From Polyangiaceae bacterium (GTDB lineage Bacteria > Myxococcota_A > Polyangia > Polyangiales > Polyangiaceae), in assembly GCA_019637295.1 (NCBI GenBank), contig JAHBVX010000003.1, positions 434,001 to 498,000 of the forward strand: 64,000 nt of DNA, given 5' to 3'. Both the position numbers and the translations under genes were made by a program. Shown here one piece after another: positions 1 to 64,000 of the stretch (positions within the stretch are counted from its first letter, which is position 1; each line of letters starts with the position of its first letter). The notes below the pieces were generated by a model, which saw only the letters and a list, made by a program, of their open reading frames with translations, was not told the origin of the DNA and searched no databases.

Positions 1-1352
1 GCTACTCCTTCGCCGAGATCAGCTGCAGCTACGGCTGCGTGGGCGGCGTGTGCAACAACTGCCAGCTCGACGCGCATTGTCCGTCGGGCCAGTGGTGCCA
101 GAGCGGTAGCTGCACGCCCTGCAACGACAGCGCCCACTGCGGCGCCGCGTGCACCAACTGCGCTGCGACGGGCAAGGTCTGCAACGCCGGACAGTGCGTG
201 GACTGCGTCGGGACGGGCTCCTGTGGCTCGGGCAAGTACTGCAGCAACAACGTGTGCCTGGACTGCAACGCCAACTCTCACTGCGGCCCGAGCTGCGTGG
301 CCTGCGGCCCGGGCAGCAGCTGCGCGGGCGGCGCCTGCGCGCCCTGCGACACCAACGCGAGCTGCGGCGCCACCTGCTCGCCCTGCGGCGGCGCCACTCC
401 TCACTGCAAGGCCCAGGGGACCGCGTCGGTGTGCGTACAGTGCCTGAGCAACGCCCACTGTTCCGGAGGGCAGGTCTGCAACACCAGCTCGGGGAGCTGC
501 GGCCCTCCCTGCCCGACCACGCTGACCGGGGCCTTCTCCGCAGACTTCACCGCGCCCGCGTCTGCCACCTGGTACTCGGGCACCGACGTGCAGCTGAACA
601 CCAGCCCCTGGAAGGTGTACGCCAACGCGCAGCACGGCGTGCGCATCAACGGCGGGAGGCTCGGCATCACCAACAAGCGCGGCTCGTCCAGCGTGGGTCA
701 CGGCCACGGCTACGCCTACGTGCGCACCGGCGGCGCGGGCTCGGCCTACGACAATCAGCTGTACAACCCCACCCTCAAGGGCAACACCGGACAGGAGGTC
801 GTCTGGTCGCTCAACCTCCGCCGGGACAACCCCGAGAGCACCAACGGCGGATTCTCCTGCTCGAGCACCAGCAGCCAGAACGACATCACCGTGGGACTGG
901 CCTATGTGCTCGCCACGGACTCTGCTGCCGGGCTCAACGCCAGCGCCGGCACCTGCGCGTCGAGCGGCGCCTCGGTGGGCTACGCAGTGGTGGTGGGCGG
1001 CAGCAACCGTGTGCGCCTCGTGCGCTTCTCGGGAGGGCTGCGCAATGGCGCCCTGACTACCCTGGTGGAGTCCGGCACCTTCACGGTCTCGAACTACTTC
1101 AGCGCCCGGGTGACGTACAACGCGGTGACCGACCAGTGGCGTCTCGAGGCGCGCAACGACGGCACCAGCACCTTCGCTGATCCTGCGGCTGGCAGCTACA
1201 CCTTCAGCGGCACGGCCACGGACGGCAGCTACGTGAATCAGCCGCTCGAGTTCAGCGGGCCCTACTTCCAGACGGGCTGCTGTTGCCTGTGCTCGAGCAC
1301 CTACAACGCGCTGTTCGACAACGTCCGCGTGGGGCTGCGCTGCGCGCCCTGA
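1..1352 (+). CDS. Cys-rich modular secreted protein, 5' end cut by the window
   Basis: The frame is open from base 3 to the window edge, so the start and any signal peptide lie upstream; the GTG at 39 is probably only an internal codon. The first 165 or so visible residues are a chain of short disulfide-type modules of about 25 residues with recurring C-x2-C and C-x4-C spacings (for example CNNCQLDAHC and CLDCNANSHC). After that cysteines become rare. A Gly/Ser/Asn-rich, probably beta-sandwich region of about 270 residues follows and ends in FDNVRVGLRC, which resembles the last strand of LamG/concanavalin-like folds. I infer an extracellular or surface protein; the ligand is unknown. The family was not recognised precisely. 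Confidence 0.75.
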   Translation, partial: YSFAEISCSYGCVGGVCNNCQLDAHCPSGQWCQSGSCTPCNDSAHCGAACTNCAATGKVCNAGQCVDCVGTGSCGSGKYCSNNVCLDCNANSHCGPSCVACGPGSSCAGGACAPCDTNASCGATCSPCGGATPHCKAQGTASVCVQCLSNAHCSGGQVCNTSSGSCGPPCPTTLTGAFSADFTAPASATWYSGTDVQLNTSPWKVYANAQHGVRINGGRLGITNKRGSSSVGHGHGYAYVRTGGAGSAYDNQLYNPTLKGNTGQEVVWSLNLRRDNPESTNGGFSCSSTSSQNDITVGLAYVLATDSAAGLNASAGTCASSGASVGYAVVVGGSNRVRLVRFSGGLRNGALTTLVESGTFTVSNYFSARVTYNAVTDQWRLEARNDGTSTFADPAAGSYTFSGTATDGSYVNQPLEFSGPYFQTGCCCLCSSTYNALFDNVRVGLRCAP

Positions 1353-1376
1353 CCGCGCGCCTCGCGGAGCGGCAGC

Positions 1377-2588
1377 ATGAAGGTCGTACTCTTGGGCGCC
1401 GGCGGCATGGGGGGTTACGCGGCGCGGACCGCCGCGGGCTTCGACTTCGTCGACGAGCTGCTCGTCGCGGATCGCGACGAGGCCGCCGCGCGCCGATTGA
1501 GCGACTCCCTCGGCGACAAGGCCCGCGCGGTTGCGCTCGACGTGACCGACCCGCACGCCCTCGACCGCGTCCTGACTGGCGCGACGGCGGCGCTGAACAC
1601 CGTCGGCCCGTTCTTCCGCTTCGGACCGCCGGTCCTCGAGGCGGCCATCCGCTCGGGCTGCCACTACCTGGACATCAATGACGACTGGGAGTCCACCGAG
1701 GCCATGCTCGCGCTCGACGAGCGCGCGAGGGCAGCCGGCATCACGGCGGTGATCGGCATGGGCGCGAGCCCGGGGATCTCCAACTTGCTCACGCGCATCG
1801 CGATGCGCGAGCTCGACACCGTGCACGAGGTTTACCCGGGCTTCGACCTGGACGCTGCCATGCCGGAGACCCGCGGCAGCCGGCCATCCGCGGCCACGGT
1901 CCACGGCATCCATCAGCTCACCGGCACCATCCGCGTCTTCGACCGTGGCCGCTTCCGCGACGAGCCACCCCTGAGGCGCATCGACCTGGACTACCCCGGG
2001 CTGGGTCCGCGCCGCGCGTGGACGATGGGGCACCCGGAGGCCATCACCTTCCCGCGCTACTTCCCGGAGCTGCGCCGCAGCCTGATCGTGATGACGATGG
2101 CGCGCCCGAACCTGCTGGCCATGCGCGCCCTCGGCAAGCTGGTGGACGCGCGGCTGCTCTCGCTGGAGCGCGCCGCCGGGCTGGTCGAGCGCCTCGAGGG
2201 CGTTGGGGGCAGAGTGAAGACCCCCGAGGACTATCTACGTGAGATGCTCGACGAGCCACGCCTGCCTCCCCTGTTCTCCGTCGTTCGAGGCACGAAGGAT
2301 GGGCGAGTCGAGACGGTCGCGGCGACGCTGCTCTCCGCGCCCCGCAGGGGCATGGGCGGCGCGACGGGAGTCCCCCTCGGGCTTGGACTGGCCGTCTTGC
2401 GCCCCGAGCGCGAGCAGAAGCGAGGCGTGTTCGCGCCAGAGGCGATCGTGGATCCCGACGCCTTCTTCAATCAGCTCGCGCCGCTGTGCACCCCGGTCAT
2501 GGCGGATCGCGACGCGCTGCTGCTCGTGTCCCGCTCGTGGGAGCGAGTCGAGCTGCGCGCGGAGCTCGAGCGTCGACTGGGCGCCTGA
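1377..2588 (+). CDS. Saccharopine dehydrogenase-like NAD(P)-binding oxidoreductase
   Basis: 403 residues. The N-terminus is a Rossmann fold, VVLLGAGGMGGYAARTAAG (residues 3-21), followed by an acidic ribose-binding position after the second strand (VADRDE). The stretches NTVGPFFRFGPPVLEAA and CHYLDINDDW are typical of the saccharopine dehydrogenase NADP-binding family, in which many members act on substrates other than saccharopine. No partner gene for lysine degradation lies nearby, so the substrate is unknown. A weak GGAG lies 8 nt before the ATG. It follows the Cys-rich gene by only 24 bp and may be co-transcribed with it. It is cytoplasmic: no signal peptide or membrane segment. Confidence 0.85.
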   Translation: MKVVLLGAGGMGGYAARTAAGFDFVDELLVADRDEAAARRLSDSLGDKARAVALDVTDPHALDRVLTGATAALNTVGPFFRFGPPVLEAAIRSGCHYLDINDDWESTEAMLALDERARAAGITAVIGMGASPGISNLLTRIAMRELDTVHEVYPGFDLDAAMPETRGSRPSAATVHGIHQLTGTIRVFDRGRFRDEPPLRRIDLDYPGLGPRRAWTMGHPEAITFPRYFPELRRSLIVMTMARPNLLAMRALGKLVDARLLSLERAAGLVERLEGVGGRVKTPEDYLREMLDEPRLPPLFSVVRGTKDGRVETVAATLLSAPRRGMGGATGVPLGLGLAVLRPEREQKRGVFAPEAIVDPDAFFNQLAPLCTPVMADRDALLLVSRSWERVELRAELERRLGA

Positions 2589-2623
2589 GGGATCACGATC
2601 ACGGCGCCGCGGCCGAGATGCGC

Positions 2624-2629
2624 TAGAGT
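2624..2629 (+). promoter_or_regulatory. TAGAGT hexamer, candidate -10 of a leaderless mRNA
   Basis: TAGAGT stands exactly 6 nt before the GTG start at 2636, so transcription would begin at the start codon itself. No Shine-Dalgarno sequence is present. No clear -35 was seen. It is one of six genes in the window with the same arrangement. Confidence 0.45.
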
Positions 2630-2635
2630 ACACCG

Positions 2636-3340
2636 GTGCACCTCGCCCCTCTATTCGCGCTCTTCGCCCTGGCCTGCTCGGGCGCGGACTTCAGCTCGAG
2701 CGGCCCAGCGGGCGACGCCGGCGGCTCCACGTCGGGCGGCAGCGGCGGCTCCGGCACCGGAGGCGCAGGCGGCTCCAGCTCGGGCGGCAGCGGCGGCTCT
2801 AGCACAGGAGGCGTCAGCGGCGCCGCGGCAGGAGGCAGCAGCGGCGCGGGCGGCGGAGCTGGCGTCGCGGGGGCCGGCGGCAGCGGGGGTACCGTGACGG
2901 CCTGCAGCGGCGACGATCACGCGCCCTGCGCCAGCGATCAGTTCTGCGATGCCCTCGGCTGCGGGGTCGGGGTGTGCAAGCAGAAGCCCGCCGAAGGCGC
3001 CGGCCTCAACCCCGTCTGCGGCTGCGACGGCGTGACGTACTACAACGCTACCATCGCGGCGCGACGCCGCGTCTCGGTGTTCACCGCGGGTCGGTGTCCG
3101 GCGCTCACGGCAGTGACCTGCGGCGAGGCGGGAGGGGTGGAGTGCGACGCTGGCCTGTACTGCAGCTACGAGCTGTCGGGCGCGGACAAGTGCGCCGTTC
3201 AGGAGAAAGCGGGCATCTGCTGGGGGCTTCCGGCCAACTGCTCGACCGCCAACCCCACGGCGAGCTTGTGCGACCCGAGCTGCCTGTCCGTCTGTGCTGC
3301 GATCAAGACACAGAAGACCTGGTACGACGAGGGATGCTGA
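2636..3340 (+). CDS. Lipoprotein with Gly/Ser linker and Kazal-type inhibitor domain
   Basis: 234 residues, GTG start. The signal peptide ends in a lipobox (ALAC, Cys14). Residues 17-85 are a Gly/Ser/Ala-rich flexible linker. Residues about 100-155 contain a Kazal-like pattern, with PVCGCDGVTYYNA as the diagnostic core and a closing GRC. A second Cys-rich segment (about 158-234, with CWGLPANC) may be another disulfide-rich domain. Kazal domains are canonical serine-protease inhibitors, so this could be a surface-displayed inhibitor protecting a predatory cell from its own or prey proteases (inference). The neighbours are other exported proteins. Confidence 0.8.
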   Translation: MHLAPLFALFALACSGADFSSSGPAGDAGGSTSGGSGGSGTGGAGGSSSGGSGGSSTGGVSGAAAGGSSGAGGGAGVAGAGGSGGTVTACSGDDHAPCASDQFCDALGCGVGVCKQKPAEGAGLNPVCGCDGVTYYNATIAARRRVSVFTAGRCPALTAVTCGEAGGVECDAGLYCSYELSGADKCAVQEKAGICWGLPANCSTANPTASLCDPSCLSVCAAIKTQKTWYDEGC

Positions 3341-3384
3341 GCGTTGCCGGCTGCCAGATCGACCGCTCCGTGCCGCCGTGGTAG

Positions 3385-3501
3385 GTGAGCCAAGGTCGAG
3401 ACCGCCAAGCGCAGGTGGTGCAGAGCGTGTTCGAGAAGCTGCGGGAGGCGAAGTCGGACGTCAGCCAGCTCGAGACGCTCCCGGCCGAGTCAGACGAGTA
3501 G
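3385..3501 (+). CDS. Possible small protein of 38 aa in a 222-bp intergenic gap
   Basis: The gap between 3340 and 3563 holds a GTG-started frame of 38 codons preceded directly by an in-frame TAG. The product is hydrophilic and probably helical (for example VVQSVFEKLREAKSDVSQLE) with an acidic end. No Shine-Dalgarno sequence is evident. It could be a genuine small protein or the worn 3' end of a lost gene. Nothing else recognisable lies in this gap. Confidence 0.25.
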   Translation: MSQGRDRQAQVVQSVFEKLREAKSDVSQLETLPAESDE

Positions 3502-3562
3502 GCGGGCAATCCGCCCCTCACCTGGCACCGACCGCTTGTCAGTCCCGCGCGGATCGCGCACC

Positions 3563-3892
3563 ATGAGCGTCATGGGCCCACGGTTCGGTTCGCTGTTGAT
3601 GATGGGGGCGGCGCTGCTCGCGGGGATGAGCGCCAGGGCCGACGTGGCGCCGCCGCCACCGGACGGGTGCAACAAGCTCGGCGAGGACTGCAACAACGCG
3701 CCACCCGACAACAAGTCCGCCGGCACCTGCGTCGACTTCAAATGCGTCGCCAAGGCACCGTCCTCGAGCGACGACGACGATGGCTGCGCGGTCAGCGCGA
3801 GCGGCGCTGCCGCGTCCACCTCCGCCGCGTGGGCGGCCCTGGGCGCGCTGGCCTGGACGGCGGCTCGCCGGCGCAGGCCTCGGGCGAAGTGA
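3563..3892 (+). CDS. Small exported protein with MYXO-CTERM-type tail
   Basis: 109 residues from the ATG at 3563; an in-frame upstream codon at 3536 would put the signal peptide too far from the N-terminus. An N-terminal signal peptide (residues 1-24, ending SARA) is followed by a short mature region with four cysteines. The C-terminus has an acidic patch (SSDDDDGC), a hydrophobic Ala-rich helix and a terminal RRRRPRAK. This Cys / helix / Arg-cluster layout matches the MYXO-CTERM sorting signal of myxobacterial surface proteins, although the usual GC-G context is reduced to a single GC. It ends 6 bp from the convergent cytochrome gene. Confidence 0.7.
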   Translation: MSVMGPRFGSLLMMGAALLAGMSARADVAPPPPDGCNKLGEDCNNAPPDNKSAGTCVDFKCVAKAPSSSDDDDGCAVSASGAAASTSAAWAALGALAWTAARRRRPRAK

Positions 3893-3898
3893 AGACCT

Positions 3899-5812
3899 TC
3901 AGTAGCGGTCCTCGGCAGTGTTGGACACGTTGTACTTGTTCATGGGGTTGATGAGCCAGTCGGCCTCGACGCGCTGGAGCTCTTTCAGGCTCGCGTCGTC
4001 GTAGACCAAGAGCGCGCCCCGTTTGTCCCAGCCCGAGACCCAGACCTCGGTACCCGCCTGGTTGTACTCGAAATGCATCACGCGGCCGGTCGTGCGCGGG
4101 GACCAGCACTTGTGCACCTTCGCCTCTTGCTTCGAGATGACACAGATCTGACGCGTGAGCTCGGGCTTCGGGTTCGCCGGCGAGTCGACCCAGACCCACG
4201 GCGACTTGGGGTGGGTGCGCACATGAAGACTCCCGGCAGGAACACCGCGGATCTCGCGGACCACCTTCCAGGCCGCGGCTTGCTTCTTGGGATCGATGCC
4301 GTACACGAGCAGCTTGTCGTCGGACAGGTGGGGGATGGCGGCGACCCAGCCATGCTGCGGGTCTTCCCAGCGCGCGCCGGGGTCGGGCCGCGGCCCCTTG
4401 CCCGTCGCGATCGTCGCGATGGACGCACGCTTGTCGAGGTCGACGATCACCAGCGAGTCCCGCGCGGGGGCCGGCAACGAGAAGAAGCGTCCGGTCGGGT
4501 CCAGCCCGCCGCCGATGACCTCGCGCTCGGCCGGGATCCGCTTCGAGATCGCGTAGCCGGGCGCGCCGTAGTCGACCAGCGCCACCTCGCCCGAGTCCAT
4601 CAGCCCCAGCGCCCAGAAGGGCTTGCTCCGCGGCGACGCGATGGTGCCCACCCGCGCCTCCGCCGCGCCCGCTTCGCCAGTCAGAGGCTCGACGTGCAGG
4701 GGCTCCAGCGTGACGCCATCGAACACTACGTACTGCGGTGGCCAGTAGCAGCCCTGGATCAGCAGCTTGTCCGGTCGAGCCTTGCTGGACTCGAGCGTGC
4801 GCGCATCGAAGCAGCCACGCGCGTGCGCGGCAATGGACGGCGGGCTCGTGAACAGATCCACCAGCGTGATCTTGCCGTCCTTGCCCATGACGTACAGGTA
4901 GCGACCCGACGCGGAAGCCCGCACCAGCTCGACCGCGAACCCGACGTCGAGCTGCACCAGCCGCTCCCGCGTCTCACCGTCCAGAATCGCGACATACCCT
5001 TGGTTCTTCAGCACGACGGCGAAGAAGTTCGCCGCGCTGCGGGTATGCAACGGCGACTTCGGCCGCGCCGCGACCTCGGTGACCAGGTTCCACGTCTCCT
5101 TGACTGCATCGAGTGACAGCTCGGGTCGCTTGGTCGGCGGCAGCTGCAGGTAGTTCGCCAGGAGCTCCACGTCCGCGGTGGAGAGGATCCCGAGCTCGCC
5201 CCAGGCGGGCATTCCCGCCGCCCGGCCGTGATTCAGCGTGGCCGCGAGCGCCGCGGTGCCCAGCGCCTTGGCGCGCTCCGCCGTGAGCGCGGGGGCAGAA
5301 GCCCCCTGGCGCAGCGAGCCGTGGCAGCCCGCGCAGCGGTCGAAGTAGATGCTCTGAGCCTGCTCCAGCTCCGCGCCTGCGAGCTGCTTTGCCGGACGCT
5401 CGACCACCTTGTAGCCACGCACGCTGGCGTCGTCGAGGAAGTCGAGCACCTCCTGGATCTGCGCGTCGGTCAGATCGATCGTGGGCATGATCACGTCGCC
5501 GTACTTCTTGGACAGCGCTCGACCGAGGTGGTCCGACTCGCCCATCTGCGCCGGATTCTTGATCCAGCGCACGAGCCAGTCCCGCGCCCGCCGCTTGCCC
5601 ACGTCTTTCAGGTCGGGCCCGGTGCGGTCCCCTTCCCCGATGGTGTGACACGAGACGCAGCTCTGCTCGAAGTGCGTGCGACCCGCGAGCACCGCCGCGC
5701 TGGGGGACCCGGAGCCGGCCGTGCTTGCTGCGTCACGCTCCGGGCTCGGCGACTTGTCGCAGGAGAAGGTGAGCAGGCTCGACAGCAGGGCCAACGTCGC
5801 GGGGCGAAGCAT
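3899..5812 (-). CDS. Diheme cytochrome c / heme-d1-like beta-propeller lipoprotein
   Basis: 637 residues from the ATG at 5812, where a lipoprotein signal begins (TFSC, Cys18, Asp at +2). Two c-type heme sites follow: CVSCH at 52-56 and CAGCH at 160-164, with candidate axial Met109 and Met201. From about residue 250 the sequence is colinear with the d1 propeller of nitrite reductase NirS (CYWPPQYVVFDG, SLHVRTHPKSPWVWVD, and an ending like NVYN-x-DVY). The equivalent of the d1 iron ligand is His256. As I recall Pseudomonas aeruginosa NirS, its catalytic His327 and His369 align here to IASPRSKPF (391-399) and VIGGGLD, which contain no histidine. It is therefore unlikely to be a classical nitrite reductase; NirN/NirF-like or other electron-transfer roles are possible. 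No other nir genes are nearby. Confidence 0.8.
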   Translation of the reverse strand: MLRPATLALLSSLLTFSCDKSPSPERDAASTAGSGSPSAAVLAGRTHFEQSCVSCHTIGEGDRTGPDLKDVGKRRARDWLVRWIKNPAQMGESDHLGRALSKKYGDVIMPTIDLTDAQIQEVLDFLDDASVRGYKVVERPAKQLAGAELEQAQSIYFDRCAGCHGSLRQGASAPALTAERAKALGTAALAATLNHGRAAGMPAWGELGILSTADVELLANYLQLPPTKRPELSLDAVKETWNLVTEVAARPKSPLHTRSAANFFAVVLKNQGYVAILDGETRERLVQLDVGFAVELVRASASGRYLYVMGKDGKITLVDLFTSPPSIAAHARGCFDARTLESSKARPDKLLIQGCYWPPQYVVFDGVTLEPLHVEPLTGEAGAAEARVGTIASPRSKPFWALGLMDSGEVALVDYGAPGYAISKRIPAEREVIGGGLDPTGRFFSLPAPARDSLVIVDLDKRASIATIATGKGPRPDPGARWEDPQHGWVAAIPHLSDDKLLVYGIDPKKQAAAWKVVREIRGVPAGSLHVRTHPKSPWVWVDSPANPKPELTRQICVISKQEAKVHKCWSPRTTGRVMHFEYNQAGTEVWVSGWDKRGALLVYDDASLKELQRVEADWLINPMNKYNVSNTAEDRY

Positions 5813-5876
5813 GCGCGCATGGTGCCCGAGAGTCGGATCCGGTGGCAACCCAACCGGCGCCGCGCGCGGACTTCGC

Positions 5877-7736
5877 TCACTGCGGGCAGCGATACAGGGG
5901 CGAGATGGGCGACAGGGGCACGCTAGGCGGACCGGAGACGTTCGGCCAGCCGTTCGCGTCGTAGGTCCCAAGCTCCGTGATCAGGTTCTGCCGGATCTGA
6001 GCGAAGGTCTGCCCGAGCAGCTGCGCTGGCGTGCCGCCATTGACGGCCACGCACAGGAACTTGGAGCAGGTGCACAGGTCGAGCAGCTCGCAGCCGGGCG
6101 AGGCCGGCGCGGTAGGCTGCAGGTTGGCGTCCCCGTAGAGCGGGACGCCGTCGACCAGCACCAAGCGGACGTTGGTCGGCCGGGCGTTGATCAGCGACTC
6201 GTAAGGCTGGCTGGGGTCTCCGGTGATCACCATGATGTCGGCCCGCTTGCCGACCTCGAGGGAGCCGAGCTCGCCGGACAGTCCGATGTTCTTGGCCGCG
6301 TTGATGGTAACCATCTCGGTCAGCATCTTGGGCGTGATCTGTCCAGCCCAGCGCACGTCGCTCACCATCTTGGCAAAGCGCAGCTCGTCCAGCACGTTCT
6401 GGCTGCCGCTCATGGTCCAGTCGGGGGCGAGCGAGACGGTGAGCCCCTTGGACAGCGCCAGCGGGATGTCCGTCGTGGTGCTCAGATCCGTGCCCAAGCC
6501 GTACAGCCCGACGTTCGAGCGCGGCGACCACACCAGCTTCATGTCGTTGTCCGCCATCTGCTGAAAATGCGGCTCCAGCAGGGCGTTGCCGTGCACGAAG
6601 GCCGTCTTCGGATCGAACAGGCAACCGCTGGGCGTAGTCAGATTGAACAGTGTGGTGAACTGGTTGCGCGCCGTCTGGTTGATGCCCTCGGCCACGTGAA
6701 TGACGTAGGCGTCGGTGGTGCCGGCGGTGAAGTTGTTGCACACGGCGTTGGCGGCGCTGGCGCTGGGGAAGATGCTGGCGACTTGAACGTCGTGGACGGT
6801 GCTGTTGATGGTGCGAGCGAGCGTCGTGTAGCAAATCTTGTGGGCGGGGTTGGACGCGCCCACCATCGCGGTGGTACCGGCGATGACCGCCTTCAGCTCG
6901 CCGTACTTGTTGAGTTCACAGTTGACGTTGACGGGGGATGCAGTGCCCTGCAGCGTCTCGCCGTTCAGGTACTGCTTCGCGCGAAGCGCACGTGCGTAGA
7001 CGGGATCCCCCGTGGCGCCGCTCCACTGCGCGGCGTGCGTGTAGGCCACCGTGGGCGTCCAGTGCGTCTCGTCGAATACATTGAACAGGACATGGTTGTG
7101 GGTATCGATCAGTCCCGGGAAGATGAGGCCTCCGGTGGCTACGACGGTCGCGGTCGCCGCAGCCGCTTCGGTGCTGCAGCTCGCGGCGACGCAGGTGATG
7201 GTGCCGCTGACCACCAGCACTTCGCCGGCGAAGACCTGCGCGGGGGTGACGAGGGTCCCCTGCAGCAGCAGAGCGCCGGGCTGCCCCTGGCTCACGATGG
7301 TCGCCGCGCCAGCGCCGCAGTCGACGGCGGGCGCTCCTCCTCCGCCGCCCGAACCCGCCGCGCCCGCCATGCCCGCGGCTCCACCCGAGCCCGCCGCGCC
7401 CGCCATGCCCGCGGCTCCACCCGAGCCTGCCGCGCCCGCCATGCCCGCGGCTCCACCCGAGCCCGCGGTGCCGCCGAGCCCGCCGGCGGCGGCAGCCCCA
7501 CCGCTGCCGGAAGCGCCGCCGCCGGCGCTTCCGCCCTGCGCGGCGGTGCCCCCACTGCCGCCCACACCGCCACTGCCGCCCACACCGCCGCTGCCGCCTT
7601 GTCCGCCGGCGGCCGCGTCGCTGCTCGCATCTTGCCCGGCATCCGAGCCACCCGCCGCCGGCGAGGTCCCATCGTCACCACCGCAGCCGAGCACGGACCA
7701 TGCAGCGACCAGGGCGAGTGCTCGACGCGTCGACAT
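5877..7736 (-). CDS. Amidohydrolase-family lipoprotein with repetitive linker
   Basis: 619 residues. The lipoprotein signal ends at Cys18 (VLGC). A linker of about 110 residues is built of Gly/Ser/Ala/Met repeats, including three copies of a 12-residue unit. The catalytic part begins near residue 150 and has the amidohydrolase metal motif DTHNH, a later AFVHGNALLE and HVAEG, and the acidic LAPDW; it ends with an imidazolonepropionase-like VGKRADIMVITGD segment. It is probably an outer-membrane or surface metal-dependent hydrolase of unknown substrate. The ATG start has a TACATT hexamer 6 nt upstream and no Shine-Dalgarno sequence. Confidence 0.85.
   Translation of the reverse strand: MSTRRALALVAAWSVLGCGGDDGTSPAAGGSDAGQDASSDAAAGGQGGSGGVGGSGGVGGSGGTAAQGGSAGGGASGSGGAAAAGGLGGTAGSGGAAGMAGAAGSGGAAGMAGAAGSGGAAGMAGAAGSGGGGGAPAVDCGAGAATIVSQGQPGALLLQGTLVTPAQVFAGEVLVVSGTITCVAASCSTEAAAATATVVATGGLIFPGLIDTHNHVLFNVFDETHWTPTVAYTHAAQWSGATGDPVYARALRAKQYLNGETLQGTASPVNVNCELNKYGELKAVIAGTTAMVGASNPAHKICYTTLARTINSTVHDVQVASIFPSASAANAVCNNFTAGTTDAYVIHVAEGINQTARNQFTTLFNLTTPSGCLFDPKTAFVHGNALLEPHFQQMADNDMKLVWSPRSNVGLYGLGTDLSTTTDIPLALSKGLTVSLAPDWTMSGSQNVLDELRFAKMVSDVRWAGQITPKMLTEMVTINAAKNIGLSGELGSLEVGKRADIMVITGDPSQPYESLINARPTNVRLVLVDGVPLYGDANLQPTAPASPGCELLDLCTCSKFLCVAVNGGTPAQLLGQTFAQIRQNLITELGTYDANGWPNVSGPPSVPLSPISPLYRCPQ
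7349..7456 (-). repeat. Three tandem 36-bp repeats inside the amidohydrolase linker
   Basis: The plus strand shows three consecutive 36-bp units with landmark atg triplets at 7369, 7405 and 7441. The repeat keeps frame and encodes a 12-residue Gly/Ala/Met unit (GSGGAAGMAGAA type). A fourth unit decays after 7456. It is a coding micro-duplication and could vary in copy number. Confidence 0.85.
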
Positions 7737-7742
7737 GCTCTC

Positions 7743-7748
7743 AATGTA
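7743..7748 (-). promoter_or_regulatory. TACATT hexamer, candidate -10 of a leaderless mRNA
   Basis: On the minus strand TACATT lies 6 nt before the ATG at 7736 of the amidohydrolase gene. No Shine-Dalgarno sequence is present. Same geometry as at 2624, 31655, 37691, 41317 and 47780. Confidence 0.4.
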
Positions 7749-7820
7749 CCCCTACGGCAGGTTCGTCGAAACCAATACCGACCTCGTGTCGCGCCGCTGA
7801 GGTCGATTGCTGCCGGCTGC

Positions 7821-8792
7821 TCACCGCGGTCGCGGCCAGAGCGCTCGCAGGAAGCGCAGCGGCTCGCTGAAGCGGGAGAGCCGCTGCCCGCCCCGGGCGC
7901 TGTCGAGCTGAGCGAGCAGCGCGTGTTCGTCGAGAGCGCTGGAGCCGATGGCGAGCAGCAACGTCTCGCGCTCTCGCTCGCCCCAAGCCTCGCCGAGGTC
8001 GATGCGGGCGCGGCGCCCAACGACCTGCAGCACGGTCTGGTGCTCAGGTCGCTCGGCCAGATGGACAAAGCCCTTCACCCGATACACGCTGCTCGGCAGC
8101 TCGGTGACGACGGCGCGCAGTCGCTCGAGGCTCATGGGCTCGCCACAGCGATACGTCACGCTACGAAAGGCGTGCCCGGCCTCGCCCGCAGCGGCGAGCT
8201 CGACGGGCGCGGCTGCGGTCGGTCCTCGTCCGAGCAGCACGTCGAGGGGGACGTCGCCGTGCGCAGCCTCGGCCACCCTCGCGTGCGGCACGTAGTCGGC
8301 GAGACGCGCGCGCAGGTCGGTCAGCTGTCGCGGTGTGACCAGATCGACCTTGTTGATGACCACCAGGTCCGCGAGCGCCAGTTGCTCGCGCGCCAGGACG
8401 TAGTGCTCGCTGGCCGGCTCCGGGAACTGCTCGGCGTCGACCAGCGCGACGACTCCGTCGAGATCCAGAGGCCAGCGGCGCTCGATGAGACGAATGGTGC
8501 GCACCGCCGCTGCGGGATCGGCGATCCCGCTCATCTCGACCACGATGCGCTCCGGCCGCGGGTCCTGCTGCAGCAGCCGCTGCAAGGTCGCGATCAAGTC
8601 ATCGCGGATGGTGCAGCAGATGCAGCCATTGGCCAGGGCGATGGTGGCGTCATCGCGTCGCACCACCAATCGCTCGTCGATGGTGACGTCCCCAAAGTCG
8701 TTCACGACCACCGCCACACGCTCACCGGAGCTGCCGAGCAGCAGTCGATTGAGCAGCGTGGTCTTGCCTGCGCCGAGGAACCCAGCGATCAA
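7821..8792 (-). CDS. CobW/COG0523-family GTPase, probable metallochaperone
   Basis: The P-loop GFLGAGKTT, the CxCC metal site NGCICC, the switch motif VEMSGIADP and the G4 motif NKVDLV define the CobW/COG0523 family of metal-delivering GTPases. A CobW C-terminal domain follows. The only TTG/ATG/GTG start in frame is the TTG at 8792, but it cuts off most of the first beta strand (TLIAGF). The frame is open upstream to 8861. A CTG at 8846 lies 4 nt after GGGAGG and overlaps the stop of the upstream TPR gene as CTGA, so the real gene may be 7821-8846 (341 aa). The metal is unknown (zinc or cobalt are usual). Confidence 0.88.
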   Translation of the reverse strand: MIAGFLGAGKTTLLNRLLLGSSGERVAVVVNDFGDVTIDERLVVRRDDATIALANGCICCTIRDDLIATLQRLLQQDPRPERIVVEMSGIADPAAAVRTIRLIERRWPLDLDGVVALVDAEQFPEPASEHYVLAREQLALADLVVINKVDLVTPRQLTDLRARLADYVPHARVAEAAHGDVPLDVLLGRGPTAAAPVELAAAGEAGHAFRSVTYRCGEPMSLERLRAVVTELPSSVYRVKGFVHLAERPEHQTVLQVVGRRARIDLGEAWGERERETLLLAIGSSALDEHALLAQLDSARGGQRLSRFSEPLRFLRALWPRPR

Positions 8793-8842
8793 CGTCAGCT
8801 GCGTCGCGCCCGCCGCGACGGACGTCTCGGCCGGCGGCTCGG

Positions 8843-11800
8843 TCAGTCGCCCTCCCAGGGCTTACCGAGACCTGCCAAGGCCTTCTTGGCCTCGCCGCGG
8901 TACGGTGAGTCCCGAGGTCCGAGGGTGAGGAAGCCCTCCCAGTGCGGGATGGACTCGCGGCCACCGCCCATCGCGCGCGCGAGGAACAGGTGCGCCTCCC
9001 AGAACCAGGCGGGCCGCGGATCCCGCTTCTCGCCGAGCTCGATGGCCTTGGACAGCTGCGCCCTGCCCTCGCCCGCGCGACGGTTGTTCACCAGCAGCCT
9101 GCCGTAGCGAAAACGCCAGGTGGGGTTGTCCGGGAGCGCAGCGATGGCGCGATCCCACTCGGCCATGGCCTCGGCCTCCAGCCCCAGGTCGTAGTAGGTG
9201 TCCGCCAAGGACGCGTGCGCCTCGTAGCGGGTGGGTCGAAGCTCGAGCGCGCGCTTCAGATCGCGTACCGCGTCTTTCACACGCCCCTCGCGTTGACGCA
9301 GGATGCCGCGCTGCCAGTACGCGTCCGCCAGACCTTGGTCGAGCTCGAGCGCGCGCTTCAGCGCCGCCTCGGCGCGGCTGTGTCGGCTGGCCTCGATGGC
9401 GGCCCACCCGACATACAGATGATACTCGGCGCGGTTCGGATCGAGGTCCGTCGAGCGCTCGAGCATCTTGAGCGCCTCGGCCAGGTTGGTGCCGCGCATC
9501 AGCAGCGCTCGCCCCAGGCAGTGATGCGTCTCCGCCGACGTAGGTCGCTGCTGGAGGACCTTGCGCAGCAGCTCCTCCGCTTTGGCGCCCTGGCCTCCCG
9601 CCGCGTAGCCGCAGCCGACCCGAAGCATCAGGTCCGGATCATTGGGGGCGGACGCGAGCGCGCTCTCGTAGGACTTGATGGCCTGCTCCGTGCGACCCGA
9701 TGCCTCGTACAACACGCCGCGTTCGAGAGCCAAGCCGGGGTAGTCCTTGTCGATGGCGGCGACCTCGTCGAAGCGTTTGGCCGCGGCATCGAACTCGCGA
9801 CCACGCCGCAAGGCGACGCCGAGGCGGAACTTGGCGCCCACGTCCCCCGGGTCGAGCTCGAGGGCCCGCTCGAGCTCGGTCTTCGCGTCCGCGTAGCGGC
9901 CCTGAGTCAACGACAGCTCGCCGAGAGCGACGTAGAGCGCGGCGGACTCGGGCAGCTTCTCCTTGGCCTGAAGCAGCAGGTTCTTGGCGTCTTCGGTCTC
10001 GCCCAGCTGGTTCTGCAGCAGCGCGAGCGCGATGTAGGCGTCGACTGCTTGAGCAGACTGGCCACCGAGTTCGATGGAGCGACGGAAGGCGGCCGCAGCC
10101 TCCTTGCGGTTGCCAAGCGCCTCGTGCACGCGGCCGACCCAAAAGGAGACCTGGGGCTCTTTGCTGGCGGGCGCGTTGAGCTGCTTGACCGCGACCTCCG
10201 CGTCCTGCAGGCGCTCGAGCGCGAGCAGCGACTTGACGACGCCGACGCGCGCGGCCACCGAACCGGCGTCCGCCTGGGTGCCCGCCTCGAAGCGGGCCAG
10301 CGCTTCCGAGTATCGCCCGGAGCGGAACAGCGCGTCTCCGAGTCCAGACAGCGCAGTAGCAGCCTGCGGATTGAGCGTGAGCGCCTTGGCGTAGGCTTGT
10401 TCGGCGTGTGAGATGCGCGAACGGTCCAGGTGAATGTTGCCGAGCCAGGTGTGGGCGCGTACCTGCTCCGTCCGGCTCGCGCCCGAGCCCTCCTTGACCA
10501 CCTCAGCGAGCCAATCGAGCGCGCGCTTCTCGTCGCGCTTCGAGACCCACGAGGACTCCGCCAGCAACAGCCGCGCTCCCGCGTGATCGGCGCTGCGCTC
10601 GAGGGTCTGCGTCGCCAGCTTCTCCGCCTCCGCGCCGTTTCCCAGGGCGGCTTGGGCCCGCGCGAGACCAAAGGCGCTGCGGGCGCTCTTCTCGCCCCCT
10701 TCCGCGACGCGAAATGCCTGCTCTGCCCGCGCCGGATCGCCCGCGGCGAGCTCCAGCTCGCCACGGAGCACGGCGACATCCGCTGGGTCGAGCTCGGTGA
10801 CCTTGTCGAGACGGCTTCGCGCATCGTCGAACTGCTTGGTCTGCGCAGCCTGGGCCGCGCGCGCGAGCTCGAGTTCGGGGACGTCGCGCACGTCCCCGAG
10901 CTCGTCGAGCAGCACCTTGGCGCGAGCGTTGGCCTCGGCGTCAGGGCCGAACCTCAGCTCCTTGAGGTACGAGACGTAGACCTCGTAGCCGTCCAGGGAT
11001 CGCGCACGCCGGGACCGGCCGCGCGCCGCTGCGATCTGCCCGAGCGCCTCCACTGCCGCTGGGAACGTGTCCTTCTGCAGCAGGGCGCGCGCGCTCTGCT
11101 GGGTCTCGTTGAGCAGCTTCTCGCGGTCGCCGCGCTGAACCTGCTCCAGGATCCAGTGCACGCCAAAGGGCCCCACGTCGGGCACGAGCGCCAAGGACAT
11201 TCCGCCGAGCACGACCAACACGCCGACGCCCACCGCGGCGCGCAGCCCCACCCGCCTTCGGGGCTGCACGCCGGTGGGCAGGGGCAGGGCCGGCCCCGGA
11301 GCAGGGGGTGGCTGCCCGTGCGCCGGAGGCTCCTGCGGGATGGCCCCGAACTCCATGTCTTCTTCGCGGGGCCCCTCCGCTGCTTCGATCGAGCCTCCAG
11401 CGGAGGGCTCCAGGTTGACCTCTCCGTAGCCGGTGCCGCCCCCCGCGTGGCGGACCACCTCCGACGGGATCGGCGCCTCGGCGCCCCACGCGGACGAGCC
11501 GGAGGCGCCAGGCGGCTCCGGATTCCACTCGGGCAGCGCGCCCTGAAGCTCGGGCAGCGCTCCCGCGTTCTGAGGAAGAGTCGCGGCGTTCTCGGGCAGC
11601 CCCGCCCCGAGCTGAGGCAGCCCCGCCGCTGCCTGCGGCAGCCCCGCCGCGGCTTGAGGCAGTCCGGCGCCCAGGCTCGGCAGCTCGCCCACCGTGGCAG
11701 GGAGCCCCGCCGACACGGCGGGCAGCGCCGCGGTGGGCGAGGGCAGCTCCGCGGCGATCCCCGGCAGACCCGCGGTGGGGGACGGCAAGTCGAAGCCGTC

Positions 11801-12580
11801 GAAGCGTGGGGACGGCAGATCCTCGGCCCCCATCGGCAGATCGAGGTCGCCGAAGCCAGCGGACGGGCTGGGCAGGTCGATCTCGCCAAAGCCTCCCGCC
11901 GGCGCGCCGAAGCCCGCCCGGGCCGGGAGGTCGATCTCGCCGAACCCGCCACCACCTCGCACCCGAGTCGCCGGCAGGTCCGCCCCGAAGCCCGCCGGGG
12001 CCGGGAGGTCGATCTCGTCCGGCACGCCGAAGCCAGAGTCCGGCGCGGCGGGCTTGCGCCCGCCCCCCACGACCGGGAGGTCCACCTCGTCGAAGGCATC
12101 GGCCTGCCGCAGCCCCGGCAGATCGAGCTCGAGATCGTCCGCGCCCGCCGCGGCTACCGCTCGGGGAGGTGGGCGGGGAGGAGCGGGGCGAGCCGGCGCA
12201 GGAGCTGGCAGACCCACCTCCCACTCAGCAGCTTTCGCGCCCACCGCGGAAGGCAGGTCCAGCTCGTCCAGCTCGAGGGGCGCAGGGGCAGTGACGGGCT
12301 TGGCGACGGGTCTGGGGGGCGGGGGACGCGGTGGCTTGGGCGCGCCGAGAGCGGTGGGCGCGACGCCGACCATCGTTGCCTTGGGTGCCGGACGGCCTGC
12401 GAGCGGAGCGGCTGGCGAGCCGAGCACGGGGCTCGGTCCGGTAGTCCGAGGATCGGGTGGAGGATCGACCTGAAACGAGCTGCCACACTTGGGACAGCGC
12501 ATCTTCAGACCGCCGGATGGAACCCGGCGCTCGTCGACCTGATACGGGGCAGTGCAGCCCGGGCACTCGACCTTGAACAT
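8843..12580 (-). CDS. Zinc-ribbon, single-pass membrane protein with large TPR domain
   Basis: 1245 residues from the ATG at 12580, where the MJ0042-type zinc ribbon begins (CPGC, then CPKC about 20 residues later); an AAGGG lies 4 nt upstream. A disordered region of about 400 residues follows. It is rich in Pro/Ala, carries about nine copies of an acidic-x-DLP motif (DELDLP, DEVDLP, GEIDLP) and then an exact heptad LPxxxxG array. One membrane helix lies at about 444-466 after an RRRVGLR stop-transfer-like sequence. The remaining 700 or so residues are helical TPR repeats. The topology suggests a cytoplasmic zinc ribbon and linker with periplasmic TPRs. Zinc-ribbon/TM/TPR proteins occur in myxobacterial envelope and motility machines (family knowledge), but no specific role is shown. 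The CobW-type gene is coupled downstream. Confidence 0.85.
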   Translation of the reverse strand: MFKVECPGCTAPYQVDERRVPSGGLKMRCPKCGSSFQVDPPPDPRTTGPSPVLGSPAAPLAGRPAPKATMVGVAPTALGAPKPPRPPPPRPVAKPVTAPAPLELDELDLPSAVGAKAAEWEVGLPAPAPARPAPPRPPPRAVAAAGADDLELDLPGLRQADAFDEVDLPVVGGGRKPAAPDSGFGVPDEIDLPAPAGFGADLPATRVRGGGGFGEIDLPARAGFGAPAGGFGEIDLPSPSAGFGDLDLPMGAEDLPSPRFDGFDLPSPTAGLPGIAAELPSPTAALPAVSAGLPATVGELPSLGAGLPQAAAGLPQAAAGLPQLGAGLPENAATLPQNAGALPELQGALPEWNPEPPGASGSSAWGAEAPIPSEVVRHAGGGTGYGEVNLEPSAGGSIEAAEGPREEDMEFGAIPQEPPAHGQPPPAPGPALPLPTGVQPRRRVGLRAAVGVGVLVVLGGMSLALVPDVGPFGVHWILEQVQRGDREKLLNETQQSARALLQKDTFPAAVEALGQIAAARGRSRRARSLDGYEVYVSYLKELRFGPDAEANARAKVLLDELGDVRDVPELELARAAQAAQTKQFDDARSRLDKVTELDPADVAVLRGELELAAGDPARAEQAFRVAEGGEKSARSAFGLARAQAALGNGAEAEKLATQTLERSADHAGARLLLAESSWVSKRDEKRALDWLAEVVKEGSGASRTEQVRAHTWLGNIHLDRSRISHAEQAYAKALTLNPQAATALSGLGDALFRSGRYSEALARFEAGTQADAGSVAARVGVVKSLLALERLQDAEVAVKQLNAPASKEPQVSFWVGRVHEALGNRKEAAAAFRRSIELGGQSAQAVDAYIALALLQNQLGETEDAKNLLLQAKEKLPESAALYVALGELSLTQGRYADAKTELERALELDPGDVGAKFRLGVALRRGREFDAAAKRFDEVAAIDKDYPGLALERGVLYEASGRTEQAIKSYESALASAPNDPDLMLRVGCGYAAGGQGAKAEELLRKVLQQRPTSAETHHCLGRALLMRGTNLAEALKMLERSTDLDPNRAEYHLYVGWAAIEASRHSRAEAALKRALELDQGLADAYWQRGILRQREGRVKDAVRDLKRALELRPTRYEAHASLADTYYDLGLEAEAMAEWDRAIAALPDNPTWRFRYGRLLVNNRRAGEGRAQLSKAIELGEKRDPRPAWFWEAHLFLARAMGGGRESIPHWEGFLTLGPRDSPYRGEAKKALAGLGKPWEGD
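8851..8856 (-). promoter_or_regulatory. GGGAGG Shine-Dalgarno before a possible CTG start
   Basis: GGGAGG sits inside the 3' end of the zinc-ribbon TPR gene, 4 nt before CTG (8846-8844), which overlaps that gene's TGA stop. It supports an unusual CTG initiation codon for the CobW-type gene. Confidence 0.4.
11528..11767 (-). repeat. Heptapeptide LPxxxxG tandem array (21-bp DNA periodicity)
   Basis: Within the zinc-ribbon protein, Leu-Pro recurs every seven residues from LPGIAAE to LPEW, about twelve LP pairs at exact 21-bp spacing. Two adjacent units, LPQAAAG LPQAAAG, are identical. Immediately upstream the motif grades into xDLP motifs. The array is coding and low complexity. Confidence 0.85.
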
Positions 12581-12666
12581 CGAACCCTTGGCCGAGTGAT
12601 AGCAGGGAAGGCCCACGGTTGTCGCGGTTTCTCAGCGCCGAGTTCCGTGCTACGCGCTGGCTGCAA

Positions 12667-13221
12667 ATGGAGCGCTGGTCGTCAGTCGGTCTAGGCCTGC
12701 TTTTCGCGACGGGTTTGGTGGTCATGATCATCTGGGCTCGACCTTCCCCGACGAATCGGGCGGAGACACCTGCGCCGAGCGCAGCGCTCCCGGCCGCCAG
12801 CTCCCCGTCGGCCGACCCGGAGGCCATCGAGCCGGTGGCCAGCAGCGATGAACCTGCCGAGCTGAAGCTGGATCCGGCCGCCACGGAGGAGCTCTCCACC
12901 CTGCCCCCGGGCGCGCCCAAGAGCATCGAATTCGGGGTGATCCTGGTGACCTACGTGGGCGCGCAACAGGCTCCCGATGGTGCCCGGTCTCGAGAACAGG
13001 CCCGCAGCCTCGCCGAGAAGTTGCTGGAGGAGGCGCGCGTGGACTTCAAGGCCGCGGTCAAGCAGGGCGACCGCGGCTCGGTCCCGAGCGCGGGGCGACT
13101 GCCCCGTGGCGTGCTCGAGCCGCGGGTGGAACACGCGCTGTTCTCGCTCGAGAAGGGCGCGCTGGTGTCCGAGCCGATCGACACTCCCCGGGGATTCTGG
13201 ATTGCCAAGCGCCTGGACTGA
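12667..13221 (+). CDS. Membrane-anchored parvulin-like PPIase
   Basis: 184 residues from the ATG at 12667; a TTG at 12619 would add 16 residues ahead of the membrane helix and is less likely. One hydrophobic helix (about residues 7-24) anchors a Pro/Ala/Ser linker and a C-terminal PPIC-type rotamase-like domain. The pattern SAGRLPRGVLEPRVEHALF, then LEKGALVSEPIDTPRGFWI, matches the end of parvulin domains. The N-terminal half of the domain is short, so activity is uncertain. It is divergent from the zinc-ribbon TPR gene (86-bp shared control region) and 72 bp upstream of the first giant TPR gene, so it may act with them as an envelope chaperone. Confidence 0.7.
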   Translation: MERWSSVGLGLLFATGLVVMIIWARPSPTNRAETPAPSAALPAASSPSADPEAIEPVASSDEPAELKLDPAATEELSTLPPGAPKSIEFGVILVTYVGAQQAPDGARSREQARSLAEKLLEEARVDFKAAVKQGDRGSVPSAGRLPRGVLEPRVEHALFSLEKGALVSEPIDTPRGFWIAKRLD

Positions 13222-13293
13222 CGCGCGCCACCGTTAGTGCTCGCGATTTCGGGGTGTGTCGACCTAGAGTACGAAGCTGGCGCCGCGAGCTTC

Positions 13294-16200
13294 ATGTCTA
13301 CCGTCCGTCCCCCGACTGCGTCCCTCGAGAGCCCGTCCGACCCCAACGTCACAGCTCGAGCGCTCGACTGGATTCGAGAAGAGCTCGAGCTCGCCGAGCC
13401 TGGGTTGGCGCAGGCCGTGCTCTTGCACGAGCTCGCGACGCTCGAGGAGCTCGCGGGGGACGAGTCGAGCGCCGCACGGGACTACCTGGAAGCCATCAAC
13501 TCCGAGCCCGAGTTCAGCGAGCCGCTCGAACGACTGATCGCCATCCTCTCGGCGCGCGGCTCCAACAAGAACCTGGCCAAGCTGCTCGACCGCCTATCTG
13601 AGGTGGCGGATGGTCCCGAGGAGCGGCTGCGGGCGGCGCTCGAACGCGCCGCCTATCAGCTCGAGCAGGACCAGGACCCAGACGCGGCGCGGGCACTGCT
13701 GGAAGAGAGCGCCGACATCCTGGCCGGGGACACCACCGCGTGGCTGATGCTCGAGACCCTCGCTGGCCGCTTGGGCGACGAAGAGCTCAGGCTGCAAGCC
13801 CTCGCCGCTCGCCAGAGCGCGTGTGCGCCGGGCGAGTGGAAGAGCCTGCTGTCCGTGGACCTGGCGCGACTGCGCGCCAGTCGCTCAGAGGGCGACGACG
13901 CCGTTGCGACGCTGCAGGCCGCGCTCGGCGACAAGAATCCCGCCACGTTCTTGGTGCTCCGAGCCCTCGATCAGATCGCCGCAACCCTCGGGAACGACGC
14001 GGTGCTCGCGCAAGCTCGCGAGCTGATGGCCATGTCCATCCAGAGCGCGATCGACGACAGCGCGGCGGGCGACTCGCTCGGCGTCCCGGTCCACATGCGA
14101 ACCCCGGCCCACGCCGCCGACGTGCTCTATCGCGCCTCGGAGTGCCACCGCCGCAGCGGCGACGCGGTCAAGGCCACCAACTTGCTCGAGCGTGCCATCG
14201 CAGCGGCACCCGACGAGACGGTGCTCGCGCGCGCCCGCATTCGACTGGCGCAGACCACCGGGGACACGGAGACGGCGGCCAAGCTCGCGCAAGCCACCCT
14301 GGGTCGCGGGGCGACCGGGGCCCTGGCGGCGGCGCTGTGGATGAAGGTGGCCGAGCGGGCAGCCGAGCAAGGGGACGGCGCCGCCGCCCTCGATGCCGTC
14401 AACCAGGGCCTCGCGGCGGAGCCGGGCAGCATCCCCGCGCGAGCGTTGCAGCTCGACCTGCTGTTCGGCAGCGCCGACCCAACTGCCTTGCCCGCGGCGC
14501 TCGAGGCCGCCGCCGACTACCTCGCAACGGACGACGGGCGCGCGCGGTTCTACCTCGGGGCCGCCGACGCCTGGGCACGTCGCGCGCGCGACGTGGCCGG
14601 CGCCAAGGCCGCCCTCAGTCAGGCCAGCATGCTCGGGGCTAGCCCGGCCACCGTGGCCCGAGTCTCTCGCTTCTTGGCGTCCGTCGCCGAGTCGCCTGCC
14701 TGGTACGACGAGGCGACCCGTCGGCTGCTCGCGACGGGCGCGTCCGAGAGCGAGCAACTCGGGCTGTGGTTCGAGCTGGTTCGCTCGCGACTCAGCCGCG
14801 GGGAACGCGCAGCCGCGCAACAGACCCTTGACGGCTTGACCACGACCCCGGGCGGCGCCCTGCTCGGGCGCGTGCTCGCTGCCTACGTGCTCGCGCTGGA
14901 CGAGCCCGCCTCCGGCGTCGAACCCCTCGTCGCGCTCGCGGACGACGAACAGCGCCCGGACGTCGCCCGCGCGTTGCGCCTCGCAGCAGCGCTACGCGCG
15001 GACGTGGCCAACGATTCGGTGCGAGCGCGAAGCTTGCTCCAGGCGCTGCACGACGCGGACGCCTCCGACGTCGTGGCCGCGGTTGCCCTGGCTGGTTCGT
15101 GCCGGCGCGACGGCGACTTGGGGGCAGCCGCCGCGACCCTCGCCGCTACGGCGCTCACGACCGAGGACGTCGATCTCGCCGCGGCGCTCGGGCTGGAGGC
15201 CGGCATTGCGTTTTGGCACTCGGGCGCTCGCGACCAGGCCGTGGAGTGCTTTCAGGCCGCTGCACGCCAGCGACCCGACGCCAGCGGCGCGCTGCTCTCC
15301 TGGGCGCTCTGCGCCGAGCGACCGGACTCGCTCGCTGCGCGACGTGAGGCCTTGGCTGCGGCCGAGGGGGAGGACCGGCGCGCACTGCAGCTCGAGCGCT
15401 TCGCGCTCGAGCTCGGCTCCGACGGGGACGAGACGAACGCCGCTGCTGCGCTGGACGACGTGACCGGCAGCGACGAGCTGGCGCGAGCCGCCGACCTCGC
15501 ACGGGTACTGTGGAGAAGCGAGCGCGCGAGCGCCGAGCTGGCGGCCGACGCCGTCGAGGCGCTGTCCCTCGCGGGGGGTGCGTGCGCCGCGTTGGTCCGC
15601 TCCGCGGAGCACGCCGCGCGGCTCGCCCAAGAGCCGACCCCGGACGTGACCGCGCTGCTCGAAACAGCAGCGAGCTGGGCCGCGGCAGATGGCGGGGTTG
15701 CTGCTTCGCTCGAGCTGCTCTCCTTCGCCACCGCCGCCGGTGACGTGCCCGCCGAGCTCGAGGCGCGCCACATGCTCGCCAGCCGGCTTGGCGGCGAGGC
15801 GGGGAGCGCGCTCGGCGCGAGCGCCGCGATCGTCGCCTCGCTCACGAGCGCTGAACCGCCCGCGCTGGTCCGCGGCGATTCGAGCGTCCTGCGCCTCACG
15901 AACCTCGAGCTCGCGCTGCCCGGCGCGGACCCGAACAAGCGCGCAGCCGCGCTGCTCGGAGCGGCAGATTGTTTCGGAGCCGATCACAACGCGCTGGTGT
16001 CGGCGCTCGCCGGGTACAACCTGCTCGCGGCAGGTCGCCTCGATGACGCGCTCGCGGTGTTCCGCTCCGTGGCTGAAGCGCACCCGGACGAGCTGATGGG
16101 CTGGGAGGGGCTGCGCGCGGTCGGCGAGGCCACTGGCGATCGCGCGCTCGTGGCCGAGGCCAGCGCGTCCCTCGGAGACGCGGTCTCGGATGCCGCGCGC

Positions 16201-18015
16201 GGTGCGGAGCTGTGGGAACAGACTGCCCTGATCTTGATCGACGAACTGAATGACACGGGTCGCGGCGAGTTCGCGCTCAGCCGCGCCGTCGAACGTGACG
16301 TGACCCGCTTCGTCGCGTTCGATCGGTTGTTCCGGCTGGTGCGTGCGCGCAAGGACGATCCACGCCTGCTCGAGCTGATCTCCAAGCGCCTCGAGGTCGC
16401 GGAGGACCCAGAAGAGATCGTCAAGTTGTTCTGGGAGCGCGCTCGCGTGCTGCGGCAGTCCGGGGACCGAGAGGGCGCCCTTGCCGCCCTGGAGAACGTC
16501 ACCATGCTCGAGCCGGACCACGTGGGCGCGCTCGCGCTGTCGGGCGAGATCTGCATCACGGCCGGACAGTTCGATGAAGCCGCGGACCGACTCGCGCGGC
16601 TGTCCACCCTGGACGAAGCGCCGGCCAAGCAGAGGCTGATGAGCGGCGTCGCGGCCGTGGACATCTTCGAGAACAAGCTCAAGCAACCGGAGCGCGCCCT
16701 GCAGGTGCTGGAGAGCATCTACCAGACCGGGCTCTCGACGCTGCCGGTGCGGGAACGGCTCGCTCGCCTCGCTGCCAAGCTCGGCGCGTGGCAACGCGCA
16801 ACGACAGTGCTCGAACAACTGATGCACGAGCGCGACACGAGCGAGTCCCGGATCGAGGCGGCGCGGCTTGCGATGGTCATTCATCGCGATCGACTCCAGG
16901 CGCCAGCGGGCGCCGGCCCCGCCGTCGAGAAACTGCTGGAGGAGGCACCCGAGGACGGCGAAGCGCTCGAGCTCGTGATCCAGGGCGTCTTGCCGGCGGA
17001 TCGGACACGTCGCGCGCTGGAGCGCGGTCGCGCGGCGATCGTCGGCCAGCTCATGAGCGAGCCGCTCGACGCCGAGCGCGTCGACCGGCTGGCGCGAATC
17101 GCTGCGAGCCTGGACCACCCACCGCTGCGTCAGGCTGCGCTGGGTGCCCTGGTCGCGCTGGGCGAGGGCAGCCCGGAGGTCGATCGCGAGCTCGCGGTCC
17201 TCGATCAACGTGTGGCTCGCGTTCCACAGATCGCCATCGACGCGCACGCCATTCCGGACTTGTGCGATCCCGCCGATCGCGGCCCGATCGCCGACCTGAT
17301 GCGCGTGCTGGCGACGCTGCTGGTCGAGACAATCGGCCCGGGCCTCGAGGCCTTCGGCGTGACGAAGAAGCAGCGCGTCGATCCGAAGGTGGGCTTGCCG
17401 GTCCGCAACGAGGTGGTCGCGTGGTCCGGCGCGCTCGGTGTCGGGGACTTCGACCTCTACGTCGGCGGCCACGACCCGGAAGGGGTATTCGCGGTCCCGC
17501 TCGAGAAGCCGGCCATCATCTTGGGCGCGAACGTGCGAGCCCCACTGGCGGCGGCCCACCGCAGCGCGGTCGCTCGCGAGCTGTTCGCGCTCAAGCGCGG
17601 CACGACGCTGCTCCGGCACCGGGACGCAACGGACGTGGCCGCCCTGATCGTCGCAGCCTGCAGCGTGGTCGGCGTCGGCGTGCCGTCGCCTCAGTACGCG
17701 ATGCTGGGCGAGTTTCAGCGCGTGTTGTCGAAGGAGTCGCGCAAGCTCAAGAAGCTCATCTCCGAGCTCGCACCCCACGTCGCACACGCGGCGCAGGATC
17801 CCGTCGTATGGGTACACGCCGCCACCGCGAGCCTCGATCGCCTGGCCGCGATCGCGGCGGGCGACGTCTCCTACGTGCTCAGTGACACGAGCACGACGCG
17901 TGGCACCCTGGGCGCTTCTATGGAGGCTCAAGCGCGCGCCGCCCGCCTGCTCGCCTTCGTGCTCTCTCCAACGTACCTCTCGCTGCGCGAGATGCTCGGG
18001 ATGGGTGTACGATGA
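13294..18015 (+). CDS. Giant TPR/alpha-solenoid protein with M48-like C-terminal domain
   Basis: 1573 residues from the ATG at 13294; the frame also has a GTG at 13237, but its 19-residue extension looks non-coding. There is no signal peptide or membrane helix. Most of the protein is degenerate TPR-like helical hairpins rich in Ala, Leu, Asp and Glu. The last 240 or so residues form a different globular domain (AVPLEKPAIILGANV, then ARELFALKRGTTLL, then LDRLAAIAAGD) that matches the C-terminus of the next gene. The order of strand, helix and DRxAxxAxGD-like segment recalls M48 zinc peptidases without the HExxH residues (inference). It overlaps the next gene by ATGA. A TAGAGT at 13265-13270 may be its promoter -10. 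Function unknown; probably a cytoplasmic scaffold. Confidence 0.75.
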   Translation: MSTVRPPTASLESPSDPNVTARALDWIREELELAEPGLAQAVLLHELATLEELAGDESSAARDYLEAINSEPEFSEPLERLIAILSARGSNKNLAKLLDRLSEVADGPEERLRAALERAAYQLEQDQDPDAARALLEESADILAGDTTAWLMLETLAGRLGDEELRLQALAARQSACAPGEWKSLLSVDLARLRASRSEGDDAVATLQAALGDKNPATFLVLRALDQIAATLGNDAVLAQARELMAMSIQSAIDDSAAGDSLGVPVHMRTPAHAADVLYRASECHRRSGDAVKATNLLERAIAAAPDETVLARARIRLAQTTGDTETAAKLAQATLGRGATGALAAALWMKVAERAAEQGDGAAALDAVNQGLAAEPGSIPARALQLDLLFGSADPTALPAALEAAADYLATDDGRARFYLGAADAWARRARDVAGAKAALSQASMLGASPATVARVSRFLASVAESPAWYDEATRRLLATGASESEQLGLWFELVRSRLSRGERAAAQQTLDGLTTTPGGALLGRVLAAYVLALDEPASGVEPLVALADDEQRPDVARALRLAAALRADVANDSVRARSLLQALHDADASDVVAAVALAGSCRRDGDLGAAAATLAATALTTEDVDLAAALGLEAGIAFWHSGARDQAVECFQAAARQRPDASGALLSWALCAERPDSLAARREALAAAEGEDRRALQLERFALELGSDGDETNAAAALDDVTGSDELARAADLARVLWRSERASAELAADAVEALSLAGGACAALVRSAEHAARLAQEPTPDVTALLETAASWAAADGGVAASLELLSFATAAGDVPAELEARHMLASRLGGEAGSALGASAAIVASLTSAEPPALVRGDSSVLRLTNLELALPGADPNKRAAALLGAADCFGADHNALVSALAGYNLLAAGRLDDALAVFRSVAEAHPDELMGWEGLRAVGEATGDRALVAEASASLGDAVSDAARGAELWEQTALILIDELNDTGRGEFALSRAVERDVTRFVAFDRLFRLVRARKDDPRLLELISKRLEVAEDPEEIVKLFWERARVLRQSGDREGALAALENVTMLEPDHVGALALSGEICITAGQFDEAADRLARLSTLDEAPAKQRLMSGVAAVDIFENKLKQPERALQVLESIYQTGLSTLPVRERLARLAAKLGAWQRATTVLEQLMHERDTSESRIEAARLAMVIHRDRLQAPAGAGPAVEKLLEEAPEDGEALELVIQGVLPADRTRRALERGRAAIVGQLMSEPLDAERVDRLARIAASLDHPPLRQAALGALVALGEGSPEVDRELAVLDQRVARVPQIAIDAHAIPDLCDPADRGPIADLMRVLATLLVETIGPGLEAFGVTKKQRVDPKVGLPVRNEVVAWSGALGVGDFDLYVGGHDPEGVFAVPLEKPAIILGANVRAPLAAAHRSAVARELFALKRGTTLLRHRDATDVAALIVAACSVVGVGVPSPQYAMLGEFQRVLSKESRKLKKLISELAPHVAHAAQDPVVWVHAATASLDRLAAIAAGDVSYVLSDTSTTRGTLGASMEAQARAARLLAFVLSPTYLSLREMLGMGVR

Positions 18016-21000
18016 CCGACGATCCGAAGCGCAAACCAGGGGTCAGCGGCGCTGGACGTAGCGGCAGCGCCCGCAGCATCGGGGAAGAGCTCGGTGAGCT
18101 GGACTTCGAGCCCGACGCGCTGCTCGACTCGCTGCTCTCGGACGACCCACCTCCGGCCGCGCCGCCCGCACCACCGCCGCCGCCGCCGCCCCTGGCTCCC
18201 GGCCCGCCGCTGATCCAGCCCGAGACTCGCGCCTTCCAGGACGACGACGAGACCCACGTCGGCACGGCCGAGGAGCTGACGAAGCTGCAAGCGCAAATTC
18301 GCGGCCGCAGCGCGAGCGCCGAGGTGGACGCGCTGCTCGGCGTAGCCGAGCCCGCGCCGCGTCCCGACCTGGCGCCGCCAGCCCGAGCCGGCCGTCCCGC
18401 GCCCCCGCCGCCTCGACCGGCCCCGCCCCGAGCGGGGCTCCCGCCCCGCCCCGCTCCACCGCCACCGACGCCAACGCCCGAGGTCGCGCCCGAGGCCGAG
18501 CCGGTGTTCGCCGACGCGACGGAAGACGAGCTGGATCTCGACTCTCTCGATCTGCGCGCCGACGCGCCGATGCTCGATCGCGCTACCCCGGCGCAGGGCG
18601 TGGACGCGTCCGTGCTGCGCGAAGCCACCGGCTCGCTCCACGACGAGGCTGCCACCCTCGTGGGGAACCTCGATGAGCTGCTCGGCGCGCCCCCGGCGCA
18701 GGCGCCGTCGCCCACCGCCCCGACACCGCCCGCGCCACCGGCCCTGCCGCCCGACGCGCCCCCGGAGGACGAGCTCGATGCGTTGCTCGACGCCGAGCTC
18801 GAGCCCGGGTCACGGCAGAGCGCGCCGCCCGCCGAGGACGAGTGGCTGGCCCTGCCTTCGGTTCCGCCCGAGGCGGACGACTCCGCGCTCGACGCCACGC
18901 CAGCGGAGGAGCCCGCCGCGCAGCAACTCGCCAAACGCGACCTGGTCGCGCAGTGGATGGCTCGAGCCGAGTGGCTCGAGAACGAAGCGCAGTCCCGCAC
19001 CGATGCCGAGAGCCGCTCCCGAGCGTTGGTCGTCGCCGCCGAGCTGTGGGCGATGGCCGGTGACATCGAGCGGGCGCGCGAGGTGATCAGCGAGGCGCAC
19101 GCGGCCTTCGCCGCGTCACCCATCGTGCAACGACAATCGCGACACCTGGCGCAGGCGGACGGCGACTGGAAGGGCGCCAACCAAAGCCTCGAAGCGGAGA
19201 TGCGACACGGCTCGCCCGAGTGCCGCGCCCAGGCCGCCTACCTCGCGGCCGAGGTGCAGCGGCTGAAATTGAACGACGCCGACGCGGGCGCGAAGAAGAT
19301 CGAAGCGCTGGCCCGCCTCGCGCCGGACGACGCGCGCGCACATGTCGCCCGAATCGCCGCAACCCTAGGCCAGTCGAACGCACCGCCCAAACTGCGCCTA
19401 CCGGACTCCCCCAAGCTCGCGTCGTTGAGCGAGGCGCTGGCGCTGGTGAGCTTCTTGCGCGGTGGCGACGCCGCCCCCGCACACGACGCGAGCGCGGCGC
19501 TCGAGCTCGCGCGCCGCGCCCTCGCCAAGCACGATCGCTCGGCGGCCGCGGAGTACCTGCACAAACTGGCGCACGTGCCGGCGCTGGAGGCAGGTGCGCT
19601 GTGGCTGGCGGCGGCCCTGGACGCGCCCGAGCGAGCGACGAGGCCACGCGCCATCAAAGCACTGTCCCGCTTGGTGGAGCTGTCGCGCAGCCCGCTGACG
19701 CAACGCTCGCTCGCTGCGCGCGCGCTGGAACAGGGCGACGCTTCCGCCGTGTCTGCGGCCCTCCAGGGCGCTTCCGCCGCGACCTTCAGCAACGCCGATC
19801 GCGTGGCGCTCGCAGCGTTGACGGGCGGTCGCGAGGCGGTCGTGCCCTGGCTCGCGACCCTGGCAGACTCACCCAGCCTGGCCCCGCTCGCGGCCGCGGC
19901 CGCGGCCGCGACTGCCCCGCCGGCGTCCCCCCCGATGGCGCACGCGGGCGAGCCGAGCACCCGGACCCGAGTGATGCTGGGTCGCGCTCTGGCCGCTGCC
20001 TGCGTCCCGGGCGCCGACCCGACGCTCCTGCCCTCGGCGGTAGATCTCTTTCGCAGCCAGCTCGACGAGTCCGCGCTCGGTCCCGCGCTCGGCGCTGAGC
20101 TCGCGCTGCGAGCCAAGAGCGTGTCACGACTCACCTCGACGCTGCTCGACCTGCTCGCGACCGACGGCAACGAGCGCGAGCTGGAGCTGGCAGCCGGGCT
20201 CTTGCACGAGCTCGCAGGCGAGCGCGATGACGCGGGTCGCCACTACGCCAAGGCCCTCGCGGCCGACCCGAACAGTGAGGCAGCCGCTCGCGCGCTGGTC
20301 GCGCAATCCCCCCCCGACGCGGTCGTCGAGCTGCTGGTAGCCGCAGCGGAAGCCGCCGGGGATGACGTGGCGCGCTCTCTGCTGCTGCTCGAGGCGGCGC
20401 TGCGCTCACCGGACGACACGCGCGTCGACGCGCTCGTCGACCAGGCCGCCGGCGCCGCCCCGTCGTTGCCCTTCGCGCCACGGGTCGCGGAGGAGCGTGC
20501 TCGCCAGCGGGGGGACGCGGCGGGTCTGGTCGGCTGGCTGCGGCGTCGCCGCGAGTTTCTCTCGGACCCCATCGAACGCGCGCTCGACGCGGTGCGGGAA
20601 GCCTGGCTGGTGGCCGAGGACGACCTCGACGCCGCCCGCACGCTGCTCGGCGAGGCCAGCGCAGCGCGACCAAACGACGTGGCGCTGGCCGAGCTCTACG
20701 AGCGACTCGTCCCGGGCGCGGCTGTCGAGCGCGCGCGCTGGCGCGAGGAGGCTGCGAGCCACGCTCAGGGGGCCGAGCGCGCGGCGCTGCTGCTGGAAGC
20801 GGCGCTCGAGCATGAGCGCGACGGCGATCTGGCCAGCGCGGCGCGGGCCGCCGCGGGCGCAGCGGACGCCGGTGGGTTGGCGCAGCTCACGGCGGAGCGG
20901 CTCGCGGCCTACGACGCGCGCGCGACTGACCTGGCCGAGTCGCTGCTGGCGCGAGCGAGAGAGTCGACCGAGCCCGCGGTGCAGCGCGACCTGTACGAGC

Positions 21001-23432
21001 GCCTAGCTGACTTGGATCGCGCGCGCGGAGACCTGTCCAGCGCGCTGCTCTGGGACAGCGCCATACTCGAGTCGAAGCCGGATCACCTGCCCTCGCTCCG
21101 CCGCCTGATCCACGCCTACACCGGGGACGGCCGCAGCGAAGAGCAAGCCGCGGTGGCGGCCAGACTGAGCACGCTGCTCGAGCCCGCGGAGACGCGAGCC
21201 CACGCCTTCCTCGCGTGGCGACACCATGCCCAGACGAAGGATGCTGACGCCGAGCGAGCGCTCCTGTCCCGGATGAGCGGAGCGGAGGATGCACCCCTGT
21301 GGGCGCTGCGCGGGGCCCTGGCCCTCGCGCGCCGCGAGTCCGATGACGCTGGCGTGCTCGCAGCCAGCGCGGCGCTGAGTGAGCGCTCGAACCGCGCCTT
21401 GGACGCCGCCACGCTGGCGCTCCGGGGCGCCGAGGCCGCGACCCGGCTGGGGCAGCTCGAACGCGCCCGCGCCTTGCTGGAGCGCACGGTGGAGCTGTTG
21501 CCCGAGCACCTCACCGCGCTCTGGGCGGAGGCGTTCGTTCACGACAAACTCGGAGAGACGGCGGCCTCCACCCATGCACTGGAGAGTCTGGCCGACGCCG
21601 CGCGGGCCGAGCGCCATCAGCTCGAGTGCTGGCACGCCGCCGGCGTGGCCTGCATGGACCGCCTGGGCGATGCCGATCGCGCGCTCATCTGCCTGGAGAA
21701 GGCCGCCGAGATCGACCTGACCTACGCCGATCTATTCGAGCGACTCCGCGCTCAGTATGTCGCGCGCGAAGATCGCGGTCGTCTCGCCAGCCTGCTGCAG
21801 CGGCGGCTCGATCAGACTACGGATCCCGAGGAGCGGGTCCAACTGGAGGTGACCCGAGGCCTGGCGCTAGCCGAGGTCGGGGACAAGGAAGCGGCCAAGC
21901 AGGCGCTGGCCGCCGCGCTCGACGAGAACCCCGATCACGTCGACGCCCTCGATGCCTTCGCGGAGCTGTGCAGCGCCGAGGGCGATTGGGACGGCGCCGA
22001 ACAGGCCTGGATTCGCCTCGCGCGCAGCACTGCGGACGCCGACCGCCAGGTGGAGATCTACCGACGACTCGGCGTCCTGTACGACCAGCACCTCCCTAAC
22101 CCCGAGCGCGCCGAGCTCGCGTACAAGGAAATCCTCAAGCGACACCCGAACGACATCGGCGCACAGCAACGCTTGGTGTTCGTCTATGGTGCGCGGGGCG
22201 AGGTGGAGCAAGCCGTGCAGGTGGCGACGGAGCTCCTGGAACGAGCGACCAGCCCGGAGGACAAGCGCGATCGGACGCTGATGCTCTCACGCGTCTACGA
22301 CGAGATCGCAAGAGATCGGCGCAAGGCCGAGGCCACCCTCGACCGGGCCCGCAAGACGTGGCCCCAAGACGGCTTGGTCCTCAAGACACTGGCCGAGTTC
22401 TACCAGCGCCATGGTGAGACCGCCGCGCTCAACGTGTTGCTCGATCGCGCGGCCAACGATGCGCGACGCGCCCTGTCCACCGGACGCTTCGACGCCACGC
22501 TGTTCTCCCAGCTCGCCGCGGTAGCGGAGCTGCGGGGTGGTGAAGGCGCGGCCGCCGTCACCCGCGCGACCCTGGCGGCGATCGAGGGCAACCCAGCGCA
22601 GGTGTCGGGCGCGGGTATCGCGGCCGCTGACGCCAAGCTCGACGAATTGCTCGCGCCCGAGCTCTTGACCCTGCCGCTGCGAGCGCTGCTGCACAAGAGC
22701 GGGGATTGCCTGGACGCAGCCTACGCCGTGGACCCGCGGACCCTGCGTGCAGCGCCATTGCCGCAACAGCAGCAAGCGATGACCGCGGAGCTGACCCAGA
22801 TCGCGACGCGCTTCGGCATCACCGGGCTTCAGGTGATGGCGTCGCCCACCATCGGCTCGCAGTGCATACCGCTCAGCACCAACCCGCCGCTGCTCGTGCT
22901 CGGCCAGGAGCTGCTCGAGAACCCCCGGCGCGAGCTGTTCGACTTCCTGCTCATCCGCTCGCTCAAGATCATGCAAGGCCGGGCGTCGGCGCTGGCACGC
23001 ACCGCACCCATCGATTTGTGGCCAGTGCTGGCGGGGTATCTGAGCGTCTTCGCCAGCAACTGGCAGGCGCCGAACGTGGACGCGAAGAAGCTCGCGGAGG
23101 CTCGCTCCCGCGTCCAGAGCGCCATTACCCGCCGTCTCGACGACGACGTCCCGGTGCTCGCGCTCGAGGTGATCGGCTCAATCGGCAATCGCGCCAGCCA
23201 GGTCGGCACCGCCATCCACATGTGGGGCAACCGGGCGGCGCTGCTGGCCACCGGGGACCCATCCACGGCCTTCTCGGCCATCGCACTCGGGGCTGGTCAG
23301 GAGCCGCCTCCCGCCGACGGCGTCGAGCGGGTGAAGTGGATCGTGCGCCACCCGGAAGCGCGAGACCTGGCCGTGTTCAGCGTGAGCGAGCAGTACGCCG
23401 ACGCTCGGCGCCGGGTCGGCCTCGGGGGCTGA
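18012..23432 (+). CDS. Giant TPR/alpha-solenoid protein, partner of the preceding gene
   Basis: 1806 residues; ATG overlaps the stop of the previous gene (ATGA), so the two are translationally coupled and probably made in fixed ratio. Residues 1-300 are acidic and Pro-rich disordered sequence (long poly-Pro stretch near 40-60). About 300-1580 is a TPR-like solenoid with recognisable units such as ALICLEKAAEIDLTYADLFE. The C-terminal 220 or so residues (CIPLSTNPPLLVLGQEL, LFDFLLIRSLKIMQG, GNRAALLATGD) match the C-terminal domain of the neighbour segment by segment. No export signal. It ends 2 bp from the convergent pbpC. Function unknown; the pair looks like paralogues that diverged after duplication. 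Confidence 0.75.
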   Translation: MTDDPKRKPGVSGAGRSGSARSIGEELGELDFEPDALLDSLLSDDPPPAAPPAPPPPPPPLAPGPPLIQPETRAFQDDDETHVGTAEELTKLQAQIRGRSASAEVDALLGVAEPAPRPDLAPPARAGRPAPPPPRPAPPRAGLPPRPAPPPPTPTPEVAPEAEPVFADATEDELDLDSLDLRADAPMLDRATPAQGVDASVLREATGSLHDEAATLVGNLDELLGAPPAQAPSPTAPTPPAPPALPPDAPPEDELDALLDAELEPGSRQSAPPAEDEWLALPSVPPEADDSALDATPAEEPAAQQLAKRDLVAQWMARAEWLENEAQSRTDAESRSRALVVAAELWAMAGDIERAREVISEAHAAFAASPIVQRQSRHLAQADGDWKGANQSLEAEMRHGSPECRAQAAYLAAEVQRLKLNDADAGAKKIEALARLAPDDARAHVARIAATLGQSNAPPKLRLPDSPKLASLSEALALVSFLRGGDAAPAHDASAALELARRALAKHDRSAAAEYLHKLAHVPALEAGALWLAAALDAPERATRPRAIKALSRLVELSRSPLTQRSLAARALEQGDASAVSAALQGASAATFSNADRVALAALTGGREAVVPWLATLADSPSLAPLAAAAAAATAPPASPPMAHAGEPSTRTRVMLGRALAAACVPGADPTLLPSAVDLFRSQLDESALGPALGAELALRAKSVSRLTSTLLDLLATDGNERELELAAGLLHELAGERDDAGRHYAKALAADPNSEAAARALVAQSPPDAVVELLVAAAEAAGDDVARSLLLLEAALRSPDDTRVDALVDQAAGAAPSLPFAPRVAEERARQRGDAAGLVGWLRRRREFLSDPIERALDAVREAWLVAEDDLDAARTLLGEASAARPNDVALAELYERLVPGAAVERARWREEAASHAQGAERAALLLEAALEHERDGDLASAARAAAGAADAGGLAQLTAERLAAYDARATDLAESLLARARESTEPAVQRDLYERLADLDRARGDLSSALLWDSAILESKPDHLPSLRRLIHAYTGDGRSEEQAAVAARLSTLLEPAETRAHAFLAWRHHAQTKDADAERALLSRMSGAEDAPLWALRGALALARRESDDAGVLAASAALSERSNRALDAATLALRGAEAATRLGQLERARALLERTVELLPEHLTALWAEAFVHDKLGETAASTHALESLADAARAERHQLECWHAAGVACMDRLGDADRALICLEKAAEIDLTYADLFERLRAQYVAREDRGRLASLLQRRLDQTTDPEERVQLEVTRGLALAEVGDKEAAKQALAAALDENPDHVDALDAFAELCSAEGDWDGAEQAWIRLARSTADADRQVEIYRRLGVLYDQHLPNPERAELAYKEILKRHPNDIGAQQRLVFVYGARGEVEQAVQVATELLERATSPEDKRDRTLMLSRVYDEIARDRRKAEATLDRARKTWPQDGLVLKTLAEFYQRHGETAALNVLLDRAANDARRALSTGRFDATLFSQLAAVAELRGGEGAAAVTRATLAAIEGNPAQVSGAGIAAADAKLDELLAPELLTLPLRALLHKSGDCLDAAYAVDPRTLRAAPLPQQQQAMTAELTQIATRFGITGLQVMASPTIGSQCIPLSTNPPLLVLGQELLENPRRELFDFLLIRSLKIMQGRASALARTAPIDLWPVLAGYLSVFASNWQAPNVDAKKLAEARSRVQSAITRRLDDDVPVLALEVIGSIGNRASQVGTAIHMWGNRAALLATGDPSTAFSAIALGAGQEPPPADGVERVKWIVRHPEARDLAVFSVSEQYADARRRVGLGG

Positions 23433-23434
23433 CC

Positions 23435-25828
23435 TCACTTCACCTCGAACGTGACCTCGTCGTGGGCGCCGCCGACCTCCGCGCGGAAGCGTGACCGACC
23501 GACCCGCAGCGGCAGCCACACTTCGTTCGCCGACCGAGCCGAGGGGGCGAGCAGACTCCCGTCCAGGAAGAAGCGCGGGCGGCCGGCGGCGGTCGCCACA
23601 CGGGCGAGGATCCGCTGCTGCGCGGGCTCGATGCCTGGATCCCACAGGAAGCGGTCACCATCGCTCGGGAACGCGATCCGCACGTCGTCCGCGGCCCCCC
23701 GCGCTTGCTGGCAGCGCGGGCTGGCCAGGGCGGGTGCGATGGGCCTGCCGCTGGTGCGCGCCCAGTGCAGGTAGCGTGGTGGGTAACGCTCGAACGGCCG
23801 CTGCTCCGCGTTCGGACACGCTGGGTGCGAGAGCAGCTCGCTACCGCGTTCCACCCACAACTGCACGTGCATGTCGCAGCTCTCGGTTGGCTCGCTGCCT
23901 CGCACGAACAGCTCCGCGACGGTGTGCCCGCAAGCCGGTCCTGGGCGCTTGCCCGAGAGGGTGCACACCGTCGTGCTCGACAGCTCGTCACTCCCCTCGA
24001 GCGCGCGAGGTCGACGCTCCCGCATCGCTGCCAGCATCACCTGCCGGAACAGCGGCCCGGCGCCGGTCACGCCGCTGGTACCCCGCATGGGCCGACCGTC
24101 GAAGTTGCCCACCCAGACGGCGACCGTCAGCTCCGAGCTAGCCCCCACCGCCAGGTTGTCACGATGCCCCTTGGACGTCCCCGTCTTGACCATCGCCGGG
24201 AACGGCAACGCCAGCACGCTGTCGCGCCCGAAGGTCGCGGCGCGCGCGTGATCGTCGCTCAGCGCGTCGACCAACAGGCGCGCGGTCGACGCGCCGAGCA
24301 CCCGCCGGCGCGCGGGCGGCACGGGCCGGTGAGTCATACCCCGAAGGTCACGGGCCTCGCGCACGAAGGACAGCTCGAGCAGCTCGCCTCCCCGTGCCAG
24401 CGCGGCGTACGCGCGCGCGAGCTCGAGCAGTCTCACCTCACCGTCGCCGAGCGCCAGCGCGACGCCGTAGTGCTCGGCAGACTCCGTCAGGGACCCGAAG
24501 CCAAACTCCCGAAGCCGCGTCAGCGCCTGCGGCGTGCCGACGCGAGTCAGCGCCACGACCGCCGGCACGTTCAGCGAACTGCCGAGCGCCTCGCGCACAC
24601 GTACCGGACCGTGATACTTGCCGTCATAGTTCTTGGGGGAGAACTCGCCGTTCGGCGTGGCGAAGGTGTGCTCCACGTCGGGCAAGACCGTGGCCAGCGT
24701 GACCGCCCCCCCCTCGAGCGCCTCCGCGTAGACGAAGGGCTTGAGTGCAGAGCCGGGCTGCCGCAGCGCGAGCACGCCGTCATTCTGCCCCTGGCTCTTC
24801 TCGTCGAAGAACTCGCCCGAGCCGACGTAGGCGAGCACCTCACCGCTCTGGTTGTCCACCACCACGACCGCGGCGGCCGTCACGTCTCGCTCCGCCAGTC
24901 CCGCCAGCTCGGCTCTCGCCGCGCGCTCCACCTCGAGCTGCAGGGCGGCGTCGAGCGTCGTGCGTACCAAGGTGAACGGCCCCTTGGCCTCGAGCCGCGC
25001 GGCCAGACGACCGGACAGCAAGGACTGCAGAAAGTGCCGACTGCCACCTTCTGCGGCCGCGCTGTGCAGGAGCACGGGCTCGGACTTCGCGCTGTCGACG
25101 CGCGGCTCGCTGGCGAGGCCCGCAGCCAACAGGCGGTCGAGCACCCGGTTGCGGCGCCGCTCGGCCAGCGCCGGCGCGCGACGAGGATCGTACAGCGACG
25201 GACCTCGGCACAGGCCGGCGAGCAGCGCCGCCTCGCCCAGGCCCAGGCTGGCCGGCGACTTGTCGAAGTAGTGCCGGCTGGCGGCGCCCACACCACGCAC
25301 ATTGGGGCCGAACCAGGCGCGATTGGCGTACTGCTCGAGGATCTCGGCTTTGGATAGGGACCACTCGATGCGCAGCGCCAGGCGCACCTCCGCGAGCTTC
25401 CCGGCCAGGGTGCGCGGCCTCGGGCGCAGCGTGCGCGCGAGTTGTTGGGTGATCGTGCTCGCGCCGCTCACCACTCGCCGCTCGAGGGCGAGCTGCGCGA
25501 GTGCGCGCGCCACGGCGAACGGATCCACACCTACGTGTTCCAGGAAGCGTCGATCCTCGGCTGCGAGCAGCGCCGCGCGCAGATCATCACCGAGCTCATC
25601 ATGGGTGACCCAGGTCGCCCGGGCTCCTCCGTCTGCCGTCACGTCGCGGATCAGACGCCCGTGGCGATCCACCACCCGAACTCCGACCTCTGCGGGTGAT
25701 GGGCCGGCCAGCTCCTCGGGGAGCGGCGTCGTCGCCACCGCCGCGATGCACAGCAGCAGCGCGGCGGCGCTCGCCCAGGACGCCAGCCGGCCGACTCGCC
25801 ACAGGGGGTGACTCGAGGCGCCCGTCAC
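23435..25828 (-). CDS. pbpC: Penicillin-binding protein 1C, bifunctional
   Basis: 797 residues from the GTG at 25828, which overlaps the alpha-2-macroglobulin stop as GTGA; frames further upstream are inside that gene. A membrane helix lies at 14-33. The GT51 glycosyltransferase domain has the catalytic EDRRF (Glu91) and SGASTITQQLART. The transpeptidase has SALK (Ser360-Lys363) and KTGT (548-551, followed by SKGHRDN). A C-terminal BiPBP_C beta domain completes the PBP1C architecture. PBP1C polymerises and may crosslink peptidoglycan in the periplasm. In many proteobacteria it is encoded beside alpha-2-macroglobulin, as here, suggesting repair of the wall after envelope breach. Confidence 0.95.
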   Translation of the reverse strand: MTGASSHPLWRVGRLASWASAAALLLCIAAVATTPLPEELAGPSPAEVGVRVVDRHGRLIRDVTADGGARATWVTHDELGDDLRAALLAAEDRRFLEHVGVDPFAVARALAQLALERRVVSGASTITQQLARTLRPRPRTLAGKLAEVRLALRIEWSLSKAEILEQYANRAWFGPNVRGVGAASRHYFDKSPASLGLGEAALLAGLCRGPSLYDPRRAPALAERRRNRVLDRLLAAGLASEPRVDSAKSEPVLLHSAAAEGGSRHFLQSLLSGRLAARLEAKGPFTLVRTTLDAALQLEVERAARAELAGLAERDVTAAAVVVVDNQSGEVLAYVGSGEFFDEKSQGQNDGVLALRQPGSALKPFVYAEALEGGAVTLATVLPDVEHTFATPNGEFSPKNYDGKYHGPVRVREALGSSLNVPAVVALTRVGTPQALTRLREFGFGSLTESAEHYGVALALGDGEVRLLELARAYAALARGGELLELSFVREARDLRGMTHRPVPPARRRVLGASTARLLVDALSDDHARAATFGRDSVLALPFPAMVKTGTSKGHRDNLAVGASSELTVAVWVGNFDGRPMRGTSGVTGAGPLFRQVMLAAMRERRPRALEGSDELSSTTVCTLSGKRPGPACGHTVAELFVRGSEPTESCDMHVQLWVERGSELLSHPACPNAEQRPFERYPPRYLHWARTSGRPIAPALASPRCQQARGAADDVRIAFPSDGDRFLWDPGIEPAQQRILARVATAAGRPRFFLDGSLLAPSARSANEVWLPLRVGRSRFRAEVGGAHDEVTFEVK

Positions 25829-28800
25829 CGCACCTCCACGCTGGTGGCTCCGGTGCGTCCGAACACCTCGGGCGTGTACATCTCTTCCGCCTTGGTCGGC
25901 GGGACGACGAACTTGCCGGCGGTCGTGGCGCGCGCCAGGTAGCGATAGTGGTACATGCCCTGGGCCATGTCGTCGATGAAGAACAGCACCCGGTCGTCGC
26001 GCAGCTCGCGTCGGTGCCAGCTGGACAGGAAGGCCCGCCCGTGGGCGAGCTCGTCCTCCCACTCGTCCGCGTCGGCGAAGGTGCCCTGACTGGCGACCGC
26101 CAGCCAACTCGCGGTGGTCGAGAGGCGCGCGTCGACGGCCTCGAGACCCGCGGGCAAGGGGTCATCCAGGACTACGAAGCGCCGTGGCCGCGGCGTGACC
26201 ACCACCAGATCCACCAGCACGAGTCCGCCAGCAGCGAGGCGAGACTCGCTGGTCTCCGGCAGCGAGCGCAGCGCGTCGGGCAGTCCCTCGGGCTTGATCT
26301 GACGCAGCGTCTTCTGCACGAAGAACCCCCGCTCCAGCGGCGACGACGGCAGCGTGCGCGGCGCGTACCGGAGACGCGCTTCATAGAACAGGGTTCCATC
26401 GCCCTGTTTCTCGAACACGAGCAGCCCACCCGGCTCACGCGGCAGTCGGCTGGCGCCGATGCGGTGCACCTCTGCCTGCGCGCTCCGCCCCTCGAAGCGA
26501 CGACTCATCAGCTCCGCGCCGGACAGCCACACTCGGGCCAGGTAGCTTGGGCTGACGCTCTCTTGCGCCTTGCGATACTCGTCGAGGGCGAGCAACGCAT
26601 AAGCCGCCTCTTGCGTGGTGCGGAAGCTGCCACCCTGACGCGCACGCAAGATGCCTCGCGCCATGGGCGCCGCCAGGGGATGATCCGGGCGCGCCGCGAG
26701 CAGCGCGCGCAGCCCCATCGCGCTGCTGCGCACGGGTGAGCCCATCAGCACCGCATACGCATCGCCCAGGTTCTCCTTCAGCGTCGCCACGTCCGAGTCC
26801 ACGGCGATCGAGCTCTCGAGCTCCGTGAGCAGGGGCCCCCACGCCTTTTCCCCTTGCTTGCTGACCGCCATGGCGTGGAGCAAGAGCGAGCGTGCGAACG
26901 GCGCGAGGGCGGCGCGTTGATCGTAGAGGCGCTTCATGTGGCCCACGTCTGGCGCGCGGGTCTCGGCCAGTACGTCCACCAAGAAGGCCTGCGTCGAGAG
27001 CGTGACCGGGTCCGTCGATAGCTGCTCGAGGTAGCGACGCACGTAGCTCCGGGCACGCTCGAGCAGCTTCGCAGGCAGCTTCTTGCCGCGCACCTGCGCC
27101 TGGTGGAGCGCGAAGAGCGCGTAGCCGCTGACCCAAGGCGAGCTCTCCTCCGACTCGCTCCACATGCCGAAGCCGCCGTCGCCACGTTGTCGGGCGACGA
27201 GCTCGGCGACGGTCTTGTCCACGATCGCGTTCGTGTCGGCGGGCAGGGCGATCGCGAAGTCCCGGGCCAGGTCGCGCAGCGGAAGCAGCGGCAACAGACG
27301 ACTCGCGAGCTGCTCGGTGCAACCGTACGGGTACTCCACTAGTTGCTCGACGCCTCCCCCGAGCCCAACTAGCGCGGTGGACGCCAGGCTGAGGGACAGC
27401 TCCCCGGTGTCCCGGCGCATGGCGGACAGGTCCCCCAGCTTCTGTGCTTCGGCGCGCTGGGTCTGTCCATACAGCGCGACCGCTTCGAGCACCGTCGGCA
27501 CGCTCACCTCGCGACCCACCTCGACCGCGTCGCGCTCGGGGCCAGCGGCCACGTCGAAGCGCAGCTTGGCCCGGCCAGCCGATCGCGCGCGCAGATCGAA
27601 GCGTACCTCCACGCTGCCGTTCTTGGGCAAGTCGATGGAGCGCGACTTGTCCCCCACCAGCTCGACGCCGCTGACCGTCGCGCTGACCGTCGCCCGGGTC
27701 GCGTCGAGCCCTTTGGAGCTCACGATCACGCCGGCCTGCGCGTCGTCACCCGCGCGCAGGAAGCGCGGCAGGGCCGGACGCGCCATCAGGCGCTGGCTGG
27801 TCACGATCCGCGACTCACCGAAGCCGTAGCGGTCGTCGAGCGTCGCCGCCACCGCCATCACGCGATAGGTGGTGAGGCTGTCCGGCAGGGTGAAGCTGAC
27901 CCGGGCCCTGCCGTTCGACCCGGTCATCACCACCGGGTTCACGTAGGCGCTCTGACGAAAGTCGCGGCGCGCACCTCGCTGCTCACCTCCGCCGCCGCCG
28001 TCTCGGCCCTTGTCTAGGCCCAGGCTACCGGTGAGGGTCTCGAGCCCGAGCCGCGCGAGCGCCTCGCGACTCTCCAGGGTGACCACCGAGAGGGCCCGCG
28101 GCGCGGTGAACACGGGCAGCGGGTCGGGCGTGCGGTAGCCGATCAGCGACAGCACTCCCTCGTCGACGGCGTAGAGCGCGACCTCCGCCGCTTTGGGCTT
28201 GCCTGCCGCATCGCGAACCTCGACGTCGACGCTGACAGCGGCGCCGGGCTTGGTCTCGGCGGCAGACGGCGCGAGCTTCACCGTCAGGCGCCGCGCGCTG
28301 GCGTCGATGGGCAGCTCGACATAACCGAGCCGGTAGTCCGGCGCCCCCACGTCCGCTCCCCCGGCTACCGGCGCTCGGGTGCGACCGCGGGTGACGAGCA
28401 CCGACAGAAACGCGTTGGGCAACAGCTCGTCCGTGATGGGCACCTCGACCACCGGGGTGGCGCCCGTGAGCTTCATCCGCGTAGAGCGATAGACCCCGGC
28501 GCGCTCGACGGTCACCCACGCCTCCGCGTTCGGGAACGGGTTCTTCACGAGCACCCGGGCCGTCTCGCCCACGCTGTAGCTCTTCTTGTTCGGACTCAGC
28601 TCCAGCTTGCGGCGATCGTTCTCGCGCCAGGGCGAGCCGCCGGGGCCGATGCCGTAGAACGACAGCGCCGCGCTGACCGGGTTGTTGCGTTCGTCCTGGG
28701 CGCTGGCGCGCACGAAGTAGGAGCCACCCTCGGTCAGCTGCAGCGTGCAACCCGCAGGCGTGGCCTGGGTCGTCAGCTTACAGCGCGAGACGACGCGATC

Positions 28801-31503
28801 GACGGCGCGGCTCACCGAGCCGACCCGCCCACCGCCTGCGTCCCGGCGCGCGACCGACCACTTTCGCGAGACGAGCTCCACGTCCACGGACTTGCCGGGC
28901 AGCCGAGCGCCGGTGGTGGACAGCGCCACGATCTTGGGTGTCAGGGTGCCCGGCGCGGTCACGAAGTAGTCCGAGAGCTGCTCGATGCCGACGTAGAAGC
29001 TCGCGGGATGCACGACCGCGGAGGTGGAAGACGCCAGCGACTGCCGCGACACGTCCGAGATCTCGCTCTCCGCGGTCACCAGCTCCGGACCTCGTTGCCC
29101 GGGCATGGCCAGAGTGGTCTCGAGCCCGAGCTTGCCCTCCGCGTCGAGCGGCTTCTGCTCGCTGAGCAGCGTGGCGTAGGACAGCGACTCGTGCTCGTCG
29201 TCGTCGTGCAGGAGCGCGCTCGAGGTGACGAAGGCGTCGCTACCCGGTGGCGAGAAGGACGTCGGGGAGCGCGACACGCTCGACCGGGCCTCGGCGCGCG
29301 CCATGGGAGAGCCGAACAGGTAGTCGCCACGGACCAGCCAAGACGCGCGGTCCCCGCGAACATAGCTGGGCCGATCGCTCTCGACGGAGACCTTGAACTC
29401 GGCGGGTCGGTACTCGGCGACCTCGAAGCTCTCGCTCACCCAGCCGATGCCCGGACCTGTGAGCGAGGCGCGCCAGGTCCCGAGAGCGCCAGCCCGAGGC
29501 ACGGTGATGACCGCGTCGAAGGAGCCGAAGCGGCTCGCGCGCACGCTGCGCTTGCCGACTCGCTCGCCCTCGGGCGACTCGAGCGCGAGCTCGAACGTGG
29601 CGCCCGCTGGGATCGCGTTGCCGCTCGCCGTCTCGCGGCGAAGGATGCCCTTGAGCGAGACCTGATCGCCCGGGCGATACAGCCCGCGCTCGGTGAACAA
29701 CAAGCCATAGGTATGGAGCTTGCCGCTGGGATCCACCGGCACGTCCAGCCGCCAGGGCGAGAGGTAGTCGCGCACCGGACGTGCCGTCCAGTCCCCGGCG
29801 TGCTCGGCGATCAAGACGGCGCGAGTGTCACCGGCGTCTTCGTCCAGGTTGGGGGCGAGCTCGGAGCTCGACAGCGAGACGAGCCCGTGGGCGTCGGTCG
29901 TCTTGCGCACGATCCCGCGCGGGCGGTGGAGCTCCACCGTCGCGCCGCTCACCGGCGCCCCGGTCGACAGGCGCGTGACCCAGACCGCTGAGCCATGACG
30001 GCTGATCTTGCCGCTGAGCGCGAGGTCGGTGACTTGAAGCAAGCGAAGGTGTTGGCGGTCGCGCGGCTTGTCCCCATCCCGCTCGCGATGGGTCACCGCG
30101 ATGCCGAGAACTCCGCGACGACTGGCGCCGAGCACCGAAGCGACGTCGACGCGATTTTCGTGCAGCACGTTCGTCGCCGCCTTTGGAGTCACCGCGCGAG
30201 ACCCATGCCACTGCACGAGCTTTGCCAAGCGCCGGCCCGAGTCCAGCTCGGGCAACAGCTCGACGGCCTGAGCTCGGCTGAGCGCTCCCAGGGTCAGCTG
30301 GTACTGGTCGACGTTGACCGAGCCGATGGTGAGCGGAGCGAGACGGCTGGCCTCGAGAGTGTCGCCGCTGACGCCGATCTCCACCGTCGGCCACAGATCG
30401 TCGAAGCGAACTGCCTCCGACCAGCCGCGGGCGAGGCGCTGCCCGTAGCGGTCGCTGAGACCGGGCGCGACGCGCAGCGTGTAGGTCTTGCCCGGCTGAA
30501 ACGGCGCCGCCAGGTCGAGATAGCTGACCAGATCGTCGTCCTCACGCCAGGAGTCCCAGCGGATCGGGACGGCGGGCGCGACGCTGAGCGCGCGCTTCAG
30601 CTCGCGCAGTCGCACAGCGTTGCTGAGCGAGATGCCGATCGAGCCACCGGCTGCGCAGCGACCGCCCGGCGTGTTGCGGTCGCACACGACGCGCTCGACG
30701 GCGAGCGGGCCGTAGGTGCGAAACCGCACGCGCTGGGGGACGTTCGCCGGGAGCGCGCCCTCTTCGCCTCGCAGACCCGCGCCGATCTGCAGCTCGAACT
30801 GCGTGTTCACGGGCAGGGGCGCGCGCGGGACGAGCTCCAGGAGCTTAGTCTGAGCGGGATCCGGCCGCCGCGCCGCGAACCCGATCGCCTCGTCTCGCTG
30901 GGGAGCGGTCTGGACGAGCCGCGTGGCCTGCTCCAGCTGACCGGGGTCGATCGGCTGATTGAAGCGCAAGGTGAGCGTCGTCTTGGGCTCGAGTCCTTCG
31001 GCTCCGTCGAACGGCGAGCTGCGCACGAGCGTGGGCCTCGGCGTCGTGAACGCGAAGCGGTGAGGCTTGCCGAGCACGCTGCCGTCGAGGGCGCGGGTCG
31101 CAGCCGGCACCTCCGCCTCGAAGCGCGTCGCCGCCGGCAAGCGACCGGCGGCCGGCGCGAAGATCAGCGCGTGAGTCCCGACCCATTGCCAGCGACCGGG
31201 GACCTCCGGCGAGAGTCGAATCGGGGCGGGAGCCTCCGCTCCGGCGAGGCCGAGCGCGCGCAGCGGGCGACTGAAGACCACGCTGACGTCGGCGCGGTCG
31301 CCGGCCTCTCCCTGGGGAGAGGCGTGGACCACGGCGAAGGGCGCGGCGTCCGCCGCGTGGTCCGAGCCCCCGCCCGGAGCGAGGGTCCCGGCGGGGGAGA
31401 CCACCGGCATCTGGGCGGCGCCGGGCACGCAGGCAGCGACGGCGACGCAGAGCGCCCAACTCAGGGGGCGCAGGGCTCGGGACAAGGCGAGGAGTCGAGA
31501 CAA
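25825..31503 (-). CDS. Bacterial alpha-2-macroglobulin (YfhM type), thioester-containing lipoprotein
   Basis: 1892 residues from a TTG at 31503, chosen because GGAGGT lies 7 nt upstream and because it places a lipoprotein signal at the N-terminus (AVAAC, Cys25); the longer open frame upstream lacks both. A string of MG-type beta domains is followed by a bait-like region. The thioester motif GCTEQ (Cys1395 to Gln1398) lies in YPYGCTEQLASR, then an alpha/alpha toroid TED domain with HQAQ-type repeats. An intact thioester suggests covalent trapping of attacking proteases in the periplasm. It is coupled to pbpC by a 4-bp overlap. The 163-bp divergent region upstream is shared with a small TPR gene. 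Confidence 0.93.
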   Translation of the reverse strand: MSRLLALSRALRPLSWALCVAVAACVPGAAQMPVVSPAGTLAPGGGSDHAADAAPFAVVHASPQGEAGDRADVSVVFSRPLRALGLAGAEAPAPIRLSPEVPGRWQWVGTHALIFAPAAGRLPAATRFEAEVPAATRALDGSVLGKPHRFAFTTPRPTLVRSSPFDGAEGLEPKTTLTLRFNQPIDPGQLEQATRLVQTAPQRDEAIGFAARRPDPAQTKLLELVPRAPLPVNTQFELQIGAGLRGEEGALPANVPQRVRFRTYGPLAVERVVCDRNTPGGRCAAGGSIGISLSNAVRLRELKRALSVAPAVPIRWDSWREDDDLVSYLDLAAPFQPGKTYTLRVAPGLSDRYGQRLARGWSEAVRFDDLWPTVEIGVSGDTLEASRLAPLTIGSVNVDQYQLTLGALSRAQAVELLPELDSGRRLAKLVQWHGSRAVTPKAATNVLHENRVDVASVLGASRRGVLGIAVTHRERDGDKPRDRQHLRLLQVTDLALSGKISRHGSAVWVTRLSTGAPVSGATVELHRPRGIVRKTTDAHGLVSLSSSELAPNLDEDAGDTRAVLIAEHAGDWTARPVRDYLSPWRLDVPVDPSGKLHTYGLLFTERGLYRPGDQVSLKGILRRETASGNAIPAGATFELALESPEGERVGKRSVRASRFGSFDAVITVPRAGALGTWRASLTGPGIGWVSESFEVAEYRPAEFKVSVESDRPSYVRGDRASWLVRGDYLFGSPMARAEARSSVSRSPTSFSPPGSDAFVTSSALLHDDDEHESLSYATLLSEQKPLDAEGKLGLETTLAMPGQRGPELVTAESEISDVSRQSLASSTSAVVHPASFYVGIEQLSDYFVTAPGTLTPKIVALSTTGARLPGKSVDVELVSRKWSVARRDAGGGRVGSVSRAVDRVVSRCKLTTQATPAGCTLQLTEGGSYFVRASAQDERNNPVSAALSFYGIGPGGSPWRENDRRKLELSPNKKSYSVGETARVLVKNPFPNAEAWVTVERAGVYRSTRMKLTGATPVVEVPITDELLPNAFLSVLVTRGRTRAPVAGGADVGAPDYRLGYVELPIDASARRLTVKLAPSAAETKPGAAVSVDVEVRDAAGKPKAAEVALYAVDEGVLSLIGYRTPDPLPVFTAPRALSVVTLESREALARLGLETLTGSLGLDKGRDGGGGGEQRGARRDFRQSAYVNPVVMTGSNGRARVSFTLPDSLTTYRVMAVAATLDDRYGFGESRIVTSQRLMARPALPRFLRAGDDAQAGVIVSSKGLDATRATVSATVSGVELVGDKSRSIDLPKNGSVEVRFDLRARSAGRAKLRFDVAAGPERDAVEVGREVSVPTVLEAVALYGQTQRAEAQKLGDLSAMRRDTGELSLSLASTALVGLGGGVEQLVEYPYGCTEQLASRLLPLLPLRDLARDFAIALPADTNAIVDKTVAELVARQRGDGGFGMWSESEESSPWVSGYALFALHQAQVRGKKLPAKLLERARSYVRRYLEQLSTDPVTLSTQAFLVDVLAETRAPDVGHMKRLYDQRAALAPFARSLLLHAMAVSKQGEKAWGPLLTELESSIAVDSDVATLKENLGDAYAVLMGSPVRSSAMGLRALLAARPDHPLAAPMARGILRARQGGSFRTTQEAAYALLALDEYRKAQESVSPSYLARVWLSGAELMSRRFEGRSAQAEVHRIGASRLPREPGGLLVFEKQGDGTLFYEARLRYAPRTLPSSPLERGFFVQKTLRQIKPEGLPDALRSLPETSESRLAAGGLVLVDLVVVTPRPRRFVVLDDPLPAGLEAVDARLSTTASWLAVASQGTFADADEWEDELAHGRAFLSSWHRRELRDDRVLFFIDDMAQGMYHYRYLARATTAGKFVVPPTKAEEMYTPEVFGRTGATSVEVR

Positions 31504-31510
31504 TTCGGGG

Positions 31511-31516
31511 ACCTCC
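31511..31516 (-). promoter_or_regulatory. Perfect Shine-Dalgarno GGAGGT deciding a TTG start
   Basis: GGAGGT on the minus strand stands 7 nt before TTG (31503). It is the strongest ribosome binding site in the first half of the window and fixes the start of the alpha-2-macroglobulin gene at a rare codon. Confidence 0.8.
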
Positions 31517-31654
31517 GGGCGGGCAGTCAGCAACGGGCGTGCCGCGACCGCAAGGCGGACAAACAGACCCCTCGGCGATTGCCCGGCGTGGGCGCCGGGA
31601 CACGGCTGAGGCGCCGCGAGCACGACCCCGAAGGGCGCCGCGCCCCCCATTTGG

Positions 31655-31660
31655 TATCCT
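31655..31660 (+). promoter_or_regulatory. TATCCT hexamer, candidate -10 of a leaderless mRNA
   Basis: TATCCT, preceded by TTGG, lies 6 nt before the ATG at 31667. There is no Shine-Dalgarno sequence. Part of the recurrent TAnnnT-N6-start pattern. Confidence 0.45.
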
Positions 31661-31666
31661 GTGGCG

Positions 31667-32413
31667 ATGCCTCGACGCGCCCTGGCCGCCAGCGCCGCGC
31701 TCGCGACGGTGCTCGGCTCGACGCCGGCGCTCGCGACCCCCACCGCGCGCTTCGACGATCCGGTCCAGCGTCCCCTGCCCCCGTCCCCGCCGCCAGCCTC
31801 GAGAGCGCCGGCCCCCACGCCCGCGCCGGCCGAGAGCTGGGCGACGCGCGCCGCGCGGGAGCTCGTCGACCGCGCTGCTCAGGCCAGAAGCGGCGGCGAC
31901 GCTGGCCGCGCGCTGGCATGGCTCACGGAGGCCATCCGCATGGACCCCAGCTACGGCCCGGCCTACTTCGCGCTGGGCTCGCTGCGCGAGGCCTTGGGCG
32001 ACGTGGGCGAAGCCGAGCGCGTGTACGACCTGGCCTTGCGCTTGCCGAGCGCCACGGCGGAAGCGCTGGCGCGTCGCGCCGAGCTGCGCCGAAGGCGCGG
32101 CGACTCCCGGGGCGCGCTGTCCGACCTCGCTGCATCGCTGGAGCGCGCCCCGGACCATGTGGAGCGGCTTCAGACCTTGGCGGGGTGGTACGTGGAGGCC
32201 AGCAACTGGATCGGTGCGCTCTCCAGCCTACGGCGCGTCCTGGTGCTGCTCGAGCAGCGGGACGCCTCGAGCGCAGAGGTCCGCGACGCGCGCACTCGCG
32301 TGCGTGCGTTGATGGTGCTCGCGGCCGAGCTCGATCCCGTTCGCGTCGGTGGTCACGATCATCCGCACTGGGTGAGACGCACCTTCGCGCGGGTTGCGGA
32401 GCGCTCACCCTGA
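31667..32413 (+). CDS. Exported TPR protein
   Basis: 248 residues from the ATG at 31667 (an in-frame GTG lies 6 nt upstream). An N-terminal signal peptide ends at ALATP (about residue 24). A short Pro-rich stretch follows, then three to four TPR hairpins (for example YGPAYFALGSLREALGDVGE). Probably periplasmic, function unknown. It is divergent from the alpha-2-macroglobulin/pbpC operon, so a link to envelope stress is possible but unproven. Its stop codon overlaps the convergent thioesterase gene by 9 bp. Confidence 0.75.
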   Translation: MPRRALAASAALATVLGSTPALATPTARFDDPVQRPLPPSPPPASRAPAPTPAPAESWATRAARELVDRAAQARSGGDAGRALAWLTEAIRMDPSYGPAYFALGSLREALGDVGEAERVYDLALRLPSATAEALARRAELRRRRGDSRGALSDLAASLERAPDHVERLQTLAGWYVEASNWIGALSSLRRVLVLLEQRDASSAEVRDARTRVRALMVLAAELDPVRVGGHDHPHWVRRTFARVAERSP

Positions 32414-32824
32414 GCTGGTGCGCAGGTGCTGCGCGGCGAGTTCGCGCAGGTCCGAGGGCATGTCCGTGCTGGCCAGCGCGTCGAGATCCGTGCACACCAC
32501 CGTGTGCGATATCGTCGCGCACGACTCCCCATCCGAGCGGCGCCGGAAGCCGTACTCGAGGGTCAAGCTGCGGTTGCCGAGACGCGAGACGCCTAGCTCC
32601 ACTCGAGCGGCGTCGCCGTAGCGCAAGGGCGCCACGAACTCGGACGCCAGCGCCACCGCGGGCAACCCCACACGACGCTGCAGGATGAGCCGAGCGTAGC
32701 CACCGTCCAGCGCGCCGCACCACGCCTCCATGGCCTCGTGTGCGTAGCTGAAGAACCACGGAAAGAACAGCAGCCCGGCCGCGTCGACCTCGTGAAACCG
32801 CACCGTGCGTTCGTAGACGAACAT
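32405..32824 (-). CDS. Hotdog-fold acyl-CoA thioesterase (4HBT/YbgC-like)
   Basis: 139 residues from the ATG at 32824, which starts right at the first strand (FVYERTVRFHEVDAAGLLFF); a start further upstream would run into the preceding gene. The DAAG motif with the central helix FFSYAHEAMEAW is typical of 4-hydroxybenzoyl-CoA thioesterase-type hotdog enzymes, with Asp as the expected catalytic residue. It hydrolyses an acyl-CoA or aryl-CoA in the cytoplasm; DHNA-CoA hydrolase is one possibility. It starts 7 nt after the Asp-box gene and is probably co-transcribed with it. Confidence 0.85.
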   Translation of the reverse strand: MFVYERTVRFHEVDAAGLLFFPWFFSYAHEAMEAWCGALDGGYARLILQRRVGLPAVALASEFVAPLRYGDAARVELGVSRLGNRSLTLEYGFRRRSDGESCATISHTVVCTDLDALASTDMPSDLRELAAQHLRTSSG

Positions 32825-32831
32825 CCGTCGC

Positions 32832-34127
32832 TCAGCGGGCGCGCCAGCTGGCGCCAAAGTCGTCCGAGAAGAGCACCGGATACTCGGTGGAGGGCTCCCC
32901 CGCGCCGGTGTAGAGCATGACCCGATCGTCCAGCGGGAGCAGGTGGACGCGCTGGCCGCCGCCGCCCCGCTTGCCAGCGCGGACGCCGTCGAGGGCCACG
33001 TTGTAGGGGGTCCAGCTGCGTCCGTCGTCGCGGCTCGACGTGACCCGCAGGATGCCGTTCATGTTCGTCGCCAGCACGATGGCCCCTTTGACGCGAGCTA
33101 CGTCGAGCGGATAGCGCGGCACGAGCTCGCTGCTACCGAAGCGCGGCAGCTCGAGCGGCCGGCAGCCGGCTCCGTGACTGCACAGCTTGAGTACCACGTC
33201 GCGTCGACCTTTGGCCTTGAGTGCCGCGACCAGCGTCGTGTCGTCACAGGAGGTCGCGAACAGCTCGGCGTCGGCTCGGGCCAGGGGGACGGGCTCCGAG
33301 GCCACGCCGGCACCGTGCGAGGTGACCAGCACGGTGTTCGCCGCGCCGTTGAGCGAGAACGCGAACCAGCGTTCCGGCGAGCCACAGCGCTCGGCGAAAG
33401 CCCGCCCCGCGGAGACCGGGGCCACCGACCACACCGTCCCGCCATCGGTCGAGCTCAGTACGCTCAGGTTGGCGCCCGCGCCGATGGCGACGAACAGGCG
33501 CTTGCCCTGGCGAACCACCGGGCGGTACCAGGCGTGCCAGGCGGGCAGTCCGCGGCCAACGCCGGCGCGAGGCAACTCGACCGGGTGAACCGCTTCTTTC
33601 GCCGTCATGCTCGGTCGCACGAGCACGGTGTATCCGCTGCGCACGAACGGCCACGCTTCCTGAGCCAACTCTGCGACGGGCTTGGTGCTGACCCGGAGCT
33701 GGTCGAGGGTGGGGGCGCGGCGCGCCGCTGGCGTGCCCGGATCAATCGCACCGTACTCGAGGTAGGCCGCCGCCGCGTGGCGATGCGCCCGCTCGATGTC
33801 CACCGAGTCCGTCACCTCGAGCGCGAACTTGGCGCAGCCCTCGAAGGGCTGCTCGTCGGCACGCGCCGCGATCAGCCGGCGCCGAACCAGCGTGCGAAAC
33901 TCCGCTGGGTTGTCGCGCAGCAGCGAGGGCCCCGTCGGCCCCACCATGCACAGACCGTAGTTGGCGACGGCGGCGCCGGCGGAGTGGACGTTCCAGGCGG
34001 CCCGCGCCCGCGGGTGCGCCCACAGCGCGGCGGCGACCAGCACCCCGAGGAGCAAGACCGTGCGCAGCCGAATGGGTGGAAGGGGCAGCGCGTGCGGCGC
34101 GGCCTCGACGCTGGCGGGAGCCGACAT
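32832..34127 (-). CDS. Membrane-anchored Asp-box (BNR) beta-propeller protein
   Basis: 431 residues. A single N-terminal helix (about 22-40) anchors a largely extracytoplasmic protein. Three Asp-box turns are visible (SSTDGGTVW, SSRDDGRSW, SDDFGASW), typical of sialidase-like or Ycf48-like propellers. The region from about 45 to 150 is helical. No sialidase catalytic Arg triad could be identified, so no enzyme activity is assigned. A TACCCT on the minus strand (34143-34138) lies 10 nt before the ATG and may be the promoter -10. The upstream region shared with moaB contains two spaced palindromes. Confidence 0.6.
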   Translation of the reverse strand: MSAPASVEAAPHALPLPPIRLRTVLLLGVLVAAALWAHPRARAAWNVHSAGAAVANYGLCMVGPTGPSLLRDNPAEFRTLVRRRLIAARADEQPFEGCAKFALEVTDSVDIERAHRHAAAAYLEYGAIDPGTPAARRAPTLDQLRVSTKPVAELAQEAWPFVRSGYTVLVRPSMTAKEAVHPVELPRAGVGRGLPAWHAWYRPVVRQGKRLFVAIGAGANLSVLSSTDGGTVWSVAPVSAGRAFAERCGSPERWFAFSLNGAANTVLVTSHGAGVASEPVPLARADAELFATSCDDTTLVAALKAKGRRDVVLKLCSHGAGCRPLELPRFGSSELVPRYPLDVARVKGAIVLATNMNGILRVTSSRDDGRSWTPYNVALDGVRAGKRGGGGQRVHLLPLDDRVMLYTGAGEPSTEYPVLFSDDFGASWRAR

Positions 34128-34175
34128 GGCTCGACGGAGGGTAGGCGTGACCGGGCCCGCTGGCCCAGTTTCGTG

Positions 34176-34185
34176 CTGCCGGCAG
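34176..34185. promoter_or_regulatory. Palindrome CTGCCGGCAG, first of a pair
   Basis: Perfect 10-bp palindrome in the divergent region between the Asp-box gene and moaB. Its centre is 42 bp from that of the similar TTGCCGGCAA palindrome. The spacing is four helical turns, as for a dimeric repressor bound cooperatively. Regulator unknown. Confidence 0.3.
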
Positions 34186-34217
34186 GCCCGCGTCCCGCGC
34201 GCTCGACGCCCCGCCGA

Positions 34218-34227
34218 TTGCCGGCAA
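34218..34227. promoter_or_regulatory. Palindrome TTGCCGGCAA, second of a pair
   Basis: Perfect 10-bp palindrome sharing the TGCCGGCA core with 34176-34185. It sits directly before a TAGTGT hexamer (34228-34233) and 16 nt before the moaB ATG, a position where a bound protein would block transcription. Confidence 0.3.
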
Positions 34228-34243
34228 TAGTGTGCTCCCGAGC

Positions 34244-34768
34244 ATGTCCTCCGCCCAGCACCCGACCCCCGTGAACATCGCCGTGCTCACGGTCAGCGAC
34301 ACGCGCACCCTCGAGACCGACACGAGCGGCGCGCTGGTCCAGCACGAGCTCGCCGCGGCCGGGCACCAGGTACTGACGCGCGAGATCGTCCGCGACGACC
34401 TCTTGGACATCCGCGAGCGCCTCACGGCGTTGGTCGCCGACCCGCGCGTGGATGTCGTGATCGCGACCGGTGGCACCGGTGTCACCGCCCGGGACGTCAC
34501 GCCGGACGCGTTGGCGCCCCTGATCACCAAGCCCATTCCGGGCTTCGGGGAGCTGTTTCGCATGCTGTCCTACGCGGACATCGGAGCGTCCACGATCCAG
34601 TCCCGCGCCGAGGCCGCGCTGTGCCAGACCACCTTGGTCTTCTTGCTGCCCGGTTCCACCGGCGCCGTGCGCTTGGCCCTCGAGAAGATCTTGCTGCCTC
34701 AGCTCGACAGCCGAACCCGACCCTGTAACTTCGTCGAGCTCATGCCGCGCATCCGCCACGACGGCTGA
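34244..34768 (+). CDS. moaB: Molybdopterin adenylyltransferase-like protein MoaB
   Basis: 174 residues from the ATG at 34244 (a GTG at 34232 is also in frame). The MoCF-binding fold is clear: [42 protein letters not shown] and [20 protein letters not shown]. MoaB/Mog proteins adenylate molybdopterin before metal insertion in molybdenum cofactor synthesis. No other moa or moe gene lies in the window. It ends 4 bp from the convergent glycosyltransferase gene. Confidence 0.93.
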
Positions 34769-34772
34769 CCAC

Positions 34773-35735
34773 TCACGGCGTCACCCAGATCCCCCGATCC
34801 CGCTCCGCCCAGGCGTCCAGATCTCCCGCCCGCGCGGCGACCACGGGCACGCCGAGGGCGCGCGCCTCGCGTACGACCGTCGGCGCGCCCTCCAGACGCG
34901 ACGCGCTGACGAGGAGATCCGACGCCGCGATCCACGCCAGGGCCTCGGGGCGCAGCAGCTGCCCCAGAAAACCCACCGAGCCAAAGCGCTTCTCGAGTCC
35001 GGCTCGCTCGGGCCCGTCGCCGATGCACACGACACGCGCGCCAGGGATCAGGGTCGCGGCGCAGAGCGCGACGTCCACGCGCTTACTCGGGATCAGTCGC
35101 CCGACGACGACGACGAGGCGCGTGTCTCTCGCGACTCCGTGACCGAGCCGCGCAGCGGCGCGCCCCGGCACGCCGCTCACGTCCACGGGCGGTGGAGCCA
35201 CCACGGCGCGGGCCAGCTCCGGGTGAACGGTCGCGGCCTCGCGACGCAGTTGCTCGGAGACGAAGCGGAAGCGGACGCCGCGGGCGAGCTGCGCCGCGAT
35301 GAAGCGCCTGGCCAGCGCGCGGGGTGCGCTCACGAGCAATCGCACGTCGCTGCCGTGGCCAACGGCTTCGATCTGCGCACTCGAGCGTCGCGGCAACGAG
35401 AGCAACGACGGAACCAGGAAGTGTACGATGATGCGGTCGAGCGAGCCGCGGCGCTCGATGGCGTCGCGGGCGGCCCGCAGGAAGCGCAGGACCGCGAGCG
35501 CTCGCGTCGGCCGCTGTCGCAGACGGGCGACCACGCCCGGCGCGCCGAACGCCCCACCGCCGTGAATGAACTGCATCCGCACTCCGTGGCGGACCACCTC
35601 GCCCGGCGGCCCCGGCGCGACGACGGTGACGTCGTGGCCGGCGGCGGTGAGCGCGCGGGCCTCGGTCTCGACGAAGTGACCCGCCGGCTCTCCCACCCGC
35701 GTGGGATACGACGTCGTCAGGATGAGCACCTTCAT
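34773..35735 (-). CDS. GT4-type glycosyltransferase
   Basis: 320 residues of GT-B fold. The N-terminal domain begins VLILTTSYPTRVGEPAGHF with the acceptor-side EARALTAAGHDVTVVAPG. The C-terminal domain has VVGRLIPSKRVDVAL, IGDGPERAGLE and the E-x7-E motif EGAPTVVRE that holds the nucleotide sugar. GT4 enzymes retain anomeric configuration and typically build polysaccharide or lipid-linked glycans on the cytoplasmic face. At 320 aa it is slightly short for the family. It overlaps DUF971 upstream by ATGA. Confidence 0.9.
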   Translation of the reverse strand: MKVLILTTSYPTRVGEPAGHFVETEARALTAAGHDVTVVAPGPPGEVVRHGVRMQFIHGGGAFGAPGVVARLRQRPTRALAVLRFLRAARDAIERRGSLDRIIVHFLVPSLLSLPRRSSAQIEAVGHGSDVRLLVSAPRALARRFIAAQLARGVRFRFVSEQLRREAATVHPELARAVVAPPPVDVSGVPGRAAARLGHGVARDTRLVVVVGRLIPSKRVDVALCAATLIPGARVVCIGDGPERAGLEKRFGSVGFLGQLLRPEALAWIAASDLLVSASRLEGAPTVVREARALGVPVVAARAGDLDAWAERDRGIWVTP

Positions 35736-36085
35736 GTGCGGGGCAGGGCGCCGAGCTGCTCGACGCCGCCGGCGCCGTGCTCGTCCAGCAGGTCGCCGAG
35801 GCGGCGCAGGTAGCGGAACGAGTAGATGCCCCCGGTGTGCGAGTCCCCCCAGGTGAGGCCGAGCGCGTAGTTGCCGATCTGTTCGAGCTCGCGCAGCTCC
35901 AGGCTACCCCCCTCGATGAAGCGGATCTCACCGCCGTGGCCTTGGCAACCCGCGCAGGGGCAGAACCCGCGCAGGATCCTGTGCGGATACGAGGACTTAT
36001 GACCATCTGCCCAGGTCACGGACAGCACGGCGGCGCCGTGAGGAGCGTGCACGGCCTTGGGCCGGAAGGTGGCGCTGTCAGCCAT
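35732..36085 (-). CDS. DUF971-domain protein
   Basis: 117 residues. It matches the DUF971 / gamma-butyrobetaine-hydroxylase N-terminal fold: LSVTWADGHKSSYPHRILRG, then the metal-site-like CPCAGCQG (Cys42, 44, 47), then ALGLTWGDSHTGGIYSF. Such stand-alone proteins are often encoded near Fe-S or quinone genes in other bacteria. Here the coupled partner is a glycosyltransferase (4-bp overlap), so the role is open. Confidence 0.88.
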   Translation of the reverse strand: MADSATFRPKAVHAPHGAAVLSVTWADGHKSSYPHRILRGFCPCAGCQGHGGEIRFIEGGSLELRELEQIGNYALGLTWGDSHTGGIYSFRYLRRLGDLLDEHGAGGVEQLGALPRT

Positions 36086-36195
36086 GGGGCGGCAGCGTTG
36101 CGCGCCCGCGTCCGAAATGCAAAGGGGGCGTTGGACCGCGTCGCACAGAAAAGGCCTTGCCTCGGGGCTCGGTCTTTGCCAAAACCCCGGGCCCC

Positions 36196-36426
36196 GTGCC
36201 CAATCCCAGTGAAGCCATCCAGTGTAAGTCGCTCGAAGTCCAGGTCGGAGACAAGGGCATCGAGCGAGCCATCAAGCACCTCAAGCGGAAAATGGCCGCG
36301 GAGGGCATCCTGCGCGAGCTCAAGCGCCGTCGGCACTACATGAAGCCGTCCGTGAAGCGTCGCAAGAAGATGAGCGAAGCCGCGCGTCGCCGGCGCAAGC
36401 GCCTGCGCACCGATCTGTTGCCGTGA
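36196..36426 (+). CDS. rpsU: Small ribosomal subunit protein bS21
   Basis: 76 residues from the GTG at 36196; a TTG at 36157 is in frame but its extension is not like the family. The sequence has the bS21 signature: acidic/hydrophobic start, ERAIKHLKRKMAAEGILREL, then KRRRHYMKPSVKRRKK and a highly basic tail. bS21 binds near the 3' end of 16S rRNA and aids initiation. It is not next to dnaG/rpoD as in E. coli. The stop overlaps a PLP-enzyme gene by GTGA. No Shine-Dalgarno sequence is obvious. Confidence 0.93.
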   Translation: MPNPSEAIQCKSLEVQVGDKGIERAIKHLKRKMAAEGILRELKRRRHYMKPSVKRRKKMSEAARRRRKRLRTDLLP

Positions 36427-37604
36427 CCGACGCGGTCGCCGCGGGTCTGTCGTCCACCCTGTGCGTTCACGCGGAGGATGACTCGCGCGCTCCGGGTGCG
36501 CTCGACTCGCCGCTCGTGCTGTCGAGCGCGTTTCACTTGGGAACCGCGGAGCAATCCGCGGCCGCATTCCTGGGCGAGACCGACGCTTACGTCTATGGGC
36601 GCTGGCAGAACCCCACGGTCGCCGAGCTCGAGCGCGTCGTCGCGCAGCTCGAAGGCGGCGCGGGCTGCGTGGCTACGGCCAGCGGCATGGCGGCGGTCAG
36701 CGCAACCCTCTTGTCGCTCTGCGGCGCCGGCGCGCACGTCGTCGCGCCTACCGCCTGCTACGGCGAGACGTCGCGACTGCTGCGCGAGCGGCTGCCCTCT
36801 CTCGGCATCGCGACGACCTTCGTCGATGACGCCACGGTCGCCGCCTACCAGGCGGCGCTCCGACCCGAGACTCGCGTGCTGTGGGTCGAGACACCCGCCA
36901 ACCCCGTGCTCGCCATCACCGATGTCCGCGCGGTCGCCGAGCTCGGGCGCGCGCATGGGGCGGTCACCGTGGTGGACAACACCTTCGCGACACCGTACTG
37001 CCAGCGACCGCTCACCCTCGGCGCCGAGCTGGTGGTGCACTCGGCCACCAAAGGGCTGGGAGGCCACGGCGACGCGATAGGCGGCTGCGTCGTCGGCAGC
37101 GACGCGCAGCTCGCTAGCGTGCGCCGCTGGGTCACGCAGGGGCTGGGCGGTGTCCTGTCGCCCTTCAACGCGTGGCTCATCCTGCGCGGGATCCGCACCT
37201 TGGCCCTGCGCCAAGAGCGCGCCTGCCACACGGCAGCACGACTCGCCCAGGTGTTGACGGAGCACCCCGCGGTGCAGACCGTCCGGCACCCTTCCCTACC
37301 CACACACCCCGGTCACGACGTCGCGTGCCGCCAGATGACCGCCTTCGGCTCGCTGCTCGCGTTCGAGCTCGTGGGGGGCATCGACGCGGGTCGGCGGGTG
37401 CTCGATCGCGTGCGCCTGATCAGCCACGCCGTGAGCCTGGGCGACGTGCGCTCCCTCATCACCCACCCGGCCTCGACGACCGCCCTGAACATGCCCCCGG
37501 AGGTCCGGCGCGCCGCCGGTATCGGCGACGGCCTGTTGCGGCTCAGCGTGGGCATCGAGGACCGGGCCGATCTACTCGCGGATCTCGAGCAAGCCCTCGG
37601 CTGA
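36423..37604 (+). CDS. Trans-sulfuration PLP enzyme (Cys/Met metabolism family)
   Basis: 393 residues, GTG start overlapping rpsU. The Cys/Met metabolism PLP fold is complete: YGRWQNPT (Tyr58, Arg60), ATASGMAAV, ETPANPVLAITD, VVDNTFATPY, and the Schiff-base lysine in HSATKGLGGHGD (Lys210). The C-terminus has SLGDVRSLITHPAS. The family includes cystathionine gamma-synthase, cystathionine lyases and methionine gamma-lyase; sequence alone does not settle which. Coupling to a ribosomal protein gene would tie its output to growth rate. Confidence 0.92.
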   Translation: MTDAVAAGLSSTLCVHAEDDSRAPGALDSPLVLSSAFHLGTAEQSAAAFLGETDAYVYGRWQNPTVAELERVVAQLEGGAGCVATASGMAAVSATLLSLCGAGAHVVAPTACYGETSRLLRERLPSLGIATTFVDDATVAAYQAALRPETRVLWVETPANPVLAITDVRAVAELGRAHGAVTVVDNTFATPYCQRPLTLGAELVVHSATKGLGGHGDAIGGCVVGSDAQLASVRRWVTQGLGGVLSPFNAWLILRGIRTLALRQERACHTAARLAQVLTEHPAVQTVRHPSLPTHPGHDVACRQMTAFGSLLAFELVGGIDAGRRVLDRVRLISHAVSLGDVRSLITHPASTTALNMPPEVRRAAGIGDGLLRLSVGIEDRADLLADLEQALG

Positions 37605-37690
37605 CGCCGGGGGAAGTGTACAGGGTTGCCGGTCCGAAGCGCCAAGCGCGGGTCATCGCGCGGCCCTTGGGCAGCGGCCGGGAATTGACC

Positions 37691-37696
37691 TACCCT
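37691..37696 (+). promoter_or_regulatory. TACCCT -10 with TTGGGC -35, leaderless start
   Basis: TACCCT lies 6 nt before the ATG at 37703, and TTGGGC at 37667-37672 is 18 bp upstream, a normal sigma-70 spacing. The 98-bp gap after the PLP gene contains nothing else obvious. Confidence 0.5.
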
Positions 37697-37702
37697 GCCG
37701 GC

Positions 37703-38506
37703 ATGCAGCCCCCCTGGTACTCGGAAGCCGTCGTCCCCGCTCATGATCCGGGGCTGTCACCCGGCGCGTCCGGCGCCCCCGAGGTCAGCGTCATCCGCGC
37801 GCTCAAGGACGTGTTCGCCGATCCCGAGTGGAAGCACAACGTGCTGTTCGCGCTCATCTTCATGATCATACCCATCGTCGGCCCCATCGCCCTGTCCGGC
37901 TGGATGTGCGAGATCCAGCAGCGCAAGGCGCGCCGGCACCCGTCGCCAGTGGTGTACATCGAGTTCGCGGACTTCGGCGAGTACATCAAGAAGGGGCTCA
38001 CGGTGTTCCTCGTGTCGCTGGTGAGCACGCTCCCGCTGATGGTCGTGTTGTATGGGCTGTTGGGCGCGATGGCGGCCTTCGTGTTCATGACCATGTCGGC
38101 GACGGGCGAGGCGCTCGCCGGCGTGGCCGTCGGACTGGTCGGTGGCCTAGTCACCGCGCTGATCATGTTGTGCGTGGGCGTCGTGATCAACGCGCTGACC
38201 ACCCGGGCCGAGCTCACGGAGAACTTCGGCGAGGCGTTTCGGATGAGCGAGCTGATGCCGTACATCAAGGCGACCTTCTGGCGGGTGTTGGTCAAGAACA
38301 TCGTGTTCGGCTTCGTCGCCTTCGGGATCGTGCTCCTGGGCATGCTGGCGTGCTACGTCGGTCTGTACCCCGCGGTGGCGGTGATCCAGATCGCGGCGAT
38401 GCACCTGCGCTTTCAGGTCTATGAGGAGTACTTGTCCCGCGGTGGCGCGCCCATCCGGGTGAAGGAAGCCGTCGCGCTCCCCTCCGAGCAGCGCGCCCAG
38501 TACTGA
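37703..38506 (+). CDS. DUF4013-family membrane protein, first of two
   Basis: 267 residues from the ATG at 37703; the same frame is open far upstream, but that part is a shadow of the PLP gene. The opening ALKDVFADPEWKHNVLFAL, then IPIVGPIALSGWMCEI, is the DUF4013 hallmark. About four to five hydrophobic helices follow (for example about 52-70, 92-150, 185-215). It is an integral inner-membrane protein of unknown function. A second DUF4013 gene starts 9 bp downstream, so they are tandem duplicates, perhaps forming a hetero-oligomer. Confidence 0.85.
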   Translation: MQPPWYSEAVVPAHDPGLSPGASGAPEVSVIRALKDVFADPEWKHNVLFALIFMIIPIVGPIALSGWMCEIQQRKARRHPSPVVYIEFADFGEYIKKGLTVFLVSLVSTLPLMVVLYGLLGAMAAFVFMTMSATGEALAGVAVGLVGGLVTALIMLCVGVVINALTTRAELTENFGEAFRMSELMPYIKATFWRVLVKNIVFGFVAFGIVLLGMLACYVGLYPAVAVIQIAAMHLRFQVYEEYLSRGGAPIRVKEAVALPSEQRAQY

Positions 38507-38515
38507 GGGGTCGCG

Positions 38516-39469
38516 ATGCCGCTCGAGCCCAAGGCGTTGATCGAGACGGAGGGCGAGGAGCTCGAGGAGCTTCGCCGGGTCGAGGCCTCGCCGCGGGACG
38601 AGGTTAACGTGCTGCGCGTACGGGTCGAGAGCGAGGACCCCTTCGCGCGAGATCTCGACGCCATCGGGTTGCCGCTGGCGGCCGTGCCCAAACAGCCCGC
38701 GCCCGGCCCAGTCGCGCCGCGGCCGGTGAGCGCCGTCGAAGCGCTCACCTTCGCTTTCACACCCGAGCGCTGGGCGCTGCGGGTCACGCTCGCGAGCCTC
38801 TGGCTCGTGATCCCCGTGCTCGGACCGCTCGCGGTGCGGGGTTGGGCGAGCGAGGCTCACGTGCGCCTCGCTCGCCACCACCCCGACCCGCTGCCGGTCC
38901 CGCGCTGGCGGGACCTGCTGCACTACGCGCGGCGCGGGACGCCCTCGGGGTTGGTGTCGCTGGCCGCCGCTTCGGCGCTGTTGACGACCCTGGCGTTCGC
39001 GTTCTTCGTGCTCAACGCGGGCCTGTGGGCGTCGGTGTTGGCGGGTGGTCCGCTAGCCATCGGGCTGCTCGTCGGTGGCGTGCTCGCGTCCGTCACGCTC
39101 GCGAGCCTGGTCGCGATCACATCCAACGCGGTGCTCACTCGCGCGGAGCTCGGCCGCAGCCTGGCGGTCGCGCTGGCGTCGGGTCAGGTCTGGCCGCTGG
39201 CCCGCCGCGGCGTCGCCCGAGTGCTCTGGTCTCTGCTGCTGTTCACGCTGCTCGCGGCGGTCTGTCTCGGGCTGGGCTCCACACTGCTGTGCGTCGGCGC
39301 GCTGCCGGCGTGGGTGGTGGTCGAGGTGGGCGCGAGCCACCTGCGTCACCAGCTGTACCAGCGCCAGCGTAGGCTGGGCGCTCCCGCGATCGAGCTGCCC
39401 GACGCCGAGCTGTTGCCCTCCGAGCGGCACCTGCTCGCGGTGGGGCGCCTGGAGGAGCGAGCGCGATGA
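38516..39469 (+). CDS. DUF4013-family membrane protein, second of two
   Basis: 317 residues; GAGGGG lies 5 nt before the ATG. A charged N-terminal extension of about 75 residues precedes the DUF4013-like core (EALTFAFTPERWALRV, VIPVLGPLAVRGW, RWRDLLHYARRG), followed by several Ala/Leu/Val membrane helices. It is a diverged paralogue of the preceding gene and shares its order of motifs. The stop overlaps the gamma-glutamyltransferase start (ATGA), suggesting one transcript and joint function at the envelope. Confidence 0.82.
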   Translation: MPLEPKALIETEGEELEELRRVEASPRDEVNVLRVRVESEDPFARDLDAIGLPLAAVPKQPAPGPVAPRPVSAVEALTFAFTPERWALRVTLASLWLVIPVLGPLAVRGWASEAHVRLARHHPDPLPVPRWRDLLHYARRGTPSGLVSLAAASALLTTLAFAFFVLNAGLWASVLAGGPLAIGLLVGGVLASVTLASLVAITSNAVLTRAELGRSLAVALASGQVWPLARRGVARVLWSLLLFTLLAAVCLGLGSTLLCVGALPAWVVVEVGASHLRHQLYQRQRRLGAPAIELPDAELLPSERHLLAVGRLEERAR

Positions 39470-41286
39470 GCCGGCTACTGCTCGTGCTCTTGTCGCTCCT
39501 GCTCGGGTGCGCGTGCGCGAAGCCCGAGGCGACCGAGGCGCGCTCGAAGGAGCCGGCGCGAGAGCGACGCCCGAGCGCCGCTCCCGCGGCTGCCAGCGCA
39601 GCCGGCGCGGACGCCGCCGCCACGACCGACGCAGCGCCAGCCGCAGCCGAGCTGGTGATCGCGCCCGGCCCCGCCATCGCGATGCGGGCCGGTGGCCGCC
39701 GCGTCGTGACGAGCTCCCGGGGCCTCGTCGTCAGCGTCGAGGCCCTCGCCACCCGCGCGGGCGTGACCGTGCTCGAGGCGGGCGGCAACGCCATGGACGC
39801 GGCGATCGCCGCCGCGTACGCGCTGGCGGTCACCCACCCCTCCGCCGGCAACATCGGTGGCGGGGGCTTCATGCTCGTGCACCGACCGGGCCAGCCACCC
39901 GTCGCCATCGACTTTCGAGAGACCGCGCCGGGTGGGCTCAGCCGCGAGCGCTTCCGGGAGATGATCGCCCAGGGTGGGGTCGGGCCACTCTCGGTTGGTG
40001 TACCCGGCACGGTCGCTGGGCTCGAGCTCGGGCGCGAGCGCTTCGCAACGCTGCCGCGGGAGCGGCTGCTCGCGCCCGCCATCGAGCTCGCCAAGAAGGG
40101 GCATCGCATCGGGGAGCGGGAGGCGTTGACGTTTCGCTGGAACTGGAAGGGCCTCTCGAAGGATCCCGTCGCCGCTACGACCTTCGGCGACGGCAAGCGG
40201 CCGAAGGCGGCAGGCGCGGTGCTCCACCGGCCGCACCTCGCGCGCACCCTCGAGTCGATCGCGCAGCGCGGCCGCGACGGGTTCTACTCCGGTGACGTGG
40301 CCGAGCACATCGAGCGAGCTCTCGGCGGCGCCATCACCCGACGTGACCTGGCGGCCTACCGCGCCCTCGAACGGACGCCGCTCAACGTGCAGTACCGAGG
40401 GCACGAGCTCTTCATCATGCCGCCGCCCTCCGCCGGCGGCGTCGCCGTCGCGCTCATCCTGCGGCAGATGGCGGCCGCGCGCGCCTGGGAGCAGCCCCAC
40501 GGCTCGGCGCCCTACCTGCACCTCTTCATCGAGGCCTCGCGCCGTGCCCAGGCGCGCCGGCGTTTCGACGTCGTCTCACCGGACGGGCTCGATTCGGAGC
40601 GAGCTCAGCTGCTGGCTGCGCGCTGGCAGAGCCCCCAGGACCTGCTCGCGCGCGCGCCCATCGAGCCCGAGCGCGCGACGCCAAGCGAGCGCGTGCACCC
40701 CTTGTGGCAGGCCGCCGTGAGAGAAGCGGAGCACACCACGCATCTGTCCGTGATCGATGGCCAGGGCATGGCCGTGAGCTTGACCACGACGCTGTCTGCC
40801 GGCTTCGGCGCCAAGCTGGTCGTGCCCCAGACTGGGATCGTGCTCAACAACTCCGCGGCGTCCTTCGCCAGCGCCGGAGACAACTTGCCCGAGCCCGGGC
40901 GCCGCACGACCAGCAGCATGGCCCCGACCCTCGTACAGCGCGATGGGCAGCTCGTCGCCGTGCTCGGCTCACCCGGCGGCGACACCATCCCGAGCACCGT
41001 CGCGCAGGTGTTCTTGGCGTTGGTGGACGGACAGAAGACGCTGGACGACGCCGTGGACGCCCCGCGCGTACACCACGGCTTCTTCCCCGACGAGGTGCGC
41101 TACGAGCGCGCGCGCTCGCCCGACAAGCCTACCCTCGACGCGCTGGTGGGCTACGGCCACACCCTGAGCAAGAAGACGATCCCCATCGGCGACGCGAACA
41201 ACATCGTCGTCGCGGGCAGAATCGCCCACGGCTACTCGGATCCACGCGAGGGCGGCCGCGCTCAGGCGCCGCGCCGAGGCCCCTGA
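39466..41286 (+). CDS. ggt: Gamma-glutamyltransferase, lipoprotein form
   Basis: 606 residues. The N-terminal signal has a lipobox (LLGC, Cys15), so the enzyme is probably membrane-anchored rather than soluble periplasmic as in E. coli. GGT motifs include EAGGNAMDAAIAAAYALAV, HPSAGNIGGGGFMLV, the autocatalytic nucleophile Thr424 in HTTHLSVID, and GSPGGDTIPS. It should self-cleave at Thr424 into two subunits and transfer or hydrolyse gamma-glutamyl groups, for example from glutathione or peptidoglycan-linked peptides. Coupled to two DUF4013 genes. Confidence 0.95.
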   Translation: MSRLLLVLLSLLLGCACAKPEATEARSKEPARERRPSAAPAAASAAGADAAATTDAAPAAAELVIAPGPAIAMRAGGRRVVTSSRGLVVSVEALATRAGVTVLEAGGNAMDAAIAAAYALAVTHPSAGNIGGGGFMLVHRPGQPPVAIDFRETAPGGLSRERFREMIAQGGVGPLSVGVPGTVAGLELGRERFATLPRERLLAPAIELAKKGHRIGEREALTFRWNWKGLSKDPVAATTFGDGKRPKAAGAVLHRPHLARTLESIAQRGRDGFYSGDVAEHIERALGGAITRRDLAAYRALERTPLNVQYRGHELFIMPPPSAGGVAVALILRQMAAARAWEQPHGSAPYLHLFIEASRRAQARRRFDVVSPDGLDSERAQLLAARWQSPQDLLARAPIEPERATPSERVHPLWQAAVREAEHTTHLSVIDGQGMAVSLTTTLSAGFGAKLVVPQTGIVLNNSAASFASAGDNLPEPGRRTTSSMAPTLVQRDGQLVAVLGSPGGDTIPSTVAQVFLALVDGQKTLDDAVDAPRVHHGFFPDEVRYERARSPDKPTLDALVGYGHTLSKKTIPIGDANNIVVAGRIAHGYSDPREGGRAQAPRRGP

Positions 41287-41316
41287 GCGCGCCTTCCGGT
41301 CGCGTTCGGCTTCGGT

Positions 41317-41322
41317 TACCCT
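41317..41322 (+). promoter_or_regulatory. TACCCT hexamer, candidate -10 of a leaderless mRNA
   Basis: TACCCT lies 7 nt before the ATG at 41330 in the 43-bp gap after the GGT gene. No Shine-Dalgarno sequence is present. Confidence 0.4.
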
Positions 41323-41329
41323 CCGGCGC

Positions 41330-42670
41330 ATGGCCCACTCCGCCGTTCGCGCGCGCCTCTGGTGGATGATCGGCATCTCCCCGCTGGCGGTGGCGACCTG
41401 TGCGCGGGACGGTGGCGAGGCACGGTTCGTCGAACCAGCGCCTGAGCCGCTCGAGCCGCCCGCGTCGCCACCGCAGGTGGCCACGGACGCCGGCGCCGAG
41501 CCGGGCGCGGACTCCGCCACCGCGGTCGTGACCACCGTGGCCGTGGACCCGGACGCCGCCGCGCTCGCTACCCAGTCGCTGATCCCCGAGCCGCCTCCGG
41601 GCACATGGTTCGTCGAAGCACCCACCAACCAACGCTGGTGCACCACTCGCTCGCTGCGCTGCCAGAGCGGACACCTGACGCCACCGTCCGAAGAGCGGGA
41701 CCCGAAGACCGGCTGCCCTGCGTCCCTAACGGTGGCCTGCTCCTGCAGCCCCGCGAGCCCATGCCTCGAGCCGAGCCTGGGCTGCAGCGCGGCGCTGGAC
41801 ACCGACATCACTCGACGCGAGCGCCTGCGGCGCTCGAGCATCGTGGACGGTTGCTGCTACTCCATGCCCCAGACGTGCGTGCCCCCCTACGTCGGCAGGC
41901 CGCTGTGGGTGGCCGGCGAGCTGCGCACCGCGCCGAGCGTGCCGAGGCGGGACTGGACCACGAAGTACGAGGGCGACGCGACGGGCCTCTTCGCCGACGA
42001 GTGGCGTCGCATCGCCGAGCTGGAGCACTCGAGCGTGGCCTCCTTCGCGCGCACCACCCTGGGGTTGCTCAGCCTCGGCGCACCCGCCGAGCTGCTCGGC
42101 GACGTTCAGCTCGCGGCCCGCGACGAGATCGAACACGCCCGGCTCGCCTACGGCGTCGCCAGCCGTCTGTGCGGCGAAGAGTTGGGCCCCGGTCCCCTCT
42201 GCCTCGCGGGGCTCGCGCCACCTCCGGCGGACCTCGAGACCTTGGCGCGCGAGACCTTGCGCGAGGGCTGCGTGGAAGAGACAGTGGGCGCGATCGTCGC
42301 GCGGGAGCGCGCGGCCCTCGGCCCCGCCGCCGAGGTGTTCACGCGTATCGCGGACGACGAAGAGCGCCACGCCGCGCTGGCGTTCCGCATCTTGCGCTTC
42401 GCGCTCGAGGCCGGCGGGGAGCGCGTCGCAGGGGTCGTGCGCGACGAGCTCACGGCGATCCTCGCGCAGGCGTCGGACCAGGACGGCCGCCGCGCGCGCG
42501 TGCTCATCGACGTCGTCGCCCCCACCGTCGCTCGCCTGCTCGACTCCGCCGGCGTGAACGGGGTCGATTCGCGACAGCTCGTCAGTCCTGCTCCAGCTCC
42601 GCCCGTCGCGCCAGAAGCTCCGCCCGCGCCGCGGCGGACACGCTCGGATACTTCAGCCCCATCCGCTTGA
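41330..42670 (+). CDS. Lipoprotein with ferritin-like di-iron domain
   Basis: 446 residues. The N-terminal signal has a probable lipobox (AVATC, Cys24). A Pro/Ala-rich linker and a Cys-rich region (about 100-190; CSCSPASPC, CCYSMPQTC) precede a four-helix bundle. The bundle carries two helix pairs with ELEH, EIEH and later EETVGA and EERH, the E / ExxH pattern of ferritin-like carboxylate-bridged di-iron proteins. It may oxidise or store iron, or be an oxidase of unknown substrate. The last 30 or so residues are Pro/Ala-rich and lie in an 89-bp overlap with the convergent PPK2 gene. Confidence 0.75.
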   Translation: MAHSAVRARLWWMIGISPLAVATCARDGGEARFVEPAPEPLEPPASPPQVATDAGAEPGADSATAVVTTVAVDPDAAALATQSLIPEPPPGTWFVEAPTNQRWCTTRSLRCQSGHLTPPSEERDPKTGCPASLTVACSCSPASPCLEPSLGCSAALDTDITRRERLRRSSIVDGCCYSMPQTCVPPYVGRPLWVAGELRTAPSVPRRDWTTKYEGDATGLFADEWRRIAELEHSSVASFARTTLGLLSLGAPAELLGDVQLAARDEIEHARLAYGVASRLCGEELGPGPLCLAGLAPPPADLETLARETLREGCVEETVGAIVARERAALGPAAEVFTRIADDEERHAALAFRILRFALEAGGERVAGVVRDELTAILAQASDQDGRRARVLIDVVAPTVARLLDSAGVNGVDSRQLVSPAPAPPVAPEAPPAPRRTRSDTSAPSA

Positions 42671-43466
42671 GGGTCTGCACCACGATGTCCGCGACGACAC
42701 GGCGCATGTAGGCCTTGTCGTCCGCCGGTACGGCGTACCAGGGCGCCCAGGGCCGCGAGGTCTCGCGCAGCGCGTCTTGGTAAGCGGCCATGTACTTGTC
42801 CCAGTGCTTGCGCTCTTCCACGTCTCGCGCGGAGAACTTCCAGTTGGCCTCGGGTTGATCGATTCGGTCCAGAAACCGCCGGCGCTGCTCGTCCTTCGAC
42901 ACGTTGAGCCAGAACTTGAGCACGGCGGTGCCGGACTGAAACCAGTGTCGCTCCGCCGCGCGGATGGCCTTGTAGCGCGTGGGCCAGAGCGCCTCCGGCT
43001 CGATCGGCTCGGGCAGCATCTGCTTCTCGAGAAACTCCGGGTGGACGCGCACCACGAGCACCTCTTCGTAGTGGCTGCGGTTGAAGATCCCGATGCGACC
43101 ACGCTCGGGTAGCGCCCGGTAGTTGCGCCACAAGAAATCATGATCCAGCTCCTCGCTCGAGGGCGCCTTGAAGCTGTACACCTGGCAGCCCGCCGGGTTC
43201 ACCCCCGTCATCACCGCGCGAATGGTGCCGTCCTTGCCCGCCGCATCCATGGCCTGGAACACGAGCAACAGCGCCATGCGATCGTGCGCGTAGAGCTGCT
43301 GCTGCAGCTCCCGCAGCTGGCCGATCTGTTTCTTGAGCTGCTTCTTGTTCTCGTCCTTGTCGCGCATGTCCTTGGGCGGCTTGGTCGCGGCCTTGCTCAC
43401 GCGAAAGCTGCCGTCGAAGGGAACGAGATACGGGCTCTCTACGGGCTCTAGCTTCATCCCGGCCAT
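42582..43466 (-). CDS. ppk2: Polyphosphate kinase 2 (PPK2 family)
   Basis: 294 residues. The PPK2 core has a Walker A variant MDAAGKDGT (73-81), the NRSHYEEVLVVRVHPEF segment (129-145) and a DRIDQPEANWKFSARDVEER lid region. PPK2 enzymes phosphorylate nucleotides from polyphosphate (or the reverse). The length fits a single-domain class I or III enzyme, and the substrate class cannot be read reliably. An alternative start is the Met at residue 4. The 3' end overlaps the ferritin-like gene convergently by 89 bp, and both reading frames there look genuine. Confidence 0.94.
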   Translation of the reverse strand: MAGMKLEPVESPYLVPFDGSFRVSKAATKPPKDMRDKDENKKQLKKQIGQLRELQQQLYAHDRMALLLVFQAMDAAGKDGTIRAVMTGVNPAGCQVYSFKAPSSEELDHDFLWRNYRALPERGRIGIFNRSHYEEVLVVRVHPEFLEKQMLPEPIEPEALWPTRYKAIRAAERHWFQSGTAVLKFWLNVSKDEQRRRFLDRIDQPEANWKFSARDVEERKHWDKYMAAYQDALRETSRPWAPWYAVPADDKAYMRRVVADIVVQTLKRMGLKYPSVSAAARAELLARRAELEQD

Positions 43467-43596
43467 CTTAGGGATCGCGCAGGGATATGTGAACCGCTTT
43501 GTCGGTCCGGCGCGGGAGCGGCGCGCCGCGCAGGAGCCCTGTGCTCACACGAGCGTGGCTCCCCCGAGCTTCCTCCCTGACCACCTTGGTGCGAGC

Positions 43597-44748
43597 TCAG
43601 CGTAGTGCTGCGATCGCCATGAGCGCGCTATCGATCTCGTCGTCCGTCACGTAGGGCGCGGGTCCGAGGCGCAGCCGGTCCGCGCGGGCATCGACCCAGA
43701 TCCGTTGCCCGCGCAGCGCCGACACCCACTGCCGAGCACGCTCGTCCCGCAGGGTCACGAAGCCGCCCCGCGCGTGATCATCCGTGGGCGTGAGCACCTC
43801 CATCCCGCGGAGCCCGCTCAGGATGCGGCGGGTCTGCCGCAGCGAGGTGGCGCGCAGCCGCGCCACGCTGAAGCCCTGCTCGCGGAACAGCTCGATGACC
43901 CGCGCCGCGCGGTAGTGACTGGCCGGATCGTAGGTGCTGCCCGCGAAGCGATCGCAGGGGCGCTCCCCGTAGCTCACCTCCGCGCCTCGCGGCGCGTCGA
44001 GGCGCGCAAAATCGGAGAACCAGCCCGTGATCACCGGACGAAGCTCCGGCTCCGGCGGCACCCGCAGGAAGCACACCCCCTCCCCCCACTGCGCGTACTT
44101 GTACCCTCCCGCGGTCACGAACACGGGTTCGCTGAAGTCCGCGACGCTGAAGGGCACCACGTTGAACGCGTGATACGCGTCGAGCAAGACCTGCGCACCG
44201 CGCGCCTGCGCCGCGCTGACGGCTCGCGGCAAATCGGCCACGATGGCCGAGGTCTCGAACAAGACCGTGGAGCAGAGCAGCGCCGCGGTGCGCTCGTCCA
44301 CCGCACCCGCGAGGCGCTCGGCTAGGGTGCGCAGCGGCGCCGCGGGCACCCGGACGACCTCGACGCCCTCCTCGGACAGCCGCCGGAGCTGGCGGTCGAG
44401 GCTGTGGAACTCGCCGCTCGTGGTCACCAGGCGGGGCCTGCGCGCCAGGGGGAGCGCGGACAGGAAGCGCACTCCCAGTTCGTGCGTGCTGCTGCCGAGC
44501 GCAATCTCGTCAGGCCGCCCGCCGATGCGCTCGACCACTCCCTGCCGGACGCGGTCCGCGCGCTCGAAGGCGCGCGACCACTTGTCGTCCACGTGCTCGG
44601 CCGCGTCGTCGAAGCTCTCGAGCACCCCCTCCCGCGCGACGTCCGGCCAGGCCTGGTGCGAGTGGCCGGTCAGCAGCACGCGACCGGGGCGCAAGAAGCG
44701 GGCGTAGTGCGGCCGGACCGTCTCGGGATCGAGCGCCGGGGCAGTCAT
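43597..44748 (-). CDS. Kynureninase-like PLP enzyme (aminotransferase class V fold)
   Basis: 383 residues. The PLP-binding lysine lies in VTAGGYKYAQWGEG (Lys217) with LLDAYHAFNVVPFSV (Asp190, His193) upstream, as in kynureninase, which cleaves kynurenine to anthranilate and alanine. No other tryptophan catabolic gene is in the window, so the substrate may differ; many class V enzymes of this type are misassigned. Cytoplasmic. A 130-bp gap without recognisable signals separates it from PPK2 downstream. Confidence 0.8.
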   Translation of the reverse strand: MTAPALDPETVRPHYARFLRPGRVLLTGHSHQAWPDVAREGVLESFDDAAEHVDDKWSRAFERADRVRQGVVERIGGRPDEIALGSSTHELGVRFLSALPLARRPRLVTTSGEFHSLDRQLRRLSEEGVEVVRVPAAPLRTLAERLAGAVDERTAALLCSTVLFETSAIVADLPRAVSAAQARGAQVLLDAYHAFNVVPFSVADFSEPVFVTAGGYKYAQWGEGVCFLRVPPEPELRPVITGWFSDFARLDAPRGAEVSYGERPCDRFAGSTYDPASHYRAARVIELFREQGFSVARLRATSLRQTRRILSGLRGMEVLTPTDDHARGGFVTLRDERARQWVSALRGQRIWVDARADRLRLGPAPYVTDDEIDSALMAIAALR

Positions 44749-44782
44749 GATGGGTCTCTGGCCCGCGGAGGCGGCGCGCGCC

Positions 44783-45343
44783 CTACGAGCCGCCGCACTG
44801 AGAGGAGCAGTTCGTCGTCTGACACTGCTGGATGGCCGTGGCGAGCGTCGCGCCGCCGAGGTGAGCCGAGCAGTTCGTCAGCGCGCACTGCTGCAGGTTC
44901 GGCGCCGTGGAGCAGTTCTGCTGCAGACACTCGACCAGGTTCCGGCAGCTCATGTTGGCTTCGCAGGCGAGCATCTGGCTGCAGCACGCGCCCTTCATGC
45001 AGCTGTCGCAGGCCGCCGGCAGACCGGTGGTGAGGTTGCTGCAGTCCGCGGAGCCGCCGCCGCTGCCACCCGCGGCGCTGCCGCCGGTGCCGCTGCCGCC
45101 GCTGCCGCCGGCGGCGCTGCCGCCGGTGCCGCTGCCTGCCGCGCCGCCGGTGCCTGCGCTGCCCGCGCTGCCCGCGCTGCCCGCGCTGCCACCGCTGCTC
45201 GCGCCGCCGCTGCTCGCTCCCCCGAGGTTGAACCCTCCGCTGCCGGAGCCGCCGTCGGTCGGGAAGTTCGTGTTGTCGCCGTCCCCTCCGCAGCCGACCC
45301 CAAAGAACAGTCCCCCGACCCAGAGCCAGCGCGTGATCCGCAT
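44783..45343 (-). CDS. Lipoprotein with Gly/Ser linker and Cys-rich C-terminal domain
   Basis: 186 residues from the ATG at 45343, which is preceded by GGAGGT at 8 nt; 20 further in-frame residues upstream are not a signal peptide. The lipobox is GVGC (Cys16). A linker of Gly/Ser/Ala triplets spans about 30-95. The last 90 residues carry about a dozen Cys in a helical pattern (CDSCMKGACC, CRNLVECLQQNC), reminiscent of small disulfide-stapled helical bundles found repeatedly in myxobacterial lipoproteins. Function unknown, probably surface exposed. Confidence 0.8.
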   Translation of the reverse strand: MRITRWLWVGGLFFGVGCGGDGDNTNFPTDGGSGSGGFNLGGASSGGASSGGSAGSAGSAGSAGTGGAAGSGTGGSAAGGSGGSGTGGSAAGGSGGGSADCSNLTTGLPAACDSCMKGACCSQMLACEANMSCRNLVECLQQNCSTAPNLQQCALTNCSAHLGGATLATAIQQCQTTNCSSQCGGS

Positions 45344-45351
45344 GTAGTGAA

Positions 45352-45357
45352 ACCTCC
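45352..45357 (-). promoter_or_regulatory. Shine-Dalgarno GGAGGT deciding the lipoprotein start
   Basis: GGAGGT on the minus strand lies 8 nt before the ATG at 45343 and rules out the longer frame that starts at 45403. Confidence 0.75.
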
Positions 45358-45417
45358 AGCTCGGATTGTGCACCCACCGCCGCCCGCCGGCCAGCCAAAA
45401 CACGGGCCCCGCCGAGC

Positions 45418-46284
45418 TCAGACCTGCAGCGCAGAACAGAGCGCGCGCAGCTGTCCTCCAACTCGCACGAACCGTTCGTTGGGCTCCACTGCCAGGGACT
45501 GGCGCACCCAGTCGTCCACCGCAGGGGGCAATTCGGGGCGAAAAGCGCGCAGGCTCGGGCGCGGATCTCGCGTCACCGCGCGCATCAGCTGGAACGCGTC
45601 GTCGCCGACGAAGGGCGGCCTACCCGCGAGACAGCGGAACACGATCGCACCGAACCCGTACACGTCGATGCGCTGATCGAGCCGGGCTGGATCCCCGAGC
45701 CAGGCCTCCGGCGCCACGTAGCTCGGAGAGCCGGCCACGGTCCCCTGCAGGGTCACCCCGCGCAGGTGAACGAACTTGGCGAAGCCGAAGTCCAGCAAGC
45801 GCACGCCGCCGCCGTGCGCCGCGTCGATCACGAAGATGTTCGAGGGCTTCAGATCCCGGTGCACGATGCCGCGCTCGTGGGCCACGTCCAAGGTCGCCGC
45901 GATGGGGTCGAGGATCTGCACCACCTCTGCTGCGCTCATGCGCTGCTCCCGAGCCTCGAGCGCGCGCAAGCGATCTTCGAGCTCTTCGCCGTGTAAGAGC
46001 TCCATCACCAGCGCCATGCAGCCATCGTCGGTGAAGCACTGATCGAGGGCGCGAACGGCGTGGGTGCGCATGAGGGTCGTCATCGCGCGTGCCTCGCGGA
46101 ACATCCGCTCGACGAACGCTTCGTCCCGTTGGCTGGCGTCATAGAGTACCTTGATCGCCACGCCGTCGCCGTCCCGCAGGTCGCGGGCGCGATAGACGGC
46201 GCTCTGCCCGCCGCGGGCGATCAGCGCCTCCAGCCGGTAGCGCCGGCCGAGCACCTCCCCGCTGCGGTCACGCAGCGTCCTCAC
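45418..46284 (-). CDS. Soluble eukaryotic-like Ser/Thr protein kinase
   Basis: 288 residues, GTG start overlapping the upstream small ORF. All main kinase elements are present: Gly-rich loop IARGGQSAVY (22-31), Lys45 in VAIKVL, Glu64 in FREA, catalytic HRDLKPSN (142-149), DFG (165-167) and APE (191-193). The protein is only a kinase domain, with no membrane helix or sensory module, so its input must come from a partner. Myxobacteria encode many such Hanks-type kinases. It lies third in an operon after an FAD oxidoreductase and an 80-residue protein. Confidence 0.93.
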   Translation of the reverse strand: MRTLRDRSGEVLGRRYRLEALIARGGQSAVYRARDLRDGDGVAIKVLYDASQRDEAFVERMFREARAMTTLMRTHAVRALDQCFTDDGCMALVMELLHGEELEDRLRALEAREQRMSAAEVVQILDPIAATLDVAHERGIVHRDLKPSNIFVIDAAHGGGVRLLDFGFAKFVHLRGVTLQGTVAGSPSYVAPEAWLGDPARLDQRIDVYGFGAIVFRCLAGRPPFVGDDAFQLMRAVTRDPRPSLRAFRPELPPAVDDWVRQSLAVEPNERFVRVGGQLRALCSALQV

Positions 46285-46523
46285 CGGGCGTCGACCTCAT
46301 CCGCCCCGAGCGCGCGCTTCGGCCGAAAGCTGCGCTCGACGGCGAGGAAGCTGGCCTGCGGTACGCGACAGAAGGCCGCCGCGTGGCCCTCGCCTTCGCT
46401 GCGCACACCGACCGCGTCGTGCTCGATGCCCAGCTCGCCGAGGCGCGCCGCGAGGTGTCGCTCGAAGTGGCGGGCGGTAGCGTCCGCCGCGTCGCCAAAG
46501 AAATCCCAGAAGTAGTAGCGCAT
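46281..46523 (-). CDS. Small conserved-looking protein of unknown function
   Basis: 80 residues. It begins MRYYFWDFFGDAADATARHF and has a compact alpha/beta look, with one Cys and a GEGHAAAFCRVP strand pair, ending in FRPKR. It starts 5 nt after the FAD oxidoreductase and its stop overlaps the kinase start, so all three are co-translated. I do not recognise the family. Its codon pattern (third-position GC) fits a real gene. Confidence 0.7.
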   Translation of the reverse strand: MRYYFWDFFGDAADATARHFERHLAARLGELGIEHDAVGVRSEGEGHAAAFCRVPQASFLAVERSFRPKRALGADEVDAR

Positions 46524-46528
46524 CGCGC

Positions 46529-47773
46529 TCAGGGTGACGCTCCATCGCGCCGCCGGCTGGCGCCGTATACCGCTTTGAAGGCGAGCAGTCGCAGGCGCAC
46601 CAGACCGGGCTCGAACACGTCCCCGGACAGCAGCGACGTGACGGCTTGCTCCATCTTGAGCAGGTTGTTCGGACGGGCGAACAGGCGACCCATGGTCGGC
46701 TCCATGAAGCGACAGATGAACCAGGAGAACTCCTCGAGCCCCTTGTTCACCTCCTTGGCGTAGGCCGCCTGCAGCGCTGCCTCGCGCTCGGGGCGATGCA
46801 GGACGTCGTGGACGAGCTCGGCCGCCCGCTCGGCGCTGCGCATGGCGAGATACACGCCGCTGGAGAAGACCGGATCGATGAAGGCGTGGGCGTCTCCGAC
46901 CATCAGCCAGCGCGGACCCGTCATGGCGCGTGAGCGATACGAGTAGTTGCCGGTCAGCCGTGCGGGGCCGACTTGGCTGGCGGAGGCGAGACGACGCGCC
47001 ACCGCCGGCAGCCCCGCGAGCAGCTCGGCGAGCGCCTCCGTCTCGCGCCCGCGCACGCCCTCGAGCCGCTCCGGGCGACAGACCGCGCCGATGCTGGTGA
47101 TGTCCTCTCGCAGCGGGATGAGCCAGACCCAGCCGTCATCGAAGCGCACGATGCTGATGTTGCCCGCTTCGTCGCCCTGACGCCGCGCGACGCCGGAGAA
47201 GTGAGCGAACAGCGCCGCGCTGCGGTGGGAGGGGTGGTTCTCCTTCAGCCTCAGTTTGTTGCCGAGGAACGTGTCGCGACCGCTGGCGTCGATCAAGTAG
47301 CGGGCGCTGAGCGTCTGGTCCTCGCCGGACTCACCCCGCACCGTCACCCGCACCTCGCTGTCGTCGAGCTGCACGTCCCGCGCGGTGACCCCTTCGCGTG
47401 CGTCCGCGCCGGCCCGAGCCGCGTTCTGGAACAACAGCTGATCGAGCTCGGCGCGTTTGACCTGGAACGCATAGCGATACTCGCCGCGCAGGGCTCGCGC
47501 GAACGCGTACGTGGTGTGACCCGCGTCGGTCGCATCGGCGAAGTCGGCGCCCGGCTTCTCGACGCCGATGGCCGCGACCTGCTCGAGCACACCCAGCCGC
47601 GCGAAGATCGGCAGGTTCATCGGCAGCAGGGACTCGCCGATGTGAAAACGCGGGTGCCGGTCCTTCTCGAGCAAGACGACCCGGCGACCCGCGCGCGCGA
47701 GCAGCGCGGCGGCGGTGGACCCCGCAGGCCCGCCCCCGAGGACGATGAGGTCGCAGCGAGTCGCCTTCGACAC
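46529..47773 (-). CDS. FAD-dependent oxidoreductase, flavin-halogenase-like
   Basis: 414 residues, GTG start. FAD motifs: LGGGPAGS (12-19), acidic end of the second strand (LLEKD), and GDAHAFIDPVFSSG. It also carries features of flavin-dependent halogenases: HIGESLLP, then Lys73 in VEKPGADF at the position of the halogenase lysine, and WVWLIP (215-220), matching WxWxIP. The geranylgeranyl-reductase-like branch of the same superfamily is the main alternative. The substrate is unknown and no NRPS/PKS genes are nearby. TAGGGT lies exactly 6 nt upstream of the GTG. Confidence 0.82.
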   Translation of the reverse strand: MSKATRCDLIVLGGGPAGSTAAALLARAGRRVVLLEKDRHPRFHIGESLLPMNLPIFARLGVLEQVAAIGVEKPGADFADATDAGHTTYAFARALRGEYRYAFQVKRAELDQLLFQNAARAGADAREGVTARDVQLDDSEVRVTVRGESGEDQTLSARYLIDASGRDTFLGNKLRLKENHPSHRSAALFAHFSGVARRQGDEAGNISIVRFDDGWVWLIPLREDITSIGAVCRPERLEGVRGRETEALAELLAGLPAVARRLASASQVGPARLTGNYSYRSRAMTGPRWLMVGDAHAFIDPVFSSGVYLAMRSAERAAELVHDVLHRPEREAALQAAYAKEVNKGLEEFSWFICRFMEPTMGRLFARPNNLLKMEQAVTSLLSGDVFEPGLVRLRLLAFKAVYGASRRRDGASP

Positions 47774-47779
47774 GTGTCA

Positions 47780-47785
47780 ACCCTA
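47780..47785 (-). promoter_or_regulatory. TAGGGT hexamer, candidate -10 of a leaderless mRNA
   Basis: On the minus strand TAGGGT is followed by 6 nt and then the GTG start at 47773. No Shine-Dalgarno sequence. Sixth example of the same geometry. Confidence 0.45.
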
Positions 47786-47850
47786 GGGCAACGGCGTGGA
47801 TTCGAAAAGGCGGACTGGGCGATCCGACGCGGGTGCGCGCGGCCCCCGTC

Positions 47851-47884
47851 GCGGCGGCGCAGCCCGCGAGGGGCGCGCCGCCGC
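47851..47884 (-). terminator. GC-rich hairpin after the GSA-repeat lipoprotein
   Basis: A perfect 10-bp stem (47851-47860 with 47875-47884) closes a 14-nt loop, 9 nt past the stop of the lipoprotein gene at 47894. No clear T-run follows, so it may act with Rho or only stabilise the 3' end. Confidence 0.45.
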
Positions 47885-47893
47885 TCGTCTCGG

Positions 47894-48388
47894 TCAGCTC
47901 CAGCTGCAGCCGGGCTTCAGCCCGCAGCTGACCGAGGTGGTCGCGGTGGAGCATGCCGACGCCGTGCCGGAGCACGTTCCTGCGCCGGGCGTACAGCCCG
48001 CTTGGGCGCACTGACCGACGTTCAGCTGGCTGCAGGGCGTGGGGGTGCCGGTGCAGCCGGAAGCGCTCGAGCCACCTGCGCCCGCCGAGCCTGCGGACCC
48101 CGCGGACCCCGCGGACCCGGCGGAGCCGGCGGAGCCTGCCGAGCCGGCCGACCCGGCCGACCCGGCCGAACCAGCTGACCCGGCGGAGCCGGCCGAGCCG
48201 GAGGAGCCTGCCGAGCCACCCGAACCACCCGAACCACCCGAACCACCCGAACCACCCGAACCGCCGGACGCGCCGCCCGAGCCCGCCGTGCCGCCGGACC
48301 CGCCGTTGTCGTCGTCGTCCGAGCACCCCGACAGACTCAAGGTCAACCCTACGGCCATGACGCAGCCCAAAAACAAGGATCGATGCAT
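47894..48388 (-). CDS. Lipoprotein with long (GGS)n/(GSA)n linker and Cys-rich tail
   Basis: 164 residues from the ATG at 48388 (GGGAGA 8-9 nt upstream). The lipobox is LSGC (Cys22 or so), followed by an acidic SDDDD. Residues about 28-95 are pure Gly/Ser/Ala: first GGS triplets, then about 13 GSA triplets. The tail of 60 or so residues has 8 Cys (CTGTPTPC, CAQAGC, CSGTASAC, CGLKPGC) in C-x5/6-C pairs. Probably a surface-tethered disulfide module on a flexible stalk; function unknown. Confidence 0.8.
   Translation of the reverse strand: MHRSLFLGCVMAVGLTLSLSGCSDDDDNGGSGGTAGSGGASGGSGGSGGSGGSGGSGGSAGSSGSAGSAGSAGSAGSAGSAGSAGSAGSAGSAGSAGSAGSAGAGGSSASGCTGTPTPCSQLNVGQCAQAGCTPGAGTCSGTASACSTATTSVSCGLKPGCSWS
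48077..48290 (-). repeat. In-frame 9-bp tandem repeats, (GSA)n and (GGS)n stalk
   Basis: The plus strand runs in 9-bp units such as gacccggcc/gagccggcg and then gaaccaccc. They encode Gly-Ser-Ala and Gly-Gly-Ser triplets in the minus-strand lipoprotein. Near-identical neighbouring units suggest copy-number change by slippage. Confidence 0.8.
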
Positions 48389-48419
48389 TTGGAAATCTCC
48401 CAGCAAGAAGCCAGCGATC

Positions 48420-48449
48420 AGCGTAGCAGCGCCGCGCTAGTGAGTCCAA
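48420..48449 (-). promoter_or_regulatory. Sigma-70-like promoter, TTGGAC-18-TACGCT
   Basis: On the minus strand a TTGGAC -35 (48449-48444) is followed after 18 bp by a TACGCT -10 (48425-48420). It would give a 5' leader of about 25 nt with a Shine-Dalgarno sequence for the lipoprotein at 48388. Unlike the leaderless cases, spacing and leader are conventional. Confidence 0.4.
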
Positions 48450-48471
48450 ATCCGGCGGCTAGAATGAAGGC

Positions 48472-48503
48472 GCCCCCTCCCTCTCGCTCGAGAAGGAGGG
48501 GGC
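48472..48503 (-). terminator. Strong hairpin terminating the dcw/ftsZ transcript
   Basis: GCCCCCTCC (48472-48480) pairs perfectly with GGAGGGGGC (48495-48503), and the inner TCTCG/CGAGA arms pair as well with one mismatch between. The result is a near-complete 32-bp palindrome. It begins 36 nt past the ftsZ stop in the direction of transcription and is followed by GCCTTCATT, a weak T-rich end. Confidence 0.65.
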
Positions 48504-48539
48504 CGGGTCCCATACCGCAGGACTCGTAGGATCTCGGGC

Positions 48540-49808
48540 TCAGCCGCCGCCGCGACGCTGGAACGCGGGCGTGTCCCAGTCGTCGTGATCGAGGCCCGCC
48601 GGGAAGGTGATGCGCTCTCGCACCGGAACGCCGGCGCTCTGGGCGCCCGCCTGCAGGCTCGCCGCGATTGCCGCGGAGCGACGCGACGGAGCCAGCGCTA
48701 GCGCCGGTTCGCTGCGGCTGGTCGCCGGCGCGCGGGAGGGCGGGCTGCTGCCAAAGCCCTCGCGCAGCGAGTCACGGCGCTGCAGCGCCGCCAGCGGCCG
48801 GGGCGCCTCGCGCTGGACCTCGACGTGGATGTCTTCCTCGACGCGGTCGAAGCCGGTGGCGATGACCGTGACCTTGATGGCCTCGCCCATGGTCTCGTCG
48901 ATGCTGGCGCCGAAGATGATGTTGGCGTCCTCGTGGGCCTGCTCCTGAATCAGGGTGGCGGCCTCCTGGATCTCGCGCATCTTCATGTCCGGCCCGCCCA
49001 CCACGTTGATGAGCACGCCGGTGGCGCCATCCACGCTGATGTTGTCGAGCAGCGGGCTCATGATGGCGTGCTCGGCGGCGAGCCGCGCGCGGCCTTCGCC
49101 CTTGGCGCAGCCCGTGCCCATCAGGGCGCGTCCCATGTTGCTCATGACGGTGCGCACGTCCGCGAAGTCGACGTTCACGATGCCGTCGAGGGTGATCAGA
49201 TCGCTGATGCCCTTGACCGCCTGGAACAGGACCTCATCCGCCTTGCGGAAGGCCTCCATGAAGGTCAGCTCGTCGTCGGCGAGGTTGAGCAGCTTCTCGT
49301 TGGGGATGGTGATCAGCGTGTCCACGTGCTCGCCGAGGCCGCTGAGCCCCATGTCCGCCTGCTTGGAGCGCTTGCGTCCCTCGAACAGGAAGGGCTTGGT
49401 CACTACGCCCACGGTGAGCGCACCCTCTTCGCGAGCGAGCTGCGCGATGACCGGCGCAGCTCCGGTTCCCGTTCCGCCGCCCATGCCGGCGGTGACGAAC
49501 ACCATGTCCGCTCCGGCGATGGCCTCCTTGATGCGCTGCACGTCCTCGAGCGCGGCCTTGCGCCCCCGCTCGGGATCCGCGCCCGCGCCCAGCCCGCGCG
49601 TGAGGTTCTGACCGATCGGGATCTTGATCGGCGCCAGGTTGCCGTTCAGCGCCTGAGCGTCCGTGTTCACGCTGATGAACTCCACGCCCTCCAGCCCGAA
49701 GTGGATCATCGTGTTCACGGCGTTGCCGCCGGATCCGCCAACGCCCACGACCTTGATCTTGGCCTGATAGGCCTGTGACTCGTCGGCGAATTCGATTGAG
49801 AAACTCAT
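48540..49808 (-). CDS. ftsZ: Cell division protein FtsZ
   Basis: 422 residues; GGGAGGAA lies about 10 nt before the ATG. The GTP-binding signature GGGTGTG (in [12 protein letters not shown]) and the T7 loop [13 protein letters not shown] are intact. The tubulin-like core ends near residue 320. A variable linker and the C-terminal peptide [10 protein letters not shown] follow, which should bind FtsA. FtsZ assembles the division ring on the cytoplasmic face. It is last in the dcw operon, 155 bp after ftsA, a gap where a separate promoter is plausible but no convincing -10/-35 was seen. Confidence 0.98.
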
Positions 49809-49963
49809 TGTGCGTCCCTTCCTCCCGTTAACCCGAGAGTGCTCATCGCGTGCTCGGTTGCCTTCGTCGACCCAGGGTCTGCCTTCCCTTGGGCGGGTCG
49901 CTGTGGGGCGTTGATCTGTCTGTGAACTGTCGCTTCGTCCTGCTCGTTACCTCGGTAGCCAGC

Positions 49964-51223
49964 TCAGAATGCAGCTCTGAACCAGCTCCAGAATCCGCTC
50001 TTGTTGACCGACACGTCGGCGTCGGTCACCGGCGCCACCACCACCCGGGCGTCGCCGCGCGAGTAGGCCTCTGCCAGGTGCTGCGCGCCGTAGCGCACGA
50101 GCCCCACGCCGGTGGCGTGCTGCGGGCCCTGCACCAGCTGCACGATGCCCCGCACGCCGACCGGGAACCCGAGCCTCACGGGCATGCCCAAGATCTCCTC
50201 GGCGCACTCGATCATGCCCTCCATCAGCGCGGCGCCCCCGGTCAACACGCAGCCGGAGCTGACCTGCTCGAGCAGGCCCGTCTCCTCGATGCGCCGGCGC
50301 GCCTCGCTGAAGATCTCTTCCACGCGGGGCTCGATGATGTCGCTCAGCAAGCGGCGAGCCACGCGGCGGGGCGCGTGTCCGCCCACCCCGGGCACCTCGA
50401 TCTCCTCGTCGTCGGCGATCATGCGACCGAGCGCGCAGCCATACATGCGCTTGAGGCGCTCTGCCTCCGCCACGGGCGTGCGCAGGCCGGCGGCCACGTC
50501 GCTGGTGATGTTGTTGCCGCCCGCCGGGATCACGCTGGTGTGCGCGATGCCGCCGTCGGCGTAGAGCATCAGGTCCGTGGTGCCGCCGCCGATGTCGATC
50601 ACCGCGACGCCGATCTCCTTCTCGTCGTCCGAGAGCACCGCGCCGGCGCTGGCCAGCGGCTCGAGCACCACGTCCGCCACCGATAGACCACAGCGCTCCA
50701 CGCATCGGATCACGTTCTGGACGCAGCTCGTGGCTGCCGTCACCAGGTTGACGCGAGCCTGCAGGCGCACGCCGCTCATGCCGATCGGATCCCGAATGCC
50801 ATCCTGGTTGTCGACGACGTACTCGCGCGGCAGCGCGTGCAGGATCATGCGGTCCGCGTCCACCGGGATGGCGCGCGCGCCTTCGAGCACGCGCTCCAGA
50901 TCCGCGCGCGTCACCTCCCGGCCGCTGACGGCGCACACGCCGTCGCTGGGCAAGCTGCGGATGTGACTGCCGGCGACCCCCACGTACACGGTGCGGATCT
51001 CGACGCCGGCCATGGTCTGCGCGGAGTCGATGGCTTCGCGAATGCTGCGCACCGTCCAGTCGATGTTGCTGACGACGCCCTTCTTGAGTCCCCGGCAGGG
51101 CACCAGCCCTACCCCGAGGATGGTGATGCCATCGGCGTCGACCTCACCCACGACGGCGCTCACCTTGGTGGTGCCGAGGTCGAGTCCGACGACGATTTCG
51201 GGGGTGGTGAGCGAGTGGGTCAT
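49964..51223 (-). CDS. ftsA: Cell division protein FtsA
   Basis: 419 residues. Actin-fold ATPase motifs are present: GLDLGTTKVSAVVGE near the N-terminus, IDIGGGTTDLMLY and LTGGAALMEGM. The SHS2/1C insertion is present, and the C-terminus ends in an amphipathic helix (SGFWSWFRAAF) for membrane binding. FtsA tethers FtsZ to the inner membrane. Its ATG overlaps the stop of a possible 40-residue ORF (ATGA), and it has no strong Shine-Dalgarno sequence of its own. Confidence 0.97.
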   Translation of the reverse strand: MTHSLTTPEIVVGLDLGTTKVSAVVGEVDADGITILGVGLVPCRGLKKGVVSNIDWTVRSIREAIDSAQTMAGVEIRTVYVGVAGSHIRSLPSDGVCAVSGREVTRADLERVLEGARAIPVDADRMILHALPREYVVDNQDGIRDPIGMSGVRLQARVNLVTAATSCVQNVIRCVERCGLSVADVVLEPLASAGAVLSDDEKEIGVAVIDIGGGTTDLMLYADGGIAHTSVIPAGGNNITSDVAAGLRTPVAEAERLKRMYGCALGRMIADDEEIEVPGVGGHAPRRVARRLLSDIIEPRVEEIFSEARRRIEETGLLEQVSSGCVLTGGAALMEGMIECAEEILGMPVRLGFPVGVRGIVQLVQGPQHATGVGLVRYGAQHLAEAYSRGDARVVVAPVTDADVSVNKSGFWSWFRAAF

Positions 51224-51342
51224 GGAGCGCTGTTTCCGGGCTGACGGGGGCGGAGGATTGCGGTGATTGGGCTAGGGCCGACGCTGCCATGCGCCCGATC
51301 CCGGGGCCAAATTTTCACCTGAGTTTTCCAGGGCATCGACAT
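51220..51342 (-). CDS. Possible 40-aa ORF between ftsQ and ftsA
   Basis: In the 136-bp ftsQ-ftsA gap an ATG at 51342, 17 nt after the ftsQ stop and behind an AGGTGG, opens a 40-codon frame. It ends with TGA overlapping the ftsA start (ATGA). The product starts MSMPWKTQVKIWPR and is basic. It may be a leader peptide coupling ftsA translation to ftsQ, or chance. Confidence 0.3.
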   Translation of the reverse strand: MSMPWKTQVKIWPRDRAHGSVGPSPITAILRPRQPGNSAP

Positions 51343-51359
51343 GGTCCGCTGTCCCACCT

Positions 51360-52265
51360 TCACCGCATGCGTACGACCACCCGCTCCGGGTGGGCGGCGT
51401 TGTCCAGAAACACCACCCCCGGGGTGCGCCCACCCCCCGCCAACCGCTGCATCACGCGCTCGGCCATGAGCAGCTTCTTGCGCCACGGGCCGGCGCCGAG
51501 GTGCAGCGCGATGCCCCCCTTGCCCACGGTCAGGATGGCGTCGCCGCCCGGCGTCAGGTGCACCTCCTGCGCGGGGTGAGTCTTGCTGACCCCGATGCGC
51601 TCCCAGTGGCGCAGGATCTGAATACCGGTCGCCACCCGCTCGATCTCACGCGCACGGTCGCGCGCGATCTCCTTGGGATCGATCCCCGTGATCACCGGCA
51701 GGTCGAAGGGATCGCCGTCCTCCAGTCGCTTGAAGGGGTCCCCGGAGCGGGTGACGAGGTACATCTGGTCGCCGATGCTCGCGATCGCGGCGGCCTCCCG
51801 CTCGGCGATCTCCACGTGCAACGTCGCGGGCAACGAGCGGGTGATCTTGATCTCGCGGATCCACGGGTCTTCCAGCACGCGACGCTCGGCCAGCGCCGTG
51901 TCCACCGAGAAGATGTTGTCCCCTACCTTCACGCCCATCTGCTTGGCGATCTGGTCCTCGCCCCGCTTGCGCGCGCCCTGCACGTCGATGGTCTTTATCG
52001 CGAAGCGCGGCGTCGTCAGGGCGTAGCGGTGCGCACCCCACGCCACGCCGAGAGAGGCGGCGACGACCAAGCTCACGCCGGCGCCGAGCTTGGTGAAGGA
52101 CCACAGCTTGGCCAGCGCGCCCGGCGGCCCAGGCGGCACGCTGCGTCCCGCAGCGGAGCGGCGCGCCGCCACGCCCGGCGGCTCGGGGCTGTCGTCGCTG
52201 GTGAAGCCATCTTCCCGGGGCGCCGACACGTGGGCGCCATGCCGCGTCTTCTGTCTCCGACTCAT
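51360..52265 (-). CDS. ftsQ: Cell division protein FtsQ
   Basis: 301 residues: a Pro/Ser-rich cytoplasmic tail (1-50), one membrane helix (about 58-80), a POTRA domain (FAIKTIDVQGARKRGEDQI through PATLHVEIAERE) and the FtsQ beta domain. It links the early divisome to FtsL/FtsB and the septal synthase in the periplasm. Its ATG overlaps the murC stop (ATGA). No murB or ddl gene stands between murC and ftsQ. Confidence 0.95.
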   Translation of the reverse strand: MSRRQKTRHGAHVSAPREDGFTSDDSPEPPGVAARRSAAGRSVPPGPPGALAKLWSFTKLGAGVSLVVAASLGVAWGAHRYALTTPRFAIKTIDVQGARKRGEDQIAKQMGVKVGDNIFSVDTALAERRVLEDPWIREIKITRSLPATLHVEIAEREAAAIASIGDQMYLVTRSGDPFKRLEDGDPFDLPVITGIDPKEIARDRAREIERVATGIQILRHWERIGVSKTHPAQEVHLTPGGDAILTVGKGGIALHLGAGPWRKKLLMAERVMQRLAGGGRTPGVVFLDNAAHPERVVVRMR

Positions 52266-53650
52266 GGCTGACTGCCCCCGGGCTCGAGCGCGGCGGCCAC
52301 ATCCGCGAGCACTCGGTTGATGTCGCCCGCGCCCAGCGCGATCACCACGTCGCCGGGCTTGGCGAGGGCGGCCAGACGCGGCGCCAGCGCGGCGCGCTCG
52401 GCGACGTACTCGACGGCGTGGTGGCCATGGTCGGCGATGCCCCGCGCCAACCGCTCCGACGACGCCCCCTCGATGGGCGCTTCGCCCGCCGCGTAGACGT
52501 CAATCAACAGCACCGCGTCCGCGTCGTTGAAGGCTCGGCAGAACTCGTCGAACAGCTGCTGCGTTCGCGAGTAGCGGTGAGGCTGGAACGCAACGATCAC
52601 TCGCCCCGAGTAGGCGCCGCGAGCCGCGGCCAAGGTGGCCAGGATCTCGGCCGGGTGGTGGCCGTAGTCGTCTACCAGCGTGACGCCCGCGGGCTCACCC
52701 ACGATGCTGAAGCGACGCGCCACCCCCGTGAAGGACGCGAGCGCGTCCTTCACGACGTCGAGCGGGACTTCCAGCTCGTCCGCGACGGCGATGGCCGCGA
52801 GCGCGTTGAGCACGTTGTGCTGCCCCGGCATCTTGAGGGAGAACTCGCCCAGCGCCTGGCCGCGACCGAACACCAAGAAGCGCGAGAGCACCCCGGCCGC
52901 GCCGAGCCCTCGCGCGTGATAGTCGGCCTGGGGGCTGAGGCCGTAGGTCACGTGGCGGCGTCGGATCCGGGGCAACAGCTCCTGCACGTGCGGGTGATCC
53001 AGGCACAGCACCGCCAGGCCGTAGAACGGCACCTTCTCGATGAACTCCACGAACGCTTCCTTGAGACGCTCGTGGGTTCGATAGTGATCGAGGTGCTCCG
53101 GGTCGATGTTGGTGACCACCGCCACCGTGGGCGTGAGCCGCAGGAACGAGCCGTCGCTCTCGTCGGCCTCGGCCACCAAGAGGTCGCCGGCGCCCAGCCG
53201 CGCGTTCGAGCTGAGCTGCGCCATGCGCCCGCCGACCACGACAGTGGGGTCGAACCCCGCCGCGCGCAGCACGGTGGCCACCAGCGAGGTGGTCGTGGTC
53301 TTGCCGTGGGAGCCGGCGATGGCCACGCCGTACTTGACCCGCATGAGCTCCGCGAGCATCTCCGCGCGCGTGATGACCGGGATGCCCAAGCGGTGCGCCT
53401 CCGCCATCTCTGGGTTGTGCGACGCGATCGCGCTCGAGTAGACCACGACGTCCGCGCCAGCGACGTTCTCGCGCCGGTGCCCGACGTCGACGCGCACCCC
53501 CATGCGCTCGAGCCGGCCGGTGTTCTCGCCTTTTCGCAGATCCGAGCCGGACACATCGAACTCGAGCGTGCGCAGGATCTCGGCCAGCCCGCTCATGCCG
53601 ATGCCACCGACGCCGATGAAGTGTACGTGGCGCACGCGTCCGCGAAACAT
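52262..53650 (-). CDS. murC: UDP-N-acetylmuramate-L-alanine ligase MurC
   Basis: 462 residues from the ATG at 53650, at the family's usual start (VHFIGVGGIGMSGLAEIL); the frame upstream lies inside murG. The Mur ligase P-loop is GSHGKTTTTSLV. Central EADESDGSF and later DDYGHHPAEI are present. It adds L-alanine to UDP-MurNAc in the cytoplasm, using ATP. It starts 4 nt after the murG stop and overlaps ftsQ by 4 bp. Confidence 0.98.
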   Translation of the reverse strand: MFRGRVRHVHFIGVGGIGMSGLAEILRTLEFDVSGSDLRKGENTGRLERMGVRVDVGHRRENVAGADVVVYSSAIASHNPEMAEAHRLGIPVITRAEMLAELMRVKYGVAIAGSHGKTTTTSLVATVLRAAGFDPTVVVGGRMAQLSSNARLGAGDLLVAEADESDGSFLRLTPTVAVVTNIDPEHLDHYRTHERLKEAFVEFIEKVPFYGLAVLCLDHPHVQELLPRIRRRHVTYGLSPQADYHARGLGAAGVLSRFLVFGRGQALGEFSLKMPGQHNVLNALAAIAVADELEVPLDVVKDALASFTGVARRFSIVGEPAGVTLVDDYGHHPAEILATLAAARGAYSGRVIVAFQPHRYSRTQQLFDEFCRAFNDADAVLLIDVYAAGEAPIEGASSERLARGIADHGHHAVEYVAERAALAPRLAALAKPGDVVIALGAGDINRVLADVAAALEPGGSQP

Positions 53651-53654
53651 GGGC

Positions 53655-54818
53655 TCAGCCTGCCTCTCCGTGCTGGGCGACGCAGAGCGTCCCGTCTCGC
53701 TCACCGCCCGCCGGCGAGCGCGCCGCGAGCTCGCCCCGCTCGCTCGTCTTGCCGGCCAGCCGCAGTAGGTCCCGCGCCACGTCGAGGGCCGCGTCGGGTC
53801 GACCGAGGCCCCTGGCCGCCTGCGCCATGTGCTCGAGGCGATCCGGGTCGCCAAACAGCGCGTCGAGCTCCTGCGCGATGCGCTCGGAGCTCGCCTGGGC
53901 GTCGGCGACCAGCACGGCCGCGCCCGCGCCGGCGACCTCGGCTGCGTTGGCGCGCTGGTGGTCCCCCGCGGCGAACGGGTAAGGCACCAAGATGCTCGCG
54001 CGGCCCACCGCGCAGATCTCGCTCACGGCGCTCGCGCCACTGCGCGCGATGACTACGTCTGCCTCGGCCAGCGCCGCGGGCATGTCGTCGATGAACGGCG
54101 TCACGCGTACGTCGAGCCCACTCGCGACGCGGGCGTAGCGCTCGGTCACCGCGTCGACGTCGTTCTTACCGCACTGATGTAGGACGCTGACCGTAGACTG
54201 CGCTCGGCCAACGGCTTCAGGGACGTTCTCGTTGAGTCGGCGCGCGCCCTGACTACCGCCGAGCACCAACAGACGCGCGGGCCGACCCGAGCGCAGCGGC
54301 ACGGGACGGAAGTCACGTCGGATGGGCACGCCGTAGCGGCGCACCTTCCCGTGAGCGAAGTGCCCCTCGGCGCCCTCGAAGGCGGTGTACGCGCGCGACA
54401 CGACCGGCGCGACGAGCCGATTGGCGAGCCCCATCACGCTGTTGGGCTCGAGCAGGGCCAGGGGCACTCCGGTCAGGCGCGCGCAGAGCGACACCGGCCC
54501 TGCCGCGTAGCCACCGATGGACAGCACGGCGTCCGGCGCCAGGCGCGCGACGAGCGCACGAGCCTCGACCAGCGCGCCCAGGGCCCGGAGCGCGCCGCGC
54601 ACCGCGCCGAGCACCCCGCCGCCGCGCAGCGGCAACACGTCCATGAGCTCGAGGGGGTACCCCCGCGCCGGCACCACCCGCGTCTCCATGCCGCGAGCCG
54701 TGCCCACGAACACGATGTTCGCCGAGGGCTCGAGGGAGCGCACCGCGTCGGCCACGGCGACCAACGGGAACACGTGGCCGCCGGTGCCCCCGCCGGCGAA
54801 GAGCAGCGTCACCCTCAC
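53655..54818 (-). CDS. murG: Lipid II synthase MurG
   Basis: 387 residues from the GTG at 54818, which overlaps the ftsW stop as GTGA and places the loop FAGGGTGGHVFPL at residues 7-19. The C-terminal donor domain has VLGGSQGARRLN and SGASAVSEI. GT28 enzyme that adds GlcNAc from UDP-GlcNAc to lipid I at the inner leaflet. The terminal 30 or so residues beyond the core are charged and variable. Confidence 0.97.
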   Translation of the reverse strand: MRVTLLFAGGGTGGHVFPLVAVADAVRSLEPSANIVFVGTARGMETRVVPARGYPLELMDVLPLRGGGVLGAVRGALRALGALVEARALVARLAPDAVLSIGGYAAGPVSLCARLTGVPLALLEPNSVMGLANRLVAPVVSRAYTAFEGAEGHFAHGKVRRYGVPIRRDFRPVPLRSGRPARLLVLGGSQGARRLNENVPEAVGRAQSTVSVLHQCGKNDVDAVTERYARVASGLDVRVTPFIDDMPAALAEADVVIARSGASAVSEICAVGRASILVPYPFAAGDHQRANAAEVAGAGAAVLVADAQASSERIAQELDALFGDPDRLEHMAQAARGLGRPDAALDVARDLLRLAGKTSERGELAARSPAGGERDGTLCVAQHGEAG

Positions 54819-56059
54819 GCGACAGCCTCCTTCACACGCCGCGCCCTGTCGCCGTCCGGGGCCGAGAACCCGGCCTCGCTCATGAGCGTGGCGCTCGCCT
54901 CGGGGCACGCTCCCGGGTCGTCCACCCGGGAGTTGGCGGGGCCCAGCCGGGGCCGCGAGACGTTCAGCAGCACGCCCATCGCTGCCGCGTTCACCAGCAA
55001 GGACGAGCCACCGTAGCTGATGAACGGCAAGGTCAGCCCCTTGGTGGGCAAGATAGCCATGGCCACGGCCATGTTGATCAGCGCCTGGCAACCGAACAGC
55101 ACGCTGATCCCGAACGCGATGTACGAGCCGTAGTCGTCCTGGGCGGCCAGCGCGATGCGCACGCCTCGCGCGACGATCACCAGGTAGACCGCGGCCAGAC
55201 ACAAGACGCCGACGAACCCGAGCTCCTCGCCGATGATGGCGGAGATGAAGTCCGTGTGAGCCTCTGGCAGGTACAGGACCTGTAGGCCCTTGCCCAGACC
55301 GAGCCCCCAGATCTCTCCGCTGCCGAAGCTCATCACCGACTGGAAGGGCTGGTAGGCCAAATCCTGGCGGTGCTCCTCCATGTTGAACCAAGCGAGCATC
55401 CGCTCCCAGCGGTAGTTGGTGAAGCGCACCAGCCACACGGAGGCGCCGACGCCCACCATCGCTACGCCTAGCAAGTAGCCGAGACGTGCGCCTGCCACGA
55501 ACAGCAGGGTGAAGGTGAGGAACAACAGTACGACGGCACCGCCGAAGTCCGGCTGCTTGAGGCAGAGCATCATCAGCGCGCCGGCGGTGAGCAAGTGCGG
55601 CAGCATGCCGACGGAGAAGGACTTCACGCGCTCGCGCTTCTTCTCCAAGGAGTACGCGAGCCACAGCACGAGCGCGAGCTTGGCGGCCTCCGAGGGCTGC
55701 ACGTGAACGGGACCGAGGCGCAGCCAGCGCGCCGCACCACCACCCGTGTGACCGAAGCCGATCACCGAGAGCACCATCAGCGCGAACACCACGCCGAGCA
55801 CCGGGTAGGTGAGCGGGCGCAGCTTGTGGTAGTCGATGCGACTGACCACAATGATGGCGACGAGCCCGAGCGCAGCGTACACCCCCTGACGCTTGAGGAA
55901 GTACTGCGGGTCGCGGAACACGACGGTGGCCTCGATCACGCTGGCGCTGTACACCATGACCACGCCGAACCCGATCAAGGCCACGACCACGGCCGCGAGC
56001 ACCGGATCGACCCCGCCGAGACGCGTGGTGGTGCGCAAGTAGTTGACGACTCGATTCAT
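54815..56059 (-). CDS. ftsW: SEDS-family septal peptidoglycan polymerase FtsW
   Basis: 414 residues from the ATG at 56059, which overlaps the murD stop (ATGA); upstream in-frame residues belong to the murD region. Ten or so membrane helices are expected. SEDS landmarks are present: VYSAS after helix 1, the GLGLGKG loop with LYLPEAHTDFISAIIGEELG, and FISYGGSSLL near the end. It polymerises lipid II at the septum with FtsI. The 50-residue hydrophilic C-terminal extension is longer than in E. coli. Confidence 0.96.
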   Translation of the reverse strand: MNRVVNYLRTTTRLGGVDPVLAAVVVALIGFGVVMVYSASVIEATVVFRDPQYFLKRQGVYAALGLVAIIVVSRIDYHKLRPLTYPVLGVVFALMVLSVIGFGHTGGGAARWLRLGPVHVQPSEAAKLALVLWLAYSLEKKRERVKSFSVGMLPHLLTAGALMMLCLKQPDFGGAVVLLFLTFTLLFVAGARLGYLLGVAMVGVGASVWLVRFTNYRWERMLAWFNMEEHRQDLAYQPFQSVMSFGSGEIWGLGLGKGLQVLYLPEAHTDFISAIIGEELGFVGVLCLAAVYLVIVARGVRIALAAQDDYGSYIAFGISVLFGCQALINMAVAMAILPTKGLTLPFISYGGSSLLVNAAAMGVLLNVSRPRLGPANSRVDDPGACPEASATLMSEAGFSAPDGDRARRVKEAVA

Positions 56060-57396
56060 GCGCGGCTCTCCTCGGCTGGAGACTCGGGGAGCGCGCGCGC
56101 GGCGCGCGCGAAGCAATCCCCTCGATGGGCGTAGCTGTCGAACATGTCGAAGCTCGAGCACGCGGGGGACAGCAGCACCGCGTCCCCCGGACGGGCGAGC
56201 CGAAACGCCTCCGCCACCGCCTGCTCGAGACTGTCGGCGAAGCGGACGGGCACCGCGCTACCGATCGCGTCGGCGATGCGCCGCGCCGCCTCGCCGATCA
56301 GCACCACCGCGCGCCCCTTGCGCTGAAGCGCCGCGACCAGCGGCGCGTAGGAGCCGTGCTTGTCTCGCCCCCCGGCGATGAGCACGCCACGCTCCTCCAG
56401 CAAGCCATCGAGCGCGGTCACGCTCGCCCCAACGTTCGTCCCCTTCGAATCGTCGTAGAAGCGCACGCCCCCTCGCTGCGCGACGAGCGCCATGCGGTGG
56501 GGCAGCGGCTCGAAGCCTGCGAGACCAGCCTCGATCGCGGCGACCTCCACCCCGAGCGCGCGCGCCGCCGCGATCGCCGCTGCAGCGTTGAGCTGGTTGT
56601 GTCGCCCGTGCAGCTTGCCGCCGGCGAGGGAGAAGCGGGCCCCGCCGGCCGCCTCCACCACGACGCGGTCCTCGAGCACGTAGTCCCCGCTGGCGCCGAA
56701 GGTGATGACGCGGCCGCGCCCGCGCCGCGCCTGCGCCTCGCACAAGGCGTCGCCCGCCGGGACGATCGCCACGTCCTGGGGCAGCTGGTTCGCGAAGGCG
56801 TTACCCTTGGCTCGCGCGTAAGCGTCGAAGTCGGGGTAACGGTCCAGGTGATCTTCGGTGACGTTGAGGAGCACGCTCACTCGGGGCCGAAACGTCGCCG
56901 CGCGCTCCAGCTGGAAGCTCGAGACCTCCCACACCACGACGTCGTAGGCCTCGGAGGCGGCCTCGGCCGCCGGGATGCCCAGGTTGGCGCCGGCGAACAC
57001 CCGTCGCCCCGAGGCGGTGAGCAGCGCGGCCACCAGCGTGGTGGCGGTGCTCTTGCCGTTGGTCCCACCGACGGCGACGATGGGGGCCGTCACGAAGCGG
57101 CAGGCCAGCTCCAGCTCGCCGATGACCTCCACGCCCGCGCGCTCGGCGCGCTCGAGCTCGGGCAGCGCGCCCACCCCGGGCGACACGACGATCAGCTCCG
57201 CCGCGGCGAAGTCGACCTGGGCGTGGCCGCCGGCGAGCCGCTCGATGGGCAGCGCGCGCGCCTCCTCGCTCAGCGCGGCGAGCGGAGACCGATCGGTGCC
57301 GATCACCGTGGCGCCCTGGGCCAGACACAGGCGTGCAGCCGCGACGCCGCTCTTGCCGAGTCCCACCAGGATGACGCGCTTGCCCTTCAAATCCAT
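56056..57396 (-). CDS. murD: UDP-MurNAc-L-alanine-D-glutamate ligase MurD
   Basis: 446 residues. The N-terminal Rossmann-like VILVGLGKSGVAAARL binds the UDP part, GTNGKSTATTLVA is the ATP loop, and the C-terminal domain has DDSKGTNVGA, GGRDKHG and LSPACSSFDMFDSYAHRGD. It adds D-glutamate to UDP-MurNAc-L-Ala. It starts 4 nt after mraY and overlaps ftsW. Confidence 0.98.
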   Translation of the reverse strand: MDLKGKRVILVGLGKSGVAAARLCLAQGATVIGTDRSPLAALSEEARALPIERLAGGHAQVDFAAAELIVVSPGVGALPELERAERAGVEVIGELELACRFVTAPIVAVGGTNGKSTATTLVAALLTASGRRVFAGANLGIPAAEAASEAYDVVVWEVSSFQLERAATFRPRVSVLLNVTEDHLDRYPDFDAYARAKGNAFANQLPQDVAIVPAGDALCEAQARRGRGRVITFGASGDYVLEDRVVVEAAGGARFSLAGGKLHGRHNQLNAAAAIAAARALGVEVAAIEAGLAGFEPLPHRMALVAQRGGVRFYDDSKGTNVGASVTALDGLLEERGVLIAGGRDKHGSYAPLVAALQRKGRAVVLIGEAARRIADAIGSAVPVRFADSLEQAVAEAFRLARPGDAVLLSPACSSFDMFDSYAHRGDCFARAARALPESPAEESRA

Positions 57397-57400
57397 CAGG

Positions 57401-58531
57401 TCACCGCAACTTGAGCGACGAAAGGGCCAAGAGGGCCAAGAGAATGGAGACGATCCAGAAGCGGACGATGATGCGCGGCTCCGGCCAACCCTTCTTCTCG
57501 AAGTGGTGGTGGATGGGCGCCATCAGGAACACCCGCTTGCCGAACAGCTTGAAGCTGACGACCTGCGTGATGACGCTGACCGCCTCGAGCACGAACACAC
57601 CGCCGAGCAGCACGCTGAGCAGCTCGTTCTTGGTCAGCACCGCGAGCATCCCCAGGCCCCCGCCCAGGGACAACGAGCCCACGTCCCCCATGAACACTTG
57701 CGCCGGATAGGTGTTGTACCAGAGAAAGCCGATGCCGGCCCCGATCACCGCGGCGCCAAAGACAGAGAGCTCGGCCATCTCGGGGATGCCCGCGATGTCG
57801 AGGTAGCCAGCCAAGGGCCGGCCGAACAGCACCGAGCCGGCAATGTAGGCCCACACCATGTAGGTCCCGGCGTTGATCATGACCGGACCGATCGCCAGAC
57901 CATCGAGCCCGTCCGTCAGGTTCACGGCGTTGCTCGTGGCCACCACGACGAAAACCGCGAACACCACGTACAGCCACAGCGGCAGGTCGATGGGGTGCTT
58001 CTCGAACGCCAAGAACGGCACGCTCAGCCGGGTGCGGATGTCCACCCAGTTGCTCGGTACCCGCGCGCTGCCCAGGTACAGGTAACCGATCGCCGCGCCG
58101 CCGATCAGCGTCTGGCCGAGCAGCTTGTAGCGTCCCGGCAGGCCGCGGCTGTTCGAGCCCTGGATCTTCAGTCGGTCGTCGATGTAGCCGATGAGACCGT
58201 AGCCCGCCGTCACCGCCGCCGTCGCGACCACGAACACGTTCTGCACGTCCGCCCACAGCGCCGTGGGCACCAGCACCGCGAGCAAGATCAACGCACCACC
58301 CATGGTGGGCGTGCCCGCCTTGATCTTGTGGCTCTCCGGGCCTTCGTCCCGCACGACCTGGCCGATCTGCTTGGTCTGCAGGGTACGGATGAACCAGGGC
58401 GCCAGGATGAAGCACAAGAGCATGGCCGTGAGCGTGGCCATGATCGCGCGGAAGGGCGTGTACCTGAGCACGTTGAACGAGCTGGCCCAGCCGAACTTGG
58501 TACTGAGTGGATAGAGCAGCTCGTAGATCAT
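57401..58531 (-). CDS. mraY: Phospho-MurNAc-pentapeptide translocase MraY
   Basis: 376 residues, about ten membrane helices. The catalytic aspartates lie in GYIDDRLK and NLTDGLDGLA, the undecaprenyl-phosphate and Mg sites, and the HHHFEKKGWPE motif is intact. It transfers phospho-MurNAc-pentapeptide to undecaprenyl phosphate to make lipid I. Its ATG overlaps the murF stop (ATGA). Confidence 0.98.
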   Translation of the reverse strand: MIYELLYPLSTKFGWASSFNVLRYTPFRAIMATLTAMLLCFILAPWFIRTLQTKQIGQVVRDEGPESHKIKAGTPTMGGALILLAVLVPTALWADVQNVFVVATAAVTAGYGLIGYIDDRLKIQGSNSRGLPGRYKLLGQTLIGGAAIGYLYLGSARVPSNWVDIRTRLSVPFLAFEKHPIDLPLWLYVVFAVFVVVATSNAVNLTDGLDGLAIGPVMINAGTYMVWAYIAGSVLFGRPLAGYLDIAGIPEMAELSVFGAAVIGAGIGFLWYNTYPAQVFMGDVGSLSLGGGLGMLAVLTKNELLSVLLGGVFVLEAVSVITQVVSFKLFGKRVFLMAPIHHHFEKKGWPEPRIIVRFWIVSILLALLALSSLKLR

Positions 58532-59964
58532 CCGGCTCTCCCGATGGCGGACAACAGACCCCTCACGACTCGCTCGGCGCGCACGCCACGAGAGGCCTTG
58601 ACCAACACCACGTCGCCGGGCTCGAGCGAGGCGCGCACGATCGGCAGCGCCGCCTCGGCGTCGGCGACGAAGTCGGCCGCGAGGCCCGCTTGGCGCGCCG
58701 GCGCGACCATCCGTTCGGCGTCACCCGCCACGGCGATCAGGCGACGCGCCCCGAAGCCCGAGAGCTCACGCCCCACGCGCTCGTGCTCCGCCACGCTCGC
58801 CGCGCCGAGCTCGCGCATCTCGCCGAGCACGAGCACCAGCCCCGCGCCGCGGGCGCGCGCGAGCTCGGCCGCCGTGCCCACCGCGGCGAGCACGCTGGCG
58901 GGGTTGGCGTTGTAGGTGTCGTCGATCACCACCGAGCCGTCGGACAGCGCGATGGGGCGCAAGCGTCCGTCCTCGCCCACGGCGCCCGCGAAGGCTCGAG
59001 CCAGCGCCGCGGCGCCGAGCGGCTCGGCGACCAGCTGCTCGGCCACGGCGACCGCCGCGGCCGCCGCCAGGGCGCCAGGCAGCCCCATGAGCCCGACCTC
59101 GAAGCGCAGGGCCGCGCCGCGCGGGCTGCTGATCGTCAGCCGCGCACCGTCGAGGCCGCGCGCCTCGCGCTCCACCACGCGGTAGTCGGCCTCGGGGCTC
59201 GAGCCGTAGGCGAGTTGGCGCGGAGTGGGCGCGCGGCGCAGCTGCCTGAGCACCCGCTCGTCGTCGCTGTTGCCGATGGCGACGCCGTCGGCCGACAGCG
59301 CCTGCAGCAGCGCGCCCTCTTCGCGCTCTATGGCGTCGAGATCACCGAGCCCCTCGCTGTGCTCGATGTCGATGAGCGTGAGCACCGCGACGTCGGGCCG
59401 GGCGATGCGCGCCAGGGCTGCTACCTCTCCAGTCGCGTTCGTCCCGAGCTCCACGACCGCCACGCGGTGCTGCGGCGAGAGGCCCAGGAGCACGCGCGGC
59501 ACTCCGACGCGATTGTTGAGGTTGCCCGCGGCGGACAGCACCTGGCCGGGGAGCAAGGCTCCGAGCAGCGCCGCGACGCAGCTCTTGGTCGTGGTCTTGC
59601 CGGCGGAGCCGGCGATGGCGACGACCGTCGCCGGATGCCGCGCGCGGTGTGCGCGCCCAAGCTCGCCCAGGGCGTCCAGCGTCGAGTCCACGCGCACCAC
59701 CGCGATGCCCGTCGGGACGGACACGTCGCGCGACACGATCATCGCTCTGGCGCCGAGCTCGGCGGCCGTGGAGACGAAGTCGTGGCCGTCGAAGCGCTCT
59801 CCCTCGAGCGCGACGAACACCTTGTCCGCGAGGGACGCCCGGCTGTCGGTCTCGACGCCCGCCACCACCGCGTCCGGCTCGCCCGCGAGCAAGCGCCCCG
59901 AGGTCTCGCTCACGAGCTCGGCCACGGAGAAGCAGGCCTCGTTGGGCGGCAGCGGCGTCGCCAT
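58528..59964 (-). CDS. murF: UDP-MurNAc-tripeptide-D-Ala-D-Ala ligase MurF
   Basis: 478 residues from the ATG at 59964, which overlaps the murE stop by one base (TGATG). The ATP loop is GSAGKTTTKSCVA, with Ala where many MurF have Asn. Other motifs are VELGTNATGEV, the conserved DDTYNANPAS and LGEMRELG. It joins D-Ala-D-Ala to the UDP-MurNAc-tripeptide. The ddl gene that would supply the dipeptide is not in this part of the cluster. Confidence 0.97.
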   Translation of the reverse strand: MATPLPPNEACFSVAELVSETSGRLLAGEPDAVVAGVETDSRASLADKVFVALEGERFDGHDFVSTAAELGARAMIVSRDVSVPTGIAVVRVDSTLDALGELGRAHRARHPATVVAIAGSAGKTTTKSCVAALLGALLPGQVLSAAGNLNNRVGVPRVLLGLSPQHRVAVVELGTNATGEVAALARIARPDVAVLTLIDIEHSEGLGDLDAIEREEGALLQALSADGVAIGNSDDERVLRQLRRAPTPRQLAYGSSPEADYRVVEREARGLDGARLTISSPRGAALRFEVGLMGLPGALAAAAAVAVAEQLVAEPLGAAALARAFAGAVGEDGRLRPIALSDGSVVIDDTYNANPASVLAAVGTAAELARARGAGLVLVLGEMRELGAASVAEHERVGRELSGFGARRLIAVAGDAERMVAPARQAGLAADFVADAEAALPIVRASLEPGDVVLVKASRGVRAERVVRGLLSAIGRAG

Positions 59965-61472
59965 CAGCTCTCCCCTCGCGCGCGCCGCCGCGCGAGCGCG
60001 CGCCGGGCGCTCACTCGGTCGTCGAACTCTCGCCGCTCGTCGCCGATGATCTGCAGGGTCTCGTGCCCCTTGCCCGCCACCAGCACGACGTCCCCCGGCG
60101 CCGCGTTGCACACCGCGTGCTCGATGGCGCGCTCGCGATCGAGTATCACCTCGAGCGGCTTGCGGTGCGAGGTGAGCCCGACCAGGATCGCGTCGGCGAT
60201 GGCCTGAGGCGCCTCCGAGCGCGGGTTGTCGTTGGTCACGATGGCGCGGTCCGCGCCCCGACCCACGGCGTCGCCCATCTTCGGACGCTTGCTCGGATCT
60301 CGGTCGCCGCCGCAGCCGAAGACGCACCACAGCGTGCCCGTGGAGAGGTCGCGCACCGCGCCGAGCGCGCGCTCGAGAGCGTCGGGGGTGTGGGCGTAGT
60401 CAACCAGCACGACGACGTCGTCTGCGTCCGTGTCGCAGCGCTCGAGCCGCCCCGGCGCGCTGGGCGCCGACGCGAAGCTCCGCACCGCAGCCGCGACGTC
60501 CAGACCCAATCCGAGCACGATGCCCAAGGACAGCGCGATGTTGTCCAGGTTGTGGGTGCCGACGAGGCGGGTCAGAAGCTCGTGGCGTGCCCCGGCAACC
60601 TCCACGGGCAACGCGAACAGCGCGCCGGCCGCTCGCGCGGCGCCCACGCTCACGTCGCCTCGTCCGCGGCGGCTCACGCGCAGCACCGGGCCCCGAGCCT
60701 GGTCGACGATGCGGCGGCCAAACTCGTCATCGACGTTGACGACGCTCACCGCGGGCGACAGCTCGGTGAACAGCCGCAGCTTGGCGCTGGCGTACTCGTC
60801 CATCGAGCCGTGAAAGTCCAGGTGGTCTTGGCTGAGGTTGGAGAAGGCTGCCACGCGAAAGCACACGGCCTCGACGCGTCCGAGCGCGAGGGCGTGGCTC
60901 GACGCCTCCATCACCAGGTGGGTCGCGCCGAGGCGCTGCACCTCGGCGGCCACGCGGCTGACCTCGTCGGCCTCCGGCGTGGTCAAGGGGGACGGACGCT
61001 CGAGGGCCTCGAAGCCGAGGCCCAGCGTGCCGAGCCGCGCGGCGCGCCCTCCGCTGCCGTCGATGGCGTGGGCGGCCAGGAACGAGCAGGTCGTCTTGCC
61101 GTTGGTGCCCGTGATACCCACGACGCCGAGCGCCCGGGTGGGGTGGCGGTGGACCGCCTCCGCCGCGAAGCCGATGGCCCGGCGCAAGTCACGAACCGTG
61201 AGCACGGGCACGGTGACGGCGCCGACGGCAGCGCCGACCTCGGTCATGACGGCCACGGCGCCGCGGGCGATCGCCTGCTCGGCGTTTGTCCCGGCGCTGC
61301 TGCGCGCGCCGTCCCGGGCCACGAACAGCTCGCCGCCGCAGACGCGACGCGAGTCTTGCACCACGTCGCGCACGCGCAGCGCGCCGCCATGGCTCAGCTC
61401 CGCCGAGAACGGCGCCAGCTCGGCGACCAGCGTGGCGAGCGGCAGGGCGGGTTCAGGGTCGGCGACCATCAT
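59964..61472 (-). CDS. murE: UDP-MurNAc-dipeptide ligase MurE, meso-DAP type
   Basis: 502 residues. The ATP loop is GITGTNGKTTCSF. The motif DNPR (in TNDNPRSEAP) marks enzymes that use meso-diaminopimelate, rather than lysine enzymes, so the wall should be of Gram-negative A1-gamma type. GKGHE near the C-terminus is also present. Two consecutive ATGs (61472 and 61469) could start translation. It lies 7 nt after ftsI. Confidence 0.97.
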   Translation of the reverse strand: MMVADPEPALPLATLVAELAPFSAELSHGGALRVRDVVQDSRRVCGGELFVARDGARSSAGTNAEQAIARGAVAVMTEVGAAVGAVTVPVLTVRDLRRAIGFAAEAVHRHPTRALGVVGITGTNGKTTCSFLAAHAIDGSGGRAARLGTLGLGFEALERPSPLTTPEADEVSRVAAEVQRLGATHLVMEASSHALALGRVEAVCFRVAAFSNLSQDHLDFHGSMDEYASAKLRLFTELSPAVSVVNVDDEFGRRIVDQARGPVLRVSRRGRGDVSVGAARAAGALFALPVEVAGARHELLTRLVGTHNLDNIALSLGIVLGLGLDVAAAVRSFASAPSAPGRLERCDTDADDVVVLVDYAHTPDALERALGAVRDLSTGTLWCVFGCGGDRDPSKRPKMGDAVGRGADRAIVTNDNPRSEAPQAIADAILVGLTSHRKPLEVILDRERAIEHAVCNAAPGDVVLVAGKGHETLQIIGDERREFDDRVSARRALARRRARGES

Positions 61473-61479
61473 CTTGGGC

Positions 61480-63558
61480 TCACGTGGCCGGCTCGAACAC
61501 GAGCACGACGCTGGCCCCCTTGCGCACCACGCCCCCCGGACCCGGCTCCTGGCGCGCGAGCAGCCCGGTGCCCACCACCTTGGGCGTGACCCCGAGCTCG
61601 ACGCTGCGACGGACCGCCTCGCGCACGGGCCAGCCGGTCATGTCCGGCAGGCGCACACTGCCGGCGCCGACGGGCCCGCTCGCGCTCACCACCTGCACCG
61701 GTGGCTTCTTGCCTTGCTGTTGGCGGATGACCTCGTAGGCGGCGTTGGCGGGATCCGGAGCGTTCGCCAGGCTGGCGATGTCGACGCGCTGCGTGCCCTG
61801 AGGCGTGAGGCCCTTGTACTTCAGCGCCATGCGCGCAACGTTGCGGAAGATGGGAGCCGCGACGGCGCCGCCGGCGATCTCGACCATCGGCTCGTCCACC
61901 ATGACGGCGATGGCCACCACCGGCTTCTTCGCAGGCACGAAGCCCAAGAACGACGCGACGTAGCGGTCGAGGGAGTAGCGGCCCGTCGCCGGATCCGTCT
62001 TCTGCGCCGTGGCGGTCTTGCCCGCCACCTGATAGCCGTCGAGGGCGGCCTCGGTACCGGTGCCCTCGCCTTCGGTCACCGCGACCAGCATCTCCGCGAG
62101 GGTGGCCGCGACGCGCTTGGACACCACCCGGCGCCGGACCCGCGGAGCCGCCTCGCGCACGACCTCACCGGTGGCCGTCGTGACCTTGCGCACCAAGATG
62201 GGCTCCATCAGCTCGCCGCCGTTGGCGATCGCCGCGGTGGCCATCGCCAGCTGAAGATTCGTGGTGCTGATGCCTTGGCCGAAGGACGCCGAGGCCGTCT
62301 CGACCTGCACCCAGGGGCGACCGCGGGGACGCAGCGTGCCACTCGCCTCGCCCGGCAGCGGGACGCCGGTCTGTTGTCCGAAGCCGAAACGGAGCAGCGA
62401 CTCGTACAGCTTGTTGCCGCCCATGCTCAGGCCGATCTTGGCCGAGCAGATGTTGCTCGAGACCGCGAGCACCTGGGAGATGGAGAGCCATCCGGCCGGG
62501 TGGGTGTCGCGGATGGTCACGTTGTCCACGGCCATCAGACCCTTCTCACAGAACAGCTTCTGGGTCGGCTCGATGGCCCCCGCGGCGAGCCCTGCGGCCA
62601 CGGTGAAGATCTTGAGGGTGGAGCCGGGTTCGAAGGCGTCCGTGAGCCCGCGGGTACGGCGCTCCTCCGGCTCGCTGTCGCCGTAGTCGTTGGGGTTGTA
62701 GCCGGGCCAGCTCGCCATCGCGAGCAGCTCGCCAGTGTAGGGGTCGACGACGATGACCGAGCCGCCCGCTGCCTCGAAGGTGCGCGCGGCGTGCGCGAGC
62801 TCCCGCTCTGCCGCGTACTGGATGCCCTGATCGATGCTCAGGTGCAGGTTGTGTCCGGCGAGCACCTGCTCGTCCTGCACGCCATCGGCGAAGAGCAGTC
62901 GCCCGGAGCGGTCCCGCAAGCCGCGGAGCTGCTCGACGTGCCCCTTCAGCTCTCGGTTCATGCTCAGCTCGAAGCCGTCCTTGCCCTCGCCGTCGGGGGC
63001 GACGAAGCCGAGCAGCGGACCGCTGAGCTCACGGCGGGGGTAGTAGCGCTTGCCCTCGCCCTCGACAACCAGGCCCCGCACCCGCTCCTCGCCGGCTTCC
63101 TTCTTGGACGAGAGCTTGCGGATGGCCTCGGCCTCGGCCGCGGTGATGCGCCGCTTCAGCCAGGCGAAGCGGCGCTTGGCCAAGATCTTCCGCTCCACCT
63201 CCGCGGGGCTGAGCTGCAACGCAGCGGCGATGCGATTGGCCGCGTCGCGTGCGACGACGGGCACCTTCTGCGGCGACACGCCGCGCAAGAGCTCCACCGC
63301 GTCGAGCGACACGCTGGGTGCCTCCACGCTCACCGCGAGCGCGCTGCCGTTGCGATCGTAGATCGTGCCGCGCTTGGGCGTGACGTGCAGCCGGCGCTGG
63401 CGCTGCTTCTCCGCCAGCTCACGCCACTGCTCGCCCTCGCGCCCCATCAGCTGCCAGCCGGAGGAGACGATGATGCCCAGGCCGAAGGCGAGCAGACCGC
63501 AGACCACGCCCATCCGCAGTCGGATCCAGCGCCCGCGCGGGGTGTCGAGGCTCCTCAC
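61480..63558 (-). CDS. ftsI: Septal transpeptidase FtsI/PBP3 with C-terminal PASTA domain
   Basis: 692 residues from the GTG at 63558, which overlaps the ftsL stop as GTGA. A membrane helix (about 14-36) is followed by a PBP dimerisation domain (RGTIYDRNGSALAVS) and the transpeptidase: STLK (Ser313-Lys316) and SSN (367-369). In place of the usual KTG there is KTA (Lys514-Ala516, in AGKTATAQK). The last 60 residues form a PASTA domain (LPDMTGWPVREAVRRS). It crosslinks septal peptidoglycan in the periplasm. The PASTA module is unlike E. coli FtsI and more like Gram-positive PBP2x. Confidence 0.95.
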   Translation of the reverse strand: MRSLDTPRGRWIRLRMGVVCGLLAFGLGIIVSSGWQLMGREGEQWRELAEKQRQRRLHVTPKRGTIYDRNGSALAVSVEAPSVSLDAVELLRGVSPQKVPVVARDAANRIAAALQLSPAEVERKILAKRRFAWLKRRITAAEAEAIRKLSSKKEAGEERVRGLVVEGEGKRYYPRRELSGPLLGFVAPDGEGKDGFELSMNRELKGHVEQLRGLRDRSGRLLFADGVQDEQVLAGHNLHLSIDQGIQYAAERELAHAARTFEAAGGSVIVVDPYTGELLAMASWPGYNPNDYGDSEPEERRTRGLTDAFEPGSTLKIFTVAAGLAAGAIEPTQKLFCEKGLMAVDNVTIRDTHPAGWLSISQVLAVSSNICSAKIGLSMGGNKLYESLLRFGFGQQTGVPLPGEASGTLRPRGRPWVQVETASASFGQGISTTNLQLAMATAAIANGGELMEPILVRKVTTATGEVVREAAPRVRRRVVSKRVAATLAEMLVAVTEGEGTGTEAALDGYQVAGKTATAQKTDPATGRYSLDRYVASFLGFVPAKKPVVAIAVMVDEPMVEIAGGAVAAPIFRNVARMALKYKGLTPQGTQRVDIASLANAPDPANAAYEVIRQQQGKKPPVQVVSASGPVGAGSVRLPDMTGWPVREAVRRSVELGVTPKVVGTGLLARQEPGPGGVVRKGASVVLVFEPAT

Positions 63559-63899
63559 GGAGTGCTCTCCTCGGCGGCGGGGCTGCCTTCGAGCTGCTCG
63601 TCCTCGGGCTTGACCGTGGGCGCGATACCCCCGGACAGGATGCGCTCGGGGGTCGGTTCGCTCATCCCGAGCAGCGAGCGAGCGACCAGGTCGACGCGCT
63701 CCGCCGTCTTGTGACTGGCCAGCTCGAGCTCGAGGACGCGCTTGACCTCGCGCAGCCGCGCGACGCGGGCGTGAGCCCGACCGAGCTCGTACCCGAGCTC
63801 GACGCTGCGCACGCGTAGCCCGAGGTACAGCACGAACGCTGACGTCGACGCGATCACCGCGAGGGTCCACAGCACGAGGAAGGGGCGACTGCGGTTCAC
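63555..63899 (-). CDS. ftsL: FtsL-like divisome protein
   Basis: 114 residues, GTG start overlapping the rsmH stop (GTGA). A short cytoplasmic end, one membrane helix (about 8-28) and a heptad-like coiled coil (ELGRAHARVARLREVKRVLE) fit FtsL. FtsL forms a complex with FtsB and FtsQ that activates FtsWI. The call rests on topology and position between rsmH and ftsI, because FtsL sequences diverge quickly. Confidence 0.85.
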   Translation of the reverse strand: MNRSRPFLVLWTLAVIASTSAFVLYLGLRVRSVELGYELGRAHARVARLREVKRVLELELASHKTAERVDLVARSLLGMSEPTPERILSGGIAPTVKPEDEQLEGSPAAEESTP

Positions 63900-64000
63900 T
63901 CCGGATCCTCCACGCGCCAGGCTGCGCGCAGCTTGGCGCTGCGCGAGCGGGGGTTCTCCCGCTGCTCCTCGGCGCTGGCCAAGAGCGGCTTCTTGGTCAT
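63896..64000 (-). CDS. rsmH: 16S rRNA m4C1402 methyltransferase RsmH (MraW), C-terminal end only
   Basis: Only the last 34 codons are in the window; the rest lies beyond base 64000. The visible end, TKKPLLASAEEQRENPRSRS followed by AKLRAAWR, is the conserved RsmH C-terminus (NPR-x-RSAKLR). RsmH methylates N4 of C1402 in 16S rRNA and usually sits at the head of the dcw cluster. Its stop overlaps ftsL by 4 bp. Confidence 0.93.
   Translation of the reverse strand: MTKKPLLASAEEQRENPRSRSAKLRAAWRVEDPE

Follow-up and report, generated by a model that had tools for sequence, protein, structure and literature searches.

The TANNNT hexamers that stand shortly upstream of six start codons in the window (the whole 64,000-nucleotide stretch analysed, which sits in a 7.65 Mb Polyangiaceae-like Myxococcota genome) are, judging from sequence, very probably the -10 boxes of sigma70-type promoters, from which transcription would start on the start codon itself to give leaderless mRNAs. 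The observations behind this reading are the motif position, the -35 spacing in the class, the confinement of the motif to genes that have free DNA upstream, the lack of a Shine-Dalgarno (SD) sequence and the recurrence in homologues and related genomes. All six hexamers lie where the initial annotation had placed them, at a distance of 6 nt (in one case 7 nt) from the start codon they precede; they are listed here with a possible -35 element:

2624-2629, forward strand: TAGAGT, predicted -10 element, spacer 6 to GTG 2636; 234 aa product, lipoprotein-like N-terminus (by eye)
7743-7748, reverse strand: TACATT, predicted -10 element at spacer 6 from ATG 7736; 619 aa product, an amidohydrolase whose N-terminus looks lipoprotein-like (by eye)
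31655-31660, forward strand: TATCCT, predicted -10 element, spacer 6 to ATG 31667; TPR protein of 248 aa whose N-terminus resembles a signal peptide (by eye)
37667-37672, forward strand: TTGGGC, candidate -35 element, separated by 18 nt from the TACCCT at 37691 (by eye, single site)
37691-37696, forward strand: TACCCT, predicted -10 element, spacer 6 to ATG 37703; 267 aa DUF4013 protein
41317-41322, forward strand: TACCCT, predicted -10 element, spacer 7 to ATG 41330; 446 aa product without a Pfam match, lipoprotein-like N-terminus (by eye)
47780-47785, reverse strand: TAGGGT, predicted -10 element at spacer 6 from GTG 47773; 414 aa product resembling FAD-dependent halogenases

The longest SD match at positions -20 to -5 is 3 nt in all six genes, short of the match of at least 4 nt by which SD-led genes were defined, whereas the comparison genes 31503, 45343, 48388 and 49808 carry matches of 4-6 nt and no TANNNT within spacer 20, as had been claimed for both groups. 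The chance rate, originally put at about 0.3%, was measured in the same genome as 0.39% at any one position, or 0.78% when spacers 6 and 7 are both allowed, and at that rate six cases among fifteen would have P ~1e-9. The figure of about fifteen candidates was itself loose, since our gene caller counts 20 genes in the window whose free upstream DNA is 40 nt or longer, four of which have TANNNT at spacer 6. The caller predicts starts from coding potential only and is imperfect: it missed the other two of the six genes, beginning the 7736 gene 42 nt downstream and leaving 41330-42670 unlisted (probably through its overlap filter), and it also chooses other starts for 31503 and 45343 and omits the 48388 gene. 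An Rfam search of the window found nothing.

As the six sites were chosen by a reader, they might be chance matches picked out by eye. At the level of the class this is barely credible and is refuted by replication in 1.6 Mb of the source genome outside the window, where 67 of the 941 genes that have free upstream DNA carry TANNNT at spacer 6-7, compared with 7.3 expected (P ~2e-40); the genome-wide peak on which the initial annotation had staked its proposal is thus present. Any single site may nevertheless be a chance match, 47773 and 2636 most of all. The excess at spacers 5-12 amounts to 15% of the 941 genes, and the motif is found at spacers 5-9 in none of 260 tight operon genes. The control motifs ATNNNT and ANNNTA gave no comparable peak; a point against the reading is that TNNNAT reached 14 cases at spacer 6 and a further 10 at spacer 11. 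Chance or base composition as the source of the peak was ruled out by control motifs, by control distances and by the tight operon genes. Where the start is unambiguous, i.e., among 101 ATG genes without an alternative in-frame start, 31 have TANNNT at spacers 5-12.

The promoter character of the motif is supported by its surroundings: in a class of 109 genes, the -35 element TTG has its peak at exactly 17 nt ahead of TANNNT, with G at -4 and -2, evidence that concerns the class as a whole rather than each of the six genes. A promoter matrix trained on spacers 6-8 (its sites at spacers 5-8 are therefore circular) finds 24 sites at spacer 9-12 and none on the reverse strand, and in 435 same-strand gaps it finds 50 sites at 13-268 versus 6 on the reverse strand, a forward excess which indicates that the matrix describes a promoter. 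Of the housekeeping promoters that can be recognised in same-strand gaps, about four in ten lie at spacers 5-12. These results bear on an alternative in which the motif is merely an A/T-rich patch that keeps the start codon of a leadered mRNA unstructured or binds ribosomal protein S1, a reading of the kind that Nakagawa et al. 2017 discuss for the A/T-rich bias upstream of non-SD genes. We consider it improbable, because no peak of similar size arises for other T/A hexamers of equal composition, TTG is present 17 nt further upstream, and the motif is missing from operon-internal genes, whose start codons need openness equally.

The favoured reading is accordingly one of start-codon promoters in which TANNNT would serve as the -10 element of an ordinary sigma70-type promoter (TTG -35, 17 nt spacer), with transcription predicted to start on the first base (A or G) of the initiation codon or a few nt ahead of it. 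The resulting mRNA would be translated from its 5'-terminal AUG or GUG without an SD sequence, a route proposed by analogy with other bacteria. The TANNNT counts in the source genome (95 at spacer 6-8 and 65 at 9-12) include a shoulder at spacer 9-12 that probably gives leaders of about 2-5 nt, so that some genes would not be strictly leaderless. Within the window, two members of this possible very-short-leader class belong to a divergent gene pair, 34127 (reverse) and 34244 (forward), both with TANNNT at spacer 10:

34138-34143, reverse strand: TACCCT, spacer 10 to ATG 34127
34228-34233, forward strand: TAGTGT, spacer 10 to ATG 34244

Matches to SD of at least 4 nt occur in 65% of tight operon genes versus 28% in the spacer 5-8 class (control window 33%) and 16% in the 9-12 class (control 21%), the latter two being at chance level, which bears out the suggestion of two start classes; operon-internal genes would use SD initiation. 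Together with a peak seen only with free upstream DNA and a -35 element at 17 nt, the unenriched SD lends support to the leaderless reading. A working SD system in this genome is inferred from the tight operon genes only, as the rRNA was not seen in pattern searches: a 16S 3'-end pattern was unmatched across the whole genome, and in stretches taken from it GGATCACCTCC occurred once, with no 16S context around it, and a second 16S motif did not occur.

If the promoters are real and ribosomes initiate at a start codon further downstream, the mRNAs would be leadered after all, and for 7736 (in-frame stop at -18) the coding-potential caller does favour the start 42 nt downstream. Such later initiation is highly improbable in view of the sites themselves. 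The start at 2636 is pinned by an in-frame stop at -12, which is the TAG of its own hexamer, and by the lack of another in-frame start within +90 nt; 47773 has a stop at -6 and likewise lacks any other start up to +90 nt. In 7736, 31667 and 41330, initiation further downstream would truncate N-termini that look like signal peptides by eye, and at 37703 the starting MQPPW is kept in two relatives, with TACCAT or TACCCT at spacer 8.

Among 99 homologues of the six genes, 36 have TANNNT at spacer 5-8, compared with 5, 3, 5, 8, 6 and 7 in six control bands. Recurrence is clear for 37703 (7/10), 7736 (12/19), 31667 (8/19) and 41330 (6/19, with a same-genus homologue lacking the motif at that position), and not for 47773 (only 2/19) and 2636 (1/13).

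By eye, four of the six genes look exported or lipoprotein. In the source genome, lipobox proteins are commoner in the spacer 5-8 class (31/109 vs 94/791, P 2e-5; 33/109 vs 152/791, P 0.011, with any nearby start allowed), and the 9-12 class shows no such enrichment (7/61). A lipoprotein link is not claimed, since the enrichment is not repeated in Sorangium (1/29 vs 18/371) and two of the SD-led comparison genes likewise have lipoprotein-like N-termini.

Leaderless mRNAs have reportedly been found by experiment in Deinococcus deserti. Processed with the same caller, 250 kb of its plasmid 2 gave TANNNT at spacers 5-9 in 10 of 106 genes, and a 50 kb stretch, in which 40 of 41 annotated starts were used, gave 7 cases at spacers 6-9; unlike the present genome, this small control has no cases at spacers 10-12. 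Myxobacteria were placed in the delta-proteobacteria in 2011. That leaderless initiation lacks a description as a major mode in this group, as the initial annotation suggested, is doubtful, since Zheng et al. 2011 (PMC3160421) predicted such genes for 8 of 33 delta-proteobacterial genomes, with a mean of 15.8%, and for 3 of 3 Acidobacteria; its main text has zero mentions of "myxo" or "Sorangium" and names no myxobacterium. Their TA-led genes, predicted to be leaderless, have TANNNT about 12 bp before the start; genes of this kind would be expected to show also a -35 element at normal spacing, no SD sequence and the first position in the transcript. Here the same -10 position is found, with the -35 element in the class of 109 genes, the SD lacking in the six, and first position judged by free upstream distance. 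Among the documented leaderless genes of Streptomyces coelicolor in Table 1 of that paper, 7 of 13 have TAnnnT 6-8 nt before ATG or GTG (by eye), the start sites being experimental there and predicted here. The arrangement is therefore not new in kind. To that study we add homologue recurrence, the operon contrast, the -35 element and a tally within Myxococcota, together with the scale in this lineage, the patchiness across Myxococcota and a possible 2-5 nt leader class.

In Sorangium, spacer 6 is the top TANNNT position (17/410 genes), with 29 cases at spacer 6-8 and 11 at 9-12, a shoulder that looks smaller than in the source genome, the numbers being small; a -35 element is not clear in the 29 sites. 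All 10 hand-chosen genomes labelled as myxobacteria have spacer 6-8 counts above those at 21-23 (ratio 1.28-3.58, whole genome). A backward-read pattern control was less favourable than the in-phase control (831 vs 676 in the source genome, 1492 vs 1563 in Polyangium fumosum and 770 vs 786 in Pyxidicoccus); as the backward pattern is also elevated at the control distance (1420 vs 896 in Polyangium fumosum), it was taken as a mismatched background.

Tentatively, and with somewhat more doubt than confidence, start-codon promoters may be a main expression mode in this lineage, given their share of free-upstream genes and of recognisable housekeeping promoters, with the 2-5 nt leaders as a distinct class and the trait lost or gained several times in Myxococcota. 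If so, the group would offer a natural comparative system for the adaptation of ribosomes to leaderless mRNAs. For annotators of myxobacterial genomes, the gene start would mark the promoter site for a sizeable share of genes, and start callers that rely on SD may misplace such starts. Across Myxococcota the trait is patchy, being present in 67 of 140 genomes, including 25 of 29 in the source genome's own class and none in two families outside it (0/15 and 0/8); leaderless initiation appears to come and go between families of this phylum.

The six window sites belong to a genome-wide class of predicted start-codon promoters. When ten upstream regions were read strand-wise, the TAnnnT hexamers reported in the initial annotation were found ahead of all six genes (named here by start codon), five at a spacer of 6 and that of 41330 at a spacer of 7, the spacer being the nucleotides between the hexamer, a putative -10 box, and the start codon. 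The reported absence of a Shine-Dalgarno (SD) sequence from these genes was likewise confirmed, the longest match in -20 to -5 being 3 nt, as opposed to matches of 4-6 nt, with no TANNNT within spacer 20, for the comparison genes 31503, 45343, 48388 and 49808. Starts 2636 and 47773 are pinned by an in-frame stop upstream (at -12 and -6, respectively) and the lack of a further in-frame start up to +90 nt; at 7736, an in-frame stop at -18 makes the ATG the first possible start.

Genes under study: start codon; product; family homologues with TANNNT at spacer 5-8, among the matches listed
2636; no Pfam match; 1/13
7736; amidohydrolase (Pfam); 12/19
31667; TPR repeats (Pfam); 8/19
37703; DUF4013 (Pfam); 7/10
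41330; no Pfam match; 6/19
47773; halogenase-like FAD enzyme (Pfam); 2/19

The genome comprises 7.65 Mb in 25 contigs, and the FtsZ encoded in the window shares 65-69% identity with those of the first six loci among the matches listed (labelled Polyangium in two cases, Sorangium in one and Polyangiaceae in three), which places the organism in the Myxococcota. The sample consisted of 1.18 Mb of contig C1, 0.42 Mb of contig C19 and the window, in which 1356 genes were called by dicodon statistics, with starts picked solely by coding potential and start-codon type. In the 961 genes whose free upstream stretch is 40 nt or longer, TANNNT occurs 37, 34, 28, 21, 20 and 17 times at spacers 6 to 11, respectively, and drops to about 4 per position beyond spacer 15; none was found at spacers 5-9 in the 260 genes with <10 nt free upstream (tight operon genes). 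The control hexamers ATNNNT and ANNNTA gave no comparable peak, and TNNNAT was counted 14 times at spacer 6 and 10 times at spacer 11. The genome-wide peak expected from the leaderless mRNAs proposed in the initial annotation was borne out outside the window, with 67 hexamers observed at spacers 6-7 vs 7.3 expected (941 genes, P about 2e-40); over spacers 5-12 there were 171 vs 29 expected, an excess amounting to 15% of the 941 genes. Of 101 ATG genes without an alternative in-frame start to +45, 31 have TANNNT at 5-12, 13 of these at 9-12, and the shoulder at 9-12 therefore does not reflect start error alone. Lipobox proteins are over-represented in the spacer 5-8 class of this genome (31/109 vs 94/791), an observation not repeated in Sorangium.

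When the 109 genes at spacer 5-8 were aligned by their hexamers, T (46%), T (29%) and G (52%) emerged at -23 to -21, i.e., a TTG separated from the hexamer by 17 nt, together with G at -4 (55%) and -2 (48%). A promoter matrix built from the 99 genes at spacer 6-8 (split halves scored 8.6 and 7.9 bits) identified 24 sites at spacer 9-12 vs 0 on the reverse strand. The matrix was also used, at a threshold of 9, to scan 435 gaps of <400 nt whose upstream neighbour lies on the same strand.

Matrix sites in the 435 same-strand gaps, forward vs reverse strand
Spacer 5-8 (training positions); 28 vs 1
Spacer 9-12; 7 vs 0
Spacer 13-268; 50 vs 6

The identical motif is therefore also found at leadered distances; spacers 5-12 account for about four-tenths of them, a share raised by the training of the matrix at 6-8. 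Reverse-strand counts in 418 divergent gaps are high from 41 nt onward, where promoters of the neighbouring gene are to be expected. Among the 63 genes of the 9-12 class, A reaches 19% at +7 past the hexamer vs 8% and 11% at the flanking positions, which fits a transcription start there. An SD match of 4 nt or more, each class being compared with a control window, occurs in 65% of the tight operon genes (control 32%), 39% of genes without TA (32%), 28% of those with TA at spacer 5-8 (33%) and 16% of those at 9-12 (21%). Leaderless transcription from the predicted start sites, with initiation at a 5'-terminal AUG or GUG, is the likeliest mechanism, and alongside this class there is most likely an additional predicted group with very short leaders.

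All six proteins were used as queries against 41 genomes of the family. The resulting 99 homologues come from the matches listed (at most 20 loci per search; 10 family homologues for 37703); each had to have a candidate start and be matched by tblastn, and own copies and second DUF4013-set copies were left out. Among these listed matches, 36/99 have an in-frame start preceded by TANNNT at spacer 5-8 and 8/99 have one with TANNNT at 9-12; six control bands of equal width gave 5, 3, 5, 8, 6 and 7. The 37703 start, MQPPW, is conserved in two relatives (68% and 55% identity), in which the hexamer lies at spacer 8 instead. For 41330, the homologue from the same genus lacks TANNNT at spacers 4-13.

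TANNNT-N(6-8)-ATG was then counted against the in-phase control TANNNT-N(21-23)-ATG in 19 hand-chosen genomes (the own genome, ten labelled myxobacteria and eight others); the ratio in all ten myxobacterial genomes is 1.28-3.58.

TANNNT counts, 6-8 vs 21-23
Own genome; 831 vs 452
Polyangium fumosum; 1492 vs 896
Sorangium; 968 vs 470
Pyxidicoccus; 770 vs 476
Anaeromyxobacter; 330 vs 133
Vicinamibacterales MAG; 301 vs 136
Bdellovibrio; 2787 vs 2607
Nitrospira; 2627 vs 2537
Halodesulfovibrio; 5690 vs 5584
Binatia; 2667 vs 2468
Three Bacillota; ratios 0.96-1.03

The backward pattern is a less favourable control (own genome, 676 backward vs 831 forward) and exceeds the forward one in P. fumosum (1563 vs 1492) and Pyxidicoccus (786 vs 770); since the backward counts are elevated at the control distance as well (P. 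fumosum, 1420 vs 896 forward), this pattern was regarded as a poorly matched background. A draw from the whole phylum comprised 140 genomes, the own genome among them, of which 67 show an excess (z >=4, z being the difference divided by the root of the sum); such an excess is harder to detect in A/T-richer genomes, and some misses are therefore not true absences.

Genomes with excess
Own family; 12/14
Other families of own order; 7/9
Other families of own class; 6/6
Rest of phylum; 42/111
of which family f14 (outside own class); 0/15
and family f16 (outside own class); 0/8

In 0.8 Mb of Sorangium, 78% of which is covered by the gene caller, TANNNT peaks at spacer 6 (17/410 genes), and the 29 genes at 5-8 show no clear -35. 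The shoulder at 9-12 in the own genome (1.66 Mb sampled), suggestive of 2-5 nt leaders, looks smaller in Sorangium. A Deinococcus deserti plasmid, the positive control, has TANNNT at 5-9, in small numbers.

The predicted start-codon promoters described here are another instance of an already known kind. Zheng et al. 2011 (PMC3160421) treat TANNNT some 12 bp ahead of the start as the signature of leaderless bacterial genes and report it for 8/33 delta-proteobacterial genomes (15.8%, range 5.7-20.6) and 3/3 Acidobacteria, with which the excess in the Vicinamibacterales MAG agrees; by our own reading of their table, 7/13 documented S. coelicolor genes have TAnnnT at 6-8 nt. According to the accessible part of the StartLink paper (PMC9581028), leaderless transcription is predicted for 21.6% of bacterial species. 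The words 'myxo' and 'myxococc' do not occur in the available text of Nakagawa 2017 (PMC5397173) or PMC10783764, and titles and abstract openings, covering few subscription papers, yielded no report on a myxobacterium that describes leaderless mRNAs or maps start sites across the genome.

Several other features of the window were recorded. The divergent pair 34127(-)/34244(+) has TANNNT at spacer 10 ahead of each start. Adjoining DUF4013-type genes lie at 37703-38506 and about 38699-39427, with 31% identity to each other, and a second match is also found nearby in three relatives. The best-scoring family homologue of the halogenase-like FAD enzyme (46529-47773) is only 40% identical, and very long ORFs of about 1600, 1800 and 1870 codons occupy 13237-23432 and 25825-31428.
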